Shown here one piece after another: positions 1 to 64,000 of a stretch of 64,000 bases of DNA. The stretch is from the NCBI GenBank assembly GCA_002104985.1, contig MCGO01000005.1:124001-188000 (forward strand), read 5' to 3'. The notes under the pieces were generated by a model. That model did not search any database. It was not told where the DNA came from and was given only the letters and a program-made list of their open reading frames with translations. Made by a program: the position numbers and the translations under genes. The stretch is from Rhizoclosmatium globosum (taxonomy: Eukaryota; Chytridiomycota; Chytridiomycetes; Chytridiales; Chytriomycetaceae). Every line of letters starts with the position of its first letter. The first letter of the stretch is position 1.

Positions 1-236
1 CTTCAGCACACAGTAGTATCCCACAAAACCCAATGTTATATTTTGCTTCGCGGCGACCATAGAAGGCGGAGGGGTAAACTTCACGGCCTGGAAGTAATAG
101 GAAAGGCTGGCAAGGTGATTTTGTAAATCTTAGCAGAGGGGATGTGCAAATCTTCTCGGCCAGGAAGATGGAGAGTCGGAATATAATATGATTATAACAT
201 GGTTTATTGCTGTTGAAGGTGGATGGTCTGAGTATG
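1..236. other. No gene recognised at the left edge
   Basis: I see no supported reading frame here. The stretch lies downstream of the COA5 stop codon and probably holds its 3' untranslated region. No tRNA or clear repeat was recognised. Confidence 0.4.
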
Positions 237-534
237 TTACTGGTCGTCCTTCTCTTTTTCAGTTGACACGCCTCCATACGGTCCCCTCAGCCGACGTCTT
301 GGATTAAGCTAAAGCAGAATTAGACCTGTTAAACTAGTCACAAAATATGAGTGGACAAAGTACCATTGACAGCTGGCATTCAAAGAAGGACCGTTGTGCT
401 AATCTGCATTCTTGGGTAACATCCTTATGCTTCAGATCCAGGCATTCGTTTAGACTGAGCCCTCGCTTTACAACGCAATCCGATTCGCTGAGGCATGCGA
501 GAACGGCTTCCTTAAATCGTTCACAAGAGGGCAT
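237..534 (-). CDS. PET191: Cytochrome c oxidase assembly factor PET191/COA5
   Basis: Small mitochondrial intermembrane-space protein needed for assembly of cytochrome c oxidase. Two exons (534..364 and 308..237) are separated by a 55-bp GT-AG intron and give 80 aa, the family's usual size. I chose the ATG at 534 because the protein then starts MPSC, as fungal PET191 proteins do; an in-frame ATG at 576 would add 14 untypical residues. Paired cysteines are visible (ACLSESDC and ECRLAQRSFFEC, twin CX9C-like), and the second exon supplies the basic RRRLRGPYGG tail matching the family's C-terminal R-x-R-x-R-G end. Reading straight through the intron would give a wrong C-terminus. The family assignment is firm. 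Confidence 0.88.
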
Positions 535-585
535 CGAATTATAGCTAAAATAATAAATAAAAGGAAAGTAATTCATTTCAAATCA

Positions 586-2152
586 CTACTGCTGACAATA
601 ATTCGACGGAAACACTCCTCTGACTCCTCTCAATTCTCCCTGCCACCAACCATCTTCTTTCTCTTCCACAACTGTAATCCGGTCTCCCGCAATAAATCCC
701 AAATCTCCCGGTCGTTCTCCTTTGAAATCGTATAACGCGACTACAATCTTTTGCTGGATTTTCGGTGGCAGTGGTGGAGCCTGATTGGCTGGTTTCGGAC
801 GCGGTGGAATGATGGCCTGTTGTTGCTGTTGTGCTCCGTATATTTGATGTGCAGGTTTTGGAGGCGGAGCGGGTTGTTGGTTCGACATATAAGGTGGCGG
901 AGCTGCGGCAAAGGGTTTTGGTGGAGGCGGAGGAGTGTTATGAAATGGCTGTTTCATTGACGGATGTGGGGGTGGAGCTGGTAGTTGTTAAAACCGGCAA
1001 CTGCGGCAGCTGTAGCTGGAGGAGGACCCGATTGTTGTGGCGCGTATGAAGAACCTCCTTGTTGTTGGTGTGACAATGATTGACGAGACAGACTTCCCTG
1101 TGACCCCATATTCCCCTGCGACACAGCTTCAACGTCTTTTGAACCAAAACCGCGATGATTCAGCGAGCGGTACAAGACTTCGGCTTCAGCTGGTGGTTCG
1201 ATTTTCCCACTCAACAGCTCGGCTGGAGTTACTTGCTGGCCATAAAAGCGCGCATTTGTTTCTTTACGCGTGAGAATAACCAAGCCTTCAAAGCTGACTC
1301 CCGCAAACAAGCCTTTCGTTTTAGAATACGCATAAATGGGGGCGAAGTGACCCACAGCCCCACTCGCTTCTGCTTGGCGTCCAGTGGGACCTACCACGCT
1401 TGTCGTAAGTATACAATATGAATGTAACAAAATGATTACCAGCAGCAATAGACAGATTCGCTCCAAACGTCACATTCCCTCCGATACTAAACGCCTTCAC
1501 AGCAGAATCCGAATTCAAGATAAACACGGAATCAGTTACTTCAGCGCCAATCTGTGCACCGACTCCAGCACCTCCAGCAGCAATTGCAGACCTTCAGATG
1601 AGTTTGATTAAGTGAACGCTTCATTCCAAAACCACTCACGGTGCACTCCATCTCCCATCCGGTAATCTTGCCACGACAAGACCTGCACCAGCACGGCCAG
1701 ACCAAACAAAGCCAGCCTTTACGATCGTGAGTACAGCCACACCTGCGGTTTTATTGATGTCAGTTTCGTTCGACTTCACTTTGTTTTCACCTTTGCAGTT
1801 TGCAATGATTTTTGGAGGGATAAGCGTAGTATCGAGCTGATTTTTGCCTTTGATGAAGTGCTGAGTGAGGTGAGTTTTAGCGCGTTTGTAATGAGTTGAC
1901 AGGAGGGTGGAACAATGGTATGGTTCCTCCATGGTGCAAGATGATTAGGAAATGAAATCTATTCATAAAGAATATACTAGAAGGCTCATCAAAGAAGGAA
2001 TGATAGGGTGGACGGAATGTCAAAACAGTTTGACAAGGTATGTTCAAAACATTCTCCAGCATGCTCTCTGCGAAACTCACATCAAGGATACTTGCTGCCT
2101 TTGAAAATTCTTGGGCAAGTTCCTGCGGCAGCGGATTATGAACCTTCGGCAT
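586..2152 (-). CDS. SYLF domain plus SH3 domain protein (Ysc84/Lsb3 family)
   Basis: Likely actin-patch and endocytosis protein. The N-terminus (from ATG 2152, MPKVHNPLPQEL) and following exons carry the SYLF (DUF500) lipid-binding domain: IPPKIIANCKG and SGRAGAGLVVARLPDGRWSA near 1640-1830, SIGGNVTFGANLSIAAG near 1450-1500, YSKTKGLFAGVSFEGLVI near 1270-1330. A proline/glutamine-rich linker follows, then an SH3 domain at the C-terminus (ALYDFKGERPGDLGF, DGWWQGELRG, GVFPSNYCQQ at 586-760). Several introns interrupt the SYLF part. Between linker and SH3 the frame changes near 970-985, beside a CCCCC run, without a usable intron, so I suspect a single-base error. Domain order and length match fungal Ysc84/Lsb3 and animal SH3YL1. 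Confidence 0.85.
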
Positions 2153-2207
2153 TAGGTTGGTTGGTTATTCGTTGGAGGTTTGATGGAAAGAATGATGTGG
2201 AAAAACT

Positions 2208-4165
2208 CTATTCTGCAAGCAAACCATTCATGACCCGAGTCATTTGCTCCTGCTGAACAGATACATTTCCCTTCTCACAAATTTTAACGAGCGTCTTTGC
2301 AGTTTCCTCCTTCTCTATCACACCTCCTTCCCTCGCCAACCCAATTTCCACCGCATCCAGCAGAGCCTTCAATGTGTAAAGATTGGGTTTCCGTGTCGCG
2401 AATAAATATGTATCAAATTGAGACCGCTGCAAAACTTCGCTTAAGTCAAATGGCCCGGAGCAAAGAACCAAATAATCGTGGATATGTGCCTCCAACACAA
2501 CATTTGCGAGCCTCACGTTCTTAATCTCTTGGTTTTGTAGGTATTTGTTCACGAATTCCATGACAGTCTTGCTTCCTGTACTCAGTTTCGCGTCTGAGAT
2601 GATTGCCCTGAAAACAGTCTCAAGCATCATTTCGTCCGGATCGTAATCCCAGTTATTCATTTCCTTAATCCACCGTTCCAGTCTTGCAACATCGAGTTTT
2701 GCAGCACAGGCACTTACGAGGATGCGGAATGTGATAAACGTAGGTCGACACGTTTTTAACATTTCCTGATAAATACGGTCCATCTCATCCAAGTTTTTCG
2801 TGTATCCATAACACGAGAGCAATACATTATACCCCTCCGTAAATTTCGGAACTCCCAACTCGGTTTCAAACATTTCAAACGCTTCGCGACAAGCAGCATA
2901 ATCTCCTCGTCGTTTGAAGACATCCATATACGCGGTTGCAGTTAGTTTGTTGACACCCACAGTCTGAAGCATAGCCTTCAGAAGAAATTGAGCTTCCTCT
3001 GGAGTTCCATTTTGTTTTGCACACATTGACATGAGAGTGTTGAATGTGACTGTAGTTGGAGGGACAAGACGCTTTTTGGTGCTATCAGAATTACGTTCTT
3101 GAACCGCCTCGTTCCATTCCTCAAGAACTTTCCTCGCGTTTTCAACGTCACCAGCTTTAGAATACGCATCAATCAGGATGTTGTATGTGATGTGGTTGGG
3201 CAGAAGACCAGCGGGTTCCAGCATATCCATCAAAAGCTTCACCGTGGCAAAGTCCCTCAGTTTTCCGGCAGCTTGAATAAGAAGGTTGAAGATAGGGAGA
3301 GTTGGAGGTGGCGACGCATTGATTGTCATTTGTTCAAAGTGGACCAGAGCACCAGTGAGGTCAGGTTTTGCACGAGAAAGATGGGAGTTCATTAGGTTGA
3401 AATATGAATCATCGTTGGGAGGAGCGGTCATTGGTTGAGTGAATTCTCCAGAGGCTAACGGGACAGGAGTAGAGGCTTTGATAAGGAGGCCAAACACTTC
3501 ATTAGCGCTCTGGAAAAGACCGTGTCGTCCGAAAATATCAAGAGCTTGGTTGTATATATCCAAAGAGAGTTGAGGGGCTGTAAATCCGCTATCTTGAGCG
3601 GATTCCACAATATGAGTCCAAGTGGAGCTGAATCTAAAGAAGGAATCAATCAAAATAACGGAATAAGAGTTTCCTACCTGTCGACTTTGTCCAGACGATT
3701 CAACAGCTCCAAATAAGGCTTCAATTCAGCTTCCGAAGTCTCTGATGGAGGCAGCAAGCTGAGGATGTTCTCCAGAAGCCTCAGTGTTTCCTCCAGCTGG
3801 TGCACGGGGCGGTCACCGATAGTATTTGAGGCAAAGAGGGCGATCATCTTCTTGAGCAGGTCTGGCTCCAGCGCAGCATCCTTTGATTTGAGGGCATTCA
3901 ACTGGAGCAGCTGACTAAATGCCTTTGACGCAATTTGTTTGTTTTCGTTTTCAACGGCGAATCGAAGCGAAGTTGAAAGAAGATTTGGATCGGATTTGGA
4001 TTGGTTTTGGTTTTGGTTTTGGGTTTGGCTGGGCAGCGGCTTCTTTGACCGCGAAATTGATGGCACGTGCGCATCGGTGGTTAATTGGCTCAGGGCGCGG
4101 CGTGGGCTGAGTGGACGGAGTTGGGCGAGAGAGATCAGTTGGCGGGCCGCTCGCAGTTGGTGCAT
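2208..4165 (-). CDS. Mitochondrial pentatricopeptide repeat (PPR) protein
   Basis: Predicted organellar RNA-binding protein of 637 aa. Two exons (4165..3678 and 3633..2208) are joined by a 44-bp GT-AG intron that preserves the frame. The N-terminus is rich in R, L and S with no acidic residues (MHQLRAARQLISLAQL), as in a mitochondrial presequence. A QNQNQNQ stretch follows, encoded by a (GGTTTT)n-like repeat near 4000. At least six P-class PPR units are visible, for example HITYNILIDAYSKAGDVENA, VTFNTLMSMCAKQNG, EGYNVLLSCYGYTKNLDEM and ITFRILVSACAAKLDVARL. No DYW or SMR extension is present. The exact RNA target cannot be inferred. Confidence 0.85.
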
Positions 4166-4198
4166 TTTGGGGCTATTTTACGATATCCCGGGCGGCCG

Positions 4199-4330
4199 AA
4201 AAAAAAAAAAAAGAGAGGGAAGGAAGGAAGGGAGGGAGAGAGAGAGAGAAGAAAGAGAGAAAGGAAAAGGGGGAAGAGGAAGGAGAGGAGCGAGAGCGAG
4301 TGAGAGTGAGAGTGAGAGAGATAAGGAGGA
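4199..4330. repeat. Polypurine (A-run then GA-rich) tract
   Basis: About 130 bases on the plus strand are nearly all A and G: an A run, then (GGAA)n, (GA)n and GAGTGAGA-like units. It lies between the PPR start at 4165 and the exonuclease stop at 4406, so it is upstream of the PPR gene and could be a promoter element or only a simple repeat. ORFs through it on the plus strand are low-complexity artefacts. Confidence 0.8.
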
Positions 4331-4405
4331 ATGTTGTTACCTAATTCGCTTCATGTTTCAAGAAGAGTTTTAAAAGTGTTTCAAGGAGAGTTTCATCTGG
4401 ATTTA

Positions 4406-7400
4406 TTAATTCAGAATTGAAGTAAATTTACTCTCCCATTCTGTTATCTGTAAAGAGTACAATAGCCGCCATTGCTGATCGCGCTGTTTCAAAAGGAAAC
4501 AATTAACAGCGCCTCGGTTGCCGTGACAATTTGAAAGACTGCAGTTCTTACAGCGACGTTTAGCACGGACTTCTCCGCCCTTCAACCATTGGTTCTCCCA
4601 GACATTATTCGCAATTCGTAAATGTTTGGCCATAAATCCAGTTTCCCATTGATCAAGAAGCGTTTCGTCTTTTCTGTCCAAAATGGTACCATCAGCCAGT
4701 TTTGTTAGAAAACAGAACTTTGTCGCACCGGCTCCTCGACATCCTCCAATAGAGCAACGAGAGCAAATTGGTGCTCGACGAACACGTTTAACAGGGGGCT
4801 CATTAACGGCAGGTTGGTTGATATGTTCAACTGTGGTTGAACCCGCAGTAAGACGTTCAGCGCCTTCCTTGTCAAGTGATTCGTGTTCCGCAATTTCCTG
4901 GTTTGAGTCGGCCAATTCGTGTTCCACAATATCCTGGTTTGAGTCAGCCTCAGCAATTGATTCCATTGGTACTTCAAATATGTCATCAACCGCATTTTCA
5001 GAATCGTTCTCATATTGATACTCCAATGCAGGAAACTCGGGTTGAGCAATTTGCTCTGTCATGGTTCTTGGAAAAGCCACAGGAGGAACCAAAATCTCAG
5101 AAACAGTTGTCTGTGAGACTCGATTCACAAGTTCCCGTCGTAATTCACCTGCAATAAATATTGCTTCCTGCTCCCGTTCACGATCCTTGAGTTGCGCGTG
5201 GTATGCTGAAAGATGTTCAGGTAATTTGTACGTAATAAGCTTTCCATCCACCAGGTCATTTGTATTCCAGTTGACGCTCATTTCTTCAAAATCCGTTCTG
5301 GTTGAGCTCATTATCATTGACTTGAATAAATCACGTTCTTCTTTGGTAAGTATAGGCAGCGCTGGATATTTCAGACCTTGTTCTCGAGCTATAAATGTTC
5401 TGGAACTCAAATTCGTTGAAAACCGAAAGGAGGCAGAATCCATTTTGTACTTCTCACGATCATCTTTTGGAATTTCGAGAATTCCAATTCGTCTGCCTTC
5501 TGGTACGGAATAAAAGTCCGTGTTTACCCAATCTAGTAGCCTTGTCGGTAATTTCAATCCAAGCATAATGTAAGCGCCGTGAAGTCTATTAATCAAACTT
5601 AAGTCGTAGTGACCAACAGTAAATGATCGTCCAGTTCTATGCTTTGTTCCATTCTTCAAACTACTTCGTATAGCCAGTTGATGCATGGCTCCAACAAACG
5701 ACATAGGTCCAAGGTTATATGACCTGAACGTATCTAGAGCTTGTTTATGTGCTGTTCCTTCATTACTGACTGTTCCACGACTACAATGAAGGAGAGGAAC
5801 CTTCCAAATTGGATGCATTCCGCATTTTCGATAAAGCTGAACGCCAGGAGGATCAGAATATTGGCCGCTGAGTAGAGCCTTGTAACCATTTGATGCCTGC
5901 TTCCAGTTCTCTTTCGAAAATAATGGACCACGTTTGGGGTCAATTTGCGGCCCATATATCTCGCACACTTCTTTCCAGCTTTTGGCCACAATTGAAGCCT
6001 CTTGAATCACCCCCGGAATACACTTGAGAACATCTCGACGATTTGATTTCAGTGTTTGGTCATAGTCCAATCCAAGCTCAGTAAAACGCTTGAGCAACGC
6101 TTGTTTGGGCTCTTTCAGTCGTACAATGACAGCATTGGCTAAAGCAACGGCAAAATCATAGGACAAGCAATGAAACTTTGAAACTTCAATACTTTTCAAC
6201 AAATGGAATGGATCCCCAATTACAAGAGTGTATAGCGTTTCGCCTTCAACACTCATTATAGATTCAAATTCTTGTTGACCAAATGCAGCACTATTTGCGT
6301 CAATGTTGTAAGTAGGTTGGGGTGGTTGATTGACAAGGCCAGTCAGCGACACGTCTTCATTTTCTGCAAGATCACCAAAGCCTTCATCAACAACAGAATC
6401 AATTGATGTTTCTTCGTCAATAAATACTGGTTTTTGCTGTTCTGCAGCAATTTGACGAGTGGGTCCCAAAACAATTGGATCCTTTTCAACTGGAGACCGT
6501 GTCACAAGTTGAGAGAATTCCACATCAATTTCAGCTGGAATGCTCAACGAGCCAAACGTTTGATTTCCAGTAGCTTTAGCACTTGGGACATACACTTTTG
6601 TGATCGAAACAATTGCTTTGTGATTCCGAACTGCAACGAAGACTCCATCTGCAACCTTACGCCGCTTGTCCATTGAAAATATGGAGAGTTTATCGCCACT
6701 TTGTGGATTCTTGAGAGGAGCGCCAACCAAAGGAAACTTAGAAGCCACTTCAAAGACTTGTTGAGATGCATTAATATCTTTCGCCGCATATTCACATTCA
6801 GGGGAGTTGTTTGTTAGCTGTTCCCAGTTACTCAGTCGTAGTGTGTCATCTTTTGAAAGATACTTTTTCAAAACCTGTGCCACAATTGCTTGAAGTCCAA
6901 TTCCAGCTTTAAGAATCAAACCTCGTTCTTTGAGGTAACGACCTAGCTCCAGTGTTCCTACAACAGTGGGTTTTGGTCCAACATAGTCACGTAAAATCTT
7001 AGATACATCGCCCCCAACTTGCTTTCCAACTTTAATTATGTCGGGAGATTTTAGCATCGATATTAAGTTTGACGGCAGAGTTCTGAGACTGTGTACCTGA
7101 AGGTCTGTTAATTCAAAGACCGACCATCAATAGTGTCTCACCACCAAAATTCCGATTTTGCGTTCATATCCGACTTGAATCACAGCAACCTTTTGAGGTC
7201 CGTGTTGTGGATCAACATTCCATTCAGCATCCAAGTGAACATAAAAAGGGCTGTCTTTGGGGCGGCAGTTGAAGGCAATCAGAATATCCGCAACAAAGCT
7301 TTGAATTCGACTAAAGTCATTGTAAAACACAATCTGCACTCCCGATTCTATCTCAAACGGGGGCAATCCTAACACATCTCTCTCATTCTGATCAACAACA

Positions 7401-9135
7401 CCCTCCCTCAATGACGGGAAGATATCTTCACAAATTCGCTTATCCTGACTGGGGTTATCTGTGTAAATTGCTTGAATGGGCTGATATCCGTTTGCGACAA
7501 TACAGTCTTGATTGATGGACAAAGCACAAAGCCTACAAACTCTTCGTGATTGTTCATAAATGATAGAAGGGCTGGAAAAACGGATGTTCCATGAAGTCGC
7601 AACAACCGCTTTGACGCCTAGAAGAGGGTTACAACATTGCAGTAGAGACTAAATCGCCAAACCTTGAATGACAAATCTATTTTTCCTATCTCACACGGCA
7701 ACAAGGAGAGGTACGTGTTGATTAATGTACGAACGTTCTCAGTCAAGAGGCAAAAGATGCCTGAAATTTGATTAGAGAAGCTTTATCAAGGAGATTCTGC
7801 ATACCCTTGAAATAATTTGCTGAGGGAATGAAGTCCACATTATATGACGGGTAATCTGGCACTTCGGTCAACAAGGAACGTTTTGTTTTTCCAAGGAGCA
7901 TATCAGACACAGATCTATCCCCAGATATTCTGCGATTTACAGCCATAATCCAATTGAGTTCTTTTCGATCTTTTCGTTTGGCAGCAGTCTCGGCAGCAGC
8001 AGCAGCAAATTTATGAGGTCCCATCCCTGCCATAAAACAAGGAATAAAGAAATCTGCAAAGTCTCGATCAATACCGCCTTTCTTGGTGAGAATGGGACAA
8101 AAGCATCCAGCAAGTTCGGCATCCAAAGTATCCAAGCAGGCTTTTGACGATCCATAGAAATGCTTCTTTTTCCCACCCCACTTTATGCAGGACTTGCATT
8201 CATATGCGTATGATATGAGAACATAGTTTCGAAATCCGCTGATAATCCGGCCAGTGGGGTTGTGGGCAAAACCAGAATTAGTCACTTCATTGTTGCACCA
8301 AGGGCAGTACACTGGGACCAACAGATGCGGAATCCAAACAAATAGATCCAATAAACAGTCTTTGTAGTACGCAAATGGGTCGTTCCCCTTGATACGATCA
8401 AAGACAGACTCTCCTGGATATATCCAAAATGACTTTCTGTCATAACACTCAACGGAACCAGCCTTGAGCTGGGTTTTCAATTTCTCCACAACAGCGTCAA
8501 CGTACACAGCAAGTGGTGTTCCCTGTTCAATTTTGGGCCAATCTCGTTCAGACTTAGCAGGTGTGTCTCGACTCCCTGCTTCATTCCCTCCATCACTCAT
8601 GGAGTCCCGAGCACTGAAGTATTCCAATCCTTCTTCGTCGTCTAACGTGTTCTCTTCAACCTCATCATTGTTTGTTTCAGCATTTGAGTGATCATCAGGC
8701 AAGTCCTCCAAATCATGGAGACAGTCCGGCTCTACTTGTGACGAATGACCAGTGTTTCGAAATTGTGCAGAAAGAGACTTGTGAATATCAGATATGCGAG
8801 GGACTTTGTCGGCTGCTGTTACCGGCCGAGGGATTTCAGCTGGACCTGACGAAACACTGCCAGACTTAATTAGTTAACGTTGAGCTTTAAGAATGATCAA
8901 ACCCAGTATTTTCATCCAACGGTAGTGGAGAAGGAGGCGGTGGTAATGGTTCAGAAACACGTTCAGAAACAGGTTGGTGCAGGTTTGTTTGTGGTTCGGC
9001 TGCTGGACTCGGAGCAGCGCGGGCTTTCTGTCCAAATGCAAGAGTTGCCTGACGTAAACCGCCGGATGGCCGATTTTTAGCAGTGTTCGAGGCAGCGTCT
9101 GACTTCTTCTTTCGTCCAGAGCCTTCACCTCCCAT
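4406..9135 (-). CDS. DUF6729-like zinc region fused to DEDDy 3'-5' exonuclease
   Basis: A five-exon gene (9135..8903, 8856..7805, 7760..7695, 7617..7142, 7096..4406; introns 46, 44, 77 and 45 bp) encodes 1505 aa. All four joins keep frame and the exon lengths sum to a multiple of three. The N-terminus is basic and disordered, with a PIP-box-like RQATLAFGQK. Next come a cysteine-rich region (CPWCNN, YECKSCIKWGGKKKHFYG) resembling fungal DUF6729 and a second zinc-type segment (CRLCALSINQDC). A 3'-5' exonuclease domain follows, with ExoI HLDAEW, ExoII VGKQVGGD and ExoIII YAAKD, so the catalytic acids are present. After a long unrecognised region, two CxxCx4Cx8C modules (CSRCSIGGCRGAGATKFC and CKNCSLSNCHGNRGAVNC) lie near the C-terminus. 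It may be a DNA/RNA-processing nuclease or derive from a mobile element. The DUF6729 label is from memory. Confidence 0.82.
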
Positions 9136-9356
9136 TGTTCTATGTAGAGAATTTTTCTTAAACGCTTAACCCCTTAACCGTTTTAACTAAAGGCTTCACT
9201 CCACCCGGGACATCCTCACCCTCCCCATTTTGGTGTTGGTTTGAACAAAAAAGAAAGAACGATGGAACAAGTATTTATCAGTTTCGTGATTTGTTTGTTT
9301 TAAGCATTTTGTAAATCTTTTGCGGAGTTTGTTGGACCATCTCCCTCCATTTCAGT

Positions 9357-12323
9357 ATGGTTCTGGGGTCTCTAGCAGCCACCTCGCTGCCGAGTAGTCT
9401 CAATCTTGCTTTCGTTTCCATGTTCTGCTTTCTACCAAACTTAGCCTACAACAGTTCACTGGTGACAAACTTCACTTTCAACGCCTTTTATGAAGACATG
9501 AATATCAACAACCTTGCCGGATATGCCTATTTCTTTAATCTGGCTGTAAAACTGGCCATTGATGGTTCGTGTGCACAACTGTCCATCAAGGAATAATATT
9601 ATTATATTCTCGAACAGATGTAAACGCAAATCCAACTATTCTTCCTGGAATCCACGTCAATTTGAAACAGTTTACAAATTGCGGGAGCTTTACGCCAGGA
9701 ATCCAAGACTCGTATTCTGGAAATTCTGGAGGATACGCCGTGTCAACTATGGTCGAAGACCTCATTAACAACAATATTTCTGCAATTATCGACTACGAAT
9801 ATTCCAAAACTGCAAAATCTGTTGCTGAAGCCTTATCTTCAAGCCAGGTTCAAATTCCTTATTGTACAGCCAATGTCTTGAATCCACAACTGGCGGATCG
9901 CTATAAATATTCATACTTTTGGAGAACAATTCCCGCAGTCGGTATGTTTACTTTGAGATTGAGGGTCTTTTCTGACATCCGTCAAACAGCTCTTGGAAAT
10001 CACATTACCCGACTTTTAACATACTGGAACGTGACGCGTATCGCAATGATTATACAAAATCAAGATAGCGTTGGATACTATGTCGGCTTAAAGATTGTCG
10101 ATACATTGCGCACTGCTGGAATCACCGTCGTCGCAATTCTCCCACTTCCCAACAAACCAAACCAAAACTTGATCAGTTACGCCAACAGAAGCTTACATAC
10201 AGTTAACGCAAGATACATTTTTGTTTCAGGACAAACTCCTTTCACTTGCGATATTCTGTACATGTTGGCCCAAATGGGCTGGACAGGTCCAAACATTGTT
10301 TGGATGGGATTGAATTCCCCTACACCATACACAGACCCGGTAAAAAGTAAGTGCGGAGAGTGTTCGATGGCCGTGATATATTCTCATTTAACAATTTACT
10401 GAACATAGCGTATGGCGCGGACTACTACACAATAGTGCAAGGATTCATCTACTTGCAACCACTATTACCTGACGGATCCAACCCACTCTACAACGACTTG
10501 AACGAGAGAATGTACAAAGCAACAAGTAATTATTCAACCGAAACGCAAGTCGGACCGCCAGGCTTCGATTTCATAAACTGGTTCGGTGTAAACTCTGGAT
10601 ATGACTGTGCCATGATGCTTCTACATGGGTTTCATAATTTGTTGGCGCGAGACAAAGACCTAACTCTTGATATGCTTGTTCAACGAAAGGCACAAGACCG
10701 AATGAATTGGACGTTGTTCGCGAACCTTGGATACGACGGACTCACTTCAGATAATATGACGCTGAATTCGTACGGTGAGGTGACGAATGCATATCAGTTC
10801 GTTTACCAAACTGGTGTTTATCTCAACTATTCTATATTTGGTCAAACAAATCCAAACGCCACTTCATTCAGCTATTATGGTGACAATAAGCGCGTATTTT
10901 ATGGAGGGCAGTCTATTCCGCCTTGGGATGGACCACGTACTCAAATTCTAACTGTATATTCGTTTTATGACCAGTCTGGTATTCTGGTTCTCTGCTTGAT
11001 GGCTCTGGGTTTATTGGCCAGTATTGTTTCGTTCATATTTCTTCTTTGGAACCGAAAAGACAAGGTGGTGAGAACTGTTGGAGTAGACTACACGTTGGTT
11101 CTTTTATTAGGCTGCTGTCTACTCTACTTAGCGACGGCGCTGCCACTTTTTAACCTAACTCGAACCATTTGCATGCTCAAAATATGGCTACCATTGATGG
11201 GGTTCATATTAACCGCGACACCATTGCTTGTCAAGAACATATACGTTTTCATTATTTTCAATTCACGAGATCGAATCAATATTGGCTCCATTTCAAAAAA
11301 ACTTTATGCATTCTTAGCTGGACTTATTGCTCTCCAAATTATAATGCTATCAATTTGGTCAACGCAAGTCAAAAGTTTGCCGAAGTGGATTTCGAATGAA
11401 AAACACCAAATACAACAATGTGAATATTCTGGAAACACTTCCACTGTCAGTGGTTTCTTATACGCTTATAACATTCTCGTGATTTTGGCACTATTCTGCA
11501 TTGCCTTCAACGTAGTTAATCTTCGAGCCGAGTACAATGAATCAGGATTACTCTTTATCATGGGACTGCTATATACACTCGCATTCCTGATCATCATCCT
11601 TTTGCCCTCAAATACCGACGAACTGAATGATATTCGATGGTCCATGACAATCTTTTGCTGTACAACTGTCTTAATTTCCTTGTTAATGGGGTCGAAAGCG
11701 GTTGAAGTTTGGCTTGCTCGACAAAAGATGCGAGAGTTGACGAAACCCGTGAGTCGTTCATCAACGGGTGCACGAAACCAGTCAAAAATCGGCAAGGAGA
11801 GTTCCGACAAGCCATCAAGTTATGATGGTTTAGGACGACGTGGTAGACCAATCGGCAGAGAACTGATAGACAATCATGCTGGAAAACGATGTAAGTCCCA
11901 TTTCTACATCTTAACTTAAATATTCACTGCATTCCTATAGCAACTTTGATGAACATTGATAAATTTGAAAACGCTTGGTTGGCGAACCAAAAATCGATTT
12001 TTGAAGTATACCCCTTTGTGAGCAAAGTAATAGCCGGATTGGAGTTTTGGGAAACGTGTCAGATTGACATCGTTCGTTGTAAAGAGCGAAAGTGGTTCAC
12101 TGTAAGAACTGAATTCAAAGCAGTCAGTTATATTCTCCTTCAAGCCACAGATATATCTGCAACAGACAATTTTGCTTTCATTACTTTGAAAAGATCGGAG
12201 TCTGTGAATGAGCAAGTGAATGGAAAAGACTATCGCGAATATCGCGTGAAACTCGAATTCAAAAATAAGGAGTTTACTCAAAACTTTTTAAACGAGTTCA
12301 ACTCGTTGTCGCAACAAGTCTAA
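9357..12323 (+). CDS. Class C GPCR-like receptor A (ligand-binding, 7TM and PH-like tail)
   Basis: Five exons (9357..9564, 9618..9941, 9990..10346, 10409..11890, 11941..12323) give an uninterrupted 917-aa protein, the cleanest receptor of the cluster. A hydrophobic N-terminus leads into a periplasmic-binding-protein type I ligand domain (NPTILPGIHVNLKQF, SYSGNSGGYAVS, QIPYCTANVLNPQLADRYKY, ARYIFVSGQTPF, GYDCAMMLLHG). The linker SIPPWDGP precedes seven membrane segments at about 10970-11710 with class C features (CMLKIWLP, LLVKNIYVFIIF, LPSNTDELNDIRW). A basic Ser-rich tail and a separate last exon encode the recurring domain (FWETCQIDIVRCKERKW, KLEFKNKEFTQNFLNEF). It is presumably a plasma-membrane receptor coupled to G proteins; its ligand is unknown. 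Unlike most paralogs it lacks the phase-2 intron in the ligand domain. Confidence 0.88.
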
Positions 12324-12422
12324 ATAAAATTAAATATTTAAGAGGAGAATATTCCGTTGTTGAGTTGTGAGAAGAAGTCCAAAGAAACCGCAAGAAAAAA
12401 CTACAGTACAACCACCAAACAA

Positions 12423-15397
12423 ATGAATCTCGACCACCTTAAAGAAGAACTCGATGAGTTTGAAGACTTTGTCAGTAGTTACAGTAAGCTCGTCAGAATA
12501 CCATTTTAAGCCACTAATGCCTGGAACCAGCCAAACAAATGAACGACATATTATCTGGCAAAGCTGTCGACATAAAGGAATCCACGCTCAAAGATATACC
12601 ACAGCCAAAGACTCGAGGTGCAGAGATATCAGAGGCAACTGGATCTGAAAAAGTTGAAGCTGTCAAACCACAACTCAACGCGAAATCAGATTCTTCAGTA
12701 TCGGCTCCAAGAGCAGCCGCTACTGCAGCAGAAAAAGTCGCAGTAACAAAACCTAAAGTAATTTATATCTTTGATTCTGGTCTGAACTAATTCACATCGA
12801 AAAACAGATTCCAAAAACAAGTCTCGACTATTCCCGCTTTGAGAAGATTGACGAGTCAAATGAACCCGAAGATGTCTCACCTGCACCGGCAGCAAAACCA
12901 AATCCTCCAAAACCTGAAACCAAGAAACAACCGCCTCCAAAACCATACTCCCTCAAAGCCGGAGTGACTCACAAAACCATACCCGAGAAGATTACTGAGA
13001 TCGCAAATACTCACAAAGCCCTGGGAAACGAAGCTATACGCGTTTCAAACCCAACAGCTGCTGTCAAGCACTACACAGACGCAATCGAAACGTGTGTACA
13101 CCCAAAGCGCCAACAGATTTTGGAATACGAGAAATCTCAAAAGAAAGCGCCGCCTAAGGAAGACGAGGAAGATCCGTTTGAGTTTTTGAACAAAATGAAT
13201 CTACCAGATCCAGAAGGTAAACTTACATAACATCTTGAGATATAAACCTAACACTATCTACAGGAATCACTCCAGATCCAGCTTTATACTCGAACCGCGC
13301 ATACAGCCGACTCTGTCTCTTGGATTTTACTGGGACGGTGGAAGATTGTACCCAAGTTTTTGAGTCCAAAGCCGATATCTCACTTCAAATTCGTGTCAAA
13401 ACACTTTGGAGACGCAGTTTGGCGTACCGTGCCATTGGACAACTTACGTCAGCGAAATCAGACTTGACATCGTTACTCCAACACCTCACCACTGAGACTG
13501 ATGCCAAGAAAAAATCTGAGCTCATTTCTCTAGCCGATGTAGAACGCGCTCTGCGTGTTTGCGAAGAAGAAATCAGTCTTGAAGTTGAGTCTCGATCTAA
13601 GAAGGAATCAGTGGAAGCAAACACGAGAAATCTTGACAGTACTGCCATTGAAAAGACGGAATCGTTAAATCAAGACTCTGTAGCTCTGTTTTTGCAGCGC
13701 AAATCATTCGAGGCTGTGATTGACAAGTTTGTGACGGAAATCAAGGCGAAACTGGATGGGTTTACTGCAGCATCGGTCAATGCTCCATATGGTCCCAAAC
13801 CGGTGGCCATTATCAAGTCCGACTCCATCACGTCATATGCTGACACGCTTGTTACGTTTCTCTCAGAACCAGCAATGCACGAACCATCAAACGCATCCAT
13901 ATTTCGCGTTTATGATGGCTTTGAAAAGATCTTTGGAGATGGTCAAGAATCCCAAGAATCCAGCTCAATCATATCTCCTTCCTCCATCCACATCCTCCTC
14001 CCTATCCTCCTCGCCTCCCTCAAGACTTCAGAAGAAAACAGAAAATCTCTCGCCAAACACAACCGTCTCACACAAATTGTGAAATCAGTCTTGGAATGCC
14101 CACTCGTGTTTTCAAATATTACCTCCAAGACCCAACAACTCCCCAAGGACTGCACATAATTCACAAGCATCGCAACTTGTTCGTATCTGTGCAGAGCATG
14201 AACCATGCTTGTTTGAAATCACCACCACGAGTGGATTTCACACTGGAACTGCACAAACGTGGTCGCTGTTTCTGAAGACGGCTCTTGGTATGCTCACGGT
14301 TGAGAGTACTCCACTCGCAAAGCGGATTCACCCGTCGCTACCAGCGGCAACGCCTGAAATTGCCAATTACCTCTTTGGCTTCATGGAAAAGCTGCTCCAT
14401 TTTCTCCTACAACACTCTTTCAAAAGTTTGGATGTTCAGTCCATCCTTGATGTCCTCCCTAGACACTTGGTTTCCAGAAACACCAGACGTCTGCTGTGAA
14501 ACACTCACGGCCTTGGTTCGCGTAGCAAGTAGCACAAAGCCAGTTCAAACCGCAGTAGAAGAGTCTCGCAATTCATTGACATTCCATCTCGCCACTTTGG
14601 TGCAAAAGAATGCGTCCACACTCTTCCTCACCACCTTGCACAACTTGATAACGATTAATCAAACCCATTCCCGGACTCGTTGCTTACGCAGACTGATCTG
14701 ATTCCTGTTTTGATTCGCCATCTTGGTAGATCCCTCAACAGTGATGTTCAGAATAAGTCTGTTGCGTTAGCAACTCTTACCAAAATCCAATCACGCAATT
14801 CAGCGCGTGTTGCAAAGGATTTAGATGGATGGTGGGATGAAGTTGGGATGGCCGACAGATTGAGAGGATGGAATAAGGAATGCGGAGTCGATGATGCAGG
14901 ATGCTGGGTTCAGCTTCTTGCAGGATGGTTGCAACAAGCAGGAGTAGAAAAAGAGCAAGGAAGAGTTGTGGAGAGTTGGAAACGAGAAGGGGGATTTGAT
15001 CTCTTGATTGATCTTGTACGTGATTTGGTCAAGACTGTGTCTGTTTCATCAGACAAACAGGCAGGATGGATTGAAAAGGTGGACCGTCTGATTGGAAATA
15101 TCGGTCTTGCAATTGCAGAGTGCTGTAAGAAAGGTTAGTTTATAATTGAATGTAACTATGATTCTAACCAAAAACAATACAGAGGACAATGCAAAGTATT
15201 TTCATCGAGCAGGGTTGACTGATATGTTGGTTGACTTGCTGCGGGTGGTTTCAAAATGGCCAAACGGCCAAAAGGGAGCCCAGAAGAACATCTCAATTGC
15301 GTGTGCACGACTTTGCCAATACGAACCAGCGCGTGATCGTATGAGAGAGTTGAAAGGAATGGAATTGTTGTACACGTTGGGTTCCCGAGTGGTTTGA
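12423..15397 (+). CDS. TTC12: TTC12-like TPR and armadillo protein (dynein assembly factor)
   Basis: Cytoplasmic protein that in animals helps preassemble axonemal dynein arms. It starts MNLDHLKEELDEFEDF; short introns follow at about 12489, 12757, 13215 and 15134. DYSRFEKI and a Pro/Lys-rich stretch precede TPR repeats (KALGNEAIRVSNPTAAVKHY and YSNRAYSRL-like sequence near 13280, LWRRSLAYRAIGQLTSAKSD). The long C-terminal half is armadillo-like and ends DMLVDLLRVV, ACARLCQYEPARDRMRELKG, MELLYTLGS. That ending parallels the human TTC12 C-terminus closely, which decides the call over UNC45 or SPAG1. Phase breaks near 14150, 14470 and 14675 have no usable introns and look like single-base errors. 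The gene fits an organism with flagellated zoospores. Confidence 0.78.
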
Positions 15398-15627
15398 AGT
15401 GAATAAGGTGTCCCGTCTTGAAGTCTTGGTTTACAGTCCCGGCCGGGTGGATTTTTTGTCCCGGTGGGGAGAAATAATAAATAGGTTTTCACTTTTTTCA
15501 TCTGAGCACTCCAGCAGCCCAGGCTCATCAAGTCCCTGCGCGCATTGTAGTAGACGACGCTTCCACCGTCTAGGTGTGTTCTTAGTTATTGACGTTTTCT
15601 TGTGGCTCACATATTCAAGCAGAATAA

Positions 15628-16673
15628 ATGGATATCATTCAATTAGAAGTTTATCGTGGATCTGACAAGATCATATCCCGGATGTTGACAGTTGAAGCAA
15701 TGACTGTTGGCGATCTTTGGGCATCTGTCCTGATTGAGTTAGAACTGCCCAGCCATATAACCGCTGAAACGAAGGCCTACTTTTTCAAAGCACCACCTGC
15801 CGATCCCACACAAGCAAAGGCTGGCATCGGAGTTTTGCTTTCAGGACCTACGTTTATCTCACAATATGTAACATTGCAAGCGCGTATGTTTGTAACAATA
15901 GGTATTCTCGCATTTCACGCCCCAGCCACTGTGCCAACACCTGCTCCAATGCGTTCGTTGCAAGTATTGATGGTTTCAAGAACAACATACAAATCGTATC
16001 CTGTTTTGGAAGTGCGAACAATGAAATGAAGCTCAAGAACTTTTTGGTTTCGCGTTTGAAGCTGTTGAATCCACCACTGGGTTGGACAGCCGATGAAGTC
16101 ACTTATACGAAATCCACGAAAGGGATTGGTTACAAGTTTATAAACGATCTTGGAAATGCACTCTTCTTCCTCCAGCCATATTTGGAAAAATTCAAGTCTC
16201 GTGGTCGACCAATCCCCAACATTCTAGATGTATACAACAACAAATGGAACGATCCAACTGTGTTCAAGAATAAAGTAGCTGCATTAGACACGAAAGCGGT
16301 TGCCTTGAAAGGGCATTGTCAAGCACTGAAGAGTATCATTGATTCGCCATGGATTCACAAACGTGAAGGTTGGGTTACAATCTTGGCAGGAGTTGAAGCA
16401 GTATATAATAGTATCAACAGTGAAATTATTGCATTACAAAGCCAAGCAAATCGAACACGTTTAAATCATGCAGCCACTACCCACATTCGAGACTTTGACG
16501 ATAATACCAAAATCACGGCAATTCAAGCCACTGCCATGGTTGTAACAGAAGCTACCCCAAGAATACAATCTGTTGTTCACGCCTTGGACTCAGTTGAAAC
16601 GTTGGTGCCTGTAGATTTGGACAATATATGTGATTGGAATGTGGACCTCGAAAGTTCCCGCGATAGGAGATAA
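15628..16673 (+). CDS. Unrecognised protein, probably lineage-specific
   Basis: Coding is suggested by two long in-phase stretches: ATG 15628 (MDIIQLEVYRGSDKIISRML, TVGDLWASVLIELELPS) and an ORF ending at 16673 (FINDLGNALFFLQPYLEKF, a helical stretch to SSRDRR). The intervening 15880-16025 must be spliced or contains a break; SIDGFKNNIQIVSCFG is the likely frame just before 16026. The first 60 residues look beta-rich and vaguely ubiquitin-like, as in Crinkler headers, but I see no LxLFLAK motif. No signal peptide or membrane segment is present, and no function can be assigned. The stop codon overlaps the ATG of the next gene (TAATG), which is odd for a eukaryote. Confidence 0.55.
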
Positions 16674-17773
16674 TGAAATCGCAGAACCTCATTGGGACCA
16701 TCCTTCTTCTCCTCGTCCCCAACACATGCACTGCTGCCAAGTTACTATATGGCAAACAGATTGTGTCAGCGCGGCAGTCACGCATCGGACCGTCTGTGTA
16801 CTCGCAGGGAACCGTGAGTGGATTCCTGATTCCGATCGCTGACGGATGCACGGCGCGCCACCCGTCAAACTCGCCGCCGCACACTCCGGATACTTTCGGC
16901 GGTGCGGCAGAGGCTACTGCGTTGCCGTCGCCGTGGATTGCGCTTGTTCGGCGCGGCGGCGGCTGTTTGTTCTCTGCGGCGATCCGCGCAATGCAAACGA
17001 GCGGCGCCGTGGCCGTGGTCGTTGGCGACGAGCACAGCGACAAAAGATTGATTTCGATGGTTCCGGCGAACGACGAGGACGTGCGCGATATTCGGGTGCC
17101 CAGTGTCTTTGTTGGTTCGGCCATCACAGAACTTGCGAAAGCCACTTCAACGCTTTCCCTTGAACCGCCGCCAACCTGTCCATCGGCTTATTTGTACCCT
17201 GAAACCATCCCTCTTTGTCCGCTGATACCGAATCATTCACTCCTCAGAGTTACCCTGGTTCCTTCGCCACTGCAAGACAACTTATTTGCCCATATTGCTG
17301 TCGTTCTATTTGTCCTTTCACCGCTTATTGTTCCAATGTTATTCCTCGTATTTGATACCTTTCTACGGCCTGCGAAAAAGGCGGCTAAGTTGCCACTCAA
17401 AATATGGTGCGAACAGGATCAGATATTGCTGGCTGACCACTCAACTTGCTCCATTTGTCTCGACGAGTTCTTATTAGGAGATTCTATTCGGTTGCTTCAC
17501 TGCAATCATTGGTTTCACACTCATTGTGTTGATGCGTGGCTGGTTCAGCGATCTCCCACCTGCCCACTCTGTAAATTATGCATCTTCACAACTGCGCCCG
17601 CATCAACTTCGTTCCATTTAAAACGGCCTCATTCAAAAGAAATCTTTACGGATCTCGTAGTACCCACTTCATTTGTAGATTACGCGGAAGAAGATGATTT
17701 GTCAGGATCTGAGTTTGAACTGGAAGAAGGAGTTCCGCAAATTGTACCTTCAGCATTCTCATCGTTCCATTGA
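16673..17773 (+). CDS. PA-TM-RING E3 ubiquitin ligase, copy 1
   Basis: Single exon, 366 aa, with the family's standard layout. A signal peptide (IGTILLLLVPNTCTA) is followed by a lumenal protease-associated domain (WIALVRRGGGCLFSAAIRAM, SGAVAVVVGDEHSDK, VPSVFVG). One membrane helix lies near 17290-17355. The cytosolic RING-H2 domain is complete: CSICLDEFLLGDSIRLLHC, HWFHTHCVDAWL, CPLCKLC. Members of the family (RNF13, GRAIL, RNF167) sit in endosomal or secretory membranes and control trafficking of membrane proteins. The N-terminal part is more GC-rich than the surroundings. The start is supported by the signal peptide. It heads a set of three such genes lying among the receptors. Confidence 0.87.
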   Translation: MKSQNLIGTILLLLVPNTCTAAKLLYGKQIVSARQSRIGPSVYSQGTVSGFLIPIADGCTARHPSNSPPHTPDTFGGAAEATALPSPWIALVRRGGGCLFSAAIRAMQTSGAVAVVVGDEHSDKRLISMVPANDEDVRDIRVPSVFVGSAITELAKATSTLSLEPPPTCPSAYLYPETIPLCPLIPNHSLLRVTLVPSPLQDNLFAHIAVVLFVLSPLIVPMLFLVFDTFLRPAKKAAKLPLKIWCEQDQILLADHSTCSICLDEFLLGDSIRLLHCNHWFHTHCVDAWLVQRSPTCPLCKLCIFTTAPASTSFHLKRPHSKEIFTDLVVPTSFVDYAEEDDLSGSEFELEEGVPQIVPSAFSSFH

Positions 17774-17846
17774 GAAATTTATAAATAGACTTTTAGACAT
17801 GGCTTTCTTGTTTTGACAGAATCTCCATAAGAAAAACGGCAGCAGA

Positions 17847-18793
17847 ATGTCTACTCTCACCTTCATCTTGAGCTTACTCCTGCTCATACTGCAAATTCTT
17901 CATCTCTGTACCTCCAAAGTTTCCTTTATGAATGAGGCTAAACCATTAGCGATACTTCGCCGCACCAACACAACCCTCAAAGTCTCGCCCAATGGACCAT
18001 CAATTCGTGGTATTTTGTTTTTGAGTCCAGCAACTGTCCAATCTGAAGCTCTCATGCGAAGCGCAAGGAATTCCTCTTATCTCACCCCAGATTCTAAGAA
18101 TAGTTCCATCAGCAGCTGGTTTACACTCTCGAAATGCCAGCAAATTGTTAACAGGAACCCTTGACGAATATCATGTTCTGACAATTGTTCCTTGTTCGTA
18201 TGTTGATTCCTGCCACACCAAACTTTTACACAACGCATCAATTCCATATCTCTACCTTTCACAAAACGACTTTGCTTTGCTTCAAGAGCTGTTTCATCCA
18301 ATGTCCAATTAGTATTCTCCGAGACAGCCAAAAACCAAACCTCCGAGTCTTCCCATCTTCAAGCAAGATTAATTCCCGATAAATATTTTCCAATCTCTCA
18401 CGGGTACTGCTTCTACTCTTTTTTCTCTGGCCTCTCGTGATCGTGTTCTTGCACGAAACAATTTATGCGTTCCCAATTCTAAAAGAGTACCGAAGATCCC
18501 AAATAACTATTCGCCGTGTAAAAAGTCTCCCCACACGAACTTGGAAACGCGATCGCGATTCAACTGAGTGGCAGACAGCGTGCTCAATCTGCCTGGAAGA
18601 TTTCGATGAGACTTCGTCGATGTTGTTGAGAAAGTTGCCGTGTAGGCATGAGTTTCATGCAGAGTGCATTGACCGATGGCTGATTGAAGTTGTGGACTTT
18701 TGCCCTTTTTGTAAACGAAGAATAGGCGATGTTATTGAGAACGATGGCTTGGCACAAACCATCTACTTTATACTCTCCAATCCAGCACTCTGA
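17847..18793 (+). pseudogene. PA-TM-RING ligase, copy 2, with broken frame
   Basis: The same layout as copy 1 can be followed but not in one frame. It has a signal peptide (MSTLTFILSLLLLILQILHL) and PA-like sequence (GILFLSPATVQSEALMRSAR). The homologous reading then moves to another frame near 18070 (SAAGLHSRNASKLL, DEYHVLTIVPCSYVD) up to a TAG near 18310. It resumes with a membrane helix (LLLLFFLWPLVIVFLH, about 18405-18450) and an intact RING-H2 (CSICLEDFDETSSMLLRKLPC, HEFHAECIDRWL, CPFCKRR) ending at 18793. The second gap might be an intron; the first looks like a one-base change. It could be a pseudogene or a good gene with a consensus error. Its RING exon is antisense to the extreme 3' reading frame of receptor B. 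Confidence 0.6.
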
Positions 18794-21700
18794 AAATGAG
18801 AAATTTACTTTATCATTAAATTTATCAGTATTTGTCGGAGATGGTTCCTGTTTCAACAAAGCATTTTGAAACTCCTTCATAAACGAATTTGCCATATCAA
18901 AGTTTTCGAATTCCATGACAAGATCATAATTCCCAGCATGAAGATTACTTCGAGTACCTTCCAAGGTTGCCCGAACGGACAACACAACCAAGTTCCCTTT
19001 TGTGACAACATTCCCGTTTCGAACAAAAGAGAAGCAATTGATAAGATTCTTTGAATTAAATATTAGCCACACATTATTACGTACACTGTGTATCTCTGGC
19101 TTTCCAAGAACCCATTTTGACCACATCAACTTGTGACCCTGGGCGAACTTATAAGGGCAAGCGTCAACGGTCTGATTCAATGATTGATATTATGAAACAA
19201 CGACGATATTATTGATCATGTCATACCTTGTTAATTGTACGGATTCGATATTCACTAGGTTCAGAAACAACCATCATTGTTTGACTTCGCGCCACTCCCC
19301 GACTGCGTGGCTTTTTTTCTTGGAGAGCTTTAATGGAGATCTTATTCCAAGTGTTTATCAAGTTTGAATAATTCGCGATAGCTTTCGGAAACACAAATGA
19401 GAGTAAATTGACTGTTGTAGTCAGCCAAATGCATACCACAGTACTAAAAGTGTTGTTGATGTTTTCGGACTGCTCGATTTCTTCTATGATGAAGTAACAG
19501 AGTACAATTGATGCAGTTGTAGACATCATGAGAGCAGCTTCGTTTTCCCACCAGACTCTCCGCAGAACATATAGGACCACGGGTACAAATGAAACCAATA
19601 ATAGAATGTTCAGTGTGTAAATCAGTGTGAGGATTACTGTTTTCGGATATCGACATGTTTGGTAATACTTGCTTTCAGCTGCTTGTATCACCACAACTCT
19701 GGCGTTATTCTTTGACACGAGAATTAGCGCCTGAAAAAATTTACTCCAAGTACTGTGTTGGCCAAACATCACTTACAAGGTTTAACACGATAATGGTTAA
19801 AGAAATCAACCGAAACTTCCTGACCATAATCGCAGCATTTTTCACACGCACTCCTGAGAACAACTTAAGAAAAACAATATTTTTACACAGTAGAGCTGAG
19901 AGCACGATGTTTATCCCAGCCATTAGCAATGGTTGGTGAAGTTGGCACCTGAGTTTGCTGATGGGGCCCACAGTCGCAAAGATTGACAAATAACACAACA
20001 AGCATCCAAAAATTGTAGCAGCGCTTTCGGGAATTGATATAATATGAACAGATGCCTTTGTCGCACGTAGAATCCGATACCCCAACAACAACCAATAATT
20101 CCTATCGCCCCAAGGACAAGAATCCATCGCCCCTGCCAGTTATCAAGTGCATAATAAAAAAAGTCTGGATCGGATGTTGATCCATCATGAGGCGGAGTAT
20201 AGGACCCGTTGGCGAATATTGGTGGAGCGTCAGGATAGAACTTAAATTCCGTGAAATTTGAGTTGACTTCCCCAAAGGCTACTCGTAAAAAGTGAGAAAA
20301 TTATTTGACTGGGCTAATACATTACCAAAGAAGTGCCCCTTCTGTGCATTCTAAATATGGCGGGGCTGTGGAATCTTTAACACATATTCCATAAAACACA
20401 AACAGACTTACACCTTCAAATTGCCATCAGGCGTAAGCTCAAAAGTCTCATTAAGTATTCCTTTATACTCTGTTTTCTGGAACAGAGTGTAATTCATCAA
20501 CGGTCCAGCTTCTCGCAATGACAGCAAAGGCTCAAGTCCGTTGTTTGCTTCCAAGAGCTTATTGATACCATACAGCATATTCATGGTACAATCGTATGCT
20601 GCTTGGAAGTTTGTGTTCAACAGACATCGTCTCTGGTGCTTGAATCTCTTATATTCAAGTAATTATAAAATTCCAAGAGTGGAGGAACGTTCCAATTCAG
20701 AGGATATGAACCAGTGAAGATATAATCTGTTGCATAGCTATAATAATCCGGCCCGAGGACTGAAATGAATTATTTGATATTCCAAGGAATTTTTGTTTGT
20801 GCCTAAATACCTTTAAGAGGATCGTAGAATGGGTTTGGTGCATTTTGTGCGAACCACACAATTCCGGATGATCCCTTGAACCCCAATTTACCGAGTTTGT
20901 ACATAGCCTCGCTACAAATCCTGAGTCCCCGAAAATAACAATATACCTGAGAAAATAATTAGACTTTAGTTTATGAACTTTGATTAACCTTGCTGAGACT
21001 CGCTTCATCACAGTGGCGGCATATTCGATTTGTTCGTTGGTGATAATTGTGGCAATGTGAGCACTAGCTACAATTCTTATTTCTTCTTTTTGAACGTTTC
21101 GAATGAACTGTTGGCTTGCTATCATGTTTTTAATATGTGGACTCAACTGCAACTGCGCGAGACTCACTCAGCAGAAACGACGAATACTTCTGCACAACTA
21201 TAGCTACTTGCTTTACACCCAATGATTTTAGGAAGACTGGGACAGCGTCGGCTATGTTTATTATAAGCGTACGCCAAAAGTAGTTGAAAATTCTTTTGTC
21301 GCTCAGGGCCGGAGAGCCAGCATAAAGAGAGCAATAAGGTATTTGGTTATTGGATAGAATTTGGGCTGTTGGACTGTTCCAATTTAATGAAGACTCGAAA
21401 CGTTATGTTGCGACCTTACATTGCTACAGAACTTATATCATTTCCAACAACAGCTATAACATCTTTATGGACATTGATAATATCGTTCGTCATAATAGCA
21501 GATGCGAAGCCAATCGGTTGTCCATTGTACTTCAAGTTTGCAGTTGGATTGTAAGGTCCACAACTACTGAAACGTTTAATGTTCACTTGAAGATTAGGTA
21601 GTATATCTGGTCGACTGTTAATATCACTAATGGCCATCGAAATCACAGCATCGTTGAGGAATGCCCAACCACTCCAACCAAATACATCAATAGTGTCGCG

Positions 21701-21817
21701 ACTAAATGTTTTTGGATATCTCGTAACAAGAGAAGCAGATGTTGAGACAAATGGAACTGCACAATACGGGCCAACGAGGCCAATTGTAACGTTGGTCTTT
21801 TGAAGTGCAACAGCCAT
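18584..21817 (-). CDS. Class C GPCR-like receptor B
   Basis: Minus-strand receptor in tandem with C, about 45 bp downstream of C's stop. The ligand domain starts near 21817 (NVTIGLVGPYCAVP, GWSGWAFLNDAV, INIKRF-type NIKRFSSCGPYNP, DVIAVVGNDISS). A phase-2 intron follows and leads into ILSNNQIPYCSLY. Later pieces include YIVIFGDSGFVA, MYKLGKLGFKGSS and membrane segments at about 19400-20150 (WILVLGAIGIIGCCWGI, ATIFGCLLCYLSIF). The tail domain at 18840-19180 shows MWSKWVLGKPEIHSVRNNVW and VMEFENFDMANSFMKEF. Single-base breaks occur near 20065 and 20905. No clear signal peptide is seen at the ATG. The last 65 codons run antisense to the RING gene, so the true end may be nearer 18800. Confidence 0.72.
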
Positions 21818-21861
21818 TGAGACTAAAGAATGTCATTGTTCCATTGTTCAAGTCCATATCT

Positions 21862-24800
21862 TTATTGTAAATCTCTTGTCAAAGTTGTTTTTAATTCTGC
21901 TAAGAAGGCATTTGCTTCGTCATCGCTTTTGAATTCCAAAAGCATTGCATTGCCTGCTCCAGCCCAAAATCCAAACACATTTAAATTTGATTCATTGGGA
22001 ATATTAATCAAGATTTTGTTTCCAGTCGTAGTCAGATCTTCCTGCAAAATGGATACACAGTGGTAAAACTTTTTTGAATTGAGCGACAACCAGACTCTAT
22101 CTCGGACACGATGTAACTCAGGCTGACCAATGAGCCATTCCGACCATAAATATTCGCCCAAAAATTTGAATTTGTATACACATTGGTCAACCGTCTTTTC
22201 CTTCATTAGTTAAAAAACACCAAAATCAAAGATATTTTGCGTTACCATGCACAAGACCTTGCTTGAATATTTTGCCCTTCCATGCTTGAATCCTAAAGCG
22301 GTGAAACTTGCGTCACTGATTAATTGCCTGTCCTTTTGAATCATAAATGATCTTGTAAACGAATCCATATTGGTGCTTTTAGGCTCAGATGAGACAGACA
22401 ATCCTTCTTTTTTGCGCTTCGTTTTAGATTCTAACCAATCCAATCGTGCAGCCGCAACTTTTGGAATCACAAGTGATGTCAAGACTACACTGGTTGCTAC
22501 CCATATGCACACAGCGACGCGAAACTCAGATTCTCTACTGGTTGGCATTAATTGAACGAGTAAGAAACAGAGAACCATGGTGCAGGCTATTACGATAAGA
22601 AATGTGGACTCATTGTGTGTTTCCCATCGAACTCTTTGCATAAGATAGAGCGCCGGCAGAATGGATATCAGAAGAAAGATAGAATACCCTTGAAGTACCG
22701 ATAACGGTGTAGTATCAGACTTCGGTGTGCAAATCTGGAAATATAGCTCCCCCTTCGAAAAGATGACCTTGGGTAAATCGAGCTGCACATAAGTTATTAT
22801 CCAAACAAGCAAGACCTAAAAAAATAATTAATCAGTCTAAAACTGGGGTGCATTCAATGCTTTACAAAATGAATGATAACTAATCCCCAATTCAAGACCC
22901 GAAAGATGAGTACTTCCCGCTCTGGCCGTTTTACGTGTTTGCGACCAAATAAACGGACCAACAACAAATTTTTGCACAATATAGTCGATAATCCCAGATT
23001 ATATCCCGACGAGAGGCCTAACCATTGAAAGTGGCATTTCGCCCAAGTTTTAACCCCGAAGGATCCAAATAGCGACAAATAGCATAATAAACACGCCAAT
23101 ATAATCGTAAAAGACTCTGCAACCGATGCTGCTTTCACTGATGCAGTTTCTCGTGCAACATAAAGAAACAGAGTCGCCAAAATGCAAGCAGTTATTCCGA
23201 GAGTACATAAAATAAGAATCCATTGGCCATCAATTGTTTCTAATGAATAGCTATATAGAATTGGCTCTGTCTTGGAGCCATCTGATGGCCTGATCGTGGA
23301 ACGGTTGAAAAAGACAGGTAAATTGGGCGAATAGAAAGTAAACAATGTAGAATTTGCGTTGGTTTCTCCGAAATCTTAAGTTTGCGTGTGTTATTTATTT
23401 GGTGGCGAAAGGCAATTCAACTTACCAAGGGACGACTTTCTAGAAACAGAGGCAAATATTGTCGGCCTTTTATTTAGTTTAGGCTTTAGCTCCACAGACG
23501 TCAAAAAAGATAATTACGCTTTCAAGTCTCCGGTTTCTGTCAGTTGAAAAGGGTGAAATGCTAAACCATTGTATCCTGTGTCTTGAAATCGAGAATAATC
23601 TAAAAGTGCATTGCCTTTTCGTGAAGACAGTAGGTCTGGCGTGACGGATTTGTTAGTTTTCAGGAGCTAGTAGAGTCCATTACTTGACGTTTTATAACGA
23701 GGAGACGAGAGTAAGATACCTTATCCAGCCCGTATAACAAATTCATGACACAATCAGCACTTAAGCGTACATTAGAATTCTGAAATAGATCGACACGCGA
23801 AAGATCGGACTTTGTAATTTGGGTATATGAGTAGAATTGGTTGGCGGTAGCTGTCAAGTTAACATCAGTGCGTCCGACACAAATGTAATTTGAGGCGTAT
23901 GTTTCATAGTCAGGTCCATATTCTAAAGAATCAGTCAGTTCAGTTGAAATGAGGAATTTTTTACCAATCAACGGCGCGGAGGTTGTTGGCTCATTGTACA
24001 CCAGCCATACAAAGTTTGGCCCAAATATACCAAGCTTCCCCACCCGATATAAAATTCCAGACACTTTACTTGAATCTCCAATCATAACTATATATCTGGC
24101 AGAAACGCGATTTAGTGACATGGTCACGAATAAAGCTTCCTCAAGGCTGACTGAAGGGCTTTGCGATAATGATAGCTTTGCGACAATGCGTATTCCATGG
24201 CGCTGAGCCTCAGAAACAACCTCTTGGCTGACTAAAGAATACTGTCAAACATAGAAATTCAACTCTGACTTACCGTATCCATACGAGGAGAAGGGCTGAT
24301 ACAAAACTGCTATTTGTTTCACGTTTAATGCCAGAAGAAAAACCGCAAGCGCTTGGCCGAAGTTTTCCAATTGTGGTCTCCAAAAGTAGCTGAACATATC
24401 CTTGTTCGATAAAGCCGGGGAAGCCGCACAAACGGAACAATACGGAATTTGATAAATGGATAGAATTTCCGCGGTAGGACTAGGAAGTAAGGGCATTACT
24501 TCATTTGCAAATGTTTCGTCACTCACATTGTGACACTGCTTATATCGCTTCCAATGACGGCTATAACATCGGTGTGTATATTTACAATATCATCAGACAT
24601 AATGGCTGACGCGAAGCCTATTGGGCTCCCATTGTAGTAATCGTTTGCGCTAGGATCGTAAGGGCCACAGCTACTAAACCGCTTAATGTTGATGTGAACA
24701 TCCGGAAGAATATCAGAGCTGTTATTGATGGAACTAATCGCTGAGTTGATCAGAGCATCGTTCAGAAAGGCCCATCCCGCCCAACCATAAACATCAATCA

Positions 24801-24992
24801 ATCGTGGATCGAACTTAGATGGATAGTTGGACACCAAGAACCAGCAGTTGTAATATTGGGGACTGCACAATACGGAGCCAGCAAACCTATTGTGATATTT
24901 TGTGGAATAGCGTATACGGCCTCGATTGTGATATTTTGTGGAATAGCGTATACGGCCTCGATGAAGAAGGGAAAGATGGACAAGAAAACCAT
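21862..24992 (-). CDS. Class C GPCR-like receptor C
   Basis: Closest paralog of B by sequence and position. A short signal peptide (MVFLSIFPFFIEAVYA) is followed by a duplicated 12-residue block, then NITIGLLAPYCAVP. The ligand domain continues with GWAGWAFLNDALINSAI, NIKRFSSCGPYDPS, DVIAVIGSDISSV and the shared phase-2 intron, then QIPYCSVCAASPALSNKDMF. Membrane segments span about 22280-23250 (WILILCTLGITACILATLFL, FTIILACLLCYLSLFGSFG, LCKNLLLVRLF). The last exon gives the recurring tail domain (YLWSEWLIGQPELHRVRDRV, WLSLNSKKF, LLEFKSDDEANAFLAEL). One phase break lies near 24835 and the 23350-23660 stretch is poorly resolved. A ligand-activated G-protein-coupled role is inferred from the family. 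Confidence 0.75.
24889..24960. repeat. Perfect 36-bp tandem duplication in receptor C
   Basis: Two identical 36-bp units (24889..24924 and 24925..24960) lie head to tail without a mismatch. On the minus strand they encode EAVYAIPQNITI twice, at the end of the signal peptide and start of the mature receptor. The length keeps the frame and adds a second N-glycosylation sequon (NIT). Confidence 0.95.
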
Positions 24993-25042
24993 GTGTGGGA
25001 TTTCCCTTTTTTGTTTAGAAATCTACATAGTTCAAAAGGGAG

Positions 25043-26098
25043 ATGAGGACCCCACGGCTTCTACTCGCGCTCGCAGCACTCGCAGGAAGCGTCCAAGCCG
25101 GTGTAATTGTCTATGCGCATGGAAGGATTGAAGCGCACGTGACGCACGGCTTTGGCGGACCACTCCTTCCGGTCTTCACGTGCGCGACGGCACCGACTGA
25201 TGCGGCGCCGGGTTTTGTGGCGCTTGTTTTGCATTCGCGAAAGTGCGCCGAGTCAGAGCGAACGGCGGAACTGAAGGCGGCTGGGGCGGTGGGCGTTGTT
25301 GTGGCGAGTGACTCACCAGTGGACTCGTTTGGAACACTCGCTTTGCCAATGGCTCAAATATCTGTGGAAGACTTCAACGTACTTGTCGCTCAAACAAATG
25401 ACCTGTGGCGTCGCGATGGCAAACACTCTTTATTTAGAATACGGGTGCTTCCTGACCCAAGCCGTTTCTACATCTTTCTCATCGTTCTCTGGCCCATAAT
25501 TATTATTGGACTGTACGAAGTCGCTCATAGAATGAAAAGGCACTGGGCCTCTCAAGCTGCGAAGAGGGCATTGGAATTGATTCCTCTTAAAATATGGTCA
25601 GATATCAACCTACATAACTCGGACCGTGAAACCGCTTGTCCCATTTGCATTGAAGACTATAAAAATGGGGACTCAATTCGGTGTTTACCCTGCGGCCACG
25701 ATTTCCATTCTGTTTGTGTCGATAAGTGGTTAACGTCCATCGTGTCACTTTGTCCACTCTGCAAGCAATCTGTTCTCCCTCACCAATCAGTGGTAGATGG
25801 ACTTGAATATGGTCATATAATAAGGTCATAATGACAACACTCAGAGGAACAAACCCTGGATACACCACTTCATACCCTTGAGAGACATGATAGTGTAGTT
25901 CCTTTCAATAGCTCGATTACAACGGACGTGTTGATCACACCCGAAAATGAGAATCTCCCACTCAACCAAATGATTTCCCCAACTGTAGATAAAAATGAAG
26001 AAGGTCTTAAGCGTCGAATTCCTGGGGTGCCGTCTCGTTCATTTGATTTTGACCATCCTCTTTGGGATTCTTATGAAAGTGTCGTACCAGATTCTTGA
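25043..26098 (+). CDS. PA-TM-RING E3 ubiquitin ligase, copy 3
   Basis: Two exons (25043..25792 and 25847..26098), with a 54-bp intron that keeps frame, give 333 aa. A signal peptide (MRTPRLLLALAALAGSVQA) is followed by a PA-like lumenal domain (GFVALVLHSRKCAESERTAE, LKAAGAVGVVVASDS). A membrane helix (FYIFLIVLWPIIIIGLYEV) and RING-H2 (CPICIEDYKNGDSIRCLPC, HDFHSVCVDKWL, CPLCKQ) come next. The second exon encodes a disordered acidic tail ending VVPDS; reading through the intron would instead stop at 25831. The 5' half is GC-rich, like copy 1. It sits head to head with receptor C, only about 50 bp from that gene's start, so the two may share a promoter region. Confidence 0.84.
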
Positions 26099-26152
26099 TT
26101 CACACCTCCTATAACTTTCTATGTTAGAACACGCCTCATTTGAGAATTTTGA

Positions 26153-26166
26153 ATATATATATATAT
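26153..26166. repeat. (AT)7 microsatellite
   Basis: A short AT dinucleotide run lies in the intergenic gap between PA-TM-RING copy 3 and the cyclic-nucleotide-domain gene. Confidence 0.9.
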
Positions 26167-26219
26167 CTACAACATTTATTTAGTGCTTCAAGAAACTTTG
26201 ATGGTATTTTTGCCAACAA

Positions 26220-29200
26220 ATGGGTTCTAGAAGACCACTCCCATCCATAGGCGGCAGCCCCTCAGTCACACCATATTCTCCACTGAAGAAATCAAACACA
26301 ATTAATGCTTCTCAAACGCGCGAAACTGTGGTTGAAAATGTAGACTTGGGTGTAAACCTGGGATTCACAGGGGGAGCCCTGAACTTAACCCAAATCCCTG
26401 CCACTGAATCGCGAGCAAGTACACTGCCACGCAAAATACCAACTTTATCTCAAACAACCGGCGTACCTGGAAGTCCTGAAAGCGAGTTGGTTGTTGGAAG
26501 CTTGAGAAGAATGTCTGGGACTGGAAATGGACTTGTTCGAGTTCGATCCGTCAAAGAATACACAACTTCACACGAACCATCAACAGTGACAACGTTCTCT
26601 CCAAACTCGACTTTGAAAAGAATGAATGGTACACGTTCATTACAAGTTCCCGATTCTGACAGCAATGGGAACTTGAAGCGGGCAAATGGATCGGGTGATG
26701 TATTGGGAGAAGTGGGTAAATCAGAAGACCCTCCATCGCGATTATCTTCGACTACAATGCCGCGTATGTCCACAAAGTCTGCTGATCCGCCAGACTCAGG
26801 GATGTTGAAACGAATAAGTGGGTCTGGTGATATACGGAGGTCAAAGAGCGACGCCGGAAGAGCTAGGAAGAATACCAACACTCCGTCGGTACAAGTTCAA
26901 GAATCAGAAGTGGTGGTGGCTTAAAAAGAGTGTCCGGATCCAAAAATATGTTGGGCGACTTTATCAATAAGGAGAGGAACACTGCTGTCTTGGTAGCCGA
27001 CGAATACGTTGCGACATCACCTATTATGCCACATGTTCATTACTCAGATGATTCCGACGGAGTGTTGAAACGATTTTCTGTTTCTGGGAGGCAAAGTGCT
27101 GATCTTCAAGACACGTCTTCAAAAACGCGGCAGTTGGGGCAAATTGATGTGAATTTAAGACCTGTATCGGATGAAGCACTTCAAAACTCACATGACACAA
27201 TTACATCTCCCATCGCCCCCAAAATACGTCAGTTTGGTCAAGTGTCGCTTTCTGGATTGAAACAGCAGTTTTCCCAAGATTCTAAAACTTCGTCTACATC
27301 GTCACTAAGAAGAACTCCATCCCCTAGTGGTGGAATACTGTATAACTCTTCAAACGACTTCAATATCAAAACTATTCCCAAGTCCACGAGTTCCGAATCA
27401 GCTCAATTTACCTGGAATTTTGGAGACACTTCCACCAGCAACAACAATAATAATTCAATGCTTAAAAAGCCAACAGCTTCAATGCAACGTCGCACAAGTG
27501 ACTCAATCGGTATTTTCGGGGGCTCCCCTGCTGCTTCACCATCCCATAAACTCCTTTACTCATTTGGAAAACCAAATGCACCTACTGATTCCAACACAAG
27601 AAAATCAACAACTTCAGTGCTTCAACCACCACCCCCGCGAGCTTCTCAAAAACTCTTGGAATCACCTTACACTCCTGCACTTTCAAGTTTCCCGACGAAT
27701 GGAGCAGAACACTAACACCAAGTACACCCAATTCTTCCGACACAAGAATCCAAAACCTCCCTCCACTCCAGATAGACACAACTCAGCACGTCTTCGTAAG
27801 AAGAGTGTTAAACGACCGCAATCCCCTTCTCGAGAGGAAGAGAAATCAAACACACAGGATCTAACAGGTGGAGACGAATACATCCATCTCCAAACCGGAT
27901 ACCTCAGTTCCCAACACCTTTTGCATCTTGGCGACACTGAATCAGAAAGTGAACCTGCTTTACTTTCGAAGAGGAAACAGGCTGAAGAAACGATTGCAAA
28001 ACGGGCTTTAGGTACAGATGGGGAAACTACAACCTTGAGTAAAATGCATGCTTGATCTCGCCGTTTCTGGGAAGAGTGCAAATGGCGAGACATCGGTGGT
28101 GGTACTCGATATTTTGTGTTTTGAAAGTCGTCGTGGATCTGTCGGTGATAGTGGGGAATTTCGGACACGGGAGAGCAAGTCTCAGACCATTTACAGTGCT
28201 AAAGTGAGTCACCTGTTTTTTGAATGGAAATTCTGAATTCGTTTTTTATTTCAGATTCGGGCTTTAATGATGGAGAGACGGTCATCGAATGTTGTGAAAG
28301 CGATTCAGAAACTTTTGTTTTTGCGAAGTAACTTCTTGTTTCATTTGACGAGTGATCAGCAATGGCAGCTCTGCTCTTCAATGCATGTATGTGGTTTTAA
28401 AGGACAACGTCAGTCGACATTAACTTGAATGGTTCTAGTATTATGTTTTCCAAAAGGGTGCTGTTGCGACTAGAGAAGGACAAGAGCGTCGAAGCGTTTA
28501 TTTCATACTTTCGGGCGAATGTGAAGTCATTTCTAAGCAAAAGGGTATTGTAAGTTCCAATATGCCCCTTGGTGTCCATTGATTGATCATTCCATAAAAG
28601 CGAAACCATTTGAGTACCGGAGATATGTTTGGAAACGCAACCAAAGGAAAATGGACTGCTACAGTCAGTTGCAAAGAAGTGACTGAAGTTCTTGTCGTCC
28701 AGCGAAACGACTATGCAGAGGTACGGCAAAAATTACAACTCTTCTAACATAACTGAACCCCCAATTTTCAGATAATAAACCTCGGAAATGATGATCAAAT
28801 CCAAACCACATCCACCACCTCTCCCTCCTCACACACTTTTCTCGCCACTTCCCACACTCCCGCTCCTCAAACCTCTCGCAACCGTATCCAAATATTCTCC
28901 TTCAACCCACAAGAACCAATCATCCACGAAGGCGTCGAGAACTTTAGCGTATTCTGGATCCTCAGTGGAACAGTGCGAGCCGTGAAACTTGTCCCCTTTC
29001 TAAAACAACCCGTCCCAATCCAAGAGGAAGGGAGAAAGAAAAAGTACGCGTTGGCGGAATATGAACCTGGCGTTACGATTATCAAGACTGGAGAAAAGGT
29101 TGTCATGCAGCTGTTGACGATTCGGGAGTTGGGTGTTGGAGATCATTTTCCGGATATGATTGGATGGGAATCTGATTCGGAGAGCGAGGAACGTGGGAGT

Positions 29201-29494
29201 CGGGATTATTTGAAGGGGATTGGGAGTCGATCTAATTTGCTTGCGAGACTAAGGTATGTTGTTTCAATGTTGTTATCAAGTTTACCATCCTCCTTTTGTA
29301 GCGATACAAGTCCATCACGTCCAGATTCCCGCGCATACATTTCGATAATTGCCAACACAAACGTTGAAATCCTTGGAATGACAAGACTTGATTACGTTCG
29401 ATTAGCAACACCAGATATGATTGCAGAAACTGTTGTTGAAGCAAAGAAGCTGCGTATTCCTTTAAATATCTTACAACAGTCGATATTGAATTGA
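26220..29494 (+). CDS. Cyclic-nucleotide-binding-domain protein with repeated LKRxSG motifs
   Basis: The long disordered N-terminal half (26220 to about 28060) carries six dispersed copies of an L-[KR]-R-x-[SN]-G/V motif: LRRMSG, LKRMNG, LKRANG, LKRISG, LKRVSG, LKRFSV. From about 28255 a conserved part begins (IRALMMERRSSNVVKAIQKL, LFHLTSDQQWQLCSSMHV) like that of animal and chytrid CNBD2-type flagellar proteins. A cNMP-binding fold follows (YFILSGECEVISKQKG, LSTGDMFGNATKGKW, VLVVQRNDY), then a second, more divergent one (FSVFWILSGTVRAVKLVPF). The first fold's phosphate-binding cassette is atypical: FGN replaces FGE and the usual arginine is missing. Phase breaks near 26893, 27705 and 28045 look like errors or unseen introns. 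Two genes rather than one cannot be excluded. Confidence 0.65.
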
Positions 29495-29612
29495 TATTCC
29501 TTTTTTATGTGTATAATAGATATTTTGTACCCATTGTTGCAGTAACAAGAAACTAATGATAAAATCATATATACGGTCATATAAGCATAACTGTTTATGT
29601 AAACCACACATC

Positions 29613-32600
29613 CTACGCTATCAACCCTCTCCCAACACCCCACTCCCTCGCCCTACCCTGCATAAAACTGATGCCAGCATCCTCCACCAACAACCGCACC
29701 CCTTCCAACCTCTTATAATCAATCTTCTTGATCCGTACAACAACCATCGCACTCACAGGCCGATGATCACTCATAACACATTCCCCCCTCGTATACTCCA
29801 AAAACCTCCCCGAGCCTTTATACAAAACGCGATCACACCATGCAGGAACACGCCGCTTCTCACTCGAGTCATACCGCGTGGATCCGACATCGTATTTGAA
29901 GGTAGGTGCGAATGTGATGGGCGGTTCGATAAAGCCTTTTAGGGCAAAGTACGCGTTTTGGGCGAATTGGAGGGAGAGTTGGTCGTGTTGGAGGAGGAGG
30001 GTGTATTCGCGGTGGTCGATTGCTTGGAGGACTGTTTCACGGGGAAGGTCGATACGGTAGTTTAAGTCACCGGCAAAGAAGATGTGGTTGTGGTCGAGGG
30101 AGAGGGTTCCGTCACCGCCTTGGGTGAAGACGGCGTCAGTGTCAATGTCAAAGTATGGGAATGTTGTTCCGTCACGTATGGCTGTGAGGTCGTTGTTTCG
30201 GGCAGAGACGTGGCTTTGGTGTGCAGCCAAATGGCAGTTTAGAAAGCAGAGAGACGTGTCGTTGAGGAGGAAGCGCGTTGCGATTCCTCCCTTGTTTCCG
30301 TGGAGGCCTCCAAGACCGGTTTTAACTTGGGCGAGGGAAATGGATCCTTGTATCAAATTGGAAATTTCCGACTCCAAGAGGAATGTACACTGGAAAAGAC
30401 CAAAGAGTTGGTGACAGTCAATAAGTCGGTACTGAAGGTGTGGAAGGCATTCCTGCAGCGTGCGAGACAATTTCTCCCGCCAGTATCCAAGTCTGTTATC
30501 TGAGCTGGAAGATTTTGTACCAGTGACTTCCATAAACAGTTGTTTGGCGTTTGCTTTTTTGGATTCCAAATCTACTAATTCTTGAAAGTTGATAGAAATG
30601 ATAGATGGTGGCGGTTGGGACGAGTTAAACTGAGAAAACCACTGATGTAATATTTGCTGTGACGCTGGTAATGATTCTAGTGCTTCCGGTTTACATGCGT
30701 TAATATTCCACGTTGCAACAAAGACAGGTACGTCTCTATAAGTCGCGAACTGGTCCTCCTGATTTCGTACAGCAGAGTCTGTATCAAAGACTGTTAATAA
30801 TTCATAAAACTTGAGGAGGACACGTACCTTTCCAATCTTTTACCAAAAAGCCATCCCAGACTTTGATGTTACCCATTTCATTGGCACAGCTAACAACAAA
30901 CAACTCTCCTCTCGTCAATACACTCTTTACGTCCACCACCAAGTTCCCTACTGCTGAACTTCCATGCGCCATAAACTCTTTGACGAGTAGCCATCGATCC
31001 CACACACTCGTATCAAACACCCCAATCTTTCCTTGACTCCAACCCACCCACAACCGTCCCTTCTCAACCACACACAGAGAAACAACCTTATAAAGCCCCA
31101 TAGTAACCACATACCGCTTCGTAAAAGCCGTAGGCTCCCAAACAATCACTTTCCCATCTTCATGCCCGGAATACACAGGCCCACCTTCAACACCACCGCC
31201 CGCAAGACTCAAGAACGTACCAGCCGTCCCCGTGACATCATGCCGCACGCGAAAGATGGATTCCCCCGTTGAATTCGGTTCATTAATCTCCAACGACTTT
31301 CCAGATGTCGTCCACAAGTATTTTTGCAGGACGACGTGGGCGACGGATGTCTTTGCGTGGATGCGGAGGGACCGGGAGAGGGAGTTTGTGAGGGAGAGGT
31401 AGTGTTCGTCTTGCCAGACGCGGAGGCCGCCTTGGTCGTCGAGGGACCAGAGTTCTGTGCTGGAGACGGGGAGGATGTGGGTTACAGTTGAAGAGTGGAC
31501 TTGTTTTCGGTCGAGGAGGGTTATTTGGGGGAGGAGGGAGAGGTGGATGAGTCGCCGATTTTGTCGAGTGCGAGCCAGATGGTTGATGCGGTTTCTGTGG
31601 GATGAGTATATGTGTCAATAATTTCAGTATAAAATAGTTTGGCCGAATGATATACGCACCGTCTATCCGAGTACTCGGAACGAACGCCAGAGCAGTGGCT
31701 TTTGAATCAGAACTGCTCCCCCCACCGCCACTGGATCCACCTGACCCATTAATCGCCGTCGTTGAAGCAACTCCACCGTCCACCGGCAAAGCAAACGAAG
31801 AATCTCTATGCAACGTGGAAGTACTCATTCGATCCAGAGTAGTCACCATGAAATTCTCCTTCAAATTCACACCCAAAGAGTTTGAACTTGAATTTGAGGA
31901 TAGAGCGGCGATTGGAAGAACAGCGAGTTCTCTTGGAACATCAAGATCAAGGGAAGTGACTCTGAGATTCTTTTCGCCGACAGTGACGGCAAGAAGTCCG
32001 TTTGAAGCGAAACAGCGGATGTTTCCCTTGTGTGAGAGTTCGTGTGTGACTGCAGAGAGGGGAAAGGGAGGAGCCCGAGAAAGATGCGGGGACTGGGCCA
32101 CTGTGAAGGGAGCGGCGTGTGCGGCAGTGTGTGCGTGTCTTGGGGGTAGTTTTGGCTGGTTGGTTGTGCTGCTGTTTGTGCCTGGAGACAGCGGCTGTTG
32201 CTGTTGCAGCGTAGTTGAAGTTGAATTTGAAGTTGAAGTTGAATGCAAAGCTGAAGAAGAAGGACGCGCGGGAAGCGGAGGCGGCGTTGGAGAAGACGAT
32301 GTGTTCACGGAGAAGGAGAAGCCGGTTCGCGTGGGACCAGTTGAACCACCACCACCACCACCACTAGAACCACCAAGAAGATTCGCAGTCGACGAGTGAA
32401 GCGACGATGGCGCGGACTCACTTGTCGATAACGAATTGAACGATTGGTGAAGCGGCCCAACGTGCACAACGGGAACTGTCAAGGCTGCTGTTTGCGTTGT
32501 TGTGGCTGTTGACAAGGCTCCGGCCGGTGGCGGCGGCGGGAGTTCCTTGTCTTTCGGCGGTCGCGAGGGCGGCGGTGGTGGTGGAGGCCGTCGGCGCGGG

Positions 32601-32650
32601 GGCGAGAATGGTGGGGGAGGAAGAGACATTTTGGGATGATCGTCAATCAA
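29613..32650 (-). CDS. Inositol polyphosphate 5-phosphatase with N-terminal WD40-like region
   Basis: Removes the 5-phosphate from inositol phosphates or phosphoinositides. The catalytic domain (about 30730-29613) shows all hallmark motifs: FVATWNINACKPEALE, INFQELVDLE, TGLGGLHGNKGGIATRF, FLNCHLAAHQSHVSARNND, FFAGDLNYRID, RVPAWCDRVLYKG and MSDHRPVSAMV. N-terminally there is a proline-rich stretch (MSLPPPPFSPPRRRPPPPPP) and WD40-like blades (LWSLDDQGGLRVW, VYSGHEDGKVIVWEP, LWVGWSQGKIGVFDT, ELFVVSCANEMGNIKVWDG). This is the layout of plant FRA3-type and fungal type II enzymes. Introns lie near 31600-31660 and 30790-30830. The ATG could be 32650 or 32629. It neighbours receptors and may tune phosphoinositides for their PH-like tails, which is inference. 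Confidence 0.86.
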
Positions 32651-32698
32651 GTAGACACTGACTTATTTCTTTATTTGCTTATTATGTTAGGATATCAT

Positions 32699-33608
32699 CT
32701 ACGAGCTGATGCTCTGCTCCATGAATAATGCGAGATCCCACTTTGGAAACACTGATGTCTGTGGTGGTGAAGGTGAAGAGTCAGAGCTGATTCTCAATCA
32801 TCGCCAAATAAACAGGTACTCACTTTGGAAGGAGATCCATTGGGAGCATTTGCACTGGATGCCTTCTTATCTTTCGCTGATAATGGCTCGGCGAGAACAT
32901 CACGAACTAAAGTAACTTGCTGGACAATTCTCTCCAAAGACGTCGTCGGTGCAAGATGCTGCTGCTCCAGCAAGAAAGAGTTTAAATATGTCGCGACTTC
33001 TTCACGTCGTTGTTGGGATAGGAGGTGTGCAAGAGGTGAAGAATATGGGTCGGTGTATGCAATCAGTGCGACCACATCCTGCAATAAATCCAAGTATTTT
33101 TGAGAGTGCGTAGCATACTGCGCGAGTTCTGTTGATATGTAAGATTGGTAATATATTTGACAGGGGGATCTGAGTGTAAACACCTTCTTGTGCGAATCTC
33201 AAAGCCGCCGACGAGTCACCCAACCGCACCAACTCAACAAACAGCTGCGAATGAAGCAAGAAGCGTGCGTGTGTATCTATACTCTGCATCAGTCTCGTAC
33301 AACGTCGCACACATTCAAAGACACGCACCCTTTTGAAGAGCGGCGCCGTGACTCGCGGCAATCAAATTTGCGGCGGCCGCCACGTCGCCGCGCATCAACT
33401 GCGCCTTCAACTCGGCGCGCTCAAGCCCGGCCGCCGAGTCCACGTCCATCGCCGACGACTCGTTCGCCTCCGCCGCCGCCTCCCGCGCAAACGAAGCCGC
33501 CGTCGCAGTGAAGCACCCATGTGCAAAGTACTCGGAAAGCAGCGCGTGCATGTCACGTGTACTGGGCTCGGCTTCTTTGGTGTAGTGCTCAAGGGCTGCG
33601 TCTGTCAT
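32699..33608 (-). CDS. LisH-CTLH-CRA protein (RanBPM/GID-complex type)
   Basis: Start ATG 33608 (MTDAALEHYTKEAEP). A LisH motif (MHALLSEYFAHGCFTATAAS) is followed by CTLH-type helices (ELKAQLMRGDVAAAANLI, FVELVRLGDSSAALRFAQE) and a CRA domain (VVALIAYTDPYSSPLAHLLS, YLNSFLLEQQHL). The CRA part resembles RanBP9/10 more than GID8. A final exon (stop 32699..32701) encodes FPKWDLALFMEQ after a GTGAGT-CACAG intron. Such proteins are subunits of the CTLH/GID ubiquitin ligase. No SPRY domain is present before LisH within this gene, so it is shorter than full RanBPM. The 5' exon is strikingly GC- and Ala-rich. It is divergent with receptor D, whose coding starts within about 90 bp. Confidence 0.75.
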
Positions 33609-33643
33609 GTTTAATTTGTCTTGTTCTTTTCTGCTAAAAAGAT

Positions 33644-36600
33644 TTGTATAGTTGCAAATTGAACGCGTCAATCTCTTTGTTGGTTTTTCTTGTAATGACC
33701 GCCAACCTTCCATCTAGTACCAACATTACCCTTGGGATAATAGGCTGCTACTGCTACTTTCCAACGACCACGTTACTCACCCCAACTTCATCCCTCGTAA
33801 CCTCTTTCCCTCTCTCATCTAACCTCTCTCTTGCCACCTTAACAACCTCTCTCACCCTGGCCAACACTTACTTCAACGATCTTGCTTTTCTCGCTGCCGT
33901 CAACGTTGCAAATCAAGACCCAAACTTTCTTCCAGGAATACACGTAAATGTCAAGCGCTTTTCTGACTGTGGAGAGTATTACGAAGATGCAGTTGATATA
34001 TATTCTGGTAATTCGGGCGGCTATGTTGTGAGTCAGATGGCTTCAGATATTGTGGAGGTGGCGGATCTTGTGGCTGTGGTGGGAAATGAGTATTCAACGA
34101 CTGCAAGGTGAGAATATGCATCAAATTAGAGCGCACTGACGCAAATACGTGGCTCAGAGCATCCGCCGAAGCATTGTCTTACTATCAGATTCCGTATTGT
34201 TCTTCGGGGTCGGCATCGCCGCGTCTTTCGGACAAAAACAAGTACCCTTACTTTTACCGACCACTTCCATCAAAAGGGTTAGGGGATCATATCAGCAAAC
34301 TTTTAACGTCGTGGAGTGTACGCCGTGCAGCAATTATCTATGAGAAAGACGATGAGCTGGGTGTAAATTGTGAGTAGTACAGTGTTGATTTTGTGTTTCC
34401 CAGATAACTTCTACTTGAACCAGTCGCAAATGACATAGCGCAGTCATTTGGGAAAAATAATATCCAACTTATCGCAAAAGTCGGCATCATTTCAGCAAAT
34501 TCAGATGCATTGTACGTGAAAACTCAACTTGATCAAACCAGTGCCCGCTACATAATCCTCAGTGGCCAAAACGCATTCATATCCACAATGTATTTTGCCT
34601 TATCAAGCCAAAACATGACAGGCCCGGACTATGTCTACCTCAGCTACAACTCCCCAATGCTCTCTTCAACCAACCCAAACGAAACAACCCAAATCCAAGG
34701 CTTCATCCAATTCCAACAACTTCCGCCTATACTCACAACCCCACTATTCCAAACTTTTTACTCCCAAGTCCTTCATCTCGCCCAAATCGACGAATCACAA
34801 ATGTCACCCTTCACACTCACGGACAACAACAACATTGGCGCGTCGCCCGCGTTCGACTGCGTGATGGTAATGCTGAAAGGCATCGCGAACCTTCTCGCAT
34901 CACGAAACGCGACTCCAGAGGATTTGGCAGCCCGTAAACTCCAGGCATACATGAACTACACGTTGTTCAGGAACGTTGGGTTTTCAGGACTAGATGTGGA
35001 TCCAGTAACATTTAGTGAGTCGGGGGATTTAATGGTTCCGTATCAGATTTCGTATTTTACGGGAGTTGGGTGGACGCAGACTGTGTTTGGGTTTACGAAT
35101 GCGGATGCCACGAATTTAACGATTGTTGGGCAAGTTAATTTTAATGGAGGTGGGTTTCCTCGGGTCTGTTTTTGTAGGGGTTCTTATGTTGACTAAATTA
35201 GGAGGAAATCTACCGCCTCTTGATGGGCCGTCAGTCATGCATAATCCGACGTATACACTTGCGGAATACAGCTCAACTATTGTTATTGTATTAGCTCTAC
35301 TGGGAATACTTTTGAGTGTACTCTCCATCTCAATGCTAGTTTGGCTGCGAAAAAACCCAATCATCCGAAGTATCGCCGTTGATTACACATGTCTTTTCCT
35401 TGCAGGCACGATTATTGGATTTATCGCAATTTTGAACGATTTGGTGCCAGTTTCCACCTTTCAATGCCAATCTCGACAATGGTTGACCCTCACGGCGTAT
35501 ATTTAACAATCAGTCCTTTGATTGCGAAAAACTTTTACCTTTGGATTCTGATAAATTCGAAACAAAAGCTAGCTGTTGAAAAACTGAACTGGATTTTGTA
35601 CCTCGCAACAGCATGTTCCATTCTCATTGAAGCTGTGATCCTTTGGCTGATGTCATCCTACACAACAATTTTACCACATCTCTATGCCGCAGATTCTGAA
35701 TTCAACGTATACATTTGCAAAGTAGTCAGTTCAGCTCCATTCACTTCAATCCTGTTGTACACGTACAACGCTATCCCTTTGGTAACACTCCTCTTCCTTT
35801 CACTCCTAACTCAAAGCCTCCACACGCGATACAACGAATCCCGAATCCTCATGCTTGTATTCCTCACAATACTGGCCACATTTGGCGTCATTCAAACCCT
35901 CCCCATGAACAGCGACCACCTCAACGATCTCCGACGAGTCACATGTATGTGGGCATGCGGGGTTACACTCGTTATTCTCGTCATTGGAAGCCGCGTGTGT
36001 GAAATGTGGATCGAGATGGTGGGTGACGACCAGTTGCGGCTGATGATGTGGGGTTCGGCTGTGAGGTCGTCGGCGGGGAAGGGTTTGGTACCTGGGAAGA
36101 CAAGTGGGAGATTGGTTGTGAGTTTGATTTTGAGTCCTCCGAGGAGGAAGCGGGAGAGTTTTGTGGACAGGGTGGATGGGCGGCCGTCTGCAATAGGTGC
36201 GAAGGAAACTACGGTGTTTCGAACAGATGGATATGCTCGACGGCCGCTGGTGAGTATTTTTATTGATTTTTTTTTCGTATCTTGGATATGGTTGGTTAAT
36301 CAGGGAATAGGAAGGAATACATATTTTCAGAATCAGAAAAGGGCGTCGTTTCTGGAGCAAATGGATGACTTCACCAATTGCAATCAATGCGATTCGAGAA
36401 ACATATTGGATATCTCTGTTTTTAGATTTCGGCGGACCAGCTGAATGCTTTCCAATAACAAGGCAGACAACCGCGTTCTCAAACCCCCAAAAACGCATTG
36501 CTACGATTGTTTTGACTTCAAGTACCAAAATTCGCGACGAGATGAATAATTCGTCATTTCACGGGTATGAAATTGAGATTGCGGCAAAAAGTGCGTTACA

Positions 36601-36673
36601 AGCGGAGGCCCTTGTCGCCGAATATCAAGGGCAGTTGAGAGATATGGTGCGTGAGAGGACTTTAAATAAATGA
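33644..36673 (+). CDS. Class C GPCR-like receptor D
   Basis: Ligand domain with a hydrophobic leader (LNASISLLVFLVMTANLPSS), TNITLGIIGCYCYFP, GIHVNVKRFSDCGEYYED, YSGNSGGYVVS, LVAVVGNEYSTTA and the phase-2 intron. It continues with SYYQIPYCSSGSASPRLSDK, ARYIILSGQNAF and ASPAFDCVMVMLKG. The linker LPPLDGP precedes membrane segments at about 35265-36015 (TIVIVLALLGILLSVLSISM, VDYTCLFLAGTIIGF, LIAKNFYLWILI, LPMNSDHLNDLRR). The final exon carries the shared tail domain (RFWSKWMTSPIAINAIRE, YWISLFLDF, QAEALVAEYQGQL). The initiator is unclear: the first in-frame ATG at 33695 would lose most of the leader. A phase break near 35500 cuts membrane segment 3. Tandem with receptor E on the same strand. 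Confidence 0.77.
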
Positions 36674-36767
36674 GTCAAACTTGATGGAAAGTAATAACGA
36701 TGAACAAGAGATTTGCAAACTAGATTAGCAATCACAACCAAATCCTACACAGCTCCACCCTGGATAC

Positions 36768-39759
36768 ATGAATGAAAAAACCAACCTGACTCTGGATTTA
36801 TTTCAAACTATTGTTTCTTTCCAGAAGTAGTTCTCGTCAATGATGGCGCCCTTGTTTCCAACTTCACAATCACGAGGGAAATCTCGCTGGAAGCATTATC
36901 TTCCGCAGCAGGAAACGTCTACTTAACGATATAACCATGATGATTGCAGTTCAAAAATACAATGAGAACCGAACCGAATGTTTAATGTCGATTTCAAACG
37001 ATTTACGGATTGTGGACCGTACTATTATGACGCTATGGATCAATATAATGGCTATTCTGGAGGATATGCTGGGTCGATTATGAATAATGATATTGGGAAT
37101 ACATATCCAGATGTTATTGGTGTGGTGGGAAACGAATACTCATCAACCGCGCGATACAGTGCAGAAGGATTATCATATTATCAAATACCTTATTGCTCTT
37201 CTGGATCAGTGTCGCCACGGCTTGGGGACAAGCAACGCTATCCATACTTTTTCCGAGCAATGCCATCACGAGGTAATGCTTGTCAATAAACCCGGGCTAA
37301 TTCTTCGTATAATAGGTCTCGGAAACCACATATTCCAGTATCTAAAAACCACTTCGGTGACGCGTGTGGCAATGGTGTATGAGAAAAACGACGAAATGGG
37401 ATCACAATTTGCGATAGATATTGCACAATCCATGGGACAAAATGGAGTGCAGCTTATTTGCAATATTGGTCTGAACACTGACTTTGGACTGGATGAATTG
37501 CACTATTTGAAGAGCCAGATCCTTCAAACAGACGCTCGATATATAATCATATCAGGCCAAAATGCATTCACAGCATCAATATACTATGGAATGGCCTCTA
37601 TTGGAGTTTATGGAACTAAATACGTCTATATTGGGTACAATTCTCCATCACTGTTTGACAATCAAATTTCCCAGTATCAATTCAATGTTTATGACGCCAT
37701 CTCAGGCTTCATTCACTTCCAACAAAATCAACCAGACATGACCACCGAATTGTTTGCGGATTTTTATCAACGAGTGCTGAATGCCTCCTTTTTGACTCCT
37801 TCTGACTTGGACGCTCTCACGTTGATTGACAACTCAAATCTGGGAGCATCCCCGTCATTTGACTGCGTGATGGCGCTCATGATTGGGTTTGAAAATCTTG
37901 TACGTAAACTGGAACAGATCCAAACGGTTTGGCCAGCCGAAATCTACAACAATTTCTCAACTTCACTCAATTTAAAACCACCAACTATTCTGGGCTAGAT
38001 GGTATTCTAAATTTTAATGAATATGGTGATCTCCTAACGTAAGTGGTTGCTTTTGCGTTTGAATTTGTTTTGAACATCACAACAGTTCATATCAAATCTC
38101 TTATTACACGGGAGACTACTACAACCAGACTGTTTTCGGCCATACGAATGTAGATGCAACAAATTTTACGTACATTGACAATATTTTGCCAGTTTATTTT
38201 GGAGGTTTCTTGAAAAGTTCGAGGTTGTAATGTATTGACATTCAAATAGGATCAACGACACCACCTCCAGATGGACCTCCAAGACAACTTGACAGAATAC
38301 TCTTTTCACTTCAGAAAAATCAATTTGAAACAGTGATTTTTCTGGGTAGCTCAGGTCTCTTCCTCAGTTTTGCTTCATTTGCGTTTCTGTTTTGGTTTCG
38401 ACGGCATCCAACAGTTCGAAGCTTAGGCATTGATTACAGCTCCATGGCAGTGTTCGGAGTAACAATCGGGTTCTGCTCAGTTTTGGCTGAAATAAGTGAA
38501 CCGTCACCATTTCTGTGCAATGCCAGGGTTTGGATGATCTATTGGCCTTGCACATAACACTGGTCCCCTTGATCATCAAGAATGTATACGTTTGGATAAT
38601 ATTTGAGGCCACAGAGGATCTGGATGTGGTGATTATATCACGCAGACTCTATGCTTTTACAGTGCTGTCATTACTATTCGAAATAGCCCTCATTTTGGCC
38701 TGGAGCAAATTATCAAATCAGCAAATTGAGTTGGTTCAGGCTGACGATTTTTATGACGTTTTCGTTTGCAGAGGCAACAATAACTGGGCGACCACAACTG
38801 TTACCATAATGCTTTATGCTCACCACACGCTTTGGCTTCTTTCAATCCCCCTGCTTAGTTCAAAACTTAGGAATGTACTCCCTCGCTACAACGAGATTGC
38901 TTTTCTAATTAGTATTATGATTGTCCTGTGTCTCGCAATTGCCATTGTTGAGACTTTACCCATGAATTCAGATCATAATAACGATTTACGACGCGGTATA
39001 TGTGTTTGGGTCACAGGAGTGATTACACTGGCATTGTTACTTGGGTCGCGTGTATATGAGTTGCTATGGAACAAGTGGCAGTATGAGAGAACTCGTCTCC
39101 AAAAAGAGACCACAGGTAGAAGATCAAGCTCCAATAGCCGAAGAAGCACAAGTCGCAGAAGCAGTGGTAAGGAAACCTAATCATATGGCTACTCAAATCT
39201 AAAAACGGTTGAAGTTCAAGGGGAAATCAATAGAGAACGGCGTGAAAGCACCTTACCGCGGAAAGGTGAGTTCAATCTTTCAAGTTGAAGACCTTACAGC
39301 TGCATCAGGAGTACGAAAACCTGACGCAAATTTATCTAATGGATATTCCTTCCGACAAATGGTATCTACACATAATTCGGTGGCGCTTAACGCACACTAA
39401 GACCTTCATAGTCGTCAGTCTACATATTCAAGATCCAGTATCGCAAATATTTCAAGTGGATGAACTACGAAACAAAGTGGATGAAAACACCCATAAAACT
39501 CCACGAAATACGAGAACGAATGTGGCTCTCACTCTACTGCGAATTGGGCACCAAGTGTTATATCATATTACCGCACACAAAGCCAGTCGTTACTGGAGCA
39601 AACGTGAAAGTTCCGCTTCACAAAATAAGTTCAAAAGAGAGCGCCGTTCTTGTTTTTGAGTTTGGAGGTGCAAGCGAGGCCAACGAGTTCGTAAGCGAAT
39701 TCGACTTGCATAGAAATGCCCTGCTGAAGGATAGAACAGGGTCAGTAACAACAAAATAA
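36768..39759 (+). CDS. Class C GPCR-like receptor E
   Basis: Follows D by about 95 bp. The extreme N-terminus is poorly resolved: a candidate start at 36768 (MNEKTNLTLDLFQ) is followed by DGALVSNFTITREISLEAL. The family pattern is then clear: NVDFKRFTDCGPYYYDAMDQ, NGYSGGYAGSIM, DVIGVVGNEYSSTARYSAEG, YQIPYCSSGSVSPRLGDKQR, ARYIIISGQNAFTASIYYG. Membrane segments lie at about 38325-39070 (TVIFLGSSGLFLSFASFAFL, LIIKNVYVWIIF, LPMNSDHNNDLRR). The tail domain ends at 39759 (TKWMKTPIKLHEIRERMW, LVFEFGGASEANEFVSEF). Like receptor A it lacks the phase-2 intron after the SSTA codons. Single-base breaks are seen near 36927, 36975 and 38545. Decay is possible but consensus error is likelier. Confidence 0.7.
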
Positions 39760-39783
39760 TAATAGATCGAGTATCGAAATAAA

Positions 39784-40440
39784 ATGTCCGAAACAACCAT
39801 CACAAGCGAGGTTCAGTTAAAGTACTCGTTAGTTTGAGACTGACCCAACCGCGCCAGACCGCCGCAGAGCTCTTCAAATCACTCGCGAGTGTCCAGAGCA
39901 CCACGGCCAACCGGGCCCGGACCGACGCCCCACAGCCAGACACCACCCGCCAAAGACAATCCACCAAGTCCGAATCAGACGAGTGACCGAAGCACAGTCG
40001 ATTGTGAGTCACACATTCTGATTGGAGAGAGAGAGAAAGAGAAAGAAAGACTAAGACAAACTAGGCCGCTCTCAAACTCGCACACCCAGGCCCAGCCTCA
40101 ATAACTGTCATTCTAAATAGCGATCTGCGACTGAAACTGGCTCCGTATCAGCTGCCCCACGAGTTGCTTGCCCGTATCCGTGTCTGCGTTCCAGTGACCC
40201 TGGCCCAGATTGCTGCAATTGCTTACATTCTTGCTTCAGACGCTTCAGCTCGGCAAAGTGCTGCAAACCCCGTGTATTTAAATATTATATTGTCCGCAAG
40301 GCAATACAGTATGGCCAATATTGGTGGTGGATCAAGCGCTGGAGGGAACGAGGCTCTGTCAGTACTAGTCTCCAGCTTAAAAGCTTGGAACGTAGCGAAT
40401 ACAACAATACTATTTATTGCATCTTGAGTAGAAGTTCGTA
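39784..40440 (+). other. Possible small gene, unrecognised
   Basis: Between receptor E and the SGNH gene there is an ATG at 39784 (MSETTITSEV). Two open stretches follow that I cannot join confidently: about 39833-39990 (QTAAELFKSLASVQSTTANR) and about 40105-40426 (SDLRLKLAPYQLPHELLARI to NTTILFIAS). Base composition is coding-like but I recognise no family. A GA-rich run (about 40026-40052) lies between them. An opposite-strand ORF over 39800-40012 is equally unsupported. Confidence 0.3.
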
Positions 40441-40499
40441 AAATGTAAAATAAAGTAAACATTGTCCATTTAACATTAATAACTTCTCAAAAACGGACG

Positions 40500-41620
40500 A
40501 TGTTTGAGCCCATCTGGAACTTCCTCAACCAAATTAACAATTGGTATTTGATGCTGATTGCATGGATCAATCAGGTATGGTTGCTTTCAAGTGAAGATGC
40601 AGGCGTCATCTGACAAGTCCCTCAAAGACCGTCTTCTGTTCAACGCCCTATTCGACTTCTCGCTACGGCAAATTCTCGCATCAAATCGTTGTCATTGGAG
40701 ATGAAATTGCGTATGGCGTTGGCGATACATCGCGACTTGGTGCTCCCCCTGGCCTGGCAAAACACCTATGTCAGAAGCTTATGAATGAAGCCAAAGTAAA
40801 GCATATCTGGGAAATCTATAACCAAGGAAAGAGTAGATCGACATCGAGGGACTGGTATGTAGACTCTGTCACCTTCTCATTTCCACTTATTGTCAACATC
40901 TCACCTTATATCCACAAAGGCTTCCCCGATCTGAACGAGTGAGTACAAGCTACAAGAATAATTGTTCGTTTAAAGCAATCATTTTAGAAGGATGGATCGG
41001 ACTCCAAGGGCTATTTCGAATCTGTGTTTTCCAACAAGAAGACTGAACAAGCGGAAGTCGTCATTATTATGCTAGGATTTAATGACGCAAGGTACGATTT
41101 TTTCGCTAAATGTTTGGCACTGAAGTTTGCGGATAGAGTGACAGAGAATCCTATTTCACCTGCGGAATCGGTTCAAAATATTACCTCTATATGCCGTGTC
41201 TTGCGAAACCTTGGAAAAGACGTGTACTTGTGCACAATTTCAACGTATGGTGATAAAGCTGTTCTGAGTGAAGCACAAACGGAAGGAAACGTTGTTAGAA
41301 ATGAGGGAATTTTGGAGTATTTGAATAGGTTTGCATTCATTTTACTCCTCCATAATTTCAAATTAAACCTTGAATGACAGCAAGGAAGTATTCACGGGTG
41401 CACGCTTGGACGCTCAATCGTATGAATTCAGGAGCAAGGAGTTCTACAAAGATGGTGTTTATTTAAACCAAAAGGTATTCCCCAACATTCTTCTCGCACA
41501 TATTACTTATCACTCCTCCTCAAGGCTTACAAGAAGCTCGCGAAAGATTTTGGAGATATGATTCTTAACACCTTGGTAAAGCGTGAATTTGACGTGATGA
41601 AGTCTATTTTGGGACTGTAA
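40500..41620 (+). CDS. SGNH/GDSL-type hydrolase
   Basis: Predicted serine esterase or lipase-like enzyme; substrate unknown. It starts MFEPIWNFLNQINNWYLM, a hydrophobic N-terminus that may be a signal or membrane anchor. A first intron (GTATGG, acceptor in CTCAAAG) follows. Block I is HQIVVIGDEIAYGVGDT, where the usual GDS reads GDE, so the serine nucleophile position is occupied by glutamate. Block III is VVIIMLGFNDAR with the expected G-x-N-D. The C-terminal block has YKDGVYLNQK in place of D-x-x-H, with Tyr at the histidine position. With two catalytic residues changed this may be a non-catalytic member. Introns lie near 40855-40990 and 41328-41380, and the last exon ends at 41620. Fold assignment is reasonable, activity doubtful. 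Confidence 0.62.
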
Positions 41621-41643
41621 ACAAGGAAATATATATTTCTATA

Positions 41644-44600
41644 TCACAACCCAACATCCCTCTTTATAGCATCTTGTAAGAAGAAGCTTCTTGCTCGTGG
41701 AGTCGATTTCCCACTTATACTCGCATCAAACGACTTTGGTTTCTGGGCCTCACGAACAACAGTCTCCAAAGATGTTTCAAATTCTTTCAGAAACGCTGCG
41801 GCTTCGCTTTCGTTGCGGAACTCCATTTCCAGCAGAGTTTGCGACCCTTGTAGAAAACAAAGAGAGTGTCCTTTTTGCGATAAGCTTGAATTGCTCTCAA
41901 GGACAAAACACTGGGTTTCTTGACTTCGACTTAACGATAACCAACGCTTCCGGCCACCAAGTGAATGTATTGTTGCAAACCCTATAAACCATTCTGAAAA
42001 CGTATTCCAATCGTTCTTTGAATGTCGAAACGTGCATAATTCGACTGTAGTTGTTAATTCTTTGTACTCATATCGGATTCTTCCTTTGAAGAGGGATGAA
42101 TTACTTTGAACCAAAAGATCCACCTCAGGCTTTGCTGACACATTATTTGTCAACGAAACAACAAACGAAGCACGCTGAAACTTTACTTTGGACGCTTTTC
42201 GTTGTTGCGACATCACTTTCGTGGCTTTAGATCCCACAGTCAAGATCAAAACAAAAGTCCCAAACAACCAGAGACATATACACAGCTTGAAGTCAATATT
42301 CTTGTCACTTTGACTAGACAGTGTTTTCGTTATCACCAAAACTAATAGCGCCACGACAGCAAGCAAGGCGTGTTTGGAAGCATCGTTATGCTGGGACCAC
42401 ACACGTTTCAGTTTAAATACAGTGACAAGAAAGGCAATGAATATGAGTCCATTATATGCACCCAAAGCAATCGACTTGTACTGGAAATCAATCGCAAGAG
42501 TTTTCTCGCACCGAATCGTATAAACCGTTGAAAACGAAGACCGGACAGCCTCAAATTGCAAAGTCTGCATCCACAGATCAATCAAGACGCCTTCAAGAAC
42601 AAGTGCGCATAATGTACCAAACCCGTAAAAAAGCGAAAGCCGTTTCGCAGCACGCTTATTCTTGATGGCTTCACAGGATCAAACAGCCGAATCAATAGCG
42701 CGTTCTTACTCGTCAGAGAAATCAAAATGATAGCATAGCCCGCGGAGAAAAGCATTTCCCGCACATTGCATTTATAGTCCGTGATGTCGTCTAGATACAG
42801 GTACATAGATCCATCCATACACAAGCACACACCCGCAAATAACTAAAAGCGTGTGTGGAATAGATGCTGCTTTCACCAATGGATGTTTTGCAAATATGGC
42901 AATAAATCCAAATGAAAGGAGACAAAGGACGTATCCTGAAAAGATAAAGCCGATTATTGTCTTCCGTTCCAGAATGTGTGACGACAAAGAATATAGTTCA
43001 AGGTTGGTTTCAAAGTATCCGTCAAATGGAGGTATACTAGACCCGTTGAAAAATACGGGCAAAGAATTGATGGAATGAACAGGGATCCGTTCATGTTTGT
43101 GGTTCCGAATTCTGAAGTTTTGAAGTTAGTCGGATATATTTTCAAAAGAACTCACGGATATTGGTTGTGTTCCAGCACTCCTATAGTAGAAGTTCCAGCC
43201 TGTTCCAAGTCTCCATCATTATTCAATCCATCAGTTTGTTTTTCTTTTCGCTTACATACCCTGTCGCAAACGTAAGCCATTTACAAACGGAGTTATACGA
43301 CTAACCAAGATTTCGAAACACGTATAGTTCATATAACTTGAAGCTTCCGATTTGAAAGCATAGGAAGATCAAAGGAGCGATTCTCTTCAAGAAGCTGTGG
43401 GGTCAGCCTGTCAACACAGTAAGCATACCTTTTTAAATCCGAGCAACATCATCATGGTACAATCAAACATACTCGAGGAATCATTTCAAGGCCAGCAAGA
43501 AACCTGAAAAAAAACAAACAAACAGGAGATAACTGACGTTTCCAGATAGATTCCGAAAACATACGTGACGTCCCAGTTACAAGTGGCTCCCCATTCATAC
43601 TTATATAACCTTTGTATAGTTATAATAGTCGTCCCCATAAAGAACGAGAGGATTGTCGACGGTCAGCAAAGAATTATATCCAATGAAAACACGATCATCT
43701 GAAACAGCACCCAACCCCAAGATTGAACATCAGCCCAGTAATAAATTCAGGCTGCCCGCAAATGATTATATAGTGGGTGTCTGACTGATCCAGAATCTTC
43801 CCGCATACTCTATGGTTTCAACGACAATTCATCATGAATTGCAATGTACGCGGATATTTTCATGCTATTTCGTAGAAAACTTGTTTCATCTGCCACAAAT
43901 GTCGTTGGACGATTGGTCGTCGGTTTGGTAGAGAAGGGCCACTTTTCGAACGTTCCATACTTTAGGAGACTGTGTAGGTGGTTGCCAATACCAGAAGACG
44001 GAATTGTTCGCCAGAAATAAGGGTAGTTGCCTTTTTTGAGAATCTTGTACTCAGAGATGTCGCGGCACAGTGTGGTATCTACATCGTGATTTCAGAAACT
44101 GTTCTACTATGAATTTTGATGAGTGGAAATACCTGGAAATAGGAAACTCCTGTCCTAATGTCCTATGTGTTCTCAACTAAGTCATGTGAAGGTAACGAAG
44201 AATAAATACCTTACTGCTGCAGAATACTCAGCTCCAATAACCCCAATAACATCACTATGTTGCTCAATTATATCACGGGCTGTGATGGTTCCTGCGAATC
44301 CTCCTGATTTAGCCGAATAAACATTTCGTTCCTTCGCGCAGGACAGTCTGTGAACCTTTTGACGTTGATGTAACATTGTCGCCAAACATTCATTGCACTG
44401 CCGAGTGCAAGAAGGCAGAGAGGTCGAGTTGAGTTGGAACAAAGACAAATGGTCATCACTAGCGATCGGACAACCCGCCATAAACAACCTCATCATAGTT
44501 TAGGACGAGCGAGTTATTAAACTGTAGACCAGGTATGGCACAATAACTTGTGATGAAGGCGAGAGTTATTGAATTCATTTTTGCGGCCTTTGTTTGTTTT

Positions 44601-44656
44601 GTTGTGATACAACAATGGCTTCCAACCAGAAAAAAAGACTTCACCCGTTGTTCCAT
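41644..44656 (-). pseudogene. Class C GPCR-like receptor F, probably degraded
   Basis: The 3' half is well preserved: an open stretch 42585..41644 covers the last membrane segments and the recurring tail domain (NTFSEWFIGFATIHSLGGRK, RWLSLSRSQ, LEMEFRNESEAAAFLKEF), and 43062..42582 covers earlier ones. The 5' half is badly broken. Recognisable ligand-domain fragments occur at 44656-44200 (NSITLAFITSYCAIPG, YINVKRFTDCPARRNEMF, YSAKSGGFAGTITARDIIEQ, DVIGVIGAEYSAA), about 43800 (HYIIICGQPEFITGLMFNLG) and 43690 (RVFIGYNSLLTVDNP). They lie in different frames with no long ORF between 43080 and 44180. The phase-2 intron is retained. Decay is heavier than in the other receptors, so pseudogene is my preferred reading, with sequence error adding to it. 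Confidence 0.6.
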
Positions 44657-44662
44657 TAAACT

Positions 44663-45999
44663 TTATTTTACGACATGTGCCATTTTGGTTCGAACTTCCC
44701 ATACAACATCTCGTCTTGATTTTTCCGAGGGTATGACTGTAGAGGTTGTTTAAAAATAGGTAGATGCAATCGATTCGTTTACCATACGTCGGACGTTTAG
44801 AAGCCAGGTCGTGTCTTTGCTTTGGGGGTTGGATTTGAGGACTAACAAAAAGGCTTTTTCCAGCGTTAAATGCTGGATGGTCTGCTCCCAGTGACGGTTT
44901 GGGCTTAGAAGCCCTGCGCACTAAAAACTCGTCCTTTTTCCAGTGCTGTTGAATGGCATGGTATCTCGCGACAGGGTCCGATTTTCTTTTGGTGACGATT
45001 GGCGCAGGTCGGATGACTATGATCTCGCGAATCAGAATAAGTTCGGAAGAGTTCATTTGTCTCACTTACATCCACCAGACTTTAAAAGTGCCCCGGAAGA
45101 CTGAAAAGACGATACAGAAGCCGTATCATCCTAGACCAAAAACGACGTTAAGTTGAAAGAAGACCAAAAAGCAAATGAAGCTCACATCAAGGGTATAATC
45201 GAGAGACAAGGAATTATGACGAGCAGCCGTATATTTCGGAATAACTTTTGAAGCAACGGATACTTTGTTTTCGACGCCAGATACGCGTTTCGAAGCTACG
45301 TGTGGTTGTGGTAGAGATGGCTTTGGTTGAGCAATTACGACAGATGGAAGAGCTGCTGAATTTCTTTGAGAAGCAATTCTATTTTGCATCGCTGATAAAT
45401 CCAGGTTTGCGAGTCGTTGGATGATGCTCAGGGGCTGTTCAGGAACTTCATTTTGTGGGTCTCCTTTGCTGGTGAGACAGATACTGAACGCGACTGGCTT
45501 GTATTGTGTTTGAATGTAGTAGTATTTTCATTGAGGCTGTAGTTGAAGAAGGCGCTGTCGTCCAAGTGCGACACTGAGTAATCATCGAACGAGACAGAGG
45601 GAATACCCGGCTGCTTGGCTCTTTCCGGCGACCGAAGAGTATTCTGGAGTAGCAATCCGCCGCGCCCCCACAAATCGAGTGAGTCATCTTCGAATTCGAG
45701 CGACAAGTTGACGTCACCGTCGACGCTTTGGTTAAACGAGCCACGCGCCGCCGCCGCCACCGAAGATGACGCCACCGATGACGCCACCGGACCCACGTGC
45801 TCAGCCACAAAGAGCGCGTCCGAGTCGTGGCGCTCGAGTCGGCCGTCAAGTCCACGTCTTCGTCTTCGTCTTCGTCAACGTCCAAGTTCAGCTCTTGAAC
45901 ACATTCGCGGAGAAACGACTCACTCACGAGTGAGTTGGTCGACGTGTCGAGGTATCCAAGTGCTCGAAGGTGCTCAAGCACTGTTTCTTTGGTGGCCAT
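44663..45999 (-). CDS. HYLS1: HYLS1-like centriolar/ciliogenesis protein
   Basis: Centriole protein required for building cilia and flagella. It starts at ATG 45999 with a HYLS1 box (LEHLRALGYLDTSTNSLVSE, FLRECVQELNLD) and an acidic DEDEDED run. A Ser-rich middle follows (VSFDDYSVSHLDDSAFFNYS, VSVSPAKETHKMKFLNSP; KPSLPQPHVASKRVSGVENK). The conserved C-terminal HYLS1 domain has KSDPVARYHAIQQHWKKDEF, then a 46-bp intron (44782..44737) and a last exon YVIPSEKSRRDVVWEVRT ending at 44663. That exon parallels the NYLVPTEKKRS-type ending of animal HYLS1. After the acidic run the frame changes; a 50-bp intron removing the run is possible, or an indel in the repeat. The stop lies just upstream of the receptor F start on the same strand. 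Confidence 0.8.
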
Positions 46000-46090
46000 G
46001 CAATTGTTTCGTTGGTTTTCTTTGGAATAACGACAATAAATAAGAGAAAGGAAGAGGAAATAAACCAATGAAACTATCTACCGCACACAC

Positions 46091-49000
46091 TCACTTTCCA
46101 CACATCCTTTGAACTTTAATATGCTTGCTCGTTGCCAATGCACTGATGGTTTTGTTGAATTCTTTGACAAACTCCTCGGCTTTGTCTTTGTTTTCAAACT
46201 CCATAGTCACTTTGTCTTTCCGAGCAGATTGAGGCATTGCAGTAAAGATTACAAACGAGCCACGAGCCTCTGGTGAGTATCCCTCGGAAATGTAAAACGT
46301 GTACAATTTCTCATTTGTTTGGAATGACACCCAAGCACGCGTCTTGATAATGTGGATGTGGAAGATTGTCTTGTGCCAATGTCCAAAAAACGTGTTATCG
46401 TGTCTGCAAAGGAAATGCTTTTGTTCACCGAGCGTGATTTTCTTGTATCTATATGTTCCGGGATTTTTCTCATACACACTACTGGTTTGAGTGACTTCTG
46501 GAATATTTTAGAAAGAAAACTTAATTATGCGACACGAACCTGCGGACAGGCGTTCCTTGTCCCTTGCTGACAAGGATGGAAGCAATCGCTTCTTTGCAGC
46601 TGATGAATTACGCTTTTTTCCTTTCTCCTCCCCAGATATAGTACTTGCCATAGTACTTTTCTCTTGACTGCCTCCACTGCTTCCACGACTTTTTACTTGA
46701 CTCATAAGTCCATTGAAGCTTAATTTCTTGAAGTCAATCTGAAGATCAAACCAAATTTCCAACATTTTGCCTCCAAACAAAAGACCCAAAGTTGCCGTTG
46801 TGACAACCCAAAGACAAATGCTTGTTTTAATACCGGAGCTCGGGTCTGAAGGAGTGGATGCAATAGCTTGAAGGAGAGAAAGAATACAGCCCAAAAGACA
46901 GCAATCATTGTCAAAGTCGATGACTCGTTCATGTTTCCCCAAGAAACTAGTCTGAGTCCATAGATAATTGGTGCAATGCAGAGCAGCAAGATTCCATTGA
47001 ACACGTACAAAGCCACAGAAAAGTGAGAAATCTGTTTCCCACGACCCACCCAGTCTTGACATTCGTAAACTACACGATTGGAACCCACATCTTGAACACC
47101 TTGAACACCAGACTGTTTCACCCATATCCCTGCAATCAAAGCCTCAATTCCAATCAGCAAAAACTTCAAAATCAACGTTCCCATCCTCAATCTCGCGGCC
47201 TCGGCCTTTCCCATAGCTGCTTTAAATCGGAACAACACCACTAGCATCAAGTTTTTGACTAACAGAGAAGTCAAGATTGCCCCAACACCCATCACTAACG
47301 TAACAATTCTAGCAGTACATGTGGAGTCGGTAGATTCACCGATATAAAAGAGAATACTGACGTAAACGGATACACAACCAAGCACGACAACCACCAAGTC
47401 TGGTGGAGAAGCACTTTTAACAACTCGACTTCCTCGAAATACTCCCACAAATACAAGCACAGCCGCACAAATGACGAGTCCGGATACAGAGAGGGCAAGC
47501 ATCACCTTTCCATTTGAAGTATCCATGGTGTCAACGATCACAGGAAGAGGTGGTGGACCATCAACTGGAATCAACGTTGTGTTGGCTGCAAATACGGGTG
47601 TAATCGTGGTGGAAGGAATGAACTGAGATCCATCTTGCGAGGTTTGGCCGAAGCTTGTCAGGTTCAAGTAATTTCCGGTGTAGAAAGAAGCAGTGTACCC
47701 ACTGTTTCAATTTTTAAGAATAAATTAAAATTCGAGAGGTACATGCAGTGGTGTGTAAAAAGAAACCCACTCACACAAGCAAGTCACCAGAATCAGACAA
47801 CGTAGCCGGCATGGCGCTGATTCCGTTATAACTAACGTTTTTAAAGATGGTGTAGTTCATATGCGATTGTAACTGTCTCGTTGCGAGCATTTGAGGCGTC
47901 CATGAAGGATTTCGTTGTAACAGTTGGTTCAGTCCCAACATCATCATCATGACACAATCATATGAAGCCCCTGTCCCGTACGAATAGTAAAAATACGCGC
48001 CGCCCATCTTTTTGATTGTGTTCTGGAATGTCTGGACGTATGGAACTGTGGATGGAACTGTTGTTGGGAGCAAGACTATCGAGCCTTGGACATAATTGTA
48101 GTAGTCAGGACCATAAGCTGTTCTTTGGATTAGATGGTGAAAATTTAGGAAAGTACTTACTTTGCAATGGGTCTCCGTAATAAGGTTTTGGAGAGTTATA
48201 CAACATCCAAACAAACTTGGGTCCCCAGAATCCAAGCTTTCCCATTCGATACAAGAGAGATGCAGAGAAGCTTCCCTGTCCACACACAAAGATATATCTT
48301 GCCTGTGCTTGTTCCAATGAAGCCTTTGCGTACAAATACGAAAACTTGTTTAAATTAGTGGGAAGATTCACAGTGGCGACAACTTGGACACCATGGTTCT
48401 TCATGGCTCTTATGATGTCGGCGGCAGTGCTTGCTCCTAGTGCGTCGTCGGATTGAACAATAAGGGCGATACGTCCAACTTTCCAGGACTGGAGGAGACG
48501 GAAAACGTGTTCACCCATACCAGCTCCTGGAAGAGGACGCCAAAAATACGGGTTTTTGATCTTGTCACTGAATGTCGGTGCCGAGGAGGCTGAGGAACAG
48601 TATGGGATTTGGTTTAACGATAAAGCCTCAGCGGGGCCACTACAAACAAACAGGCGTCAGAAGATAAACTCTGAGAATAGAGAAAAAAGGAAAGAAGCTT
48701 GGCAATCTTACACAGCAGTGGTGCTATATTGATCGGCAACGACAGCAATCACATCTTGGTTCTTCTCAACGATATCTTGAACAACGATACTAGACGCCCA
48801 ACCGCCCGAGTTGCCCGAGAATTGTTCTGCTTCTGGGTACCAGTGACCGCAATCCGAAAATCTCTTGAGGTTCACATGAAACGCGAACGTTGGGTCATTA
48901 TTGACCATATTGACCGCTGCGAGATACGCGATATCGTTAAAGTATACAAAACCCGAAAGGCCATAAAGATTCAAGTTTTGGAGTATACGGCTTTGTAGTT

Positions 49001-49129
49001 GAGGGCGAGGGATCCGTCATATGTTAAGTCTCTGATTGCACAGTAGTTTGAAATGATTCCAAGAGTGATATTGACCTTTTGAGGCATTACAAGCGGTAAC
49101 AGGGCAAAGACCCACAGGACGTGCGACAT
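46091..49129 (-). CDS. Class C GPCR-like receptor G
   Basis: The start at 49129 gives a good signal peptide (MSHVLWVFALLPLVMPQ) directly before VNITLGIISNYCAI. The ligand domain shows NLYGLSGFVYFNDIAYLAAV, HVNLKRFSDCGHWYPEAE, SGNSGGWASSIVVQDIVE, DVIAVVADQYSTTA, the phase-2 intron, NQIPYCSSASSAPTFSDK, RALVQ-type ALIVQSDDALG, ARYIFVCGQGSFSASLLYRM and GPKFVWMLYNSPKPYYGDP. Membrane segments run at about 46810-47500 (MLALSVSGLVICAAVLVFVG, SLLVKNLMLVVLF). A basic Ser-rich tail (KKRNSSAAKKRLLPSLSARD) leads to the last exon with the recurring domain (HWHKTIFHIHIIKTRAWVSF, VTMEFENKDKAEEFVKEF). Breaks near 46870 and 48970 are probably errors. It directly precedes the RGS gene in the same orientation. 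Confidence 0.8.
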
Positions 49130-49276
49130 ACTGTACCCCGGTTTATTCCGTTTTTGAAGTGGAAAAGTACAACGGAAAAACACACGTATATGTAAATCTT
49201 GTGCATCACAAACAATCAAACACGTAAGATGAATATGGAAGATAAAAAAATGGGCGATGAGTAGCCATTTCATGAC

Positions 49277-52200
49277 TCACACCAACAATGGTTTTGCTGC
49301 CAATTGACTACCTCGAGGTTTTCCACTTGGCTTTGCAGATGGGCCGAATGCAGGTGGAGGGTTTCTCGCTGAAGAATTCAATCCATAGTAGCTTGGTTTC
49401 AAAACGCTCGGATGAATCTTGTCTTCCGGTTTGTCGATAAATGGCTTGAGAACCAGACCATCTCTGGGGCTATTTTTGGTTTCGACGAAACCAACAAAAC
49501 TAGTCTCATACAGAACAAGTATAACGTGATCGAGACAGGCGTCAAATAGGTTTGTTGCAAACGGTACACGCAAGTCATTCTCTATGGCCGCCTGAACGGT
49601 TTGTCGGAGTGATGGGGTAAGCGAGACTGGAACCGGCGCTTTCTCAGAGATATAAGTCGTGAAAATATTGATGAACTGTGGTTTTTGACTATGTTGCACG
49701 GCTTTGATGGGAATTGAAGGAAGGAGGACACGAGAGGCCACATCCAATGCATTACTATCTTTCTGCTCGATAGCATTTTGAATGAATCGACTCATTGATT
49801 GAGTGAGTCCTTGAGATCGGGCTGTGCGGTATGTCAAAGCGTCGTCAGAACTCTCCGCGGGTGTTATCATCGCAAGTCGATCTTCCAAGGCCGAAACAGC
49901 TTGGTAAAGCAAAAGGTTTCCAAAGAATTCCTTCGAGCTCCTCTACAGAAACGGTTTTAGAGTAAATTACTTCAATATCTGATCAATACCTCAGCGAACT
50001 TTTGGAACTCGCGGAATGAGGGGCTCTCAATACACATAACATTCAAAAACGATGAATATGAGTGCGAAATATCACTTGGCGAGTCGATTGCAGTCATTTC
50101 GGAGTTTGGCTCAAAGAGCATCACAGCTGGACTAATTCGCTCCACCGATTTCAAACTAGCACTTCGCTTCCCTTTCCCAAATAGCCCAGTCAAGAAACCT
50201 CCAGCACCACTGCTTCCTTTTTGACTTAAACTGAGTTTTTTCAACATGGGGCTGCCACCAGAAGAAGTACGACCATTTCCTGTACCTGGTCGAACAAATT
50301 CTCCACTGGCTCCACGAATACTTGATGGAGGAGTAGATTCAGAAACTACCAGCTTTCCTCCATTCTCAATAACAAATGCGCGAAACACTTTTCGTAAAGC
50401 TCGTTAATGACATCATCAGCGCACCCGTCCAGCAGGTCACTTTCGATGGGCCTCAAAAAGTCTTGTTGAAGAGCTGATTGAACTGTCGAACGACGCGTGT
50501 TTGTCGTGAAATGGATTTCTTGCTCGCTATCTCGACCAATAAACGTTCCGTAGATGTCGATAACGGTTGTCTTGAGAGACTCTGGTACTGGGTGTGTTGG
50601 AATAGGGGGTAGACTGGGAAGTTTGGTCACTCGGTTGTAGGAAGGATCTGTTGCACCCGTTCGATTAATAAAACGGGAAAGAGTCTGAGTAATTTGATAA
50701 TCGTTTCGAGCTCTTGAATATGCTGATGGGACTGTTGGACTGATGGCAGGGGTCAAGGCTGCCAGAGTGTCTTCAAACTGGTTGAGAGTCGAAATGAAGT
50801 TTATGTGGCTCTTATAGCCTTGTGACTGCGCGTGATTTACTGTTAATTGACGAGGGTATCCACTGATGAATATCAAATACCTTAGCAAACTTTGTAAAAT
50901 CTCTGAATGCAACCGAGTTAGGATCCATTACTTTGACGAAACACATCCGCGAGAATTCCAACATAATGGCTCAGTGTCTTTACGGTCCATAAATCCAGTG
51001 ACATCCATTAGCAAATTAAATTTGCGGTCGTCTTGAGCTGGCTTACTGTACATCATAGTTGGGCGGTCAAATGAAGTGCCGCGTTCACCAATACTCAGTC
51101 TTGGTGGTCCAGGTGTTGTCGCTCCTCGACGAGAATTGAAAGAGTTTGGTGCACTTGAACTTGTGGTCATGGCTGGCTCCTCCCTTCGAGAATTAGAAGA
51201 TGTAGCGGCTTCCTCATCTGCGAAGACAGAATCGAGAATACCGTCTTTTCGAATGCTCGAATTCAAGCTATGGGCTTGCACACTTTGTGACGCTAAATCA
51301 CTTTGTTGAGCATTGTAGTCCGCAACAGCATTCACGTAGCGCTTGAAAACTCCTGGTACAAATACTGAAGGACAGCATCCATACATTCATCAAGAATATT
51401 TGTTTTCAGCTTTGTGAAGTCCGTAGCTTCAGAGACTTGATTGATGAGACACTGCCGGATAGAAGGGGGTATGGCCAACTGATTATCCTCGCTCAAGACG
51501 AAGCAGTTGACTATTTTTTCATAGTTGTACTTGAGCTCTGTTGGGATGAGACCCTCGGGGATTTCAGGTACAAGAAGGATCGGATCACCTCTAGAAACCA
51601 CTGTCCCATCGAAAGTCGTGGCCTTTAACAAAAAACGAATAATCGATTGAGTCAGACCAGCGTTGCGCGCTCGCGTGAATTGATAAGAAATATCTGGCGT
51701 TGTTGTAGTGATGAAGGCGAGCGAGTCTTCCACAAACGTAGCTTCTTTGTAAAACAATAAGTTTTGAACAGTGCGATCTGCCTGTGTGTAGGACTGACAT
51801 TAGATAAACGAAGGATGACAGGGAGTCATGTGACGAGAATGAGATAGGCCACTCATCCTTAAAAAGGATGATTGAGGAGAAGGGATTCTCTTGGCCATAT
51901 ATATGCATAGTACTCAGAGAAGATTTCGTGGTAAGTTGGCTCGTTCATGGATTGGGGGCGTACGATTGAATTGGTGTGGGATTGGGCCATACCTGTGCGA
52001 ACTTCCAAAACTCCATGAAATCCTTCGATTCTAGCCTCATTACTTTTGCAAACACGATGGATCGTGGATTAGTTGAATAGGGCTCTTGCGCTCCTTCTTT
52101 ATGAAATCGTCGATCGTTGCTGATGTGGCCAATGACGAGGACAGGAGTGTGCAGGGTCTTGGAGGTTGTAAGACTCTCTTTGGTTGCGTTTGAGGAACAA

Positions 52201-52375
52201 TCCTTTGTTGACGAAGCGAAGTGAACATGTCAGACTCCCTCTCGTCGCGATCGGCAAGCGCGGCCAAGGGGGATAATTGAGGAGCGGACTGCATCTGGTT
52301 GTACACTGCTGGTGTTGCGGACACCAAGGGAGAGCCAGGTGTTGGAACATAAGACGACATCTCGTGAGTGTTCAA
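49277..52375 (-). CDS. Protein with three RGS-like domains
   Basis: Regulator of G-protein signalling: RGS domains speed GTP hydrolysis by G-alpha subunits. A disordered N-terminus (MNTHEMSSYVPTPGSPLVSA) leads to three repeats, each split by an intron after an F-x-x-F-x-K-F-A start. Domain 1 (52040-51340) has FVEDSLAFI, ARNAGLTQSIIRFL, SIRQCLINQVSEATDFTKL. Domain 2 (50950-50380) has FEDTLAALTP, VIDIYGTFIGRDSEQEIHF, RRSTVQSALQQDFLRPIESD. Domain 3 (50020-49450) has SFREFQKFAE, ALEDRLAMITP, FINIFTTYISEKAPVPV and TVQAAIENDLRVPF. Ser/Gly-rich linkers separate them. Phase breaks near 51350 and 50388 (an AAAA run) follow domains 1 and 2. It ends at 49277, about 150 bp from receptor G. RGS assignment rests on repeated helix patterns and is good, not certain. 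Confidence 0.68.
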
Positions 52376-53152
52376 CTTACAGTTGATGATTGAGAAGAAA
52401 TTGGGTTGCTTGCATGGGCTTGTGTCGCTCTCCCATTATCTTGCTCGCGCTATTATTGTCATATGGCCAGCAACTTCAGGGCTTCTTTGAATTGAAAGTC
52501 TAAAAGGAGCAAGTGCGGCTTCCTTTTGAGATTTACTCATTAATAATGACACGAAATCTCCCACTTGAAGCCATAACAGTCCCGTCCTTAAAAGGTTTCC
52601 GCTAAACGTTGTGTGCCCGAAGTTGACAACTTCCTCCAAGGAATACAGGCTATTAATTCAGAAAGACGGTTTCGGCACATGACCGCAATGGAGTAGCGTT
52701 CACTTTTTCTTTACAGGTTAGTATTAAAGATCGGGACGTCCGACCAGGCAGTATTACAAGACTCACTTTCAAGTTGATAAAAAATGTCATACTTATTTGA
52801 GGACTTGTAGTAGTAATTTTGCAATTCGAACAGCTGGTATTTTCACACTATCTTATTGGTTTTTGTGAAAGGAATTAAACTTGTAAACGACACTAAGACC
52901 GATCTTCTGCCGGGTGCAAGTGCGATGGCGACTCAGGATGGTCTTGTTCGTCTTCTCCCTTTTTCCTTATCTGCATTGCCATCAACATTCAAAATTCTTG
53001 TGACCCAGCAAGTTGGGCTTGCGTGCCGTGCGCCGCAAGCGCTTTGGAGAATCTTCAAAGGAAAGAACTGCTTAGTAGCGCATTCATAGCATCCATAAAA
53101 ATAATGCAGAAGAGCATTGGTGTGGGGCTGGACGGCCCAAATCTCCATCTAG
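52376..53152. other. Intergenic region or unassigned 5' exons
   Basis: This gap separates the RGS gene and the first zinc-finger gene, which diverge from it. It may hold both promoters and the first exon of the zinc-finger gene; an ATG at 52926 opens 54 codons but shows no family signature. A minus-strand ORF at 52436-52639 has no support. No repeat or RNA gene was recognised. Confidence 0.4.
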
Positions 53153-53770
53153 TTGCCCCAATTTTTTTTTCAGGTCAAAGAACCTTCGCAATCACCTGCA
53201 AAGCAGCCTCACCAATGTCAGATCGGTCCGTATCTCCCTCGATTGCTTCATCCCTTGGAGACGACATCCATCCAGGCTGGAAAGCGCTACCCTTGCAAGG
53301 TGTGCGAGAAGACATTCAGGTTTGTTGGGTTTGTCATTGAGGGTATGGGATCTCAATCAATTCATCACACAGCACGTCAGGCCAACTCTCTCGCCACAAC
53401 CGCATCCATAAGGGCGTCAAACGTTCTTCTGTACAGTTCCAGGCTGTGACCGTAGTTTTTTCCGCGCGGACAATCGAGAGTAAGTGTGCGTGCGGCGTAT
53501 GCATTCAATTTAAATGGGTATCTCATGTGCAGGCAGCATGCAAAGTCTCATATGCGACGCATTCAAAGGCAACAGTTGCGAGAGAGCGAGGCGATCGCTT
53601 GTCGGGTCTTGTCGTCAGGTGCCTTGATGCCCCCACAACAACTTATGCCAGCCACAACGTCGACACTTTCGCCTCCACTGACGCCTCCGTTCGTGACAAG
53701 TGACAACAAATCGAGCGTTGCTTCCGAAGAAATGCAATCTATGGGATTTCTATACCAATGGAGCTTCTAA
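53153..53770 (+). CDS. C2H2 zinc-finger protein, tandem copy 1 (frame break in finger 2)
   Basis: Putative DNA-binding transcription factor with two C2H2 fingers. Finger 1 is split by an intron (about 53319-53380): RYPCKVCEKTF joins to TSGQLSRHNRIHKG. Finger 2 reads FFCTVPGCDRSFFRADN and, after a second intron (about 53479-53533), EQHAKSHMRR; spacing is the normal C-x4-C-x12-H-x3-H. Between the fingers one base is missing near 53430 relative to copies 2 and 3, so finger 2 is out of frame as given. A Ser/Thr/Pro-rich tail ends at 53770. The 5' end is uncertain: the exon with finger 1 begins after a T-rich acceptor near 53173. It is a pseudogene or a consensus error; the intact introns and finger residues favour error. 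Confidence 0.6.
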
Positions 53771-54374
53771 CCAATAACGCCCTCCCATGGAATGAAAACA
53801 ACAACAACGAACAAAAGCATCTAGAGATTGGTATACAGGAATGCTCCAAAACTTCTATTTCTTTCTTGTGCGATTAGTGTATATACTTGTGTCTCTGCTG
53901 ACATAATCCATTCTTCTCTTTTCTTCTGTAGTTATGACAGTAAATAGTTTTTTTTCTTCTATTCACATTTCTTTCCTTGAATTCGGTTCTCGTCTCAATC
54001 AAGTCGGGTCTGCTGAGGATCTCTCTTGGTACAGTATTATACCACCCAAGAAATTATATATGATAACAAACAGAAAAGGGAGCGGGGGAAACCAAAAGAA
54101 CCCAATAATGCTTTCAGATAGTTAACTTGGAATATCAGACAGACAAGAAAAAAGTTTATGAACCACCTCTGTTATTGCAATCCTTGAAATGCGAGTGTCT
54201 GGACATTTACCTCACTTTTTAAGAGTGCGGATTCGTTTGATCAGGGATGAGGGTGGGCACGACCTTCCAAAGCCTCTTCCTTCCGCCATCAAATTTTCAT
54301 GTCAGGGTTTCCAGCTTTCCAACCCGATCCTTTCCGAGATTGTGTTGCAACCCAAAACAAAAAAATTTCCAAAA

Positions 54375-55225
54375 ATGGTGATGGAATCGGCTCTCATTCT
54401 TCTGTCCAGTGTCGCGGCTGAGAAGCAAGTCCCAGCGGTGGCCAAATCTTCCAAACGGTATCCATGCAAAGTATGCGATAAAGACTTTTCAACAAGGTTG
54501 TGGCGAGAATGAATACCCTCCCCTTGATCTTCATTGAGATGGCGCCATCTTCGTTGAGGAGACACCACCGCCCTTAGCCTTTCATTATTGCTGTTCGCTG
54601 TTTCTTATCTTGTGTTACAGTGGCCATCTTAGCCGGCACAGGCGCATTCACTTTGGAAACAAACGGTATCAATGCGAAGTTCCAGGCTGCGACCGTACTT
54701 TCTTTCGAGCCGACAACTGCTAGTAAGTTCTATCATCTAACGCCTGAGTTCAATGAGCAGAGAAGATGTTGGACTCATGGGGGGTTCCGACAAAGGGTCT
54801 TTCAGGTCTTATCAGTCCCTTATCAGCTTTTGGGGGTCTCGGAAGGCAATCACCGTTTCAGCACACCACCCCTTCCCAAAATCTTTTCTGTCAGGGGTTC
54901 TAACTCTAAGATACATAGTCAACATACCAAGAGCCACAAGAAACGATTGGAACAGGAAGTGCGAGGGGTGGCAGCTGTGCAAACCTCGGGAACATCGGGT
55001 GCCACTGACACCTCTTACATCTCCATTCCTGCCAGCCCTCCTGTTAATGCGCAAGTATTAGTTCGATCAGCAGTGTATGATACAAGGCCAATGGCGGATC
55101 AAAAACAAGAGACAATCTTACCGTTACGACCGCCCTACTATTCCCCTTCACCAGTAGAATCACCCCCTCGATTCACAGGTTCTCTTGAGCAATTATGCGA
55201 AGGTGTGTTTATTGAAATCTTCTGA
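54375..55225 (+). CDS. C2H2 zinc-finger protein, tandem copy 2
   Basis: Starts MVMESALILLSSVAAEKQ. Finger 1 (RYPCKVCDKDFST) is split by an intron at 54497-54620 and continues SGHLSRHRRIHFGNKRYQCE. Finger 2 (CEVPGCDRTFFRADN) is split by a GTAAGT intron near 54723-54918 and continues CYQHTKSHKKR. All four zinc ligands per finger are present with C-x2-C-x12-H-x3-H and C-x4-C-x12-H-x3-H spacing. A Ser/Pro/Gln-rich tail (SGATDTSYISIPASPPVNAQ, LPLRPPYYSPSPVESPPRF) ends at 55225 and may be an activation or repression region. Intron positions match copies 1 and 3, so the three arose by local duplication. Nuclear localisation is presumed. The target is unknown. Confidence 0.72.
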
Positions 55226-55704
55226 AGAGCTTATTACTAATTTCGTATCTTTATCGTTAGTCCAATCTCAATCATTCAAGACATCCATTTCATTTTTAGT
55301 TGATTGAGCGCTGTTTGGCTGCTGGTTGACCAATTTTGGCTGTGTTTTTGAATGTTTTGCATCACTATGTCCTTTCTGTATTCCAAAAAATGTTGCCGAC
55401 AATTTGTAGAAGGCTACTAATAAAAGTAAAAGTCAATCTTGTCCTTTGCACCTTTGCGGCCGCGACCCTGTTCAATGTTGATTTGCTTTGCTCCATTTTT
55501 TTTCCCCTTGCGACCGGGAGTGCTTGGGTAACTCATGGCCCGCCAACGTGGTACGATCAACTGTGATAGTTTCACGTTGTACCTCAGTTTCATCACTACC
55601 TCACTCTTCTTGCGCTGGCATGTGTAACACCCCAAATTCAGGGGAGGGACAAGCCCGCGTTGGAGCAAGTTTGACGCCAAAAATTTTCTTGGAAAGTGAC
55701 AAGA
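55226..55704. other. Intergenic region between zinc-finger copies 2 and 3
   Basis: I see no supported gene here. Small ORFs on both strands are non-homologous to the neighbours. The stretch probably holds the 3' end of copy 2 and the promoter of copy 3. Confidence 0.45.
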
Positions 55705-56456
55705 ATGGACGATACTTCAGAAGGCGAAAGCACAGGAAGAAAGAGCGGATCTTCGTCAACGTCTGCAAGGAACAAATCCAAGAGGTTCTATTGTCCTGTA
55801 GAGGGATGCGGGAAGGACTTTTCGACGTGTGAGTAGCGAGTGAGAGATTGTGGTTGACTGGCAACCCTGAACACTTTTCTGCAGCGGGACACCTGGCGCG
55901 GCACCAGCGAATCCACCGAGGAGACAGAAAGTTTGTGTGTGAATGCGGGCGGACATTCTATCGCCGTAAGTTGGATGCTTTTTGGGTCTGTGCTGCTCAC
56001 TCTCCTATCCATCAAACCAACTACTGTACTCGGCCTTAGACGATAACCTGACACAACACCGGCGCTCGCACCGGGATGCTGTCTTTGCACCTGCTGCTCC
56101 AGTGGAAGAAGACCCGGGCCTGGGCGTTGTTGCGCCGCCGGCGGAGTTCTTCAATCCCACTCTTCACTTCTTTCAACAAACACAGAACATCCATCCGCAA
56201 ATACCGGATCTGTACCAATCTCTTCTACAGCCACAATACGCACCTGCTGTTAATCCCCTGGGCTCACTTGAAGTGGTCATGCCTGTCGCCTCATTAGTAA
56301 ACGATAGTCACACTCAGGGTCCGACAAATGCAGCACCGCCGCCCCCACCTACGCAACCAGAAGCCAAAGAAGGTAAACAACTATTCTCTATCTATTTTCG
56401 TATCTCTAACACCTCCCACAGTGTCCAAGACATCTTTGGCTTTCCTTTTGGATTAA
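55705..56456 (+). CDS. C2H2 zinc-finger protein, tandem copy 3
   Basis: ATG 55705 (MDDTSEGESTGRKSGSSSTS). Finger 1: RFYCPVEGCGKDFST, intron about 55828-55884, SGHLARHQRIHRG. Finger 2: RKFVCECGRTFYRR, intron about 55964-56039, DNLTQHRRSH. A tail with Pro/Gln runs (NAAPPPPPTQPEAKE) is followed by a last intron (about 56372-56431), giving the short end SKTSLAFLLD with stop at 56454..56456. Reading through that intron would instead stop at 56485. The frame is intact throughout. Finger order, linker and intron positions match copies 1 and 2, but finger 1 has the longer C-x4-C form and finger 2 the shorter, the reverse of the other two. Confidence 0.75.
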
Positions 56457-56778
56457 GTGCCGCTGGTCCCCTTATATTTCAGTAAATGCTTCCGGCCCCA
56501 CACCAACGTACACACCCTGATTGTTGTTAATATACCTTTATAATTACCTTGGGAATATTTAATAAATGCGAGCATCTTAAAATGGTGCGAGGAGATGAAC
56601 ATTTTTGTTGCGTCTCTTCAACCATCGGATCTCCAAATATGGAGATGGAAGAAATCATGATTTCGAATTTCGAATTATACAAAAATTCGTGCGGGGATGA
56701 GTGCATCGTGCATGCGCCAAAGTGGTTTTATTAAAAAAGTCGCAAGCCCAATCGATAATCTCAATTACAAAAATTAAT
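56457..56778. other. Intergenic region between convergent genes
   Basis: Shared 3' region of zinc-finger copy 3 (plus) and the amine oxidase gene (minus). It is AT-rich. One short plus-strand ORF (56567-56734) has no recognisable similarity. Confidence 0.45.
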
Positions 56779-58624
56779 TTATTTGGAGATTCCCAATGAA
56801 AGAGCCACATTATCGGCCTCAAGTAAGCCCGACATTAATGCTCCATGAACTGTGCCAAAATGATGGGGGGATGTATGGTCACCAGCGAAATGAATTGCTT
56901 GGCAGCCTGTTGGATTGTTAACTGTTTCTGGGAAAGGCACAGGTTCAGATAAAGTAATAATATCGGCAATAGATGCACCCGTCCTGACTGGTAGATACTG
57001 CACAACATAAATTGTAAGCATTGGGAGACCAAAAACTCTCGCGATACTTACAACCGCTGCTCCCATCGAAAAAGGATCCGCTTCCCATCGAGTTACTCTC
57101 ACACTCAAAGGTTCTGGAACTCCAACCAATACATGACCATCGTCATCCTCCCGCTCAAAACATAGCCTCAGCATATCCATAAACAAGTCTTCCACTTCAC
57201 CGTCCTCCATTTCCTCGATTCTGCGAGCATGTCGTTGACTCACATGTGCAACCAACACAGCAGGCCCCACAACACCTTCTTTCCGATGCATCTTCTCGAT
57301 GTTCACAAACCATACGAGACCTGGCTCCTCTGCTCCTTCGTCAAAGTCCATTCCTCGACGAACTCCACTTTCAGGCAAAAACGTCCAAAACCCGTCCAAG
57401 TCAGCCGCCCAAAAGGGGTGAGGGAACTCGAGCACGATTTTGTCAATTAACCCGACACCAAGTTTTGATATTGCAATTTGATGGTCAGGGGGAAGTGGAG
57501 GGTGGAATAAGGATTGGTGTTGGGACTGGAGAATGCCAAGTGGGAGAGTGCAAATCACGGTTTTTGCAGAGTACGTTGTTCCGTGAGCTGTGTGAACGGA
57601 TATGGGGTGTAGTTCAGATTCTAAAGCGTTTGAGTAGTCGATGCAGGTGACTTGCTGGTTAAGTTTGAGGACTTCAGAGGATGTCGATAGGATTCCGCCG
57701 GCTGCAATTTTGAGGAGGTCCCATAGTCCATCTGGAGCATATAAGTGCGGTCCAGAGAATTCTCGTTTTGAGTGGTTACGGAACGATATTTGAGTTAGGT
57801 CAGCACCGTCCGTTAGCTCAAGAATATTTGTGAGTGGGCGAAGCAGAGGTGTTTGATGGAATTCTTCCTGTAATACTGAATCCTATTTCGAGCATGAGCA
57901 CGAACGCGATTCAAAAAATGATAACTACCTGCATCAACCAATCACGAACTGAAATAGTTTCCTCTTCCTCCTTAAACGCATCAATCAACTCATCAATGTG
58001 AATCGGCTGCTTCAAGTCAATAGTCAAATCCGGCGGATTCACATTGACAGAGGATGTGTCTCTCTCCACCGAATCTGACACTCCCATTCGTTCCCACCAA
58101 CTCTTTCGCCGTTTTCCCATAAAACTATCCTCAACCTCTAGTTTTGAGTAAGCAGGTTCTTCCTTGCGCTCGGCCTTCAGTCGTTCCTTTGCAGCCCATA
58201 TTGTGTTGATGAGCGAGTTTGACAGGTCAGCATCAAGTGGATTTCCTCCCTCGTCGAATACAAGAACGTTTTCGATGCTATGTACCCGTAGGTTGAGATT
58301 CGACAGTGGATTTCCCGATGTTCCACGAATACAACTGTTGCCACAGATAAGAATCCTGCCTTGTTCAAACAAACAAGCTCACCTTGCACCCAAATCAAGT
58401 GGCGTTTCTTGTATGTCCTGAGTCAGAATTCTGCCACCGATTCGATCTCTCGCTTCCAACAAACACAGCGAAGTGCATCCAGCCTTGCGCAAGGACTCTG
58501 CAGCCGCCTTTAAACATGCCTTAGTCTTTCCCTCAGAGCCAATTAAGTCACATACAAGTCCTGCGATTCCTGCGCCAATGACGATACAGTCAAATGTGAA
58601 ATCACCCGAGTCTTCTGTTGCCAT
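56779..58624 (-). CDS. FAD-dependent amine oxidase (polyamine/monoamine oxidase family)
   Basis: Flavoprotein that would oxidise amines such as polyamines using FAD. The ATG at 58624 is followed by the dinucleotide-binding motif IVIGAGIAGL and LLEARDRIGGRIL. The latter is the Rossmann Glu segment and GG-doublet typical of the family; the insert between them (SEGKTKACLKAAAESLRKAG) is slightly longer than usual. The middle has LPLNSLNLRVHSIEN-like and DGLWDLLKIAAGG sequence, then TVICTLPLGILQ. C-terminal GLIDKIVLEFPHPFW and the FAD-contact end HFAGDHTSPHHFGTVHGALM (family: FAGE/D, T...G..GA..SG) are present. Introns lie near 58373-58390 and 57870-57915. Localisation signals are not evident. An LSD1-type role is unlikely because no SWIRM or tower region is present. 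Confidence 0.8.
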
Positions 58625-59243
58625 TTTTGGATTTCCTCACTCACTGTTCCCTTCACTTTTTCTTCCAAAACCAACTCTCACTTGATGTTGCCCGTTACCC
58701 TGACTGCTAGTTGTCACGGCAAAGCCAACTGACCTACCATCGTTCATTTGCTCACCCTCTTTCTCTCTCCTTCTGTCCTCTTCTTCCCTACATCGCCTCC
58801 GATCACGCACCATTATCTGCTCTCCGGAATATACTGTTCTGTGACGGTTGAGTTAACCGGTGTGCGGAGAACGAACAGCGTCAGGTTAGCTGGAACTTCG
58901 TCAATGAAGCTCTATGCTCAATAGATTGCTGGATATCTCGTTTTGCATTTCCACCACCTTCCATCAACTTCCAACACTCTGATATATGCGATTTGTTATC
59001 ACAGTGCTCTGTCCTTAGTCTTGGTTATATGATGAACCGCAACAATATCAACTTGCTGTACCTTTGCCCACATGGTGCTTGCGAGTTAAACATGATGCGA
59101 AGACGAAATCAACATCTAACAGAACCGGATCTTTGTTTCCTTTCAGGAACCTTTTGCCAAAAGAATAGGGATCTGGCTTTGAGGGTGTGGGACATCTAAA
59201 CCTTTTCCGTTCATATCAATAAACGTTGTATTTATTATCCAGT
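58625..59243. other. Intergenic region, no gene recognised
   Basis: About 620 bp lie upstream of the amine oxidase and downstream of the GNAT gene. A plus-strand ORF at 58993-59199 (68 codons) lacks any family signature and I do not call it. T/C-rich stretches near 58640-58800 on the plus strand could be promoter sequence of the amine oxidase. Confidence 0.45.
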
Positions 59244-60028
59244 TTAATTTATTATCGGCTGTTGTCGCCGTGTTCTACTGATTGAAGAACCAAATAACAG
59301 CTGATTGAGTATACTTCTCACAGTAACTCCATCAGTAAGGGACAGCGGAGAGAAATCACCATATTCTTTGCCGCCATTCTTCGCATAAAACTCCTTCCCT
59401 TTCCCCATGATTCAAGCTGAACGGCGTCGCAGTTCCGAATTCGGGCTTCATCCAAAACTACAGCACTGTTGAATGTCTGTTAGGATTCAAAAAGCAAAAC
59501 TAACCTTTTGGAGCAACAATGTTCCTACCCCTGATTTCTGTATTCTGGATCTACTCCCATTTGGCGAACGTAGAGGTATGACTTTCCAGCCAACCAAGTG
59601 TGGACATCCTCTGCAGATTTCTCATAACACTTTCCCCAATTCTCCATGAGCTTATAAGAGTTGACGGTATCTGGATCGTGAAGATTACGCTCGTTAGATT
59701 GAGATGGATGCAATGTCAACGGATACCAATATCACTTGAATCGAGTCACTGAGCTCAGCCCTCCACCATGACTGGATTTCGCCATTTGCATCAGATTCCA
59801 TAGCAGGAGAGTACTCTTTTGTTCTGTATCTTGTCAATACAGAGCCAATCAGTTTGTTTGTCTCCGTATCAATCGCCACAAAGCCAACGTTCTGTGGGCT
59901 GGCAGCAACAGCATCCTTGTGCCAAACTAGCCAAGCTGCAGGCCATGTGTTGCAGAAGGCCAGTTGGCGATGAGCTTGTCGTTCAAAGCTTGTCCGTCGG
60001 AAGGCTGGATGGGTCTAATTTCAATCAT
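59244..60028 (-). CDS. GNAT-family N-acetyltransferase (frame breaks)
   Basis: Predicted acetyl-CoA-dependent acetyltransferase. The ATG at 60028 gives MIEIRPIQPSDGQALNDKLI; then TWPAAWLVWHKDAV, FVAIDTETNKLIGSVLTRYR (strand beta-2/3), a 44-bp intron at about 59700-59743, and SYLYVRQMGVDPEYRNQG. The last is GNAT motif A with the acetyl-CoA loop Q-G-x-G-x-x-L read in the next frame (VGTLLLQK). The C-terminal part has ESWGKGKEFYAKNGGKEYGD, the usual A-x-x-F-Y region, and stops at 59244. Phase breaks near 59950, 59545 (a GGGG run) and 59415 (between G and A runs) interrupt it. All are single-base and two sit in homopolymers, so error is likelier than decay. The substrate is unknown. Confidence 0.62.
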
Positions 60029-60081
60029 TTTTGTGGAGTAGTTTCTTTATTTTATGAATTTATAATCATAACCTTGGCCTT

Positions 60082-61123
60082 TCAAATCAAGGACGCAACA
60101 ACGTTGTCACGAGTTTGTGTGTTTGTTGGAAGCTCATCCGCTCCCTTTTGAATTCCGATCCACACATAGTATGGAATACCGAATAGCGGCACCATTCCCC
60201 AATTTTTCTTACTGAGTGTAATGATAGTCTTGAACTTGTGCTCGAGATAATCACGGCGGCATGGATGCAAGTAGATGTTGTCAGCATCAAACCAAATCGC
60301 CCAGAACCAACGAGAGAGCCACGAAAGCTGACGAGCTGGATCGGCTGATCTTTTGACGAAACGTAAAAGTCTGCGACCCCAAAAATTCCGTTGGAGAGAG
60401 TACGTTCACCAGACCATCTACGACCGGGTAAAATTGCTCAATCATGGACAAGGAGTAGACATTGTCATGAGTGCGATTTCGAGGTCTTCTGGACCATCTT
60501 CCTCGGAATCGTGAATTTGGAAGCATCCATACAAATAACAGACACGTTTGTCCATCCCAGGCGACGGAAACGTTCTTCAGCAACCTTACAGAGAGATGGG
60601 GTAATGTCAACCATATACACCTTGTCGAAATTGCTGATTGGCATGAACTGATTCATCAGCTCGACATTGTATCCTGTTCCTCCACCAACGTCAATCCATG
60701 CATATCTCTTCGTCTCTCGGGACGAGCAGCGAGTTCATTGAAGTGAGTAGGGAATTTCTTGGATAGTTCCGAGGCACAAAGCTTGAGCATCGTTGAACGG
60801 CCGCGGAGGAGGCGGGAGCGAGTGTCATCGTAGATATCAGCTTGACCAGCATAGAATGCTTCAAGACGATCCTGATGGGCAGAAGAGTCCAAGCCATTCG
60901 CCTTCTTTGTAAGGAACGGTTTGATGAAACAATTGTATGCGAATCGGAGGTAGAGAGTTGGCGACGAGATCCCTGTATGGTTGCCAAGAGTGAATATTGA
61001 TAATTGGTTTGTATTGAGTTTGGGGAAATATACCAGATCTGGCACGAAGGTCTCTTTGATCATCATGATCCAAGTTTGCTTGCGACTTAGATCGACTGCC
61101 ACGTGCGAATCGTCTCGAGGCAT
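60082..61123 (-). CDS. BTA1/BtaB-like betaine-lipid methyltransferase domain (frame breaks)
   Basis: Resembles the AdoMet methyltransferase part of fungal BTA1, which makes the betaine lipid DGTS. It has RLEAFYAGQADIYDDTRSRL with LLRGRSTMLKLCA, then the AdoMet motif YAWIDVGGGTGYNVELMNQF, VYMVDITPSLCKVAEERF, VICMDASKFTIP, NVYSLSMIEQFYPVVDGLVN, GIFGVADFYVSSK, FWAIWFDADNIYLHPCRRDY and FGIPYYVWIG. Four single-base breaks (near 60715, 60500, 60375 and 60350) are needed to read these in order; none has an intron. The gene stops at 60082 and is followed by GNAT, so no BtaA (DUF3419) half is attached, unlike the fused fungal enzyme. Membrane association is possible through the hydrophobic stretch near 61000. 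Confidence 0.68.
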
Positions 61124-61821
61124 TCGGGTGTAGGGTCTTTGGTCTGTTATAATGGTTCAGTCCACATGCATGAAATCAGAAACCATGCAATGCATACCTG
61201 TAGATCTGTTTGAGTCCATACGTATTGCAGTTTATGCGATCGGCGTTTACTTGAAGGAGGTTGGGGTGTTTTGGATAAAAAACGGTATTGAAACTCAAAC
61301 CGACTACCTAGTCTTTTATTTGATACTTTCCTAGCAGAAGAAGATGAGGGAAAGAGGAGGCAAGAGATGGGGTGAGAGGAAACGAGGTATGTACGGGATT
61401 GAACGAAACGAAATGCAGTCGAGCTTTCTACATTCAATCAGAGAATCCCGTCTGTGCCCAGACGTTACTTTCGCAGCGAGGTTATTTCTTAAGTGTGCAT
61501 TGAATGGTTTGTTGTCAAACTCCAGCGGCAGCTTTCGAAAGGAGAGCAGGCGATGTTTGACCACCACTTTAAGAAGAGTTGTGCCCATTAATCTCGTGCT
61601 TTGGTTGCTAAGGAAGGGAAGAAGGAAGTAAAGAAGAAGGGAAGGTAAAGATACAGTAGGGGAGCGCAGTCCAGTCTTGCATACTTAACACTCCTGTTGC
61701 TGTAGCTTGTTTGGAAGCATAGAGCAAGAGCAGTATTACATTTGATTTGATTTGAATGACAAGGGACAGAGAACTGAGAGATGAAGTGTTCTACTCTTCA
61801 TTTTAAAAAGAGTTTTCAAAG
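61124..61821. other. Intergenic region between divergent genes
   Basis: About 700 bp between the starts of the methyltransferase (minus) and the decarboxylase (plus). Overlapping ORFs on both strands around 61150-61630 show no recognised family. The stretch probably contains both promoters; an upstream exon of either gene is possible. Confidence 0.4.
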
Positions 61822-62496
61822 ATGACCACTCCACCATCTTCCAAAGCGTCAATATTCTTATTGGATGTACGGGTCTGTTGCCTCAATTAAGATTCCACAA
61901 CTAGTGGCGCTACTTCAATCGACGCATCCGAATGTGGGTATCAAAATCAACACACGCACGCTGTTGTACTAAATCAACCTCAGGCGTCAATCAAAGTTAT
62001 CGCAACAACACACGCACTGCATTTCTTTGACCGAGCAACAGTTCCGGTTCCGGTCTTGACGGAAGACGACGAATGGTCAGCGTGGACAAAACGATCGGAT
62101 CCTGTGCTCCATATTGACCTCAGAAACTGGGCAGATATCATGGTTGTTGCTCCACTGGATGCGAATACTTTGGCGAAACTGGCTGGTGGGCTCTGTGATA
62201 ACTTGCTGGTGAGCGTTTACTCAGACCATAAGTGATCTTTGTCTCACCAACGAAACTTAGACTTGTATTCTACGTGCTTGGGACGTTTCAAAGCCTGTTT
62301 TATGGCTCCTGCCATGAATACACACATGTGGAACCATCCATTCACCTCAAAACATTTGGCGCTTGTGAATCAGACCTCGTACAAAGTAATCCCTCCAATT
62401 TCAAAACTTCTTGCGTGTGGAGACTTGGGGATGGGAGCAATGGCGGAAATAGGGACTATTGTTGAACATATCACAGAAGTAATGAAGAAAGAATAA
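61822..62496 (+). CDS. PPCDC: Phosphopantothenoylcysteine decarboxylase (coenzyme A synthesis)
   Basis: FMN enzyme that decarboxylates 4'-phosphopantothenoylcysteine in coenzyme A synthesis (HFCD/Hal3 family). Motifs in order: VNILIGCTG and SVASIKIPQLVALLQS (FMN site), IKVIATTHALHFFD, WTKRSDPVLHIDLRNWADIM containing the catalytic histidine region (LHIDL), VVAPLDANTLAKLAGGLCDN, an intron near 62210-62258, PAMNTHMWNHPFTSKHL (the P-x-M-N-x-x-M-W signature) and LACGDLGMGAMAEIGTI. It stops at 62496. A single-base break lies near 61872 beside a GGG run, the ATG at 61822 is in another frame from the FMN motif, and the 61935-61990 stretch is probably an intron. Length fits the family. The identity is firm even though the frame is broken. 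Confidence 0.8.
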
Positions 62497-62551
62497 ACAA
62501 ACGGAATGAAAGGAAAAAAGTATCATCACTGTGCCGGGTGAATTGTCTCGT

Positions 62552-62914
62552 TCATACGCTTGAGTATCTCTGTTGCTTCCTTCCCTCGACAACAACCTTA
62601 CGCTCTTCGTCTTCTGCTAAATGCTTCGCAAGAACATCTGCATAATACTTTTCATCTTCAGCAGGAATCTTGGCGATATTTTCAGGCAGCAGGTGATGCC
62701 TCATTATAACTTCGCGTGCTGTCAAAACAGGATAATTCTCTGTCCTTCCTAACTCCTTGATAACCTCCAACGGAACACCGTTTCCATTCACCTTGATTTG
62801 AACCAAATCTCCCGTCTCAGGGTCAATCTCCAAAGCTGCCGCTGGTGCAGGGACAGGTTTCAATGGCTTCAAGAACTTGTGTGTCTCAACTCCGTGCGAC
62901 ACCGTCAAGCTCAT
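62552..62914 (-). CDS. Unrecognised 120-aa ORF, perhaps the end of the next gene
   Basis: The open frame MSLTVSHGVETHKFLKPLKP continues with EIDPETGDLVQIKVNGNGVP and ENYPVLTAREVIMRHHLLPE. I do not know the family. It begins 5 bp after the in-frame stop of the adjoining minus-strand ORF, and extending it upstream gives SRLIQ in its own frame. A single-base break near 62930 would therefore make both one protein. Its acidic, highly charged helical end (LAKHLAEDEERKVVVE) would then be the C-terminus. Confidence 0.5.
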   Translation of the reverse strand: MSLTVSHGVETHKFLKPLKPVPAPAAALEIDPETGDLVQIKVNGNGVPLEVIKELGRTENYPVLTAREVIMRHHLLPENIAKIPAEDEKYYADVLAKHLAEDEERKVVVEGRKQQRYSSV

Positions 62915-62919
62915 TTGAA

Positions 62920-64000
62920 TCAGTCTGGAATACGGAGGTACGGGGCAGATAATCGTGCAGCTGTCGCATCAGGGTCATGCTCCACAAGGACAAGAGGTAA
63001 GTACTCCAACACGCTTGGAACTTCAATTGTATGTGTCATGTGAGAGTGCTCATACCGGTAATGCAGAGTTGCAATTTGGTTTAAGCCATTTGGAAACAAG
63101 TTAGACTTGGATATTTTTCCAGAAGAGCTGCTGGCTGGAATGGGCGGATCATGTTTTTCATAAATGAACCAAACTCCTGCAGTTGCACGAGGGATTGGTG
63201 CGCGTGGTGTTGGAGTGAACCAGAGAGTTTGGTATTGTGCCTTGTTCTGGTCTGGGTCTGTACCGCGGTGCCTTGTAAGATATTTCCACCATCCTTTTCC
63301 GCCCTTTCCTGCGCGGTAAGTATAGTCGAATTGGTTGAGTGGAGTTCTTGGAACAGGTGTGTAAACTTGTTTCGGAGGAGATTCTGGAACTTTAGCAGCT
63401 TGGTTAGCTACGGGTTCCTGAAGTTCAGCTGCGGACTCTGACTCCAACGGTTTCGAAGCTTCCGCTTCTGCTTCTACATTTGAGTTGACCTCGGTAGTTT
63501 GAGGCACGGTTTCAATCGTTGATGCTTGTGCCTCTAAGTCAGAAATGGCCTGTTGATCGTGACTCTCACTCGATTCAGTCTCTGGGACGGGTTCAGCCTC
63601 AGTTTCATTTTGTTCCTCTTTAGAAACGGCATCTTCATTTGAAATGGCTGTCTCCTGAGATTCTGCGGCCTCCACTCTGTCGTCTGTTTCTGATCTGCTT
63701 CACCCACTGACTCGGATGCAATTGGGGCAACTTCTTCCGCCACGGCTTCTGGTGAAACTTCACTGTCTACTGGAGCTACAACAGTTCTTCAACAACAGTT
63801 TCTGGCTCAATGACGGCCTCTTCTTCTTGAACAGTTGCTGGAATACTTTCTTCCGTTGCTTCAGTCAATGCAGGCTGCTTTGCTGCAATCGAGGTACGCG
63901 CTGAAGTATGTGCTACGCTTGTTCTTGTAGTACTTTGCTGTGGATGTTGAGCTATAGACGTTCGTGTAGTTCCAGCCTGTGGTTCAATTGTATTCTGCGA
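62920..64000 (-). CDS. Unrecognised acidic protein, incomplete at the right edge
   Basis: A long Glu/Ser/Ala-rich N-terminal region (from beyond 64000 to about 63400; VSKEEQNETEAEPVPETESS, VPQTTEVNSNVEAEAEASKP) precedes a structured part. The latter has NQFDYTYRAGKGGKGWWKYL, FTPTPRAPIPRATAGVWFIY and LNQIATLHYRYEHSHMTHTI. Frame changes near 63790 and 63690 each need one base to keep the acidic reading continuous. The 5' end lies outside the window. No signal peptide, membrane segment or known domain is visible. It may continue into the ORF at 62914..62552. Confidence 0.55.

Follow-up and report, generated by a model that had tools for sequence, protein, structure and literature searches.

Most glutamate-receptor-like sensors examined in a chytrid end in a small, apparently unnamed intracellular module with a predicted fold most similar to that of animal Homer

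Introduction

Seven receptors (A–G) are encoded within a 64,000 nucleotide stretch of the Rhizoclosmatium globosum genome (the window, i.e., the whole stretch of DNA that was analysed), and an initial reading of the sequence proposed that their cytoplasmic tails all close with a recurring PH-like domain. Is this one genuine domain, to what fold does it belong, and what could it do for a receptor of this class? Fungal class C (glutamate-type) GPCRs, as described in the accessible portions of two articles, combine 7tm_3 with an ANF- or PBP-type N-terminal domain (PMC3251606, PMC5168858), and the chytrid receptors resemble them in joining 7tm_3 to an N-terminal ligand domain. The term "C-terminal" is absent from the main texts of PMC3251606, PMC5168858 and PMC12842992, and a domain at the C-terminus of class C receptors goes unmentioned in the accessible portions of the papers that treat the fungal and related ones. 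Fungal class C receptors are given as class XVI, experimentally uncharacterised, in the available part of PMC13308352.

Results

Tail domains of the seven receptors

The recurring domain is present in the tails of all seven receptors, each as an open reading frame at or very near its predicted position. The gene for receptor A (9357..12323, + strand; exons 9357-9564, 9618-9941, 9990-10346, 10409-11890 and 11941-12323) is complete in the gene model, with 917 aa encoded by five exons and four introns that are all GT-AG, and it runs in the order ligand-binding domain, 7TM (7tm_3 profile match at 10963..11697, + strand, E 9.4e-32) and tail. Its last exon (+ strand) has exactly the predicted limits, 11941-12323, within which the gene model and alignment place the putative PH-fold domain at about 11997-12320. 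Two further receptors lie on the + strand, with tails assigned by open reading frame and alignment: D, with its tail at 36311..36670, 7tm_3 exon matches at 35270..35985 and a possible GT-AG intron at 36250-36310; and E, with its tail at 39412..39756, 7tm_3 exon matches at 38330..39042 and a possible pre-tail intron of 252 bases. On the − strand, the tail of B (18842..19180; open reading frame, alignment) lies in a frame that stays open on to 18587, with a 7tm_3 exon match at 19777..20022 and a possible GT-AG intron at 19226-19172; the tail of C is an open reading frame at 21865..22206, with a 7tm_3 exon match at 22908..23222; and the tail exon of G (46094..46477, domain about 46103-46438; open reading frame, alignment) accompanies a 7tm_3 match at 46855..47520 (E 1.4e-24). 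The last TM helices and tail of receptor F share one open frame on the − strand, where the domain occupies 41728..42054; the extent first given for it, 41740-42000, was too short, as it continues to about 42054.

A frame-keeping intron ahead of the tail is possible in A, B, C, D, E and G, with splice sites that are clean in A, B and D and less certain in C and G. Class C GPCRs combine a 7tm_3 transmembrane region with a Venus-flytrap-type ligand domain, and the proteins that bear the tail belong to this class. All window receptors other than F gave 7tm_3 matches; F showed 7tm_3 fragments at 42585..43125 (− strand), each below the cut-off (E 1.2e-4 and 6.3e-5). The ligand domain was shown by profile in the ortholog of receptor A (P0001, with both ANF_receptor and 7tm_3 over cut-off) and in P0004, P0005, P0009 and P0012 (ANF_receptor over cut-off); among window receptors B-G, the profile search covered one piece of F, which gave no ANF match.

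In the alignment of the seven tails, two Trp and one Glu are invariant, and identity to the C tail falls to 15%. The aromatic pair, the [IL]-H ... W-[IL]-S-[LF] stretch and a terminal helix of the form EFxxxxxAxxFxxEF are present as a consensus but do not occur in each tail, and the "Cys-rich strand" was overstated, there being a single Cys column in 16/31 tails. The Trp at the start of strand 2 is present in 30/30 ungapped tails and a strand-1 Phe/Tyr in 24/27; the last-helix position holds Phe in 27 of 31 tails, Leu in 2, and Ile and Met in 1 each; and the segment between strands 1 and 2 is often basic. The claim that the tail is more conserved than the linker was borne out for receptor A versus its JEL0117 ortholog (identical residues: tail 104/108, linker 74/82), but not by pooled dN/dS from five near-copy pairs, which was equal (tail 0.24, linker 0.25; 7TM 0.12).

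Predicted fold and family searches

The PH superfold is a seven-stranded barrel or sandwich with a C-terminal helix as cap. AlphaFold models of the C tail and of F (41740-42054) were of fair to good confidence: the F model has seven strands plus a final helix, and the C model is likewise, except that strand 2 is split in two. When these predicted structures were compared with the PDB, matches to EVH1, RanBD and PH domains spanned nearly the whole model length, and the nearest structures were EVH1 and Ran-binding domains. Homer EVH1 was the top VIA-align match for both models (e.g., PDB 5zz9, 2p8v, 1ddv); Ran-binding domains were the best Foldseek rows for both, with no Foldseek match passing E 1e-3; and lower rows of the PDB comparison held other PH-superfold members (JAK1 FERM, Akt, Tiam), which bear on a possible PTB/FERM reading. 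The two models and the PDB comparison support the PH-superfold interpretation of the original prediction, and the tail is, by prediction, a member of that superfold.

No existing Pfam family scored over cut-off in the seven tails. WH1 (PF00568) matched the C tail only, at E 0.071-0.074 (13.4-13.5 bits against a cut-off of 22.4), and an exon-wise search of the genome found no WH1 over cut-off, a search that an intron-split true WH1 could also escape. Ran_BP1 (PF00638) matched 10 exons genome-wide, no tail among them, and was absent among the families given for 31 tails; classical PH (PF00169) was absent at E<=1 for the same tails. The best E of any family over the 31 tails, in a search where cut-offs were known for the first member only, was 0.0015 (ALS_ss_C, one tail). 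Matches to BRAP2 (5/31 tails, best E 0.0095), ribosomal eL38 and proteasome were short or weak and were read as chance, and an NCBIfam search of the tails returned scattered weak names only. The family apparently lacks a name, has no Pfam match over cut-off and is found in no fewer than three genera of chytrids.

Comparison of profiles gave a score of 25.1 against the Ran-binding domain, the best of three (0/150 shuffles as high), within 28 columns covering only the last strand and helix. The similarity to EVH1 was marginal: 16.5, likewise limited to the last strand and helix, with 2/150 shuffles as high, one of which, at 134, is probably an artefact but is included in that count. Similarity to the Akt1 PH domain was not above shuffles.

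Distribution of the tail

We examined if the tail follows 7TM exons elsewhere in the genome, using a hand-made list of 69 rows (63 loci) drawn from those of the 139 7tm_3 matches with downstream DNA available; it omitted window receptors B-F, a few extra exon matches of receptors already included, and four copies (L004-L006, without tail, and L010, with tail). With a profile built from all seven tails in the window, at E<1e-3, a tail was found behind 25/69 7TM exon matches (including receptors A and G and several haplotype copies or cases of two exons of one receptor), compared to 0/69 upstream and 0/69 on the reverse strand; the pattern therefore exceeds chance. At E<0.1 the counts were 33 behind, 2 upstream and 0 reverse (n=69). 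The group 1 profile alone found 33/69 rows, and the profiles of groups 1, 2 and 3 together, with the four omitted copies added, found a tail in 63/73; this last count is partly circular, because the training sequences of the group 2 and 3 profiles came from among these rows, chosen by eye or from weak matches. Rows without a tail numbered 7/69 (L077, L073, L062, L063, L003, L013 and L011, the latter weak at 0.0079), and thus the tail follows most of the 7TM matches examined.

In Rhizoclosmatium sp. JEL0117, Chytriomyces and Obelidium, too, class C receptors carry the domain, an outcome that the initial reading had named as supportive, and its spread is wider than claimed. Full-length queries of the protein collection found relatives; the bare domain alignment gave no match there, probably since only proteins of similar length were considered. 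Tail and 7TM distances were correlated among 14 receptors (Mantel r 0.87), but r fell to 0.25 (p 0.038) without two close Chytriomyces copies, which makes this weak evidence for co-inheritance.

Discussion

The tail is a genuine domain. The analysis documents a sequence family that sits immediately after the 7TM, is carried by the majority of the receptors examined and occurs in two more genera. The contrary reading, that composition bias and the shared ancestry of recent tandem copies mimic a common pattern, could draw on the seven window receptors forming one cluster and on identities to the C tail as low as 15%; it is already refuted by the occurrence of tails on further contigs and in additional genera, near-zero upstream and reverse controls, the pooled dN/dS of 0.24 and two models that fold with fair to good confidence, and we consider it extremely improbable. 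Its assignment as a divergent member of the PH superfold, in the EVH1/Ran-binding branch, is very probably correct. What the domain binds is less certain. Ran-binding domains (RanBP1, RanBP2, NUP50) resemble the tail in giving the best Foldseek rows and the highest-scoring of three profile matches, as would suit a module of the Ran-binding or G-protein-binding kind by which a small GTPase or the subunits of a G protein are kept at the receptor; but that profile match is limited to the last strand and helix, Pfam Ran_BP1 finds exons elsewhere in the genome and never a tail, and Ran is a soluble nuclear-transport GTPase, which counts against such a role, so that we regard it as improbable. A reader of membrane lipids, whose PH-like domain would clamp the C-terminus to phosphoinositides and set receptor activity or sorting, is rather unlikely, if better placed than the GTPase binder. 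A classical PH domain (Akt1, PF00169) shares with the tail the superfold and a basic strand 1-2 segment; it carries a conserved Trp in its C-terminal helix, whereas that Trp is present in 0/31 tails.

The explanation that we favour, with a probability of about 0.6 taken as a whole, is that a PH-superfold module of the EVH1/Ran-binding branch was fused long ago to the cytoplasmic ends of Chytriomycetaceae class C receptors, was retained as these receptors expanded, and would serve as a docking module built into the receptor. An EVH1-like surface, on which the strand-1 aromatic and the invariant Trp that opens strand 2 would fall, may hold a peptide or protein partner, while the often basic strand 1-2 segment could keep the module close to the inner face of the membrane; the receptors would then share one output platform as their extracellular heads vary. 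That protein or peptide docking is the main role of the tail is, by itself, a little short of an even chance. Counting against the explanation are the tails' WH1 score under its cut-off, the lack of WH1 in the genome search and of Ran_BP1 at any tail, the weak and partial profile similarity to EVH1, Foldseek matches that all fall short of E 1e-3, a third groove aromatic without a place in the tail, and linkers in which PPxxF-like motifs are not enriched.

EVH1 domains bind proline-rich peptides, and their groove aromatics are W23/F77/Y16 in ENAH and W24/F74/F14 in Homer1. Homer EVH1 has the PH superfold that is predicted for the tail, and with the register set by eye the two may also share a Trp before strand 2, a strand-1 aromatic and a last-helix Phe, but the strand 1-2 loop of the tail is 2-3 residues longer and a counterpart of F74/F77 is not placeable. 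In animals, Homer acts on the tails of class C receptors, according to the title of PDB 1ddv and the available part of PMC11237882. It does so as a separate scaffold binding the receptor tail in trans, whereas the chytrid domain is part of the receptor chain. A cis-ligand idea, in which a PPxxF motif of the adjoining linker would be the ligand of the tail, was dropped, since 15 receptor linkers held 1 PPxxF-like motif compared to 0.63 expected, i.e., no enrichment. We tentatively suggest that the chytrid class C receptor might itself contain a Homer-like reader, acquired by ancestral fusion, as one constant EVH1-like output module beneath interchangeable ligand heads; if true, an arrangement that in animals takes two proteins (mGluR tail plus Homer) would be one chain in chytrids. 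The tail also bears on the joining of class C receptors with a scaffold in opisthokonts. Being cytoplasmic, conserved, 105 residues long and probably soluble, it could be expressed alone as bait, giving a direct handle on receptor partners.

A genome-wide search with a group 3 tail also gave some matches with no listed 7tm_3 match preceding nearby (C368:257286, C379:50196, C48:49689, C53:7344 and C90:25083).

A conserved domain at the end of the seven window receptors

Each of the seven class C receptors A–G ended, where originally predicted, in an open stretch of about 105–140 residues, and alignment of these tails bore out the common pattern claimed for them, adding two invariant Trp and one Glu. 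Gene A was recovered whole, as five exons joined by canonical introns, the last of these exons corresponding exactly to the tail. Ahead of the tail, receptors A, B and D have clean splice sites; those of C, E and G are less certain. The expectation that the tail has its own exon thus held for A and commonly elsewhere but not universally, because F had no intron there and other receptors (e.g., loci L019, L030, L026 and L015) keep 7TM and tail in a single open frame.

Within the window (minus strand, 18587–18846) the tail frame of receptor B stayed open past the domain and overlapped the 3' end of a convergent RING-type gene, leaving the predicted C-terminus uncertain. By eye, two plus-strand genes between A and B (about 16673–17773 and 17847–18793) carried RING-type motifs at their ends, and the first exon of receptor C showed an apparent one-base frame change relative to B (minus strand, about 24830–24840); this may reflect an assembly error or mark C as a pseudogene.

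Distribution of the tail among receptors of the genome

The class C receptor family of this genome (56.9 Mb, 420 contigs) is large, with 139 exon matches to Pfam 7tm_3 in a whole-genome search. Several near-identical receptor pairs on separate contigs look like haplotype copies. Four 7tm_3 matches (L003–L006, on contigs C192, C229, C352 and C370) were identical in score and extent with differing flanks, possibly a recent duplication or mobile copy; no tail domain was found behind them.

The tail pattern exceeds chance. Six-frame searches of the entire genome with four different tails matched 28 distinct places at E≤1, 26 of them 208–1126 bases behind a same-strand 7tm_3 match; one was receptor F itself, whose 7TM appeared as two sub-cut-off 7tm_3 fragments, and one (contig C24, E 0.12) was accounted for by no receptor. 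A profile made from the window tails only was applied to the sequence downstream of 69 listed 7tm_3 matches, with upstream and reverse-strand DNA as controls: at E<1e-3 a tail was found in 25/69 downstream and 0/69 in either control, and at E<0.1 in 33/69 downstream, 2/69 upstream and 0/69 reverse.

The tail domain is widespread in the genome. Iteration of the profile (group 1) detected a tail behind 33 of the 69 7tm_3 matches, and most of the remaining receptors ended in two more divergent types, groups 2 and 3 (the latter behind, e.g., L024 and L020), recognised by eye and through weak matches. Profile comparison joined group 2 to group 1 (P 2e-10; score 55.2, best of 60 shuffles 15.9) and group 3 to group 2 (21.2, best shuffle 13.8); group 3 against group 1 was marginal (15.6 against 15.1). 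Together the three groups gave a tail behind 62/69 matches, or 63/73 once four left-out copies were added; for groups 2 and 3 these counts are partly circular, the training rows of both profiles having come from the counted set itself. Upstream controls for groups 1–3 gave 1, 2 and 2 of 69, which may represent tails of tandem neighbours, and reverse controls 0/69.

Family placement, conserved residues and selection

In agreement with the suggestion of an undescribed domain, nothing in Pfam exceeded cut-off in the seven window tails. Among 31 diverse tails no family did better than E 0.0015, a value reached by one tail alone (cut-offs were given just for the first member), and PH-fold families accounted for three of the weak names: WH1, Sharpin_PH and PH_35. 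Six chytrid proteins gave only ligand-binding and 7TM families over cut-off. The 31-sequence profile matched no solved structure at E<0.1; the terminal part of Nup358 came at E 0.14. Comparison with small family sets built from PDB letters (150 shuffles) aligned the last strand and helix only, scoring 25.1 for RanBD (0/150 shuffles as high), 16.5 for EVH1 (2/150) and 10.5 for Akt1 PH (63/150). Judged by sequence, the tails resemble the EVH1/WH1 and Ran-binding families but, by the tests applied, are members of neither, because Pfam WH1 had no match over cut-off anywhere in the genome and none of the 10 Ran_BP1 exon matches lay at a tail.

Strand 2 opened with a Trp in 30/30 ungapped tails; the strand-1 aromatic was present in 24/27 ungapped tails, and the second Trp (strand 3) and the helix Phe each in 27/31. 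Excerpts of PMC11237882 give the groove residues as W24, F14 and F74 in Homer1 and W23, Y16 and F77 in ENAH; by eye, two of the three had a plausible counterpart in the tails, with no position assignable to the third. A net basic charge of the strand 1–2 segment, seen in 25/31 tails, is consistent with lipid binding or a location near the membrane. PPxxF-like motifs were not enriched in 15 receptor linkers.

The tail is under constraint, though by dN/dS not beyond the linker. Pooled dN/dS for five near-copy pairs (leaving out one further copy pair and one paralog pair) was 0.12 for 7TM, 0.25 for linker and 0.24 for tail; single-pair tail values ranged from 0.09 to 1.57, the latter from only 7 changes. 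The predicted greater conservation of the tail was seen between A and its Rhizoclosmatium sp. JEL0117 ortholog (104/108 identical residues versus 74/82 in the linker) but not in the pooled ratios.

The proposed PH-type fold is well supported, as to both fold and family, and we take the tail to be a built-in cytoplasmic docking module of the EVH1/RanBD branch of the PH superfold, its docking partner and effect being our inference. The portions consulted of PMC3251606, PMC5168858, PMC12842992, PMC13308352 and PMC12716839 describe no C-terminal domain on class C receptors, fungal or related; the last does cover C-terminal domains in other families of receptor (DEP in GPR155, PIPK). Titles and abstracts in a literature search, with subscription papers mostly outside its scope, yielded none on such a class C tail.

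The tail in other species

Two full-length searches of a protein collection yielded 14 proteins, 13 of them fungal class C receptors and the other a fish receptor; one search used only the query's 7TM, so the tail gave no help in finding those proteins. The window-only profile matched 12 of the 13 fungal proteins, confirming that other chytrid class C receptors carry the tail; the weakest match, to P0003, had E 1.3e-5 (E-values refer to a 14-protein search). The 12 came from Rhizoclosmatium sp. JEL0117 (a chytrid of the family Chytriomycetaceae), Chytriomyces hyalinus, C. cf. hyalinus, C. confervae and Obelidium mucronatum, a comparison spanning three genera, all Chytriomycetaceae. One of them was the near-identical ortholog of receptor A (97% identity over 95% of length). 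By the same profile neither the thirteenth fungal protein (P0002, whose gene model ends early) nor the fish receptor (P0006) had a tail.

Above the tail, the ortholog of A had an ANF_receptor head over cut-off, and L020 (contig C90, group 3 tail) had in its place a weak PBP_like_2 match below cut-off, which suggests a constant output end beneath varied sensing ends. In the class C receptor L023 (contig C160), as in L020, the ANF head is replaced by an N-terminal part with weak similarity to PBP_like_2. By eye, the deposited model of P0005 (C. hyalinus HDU81_010254) joins one receptor to the ligand-binding region of the one that follows it in tandem.
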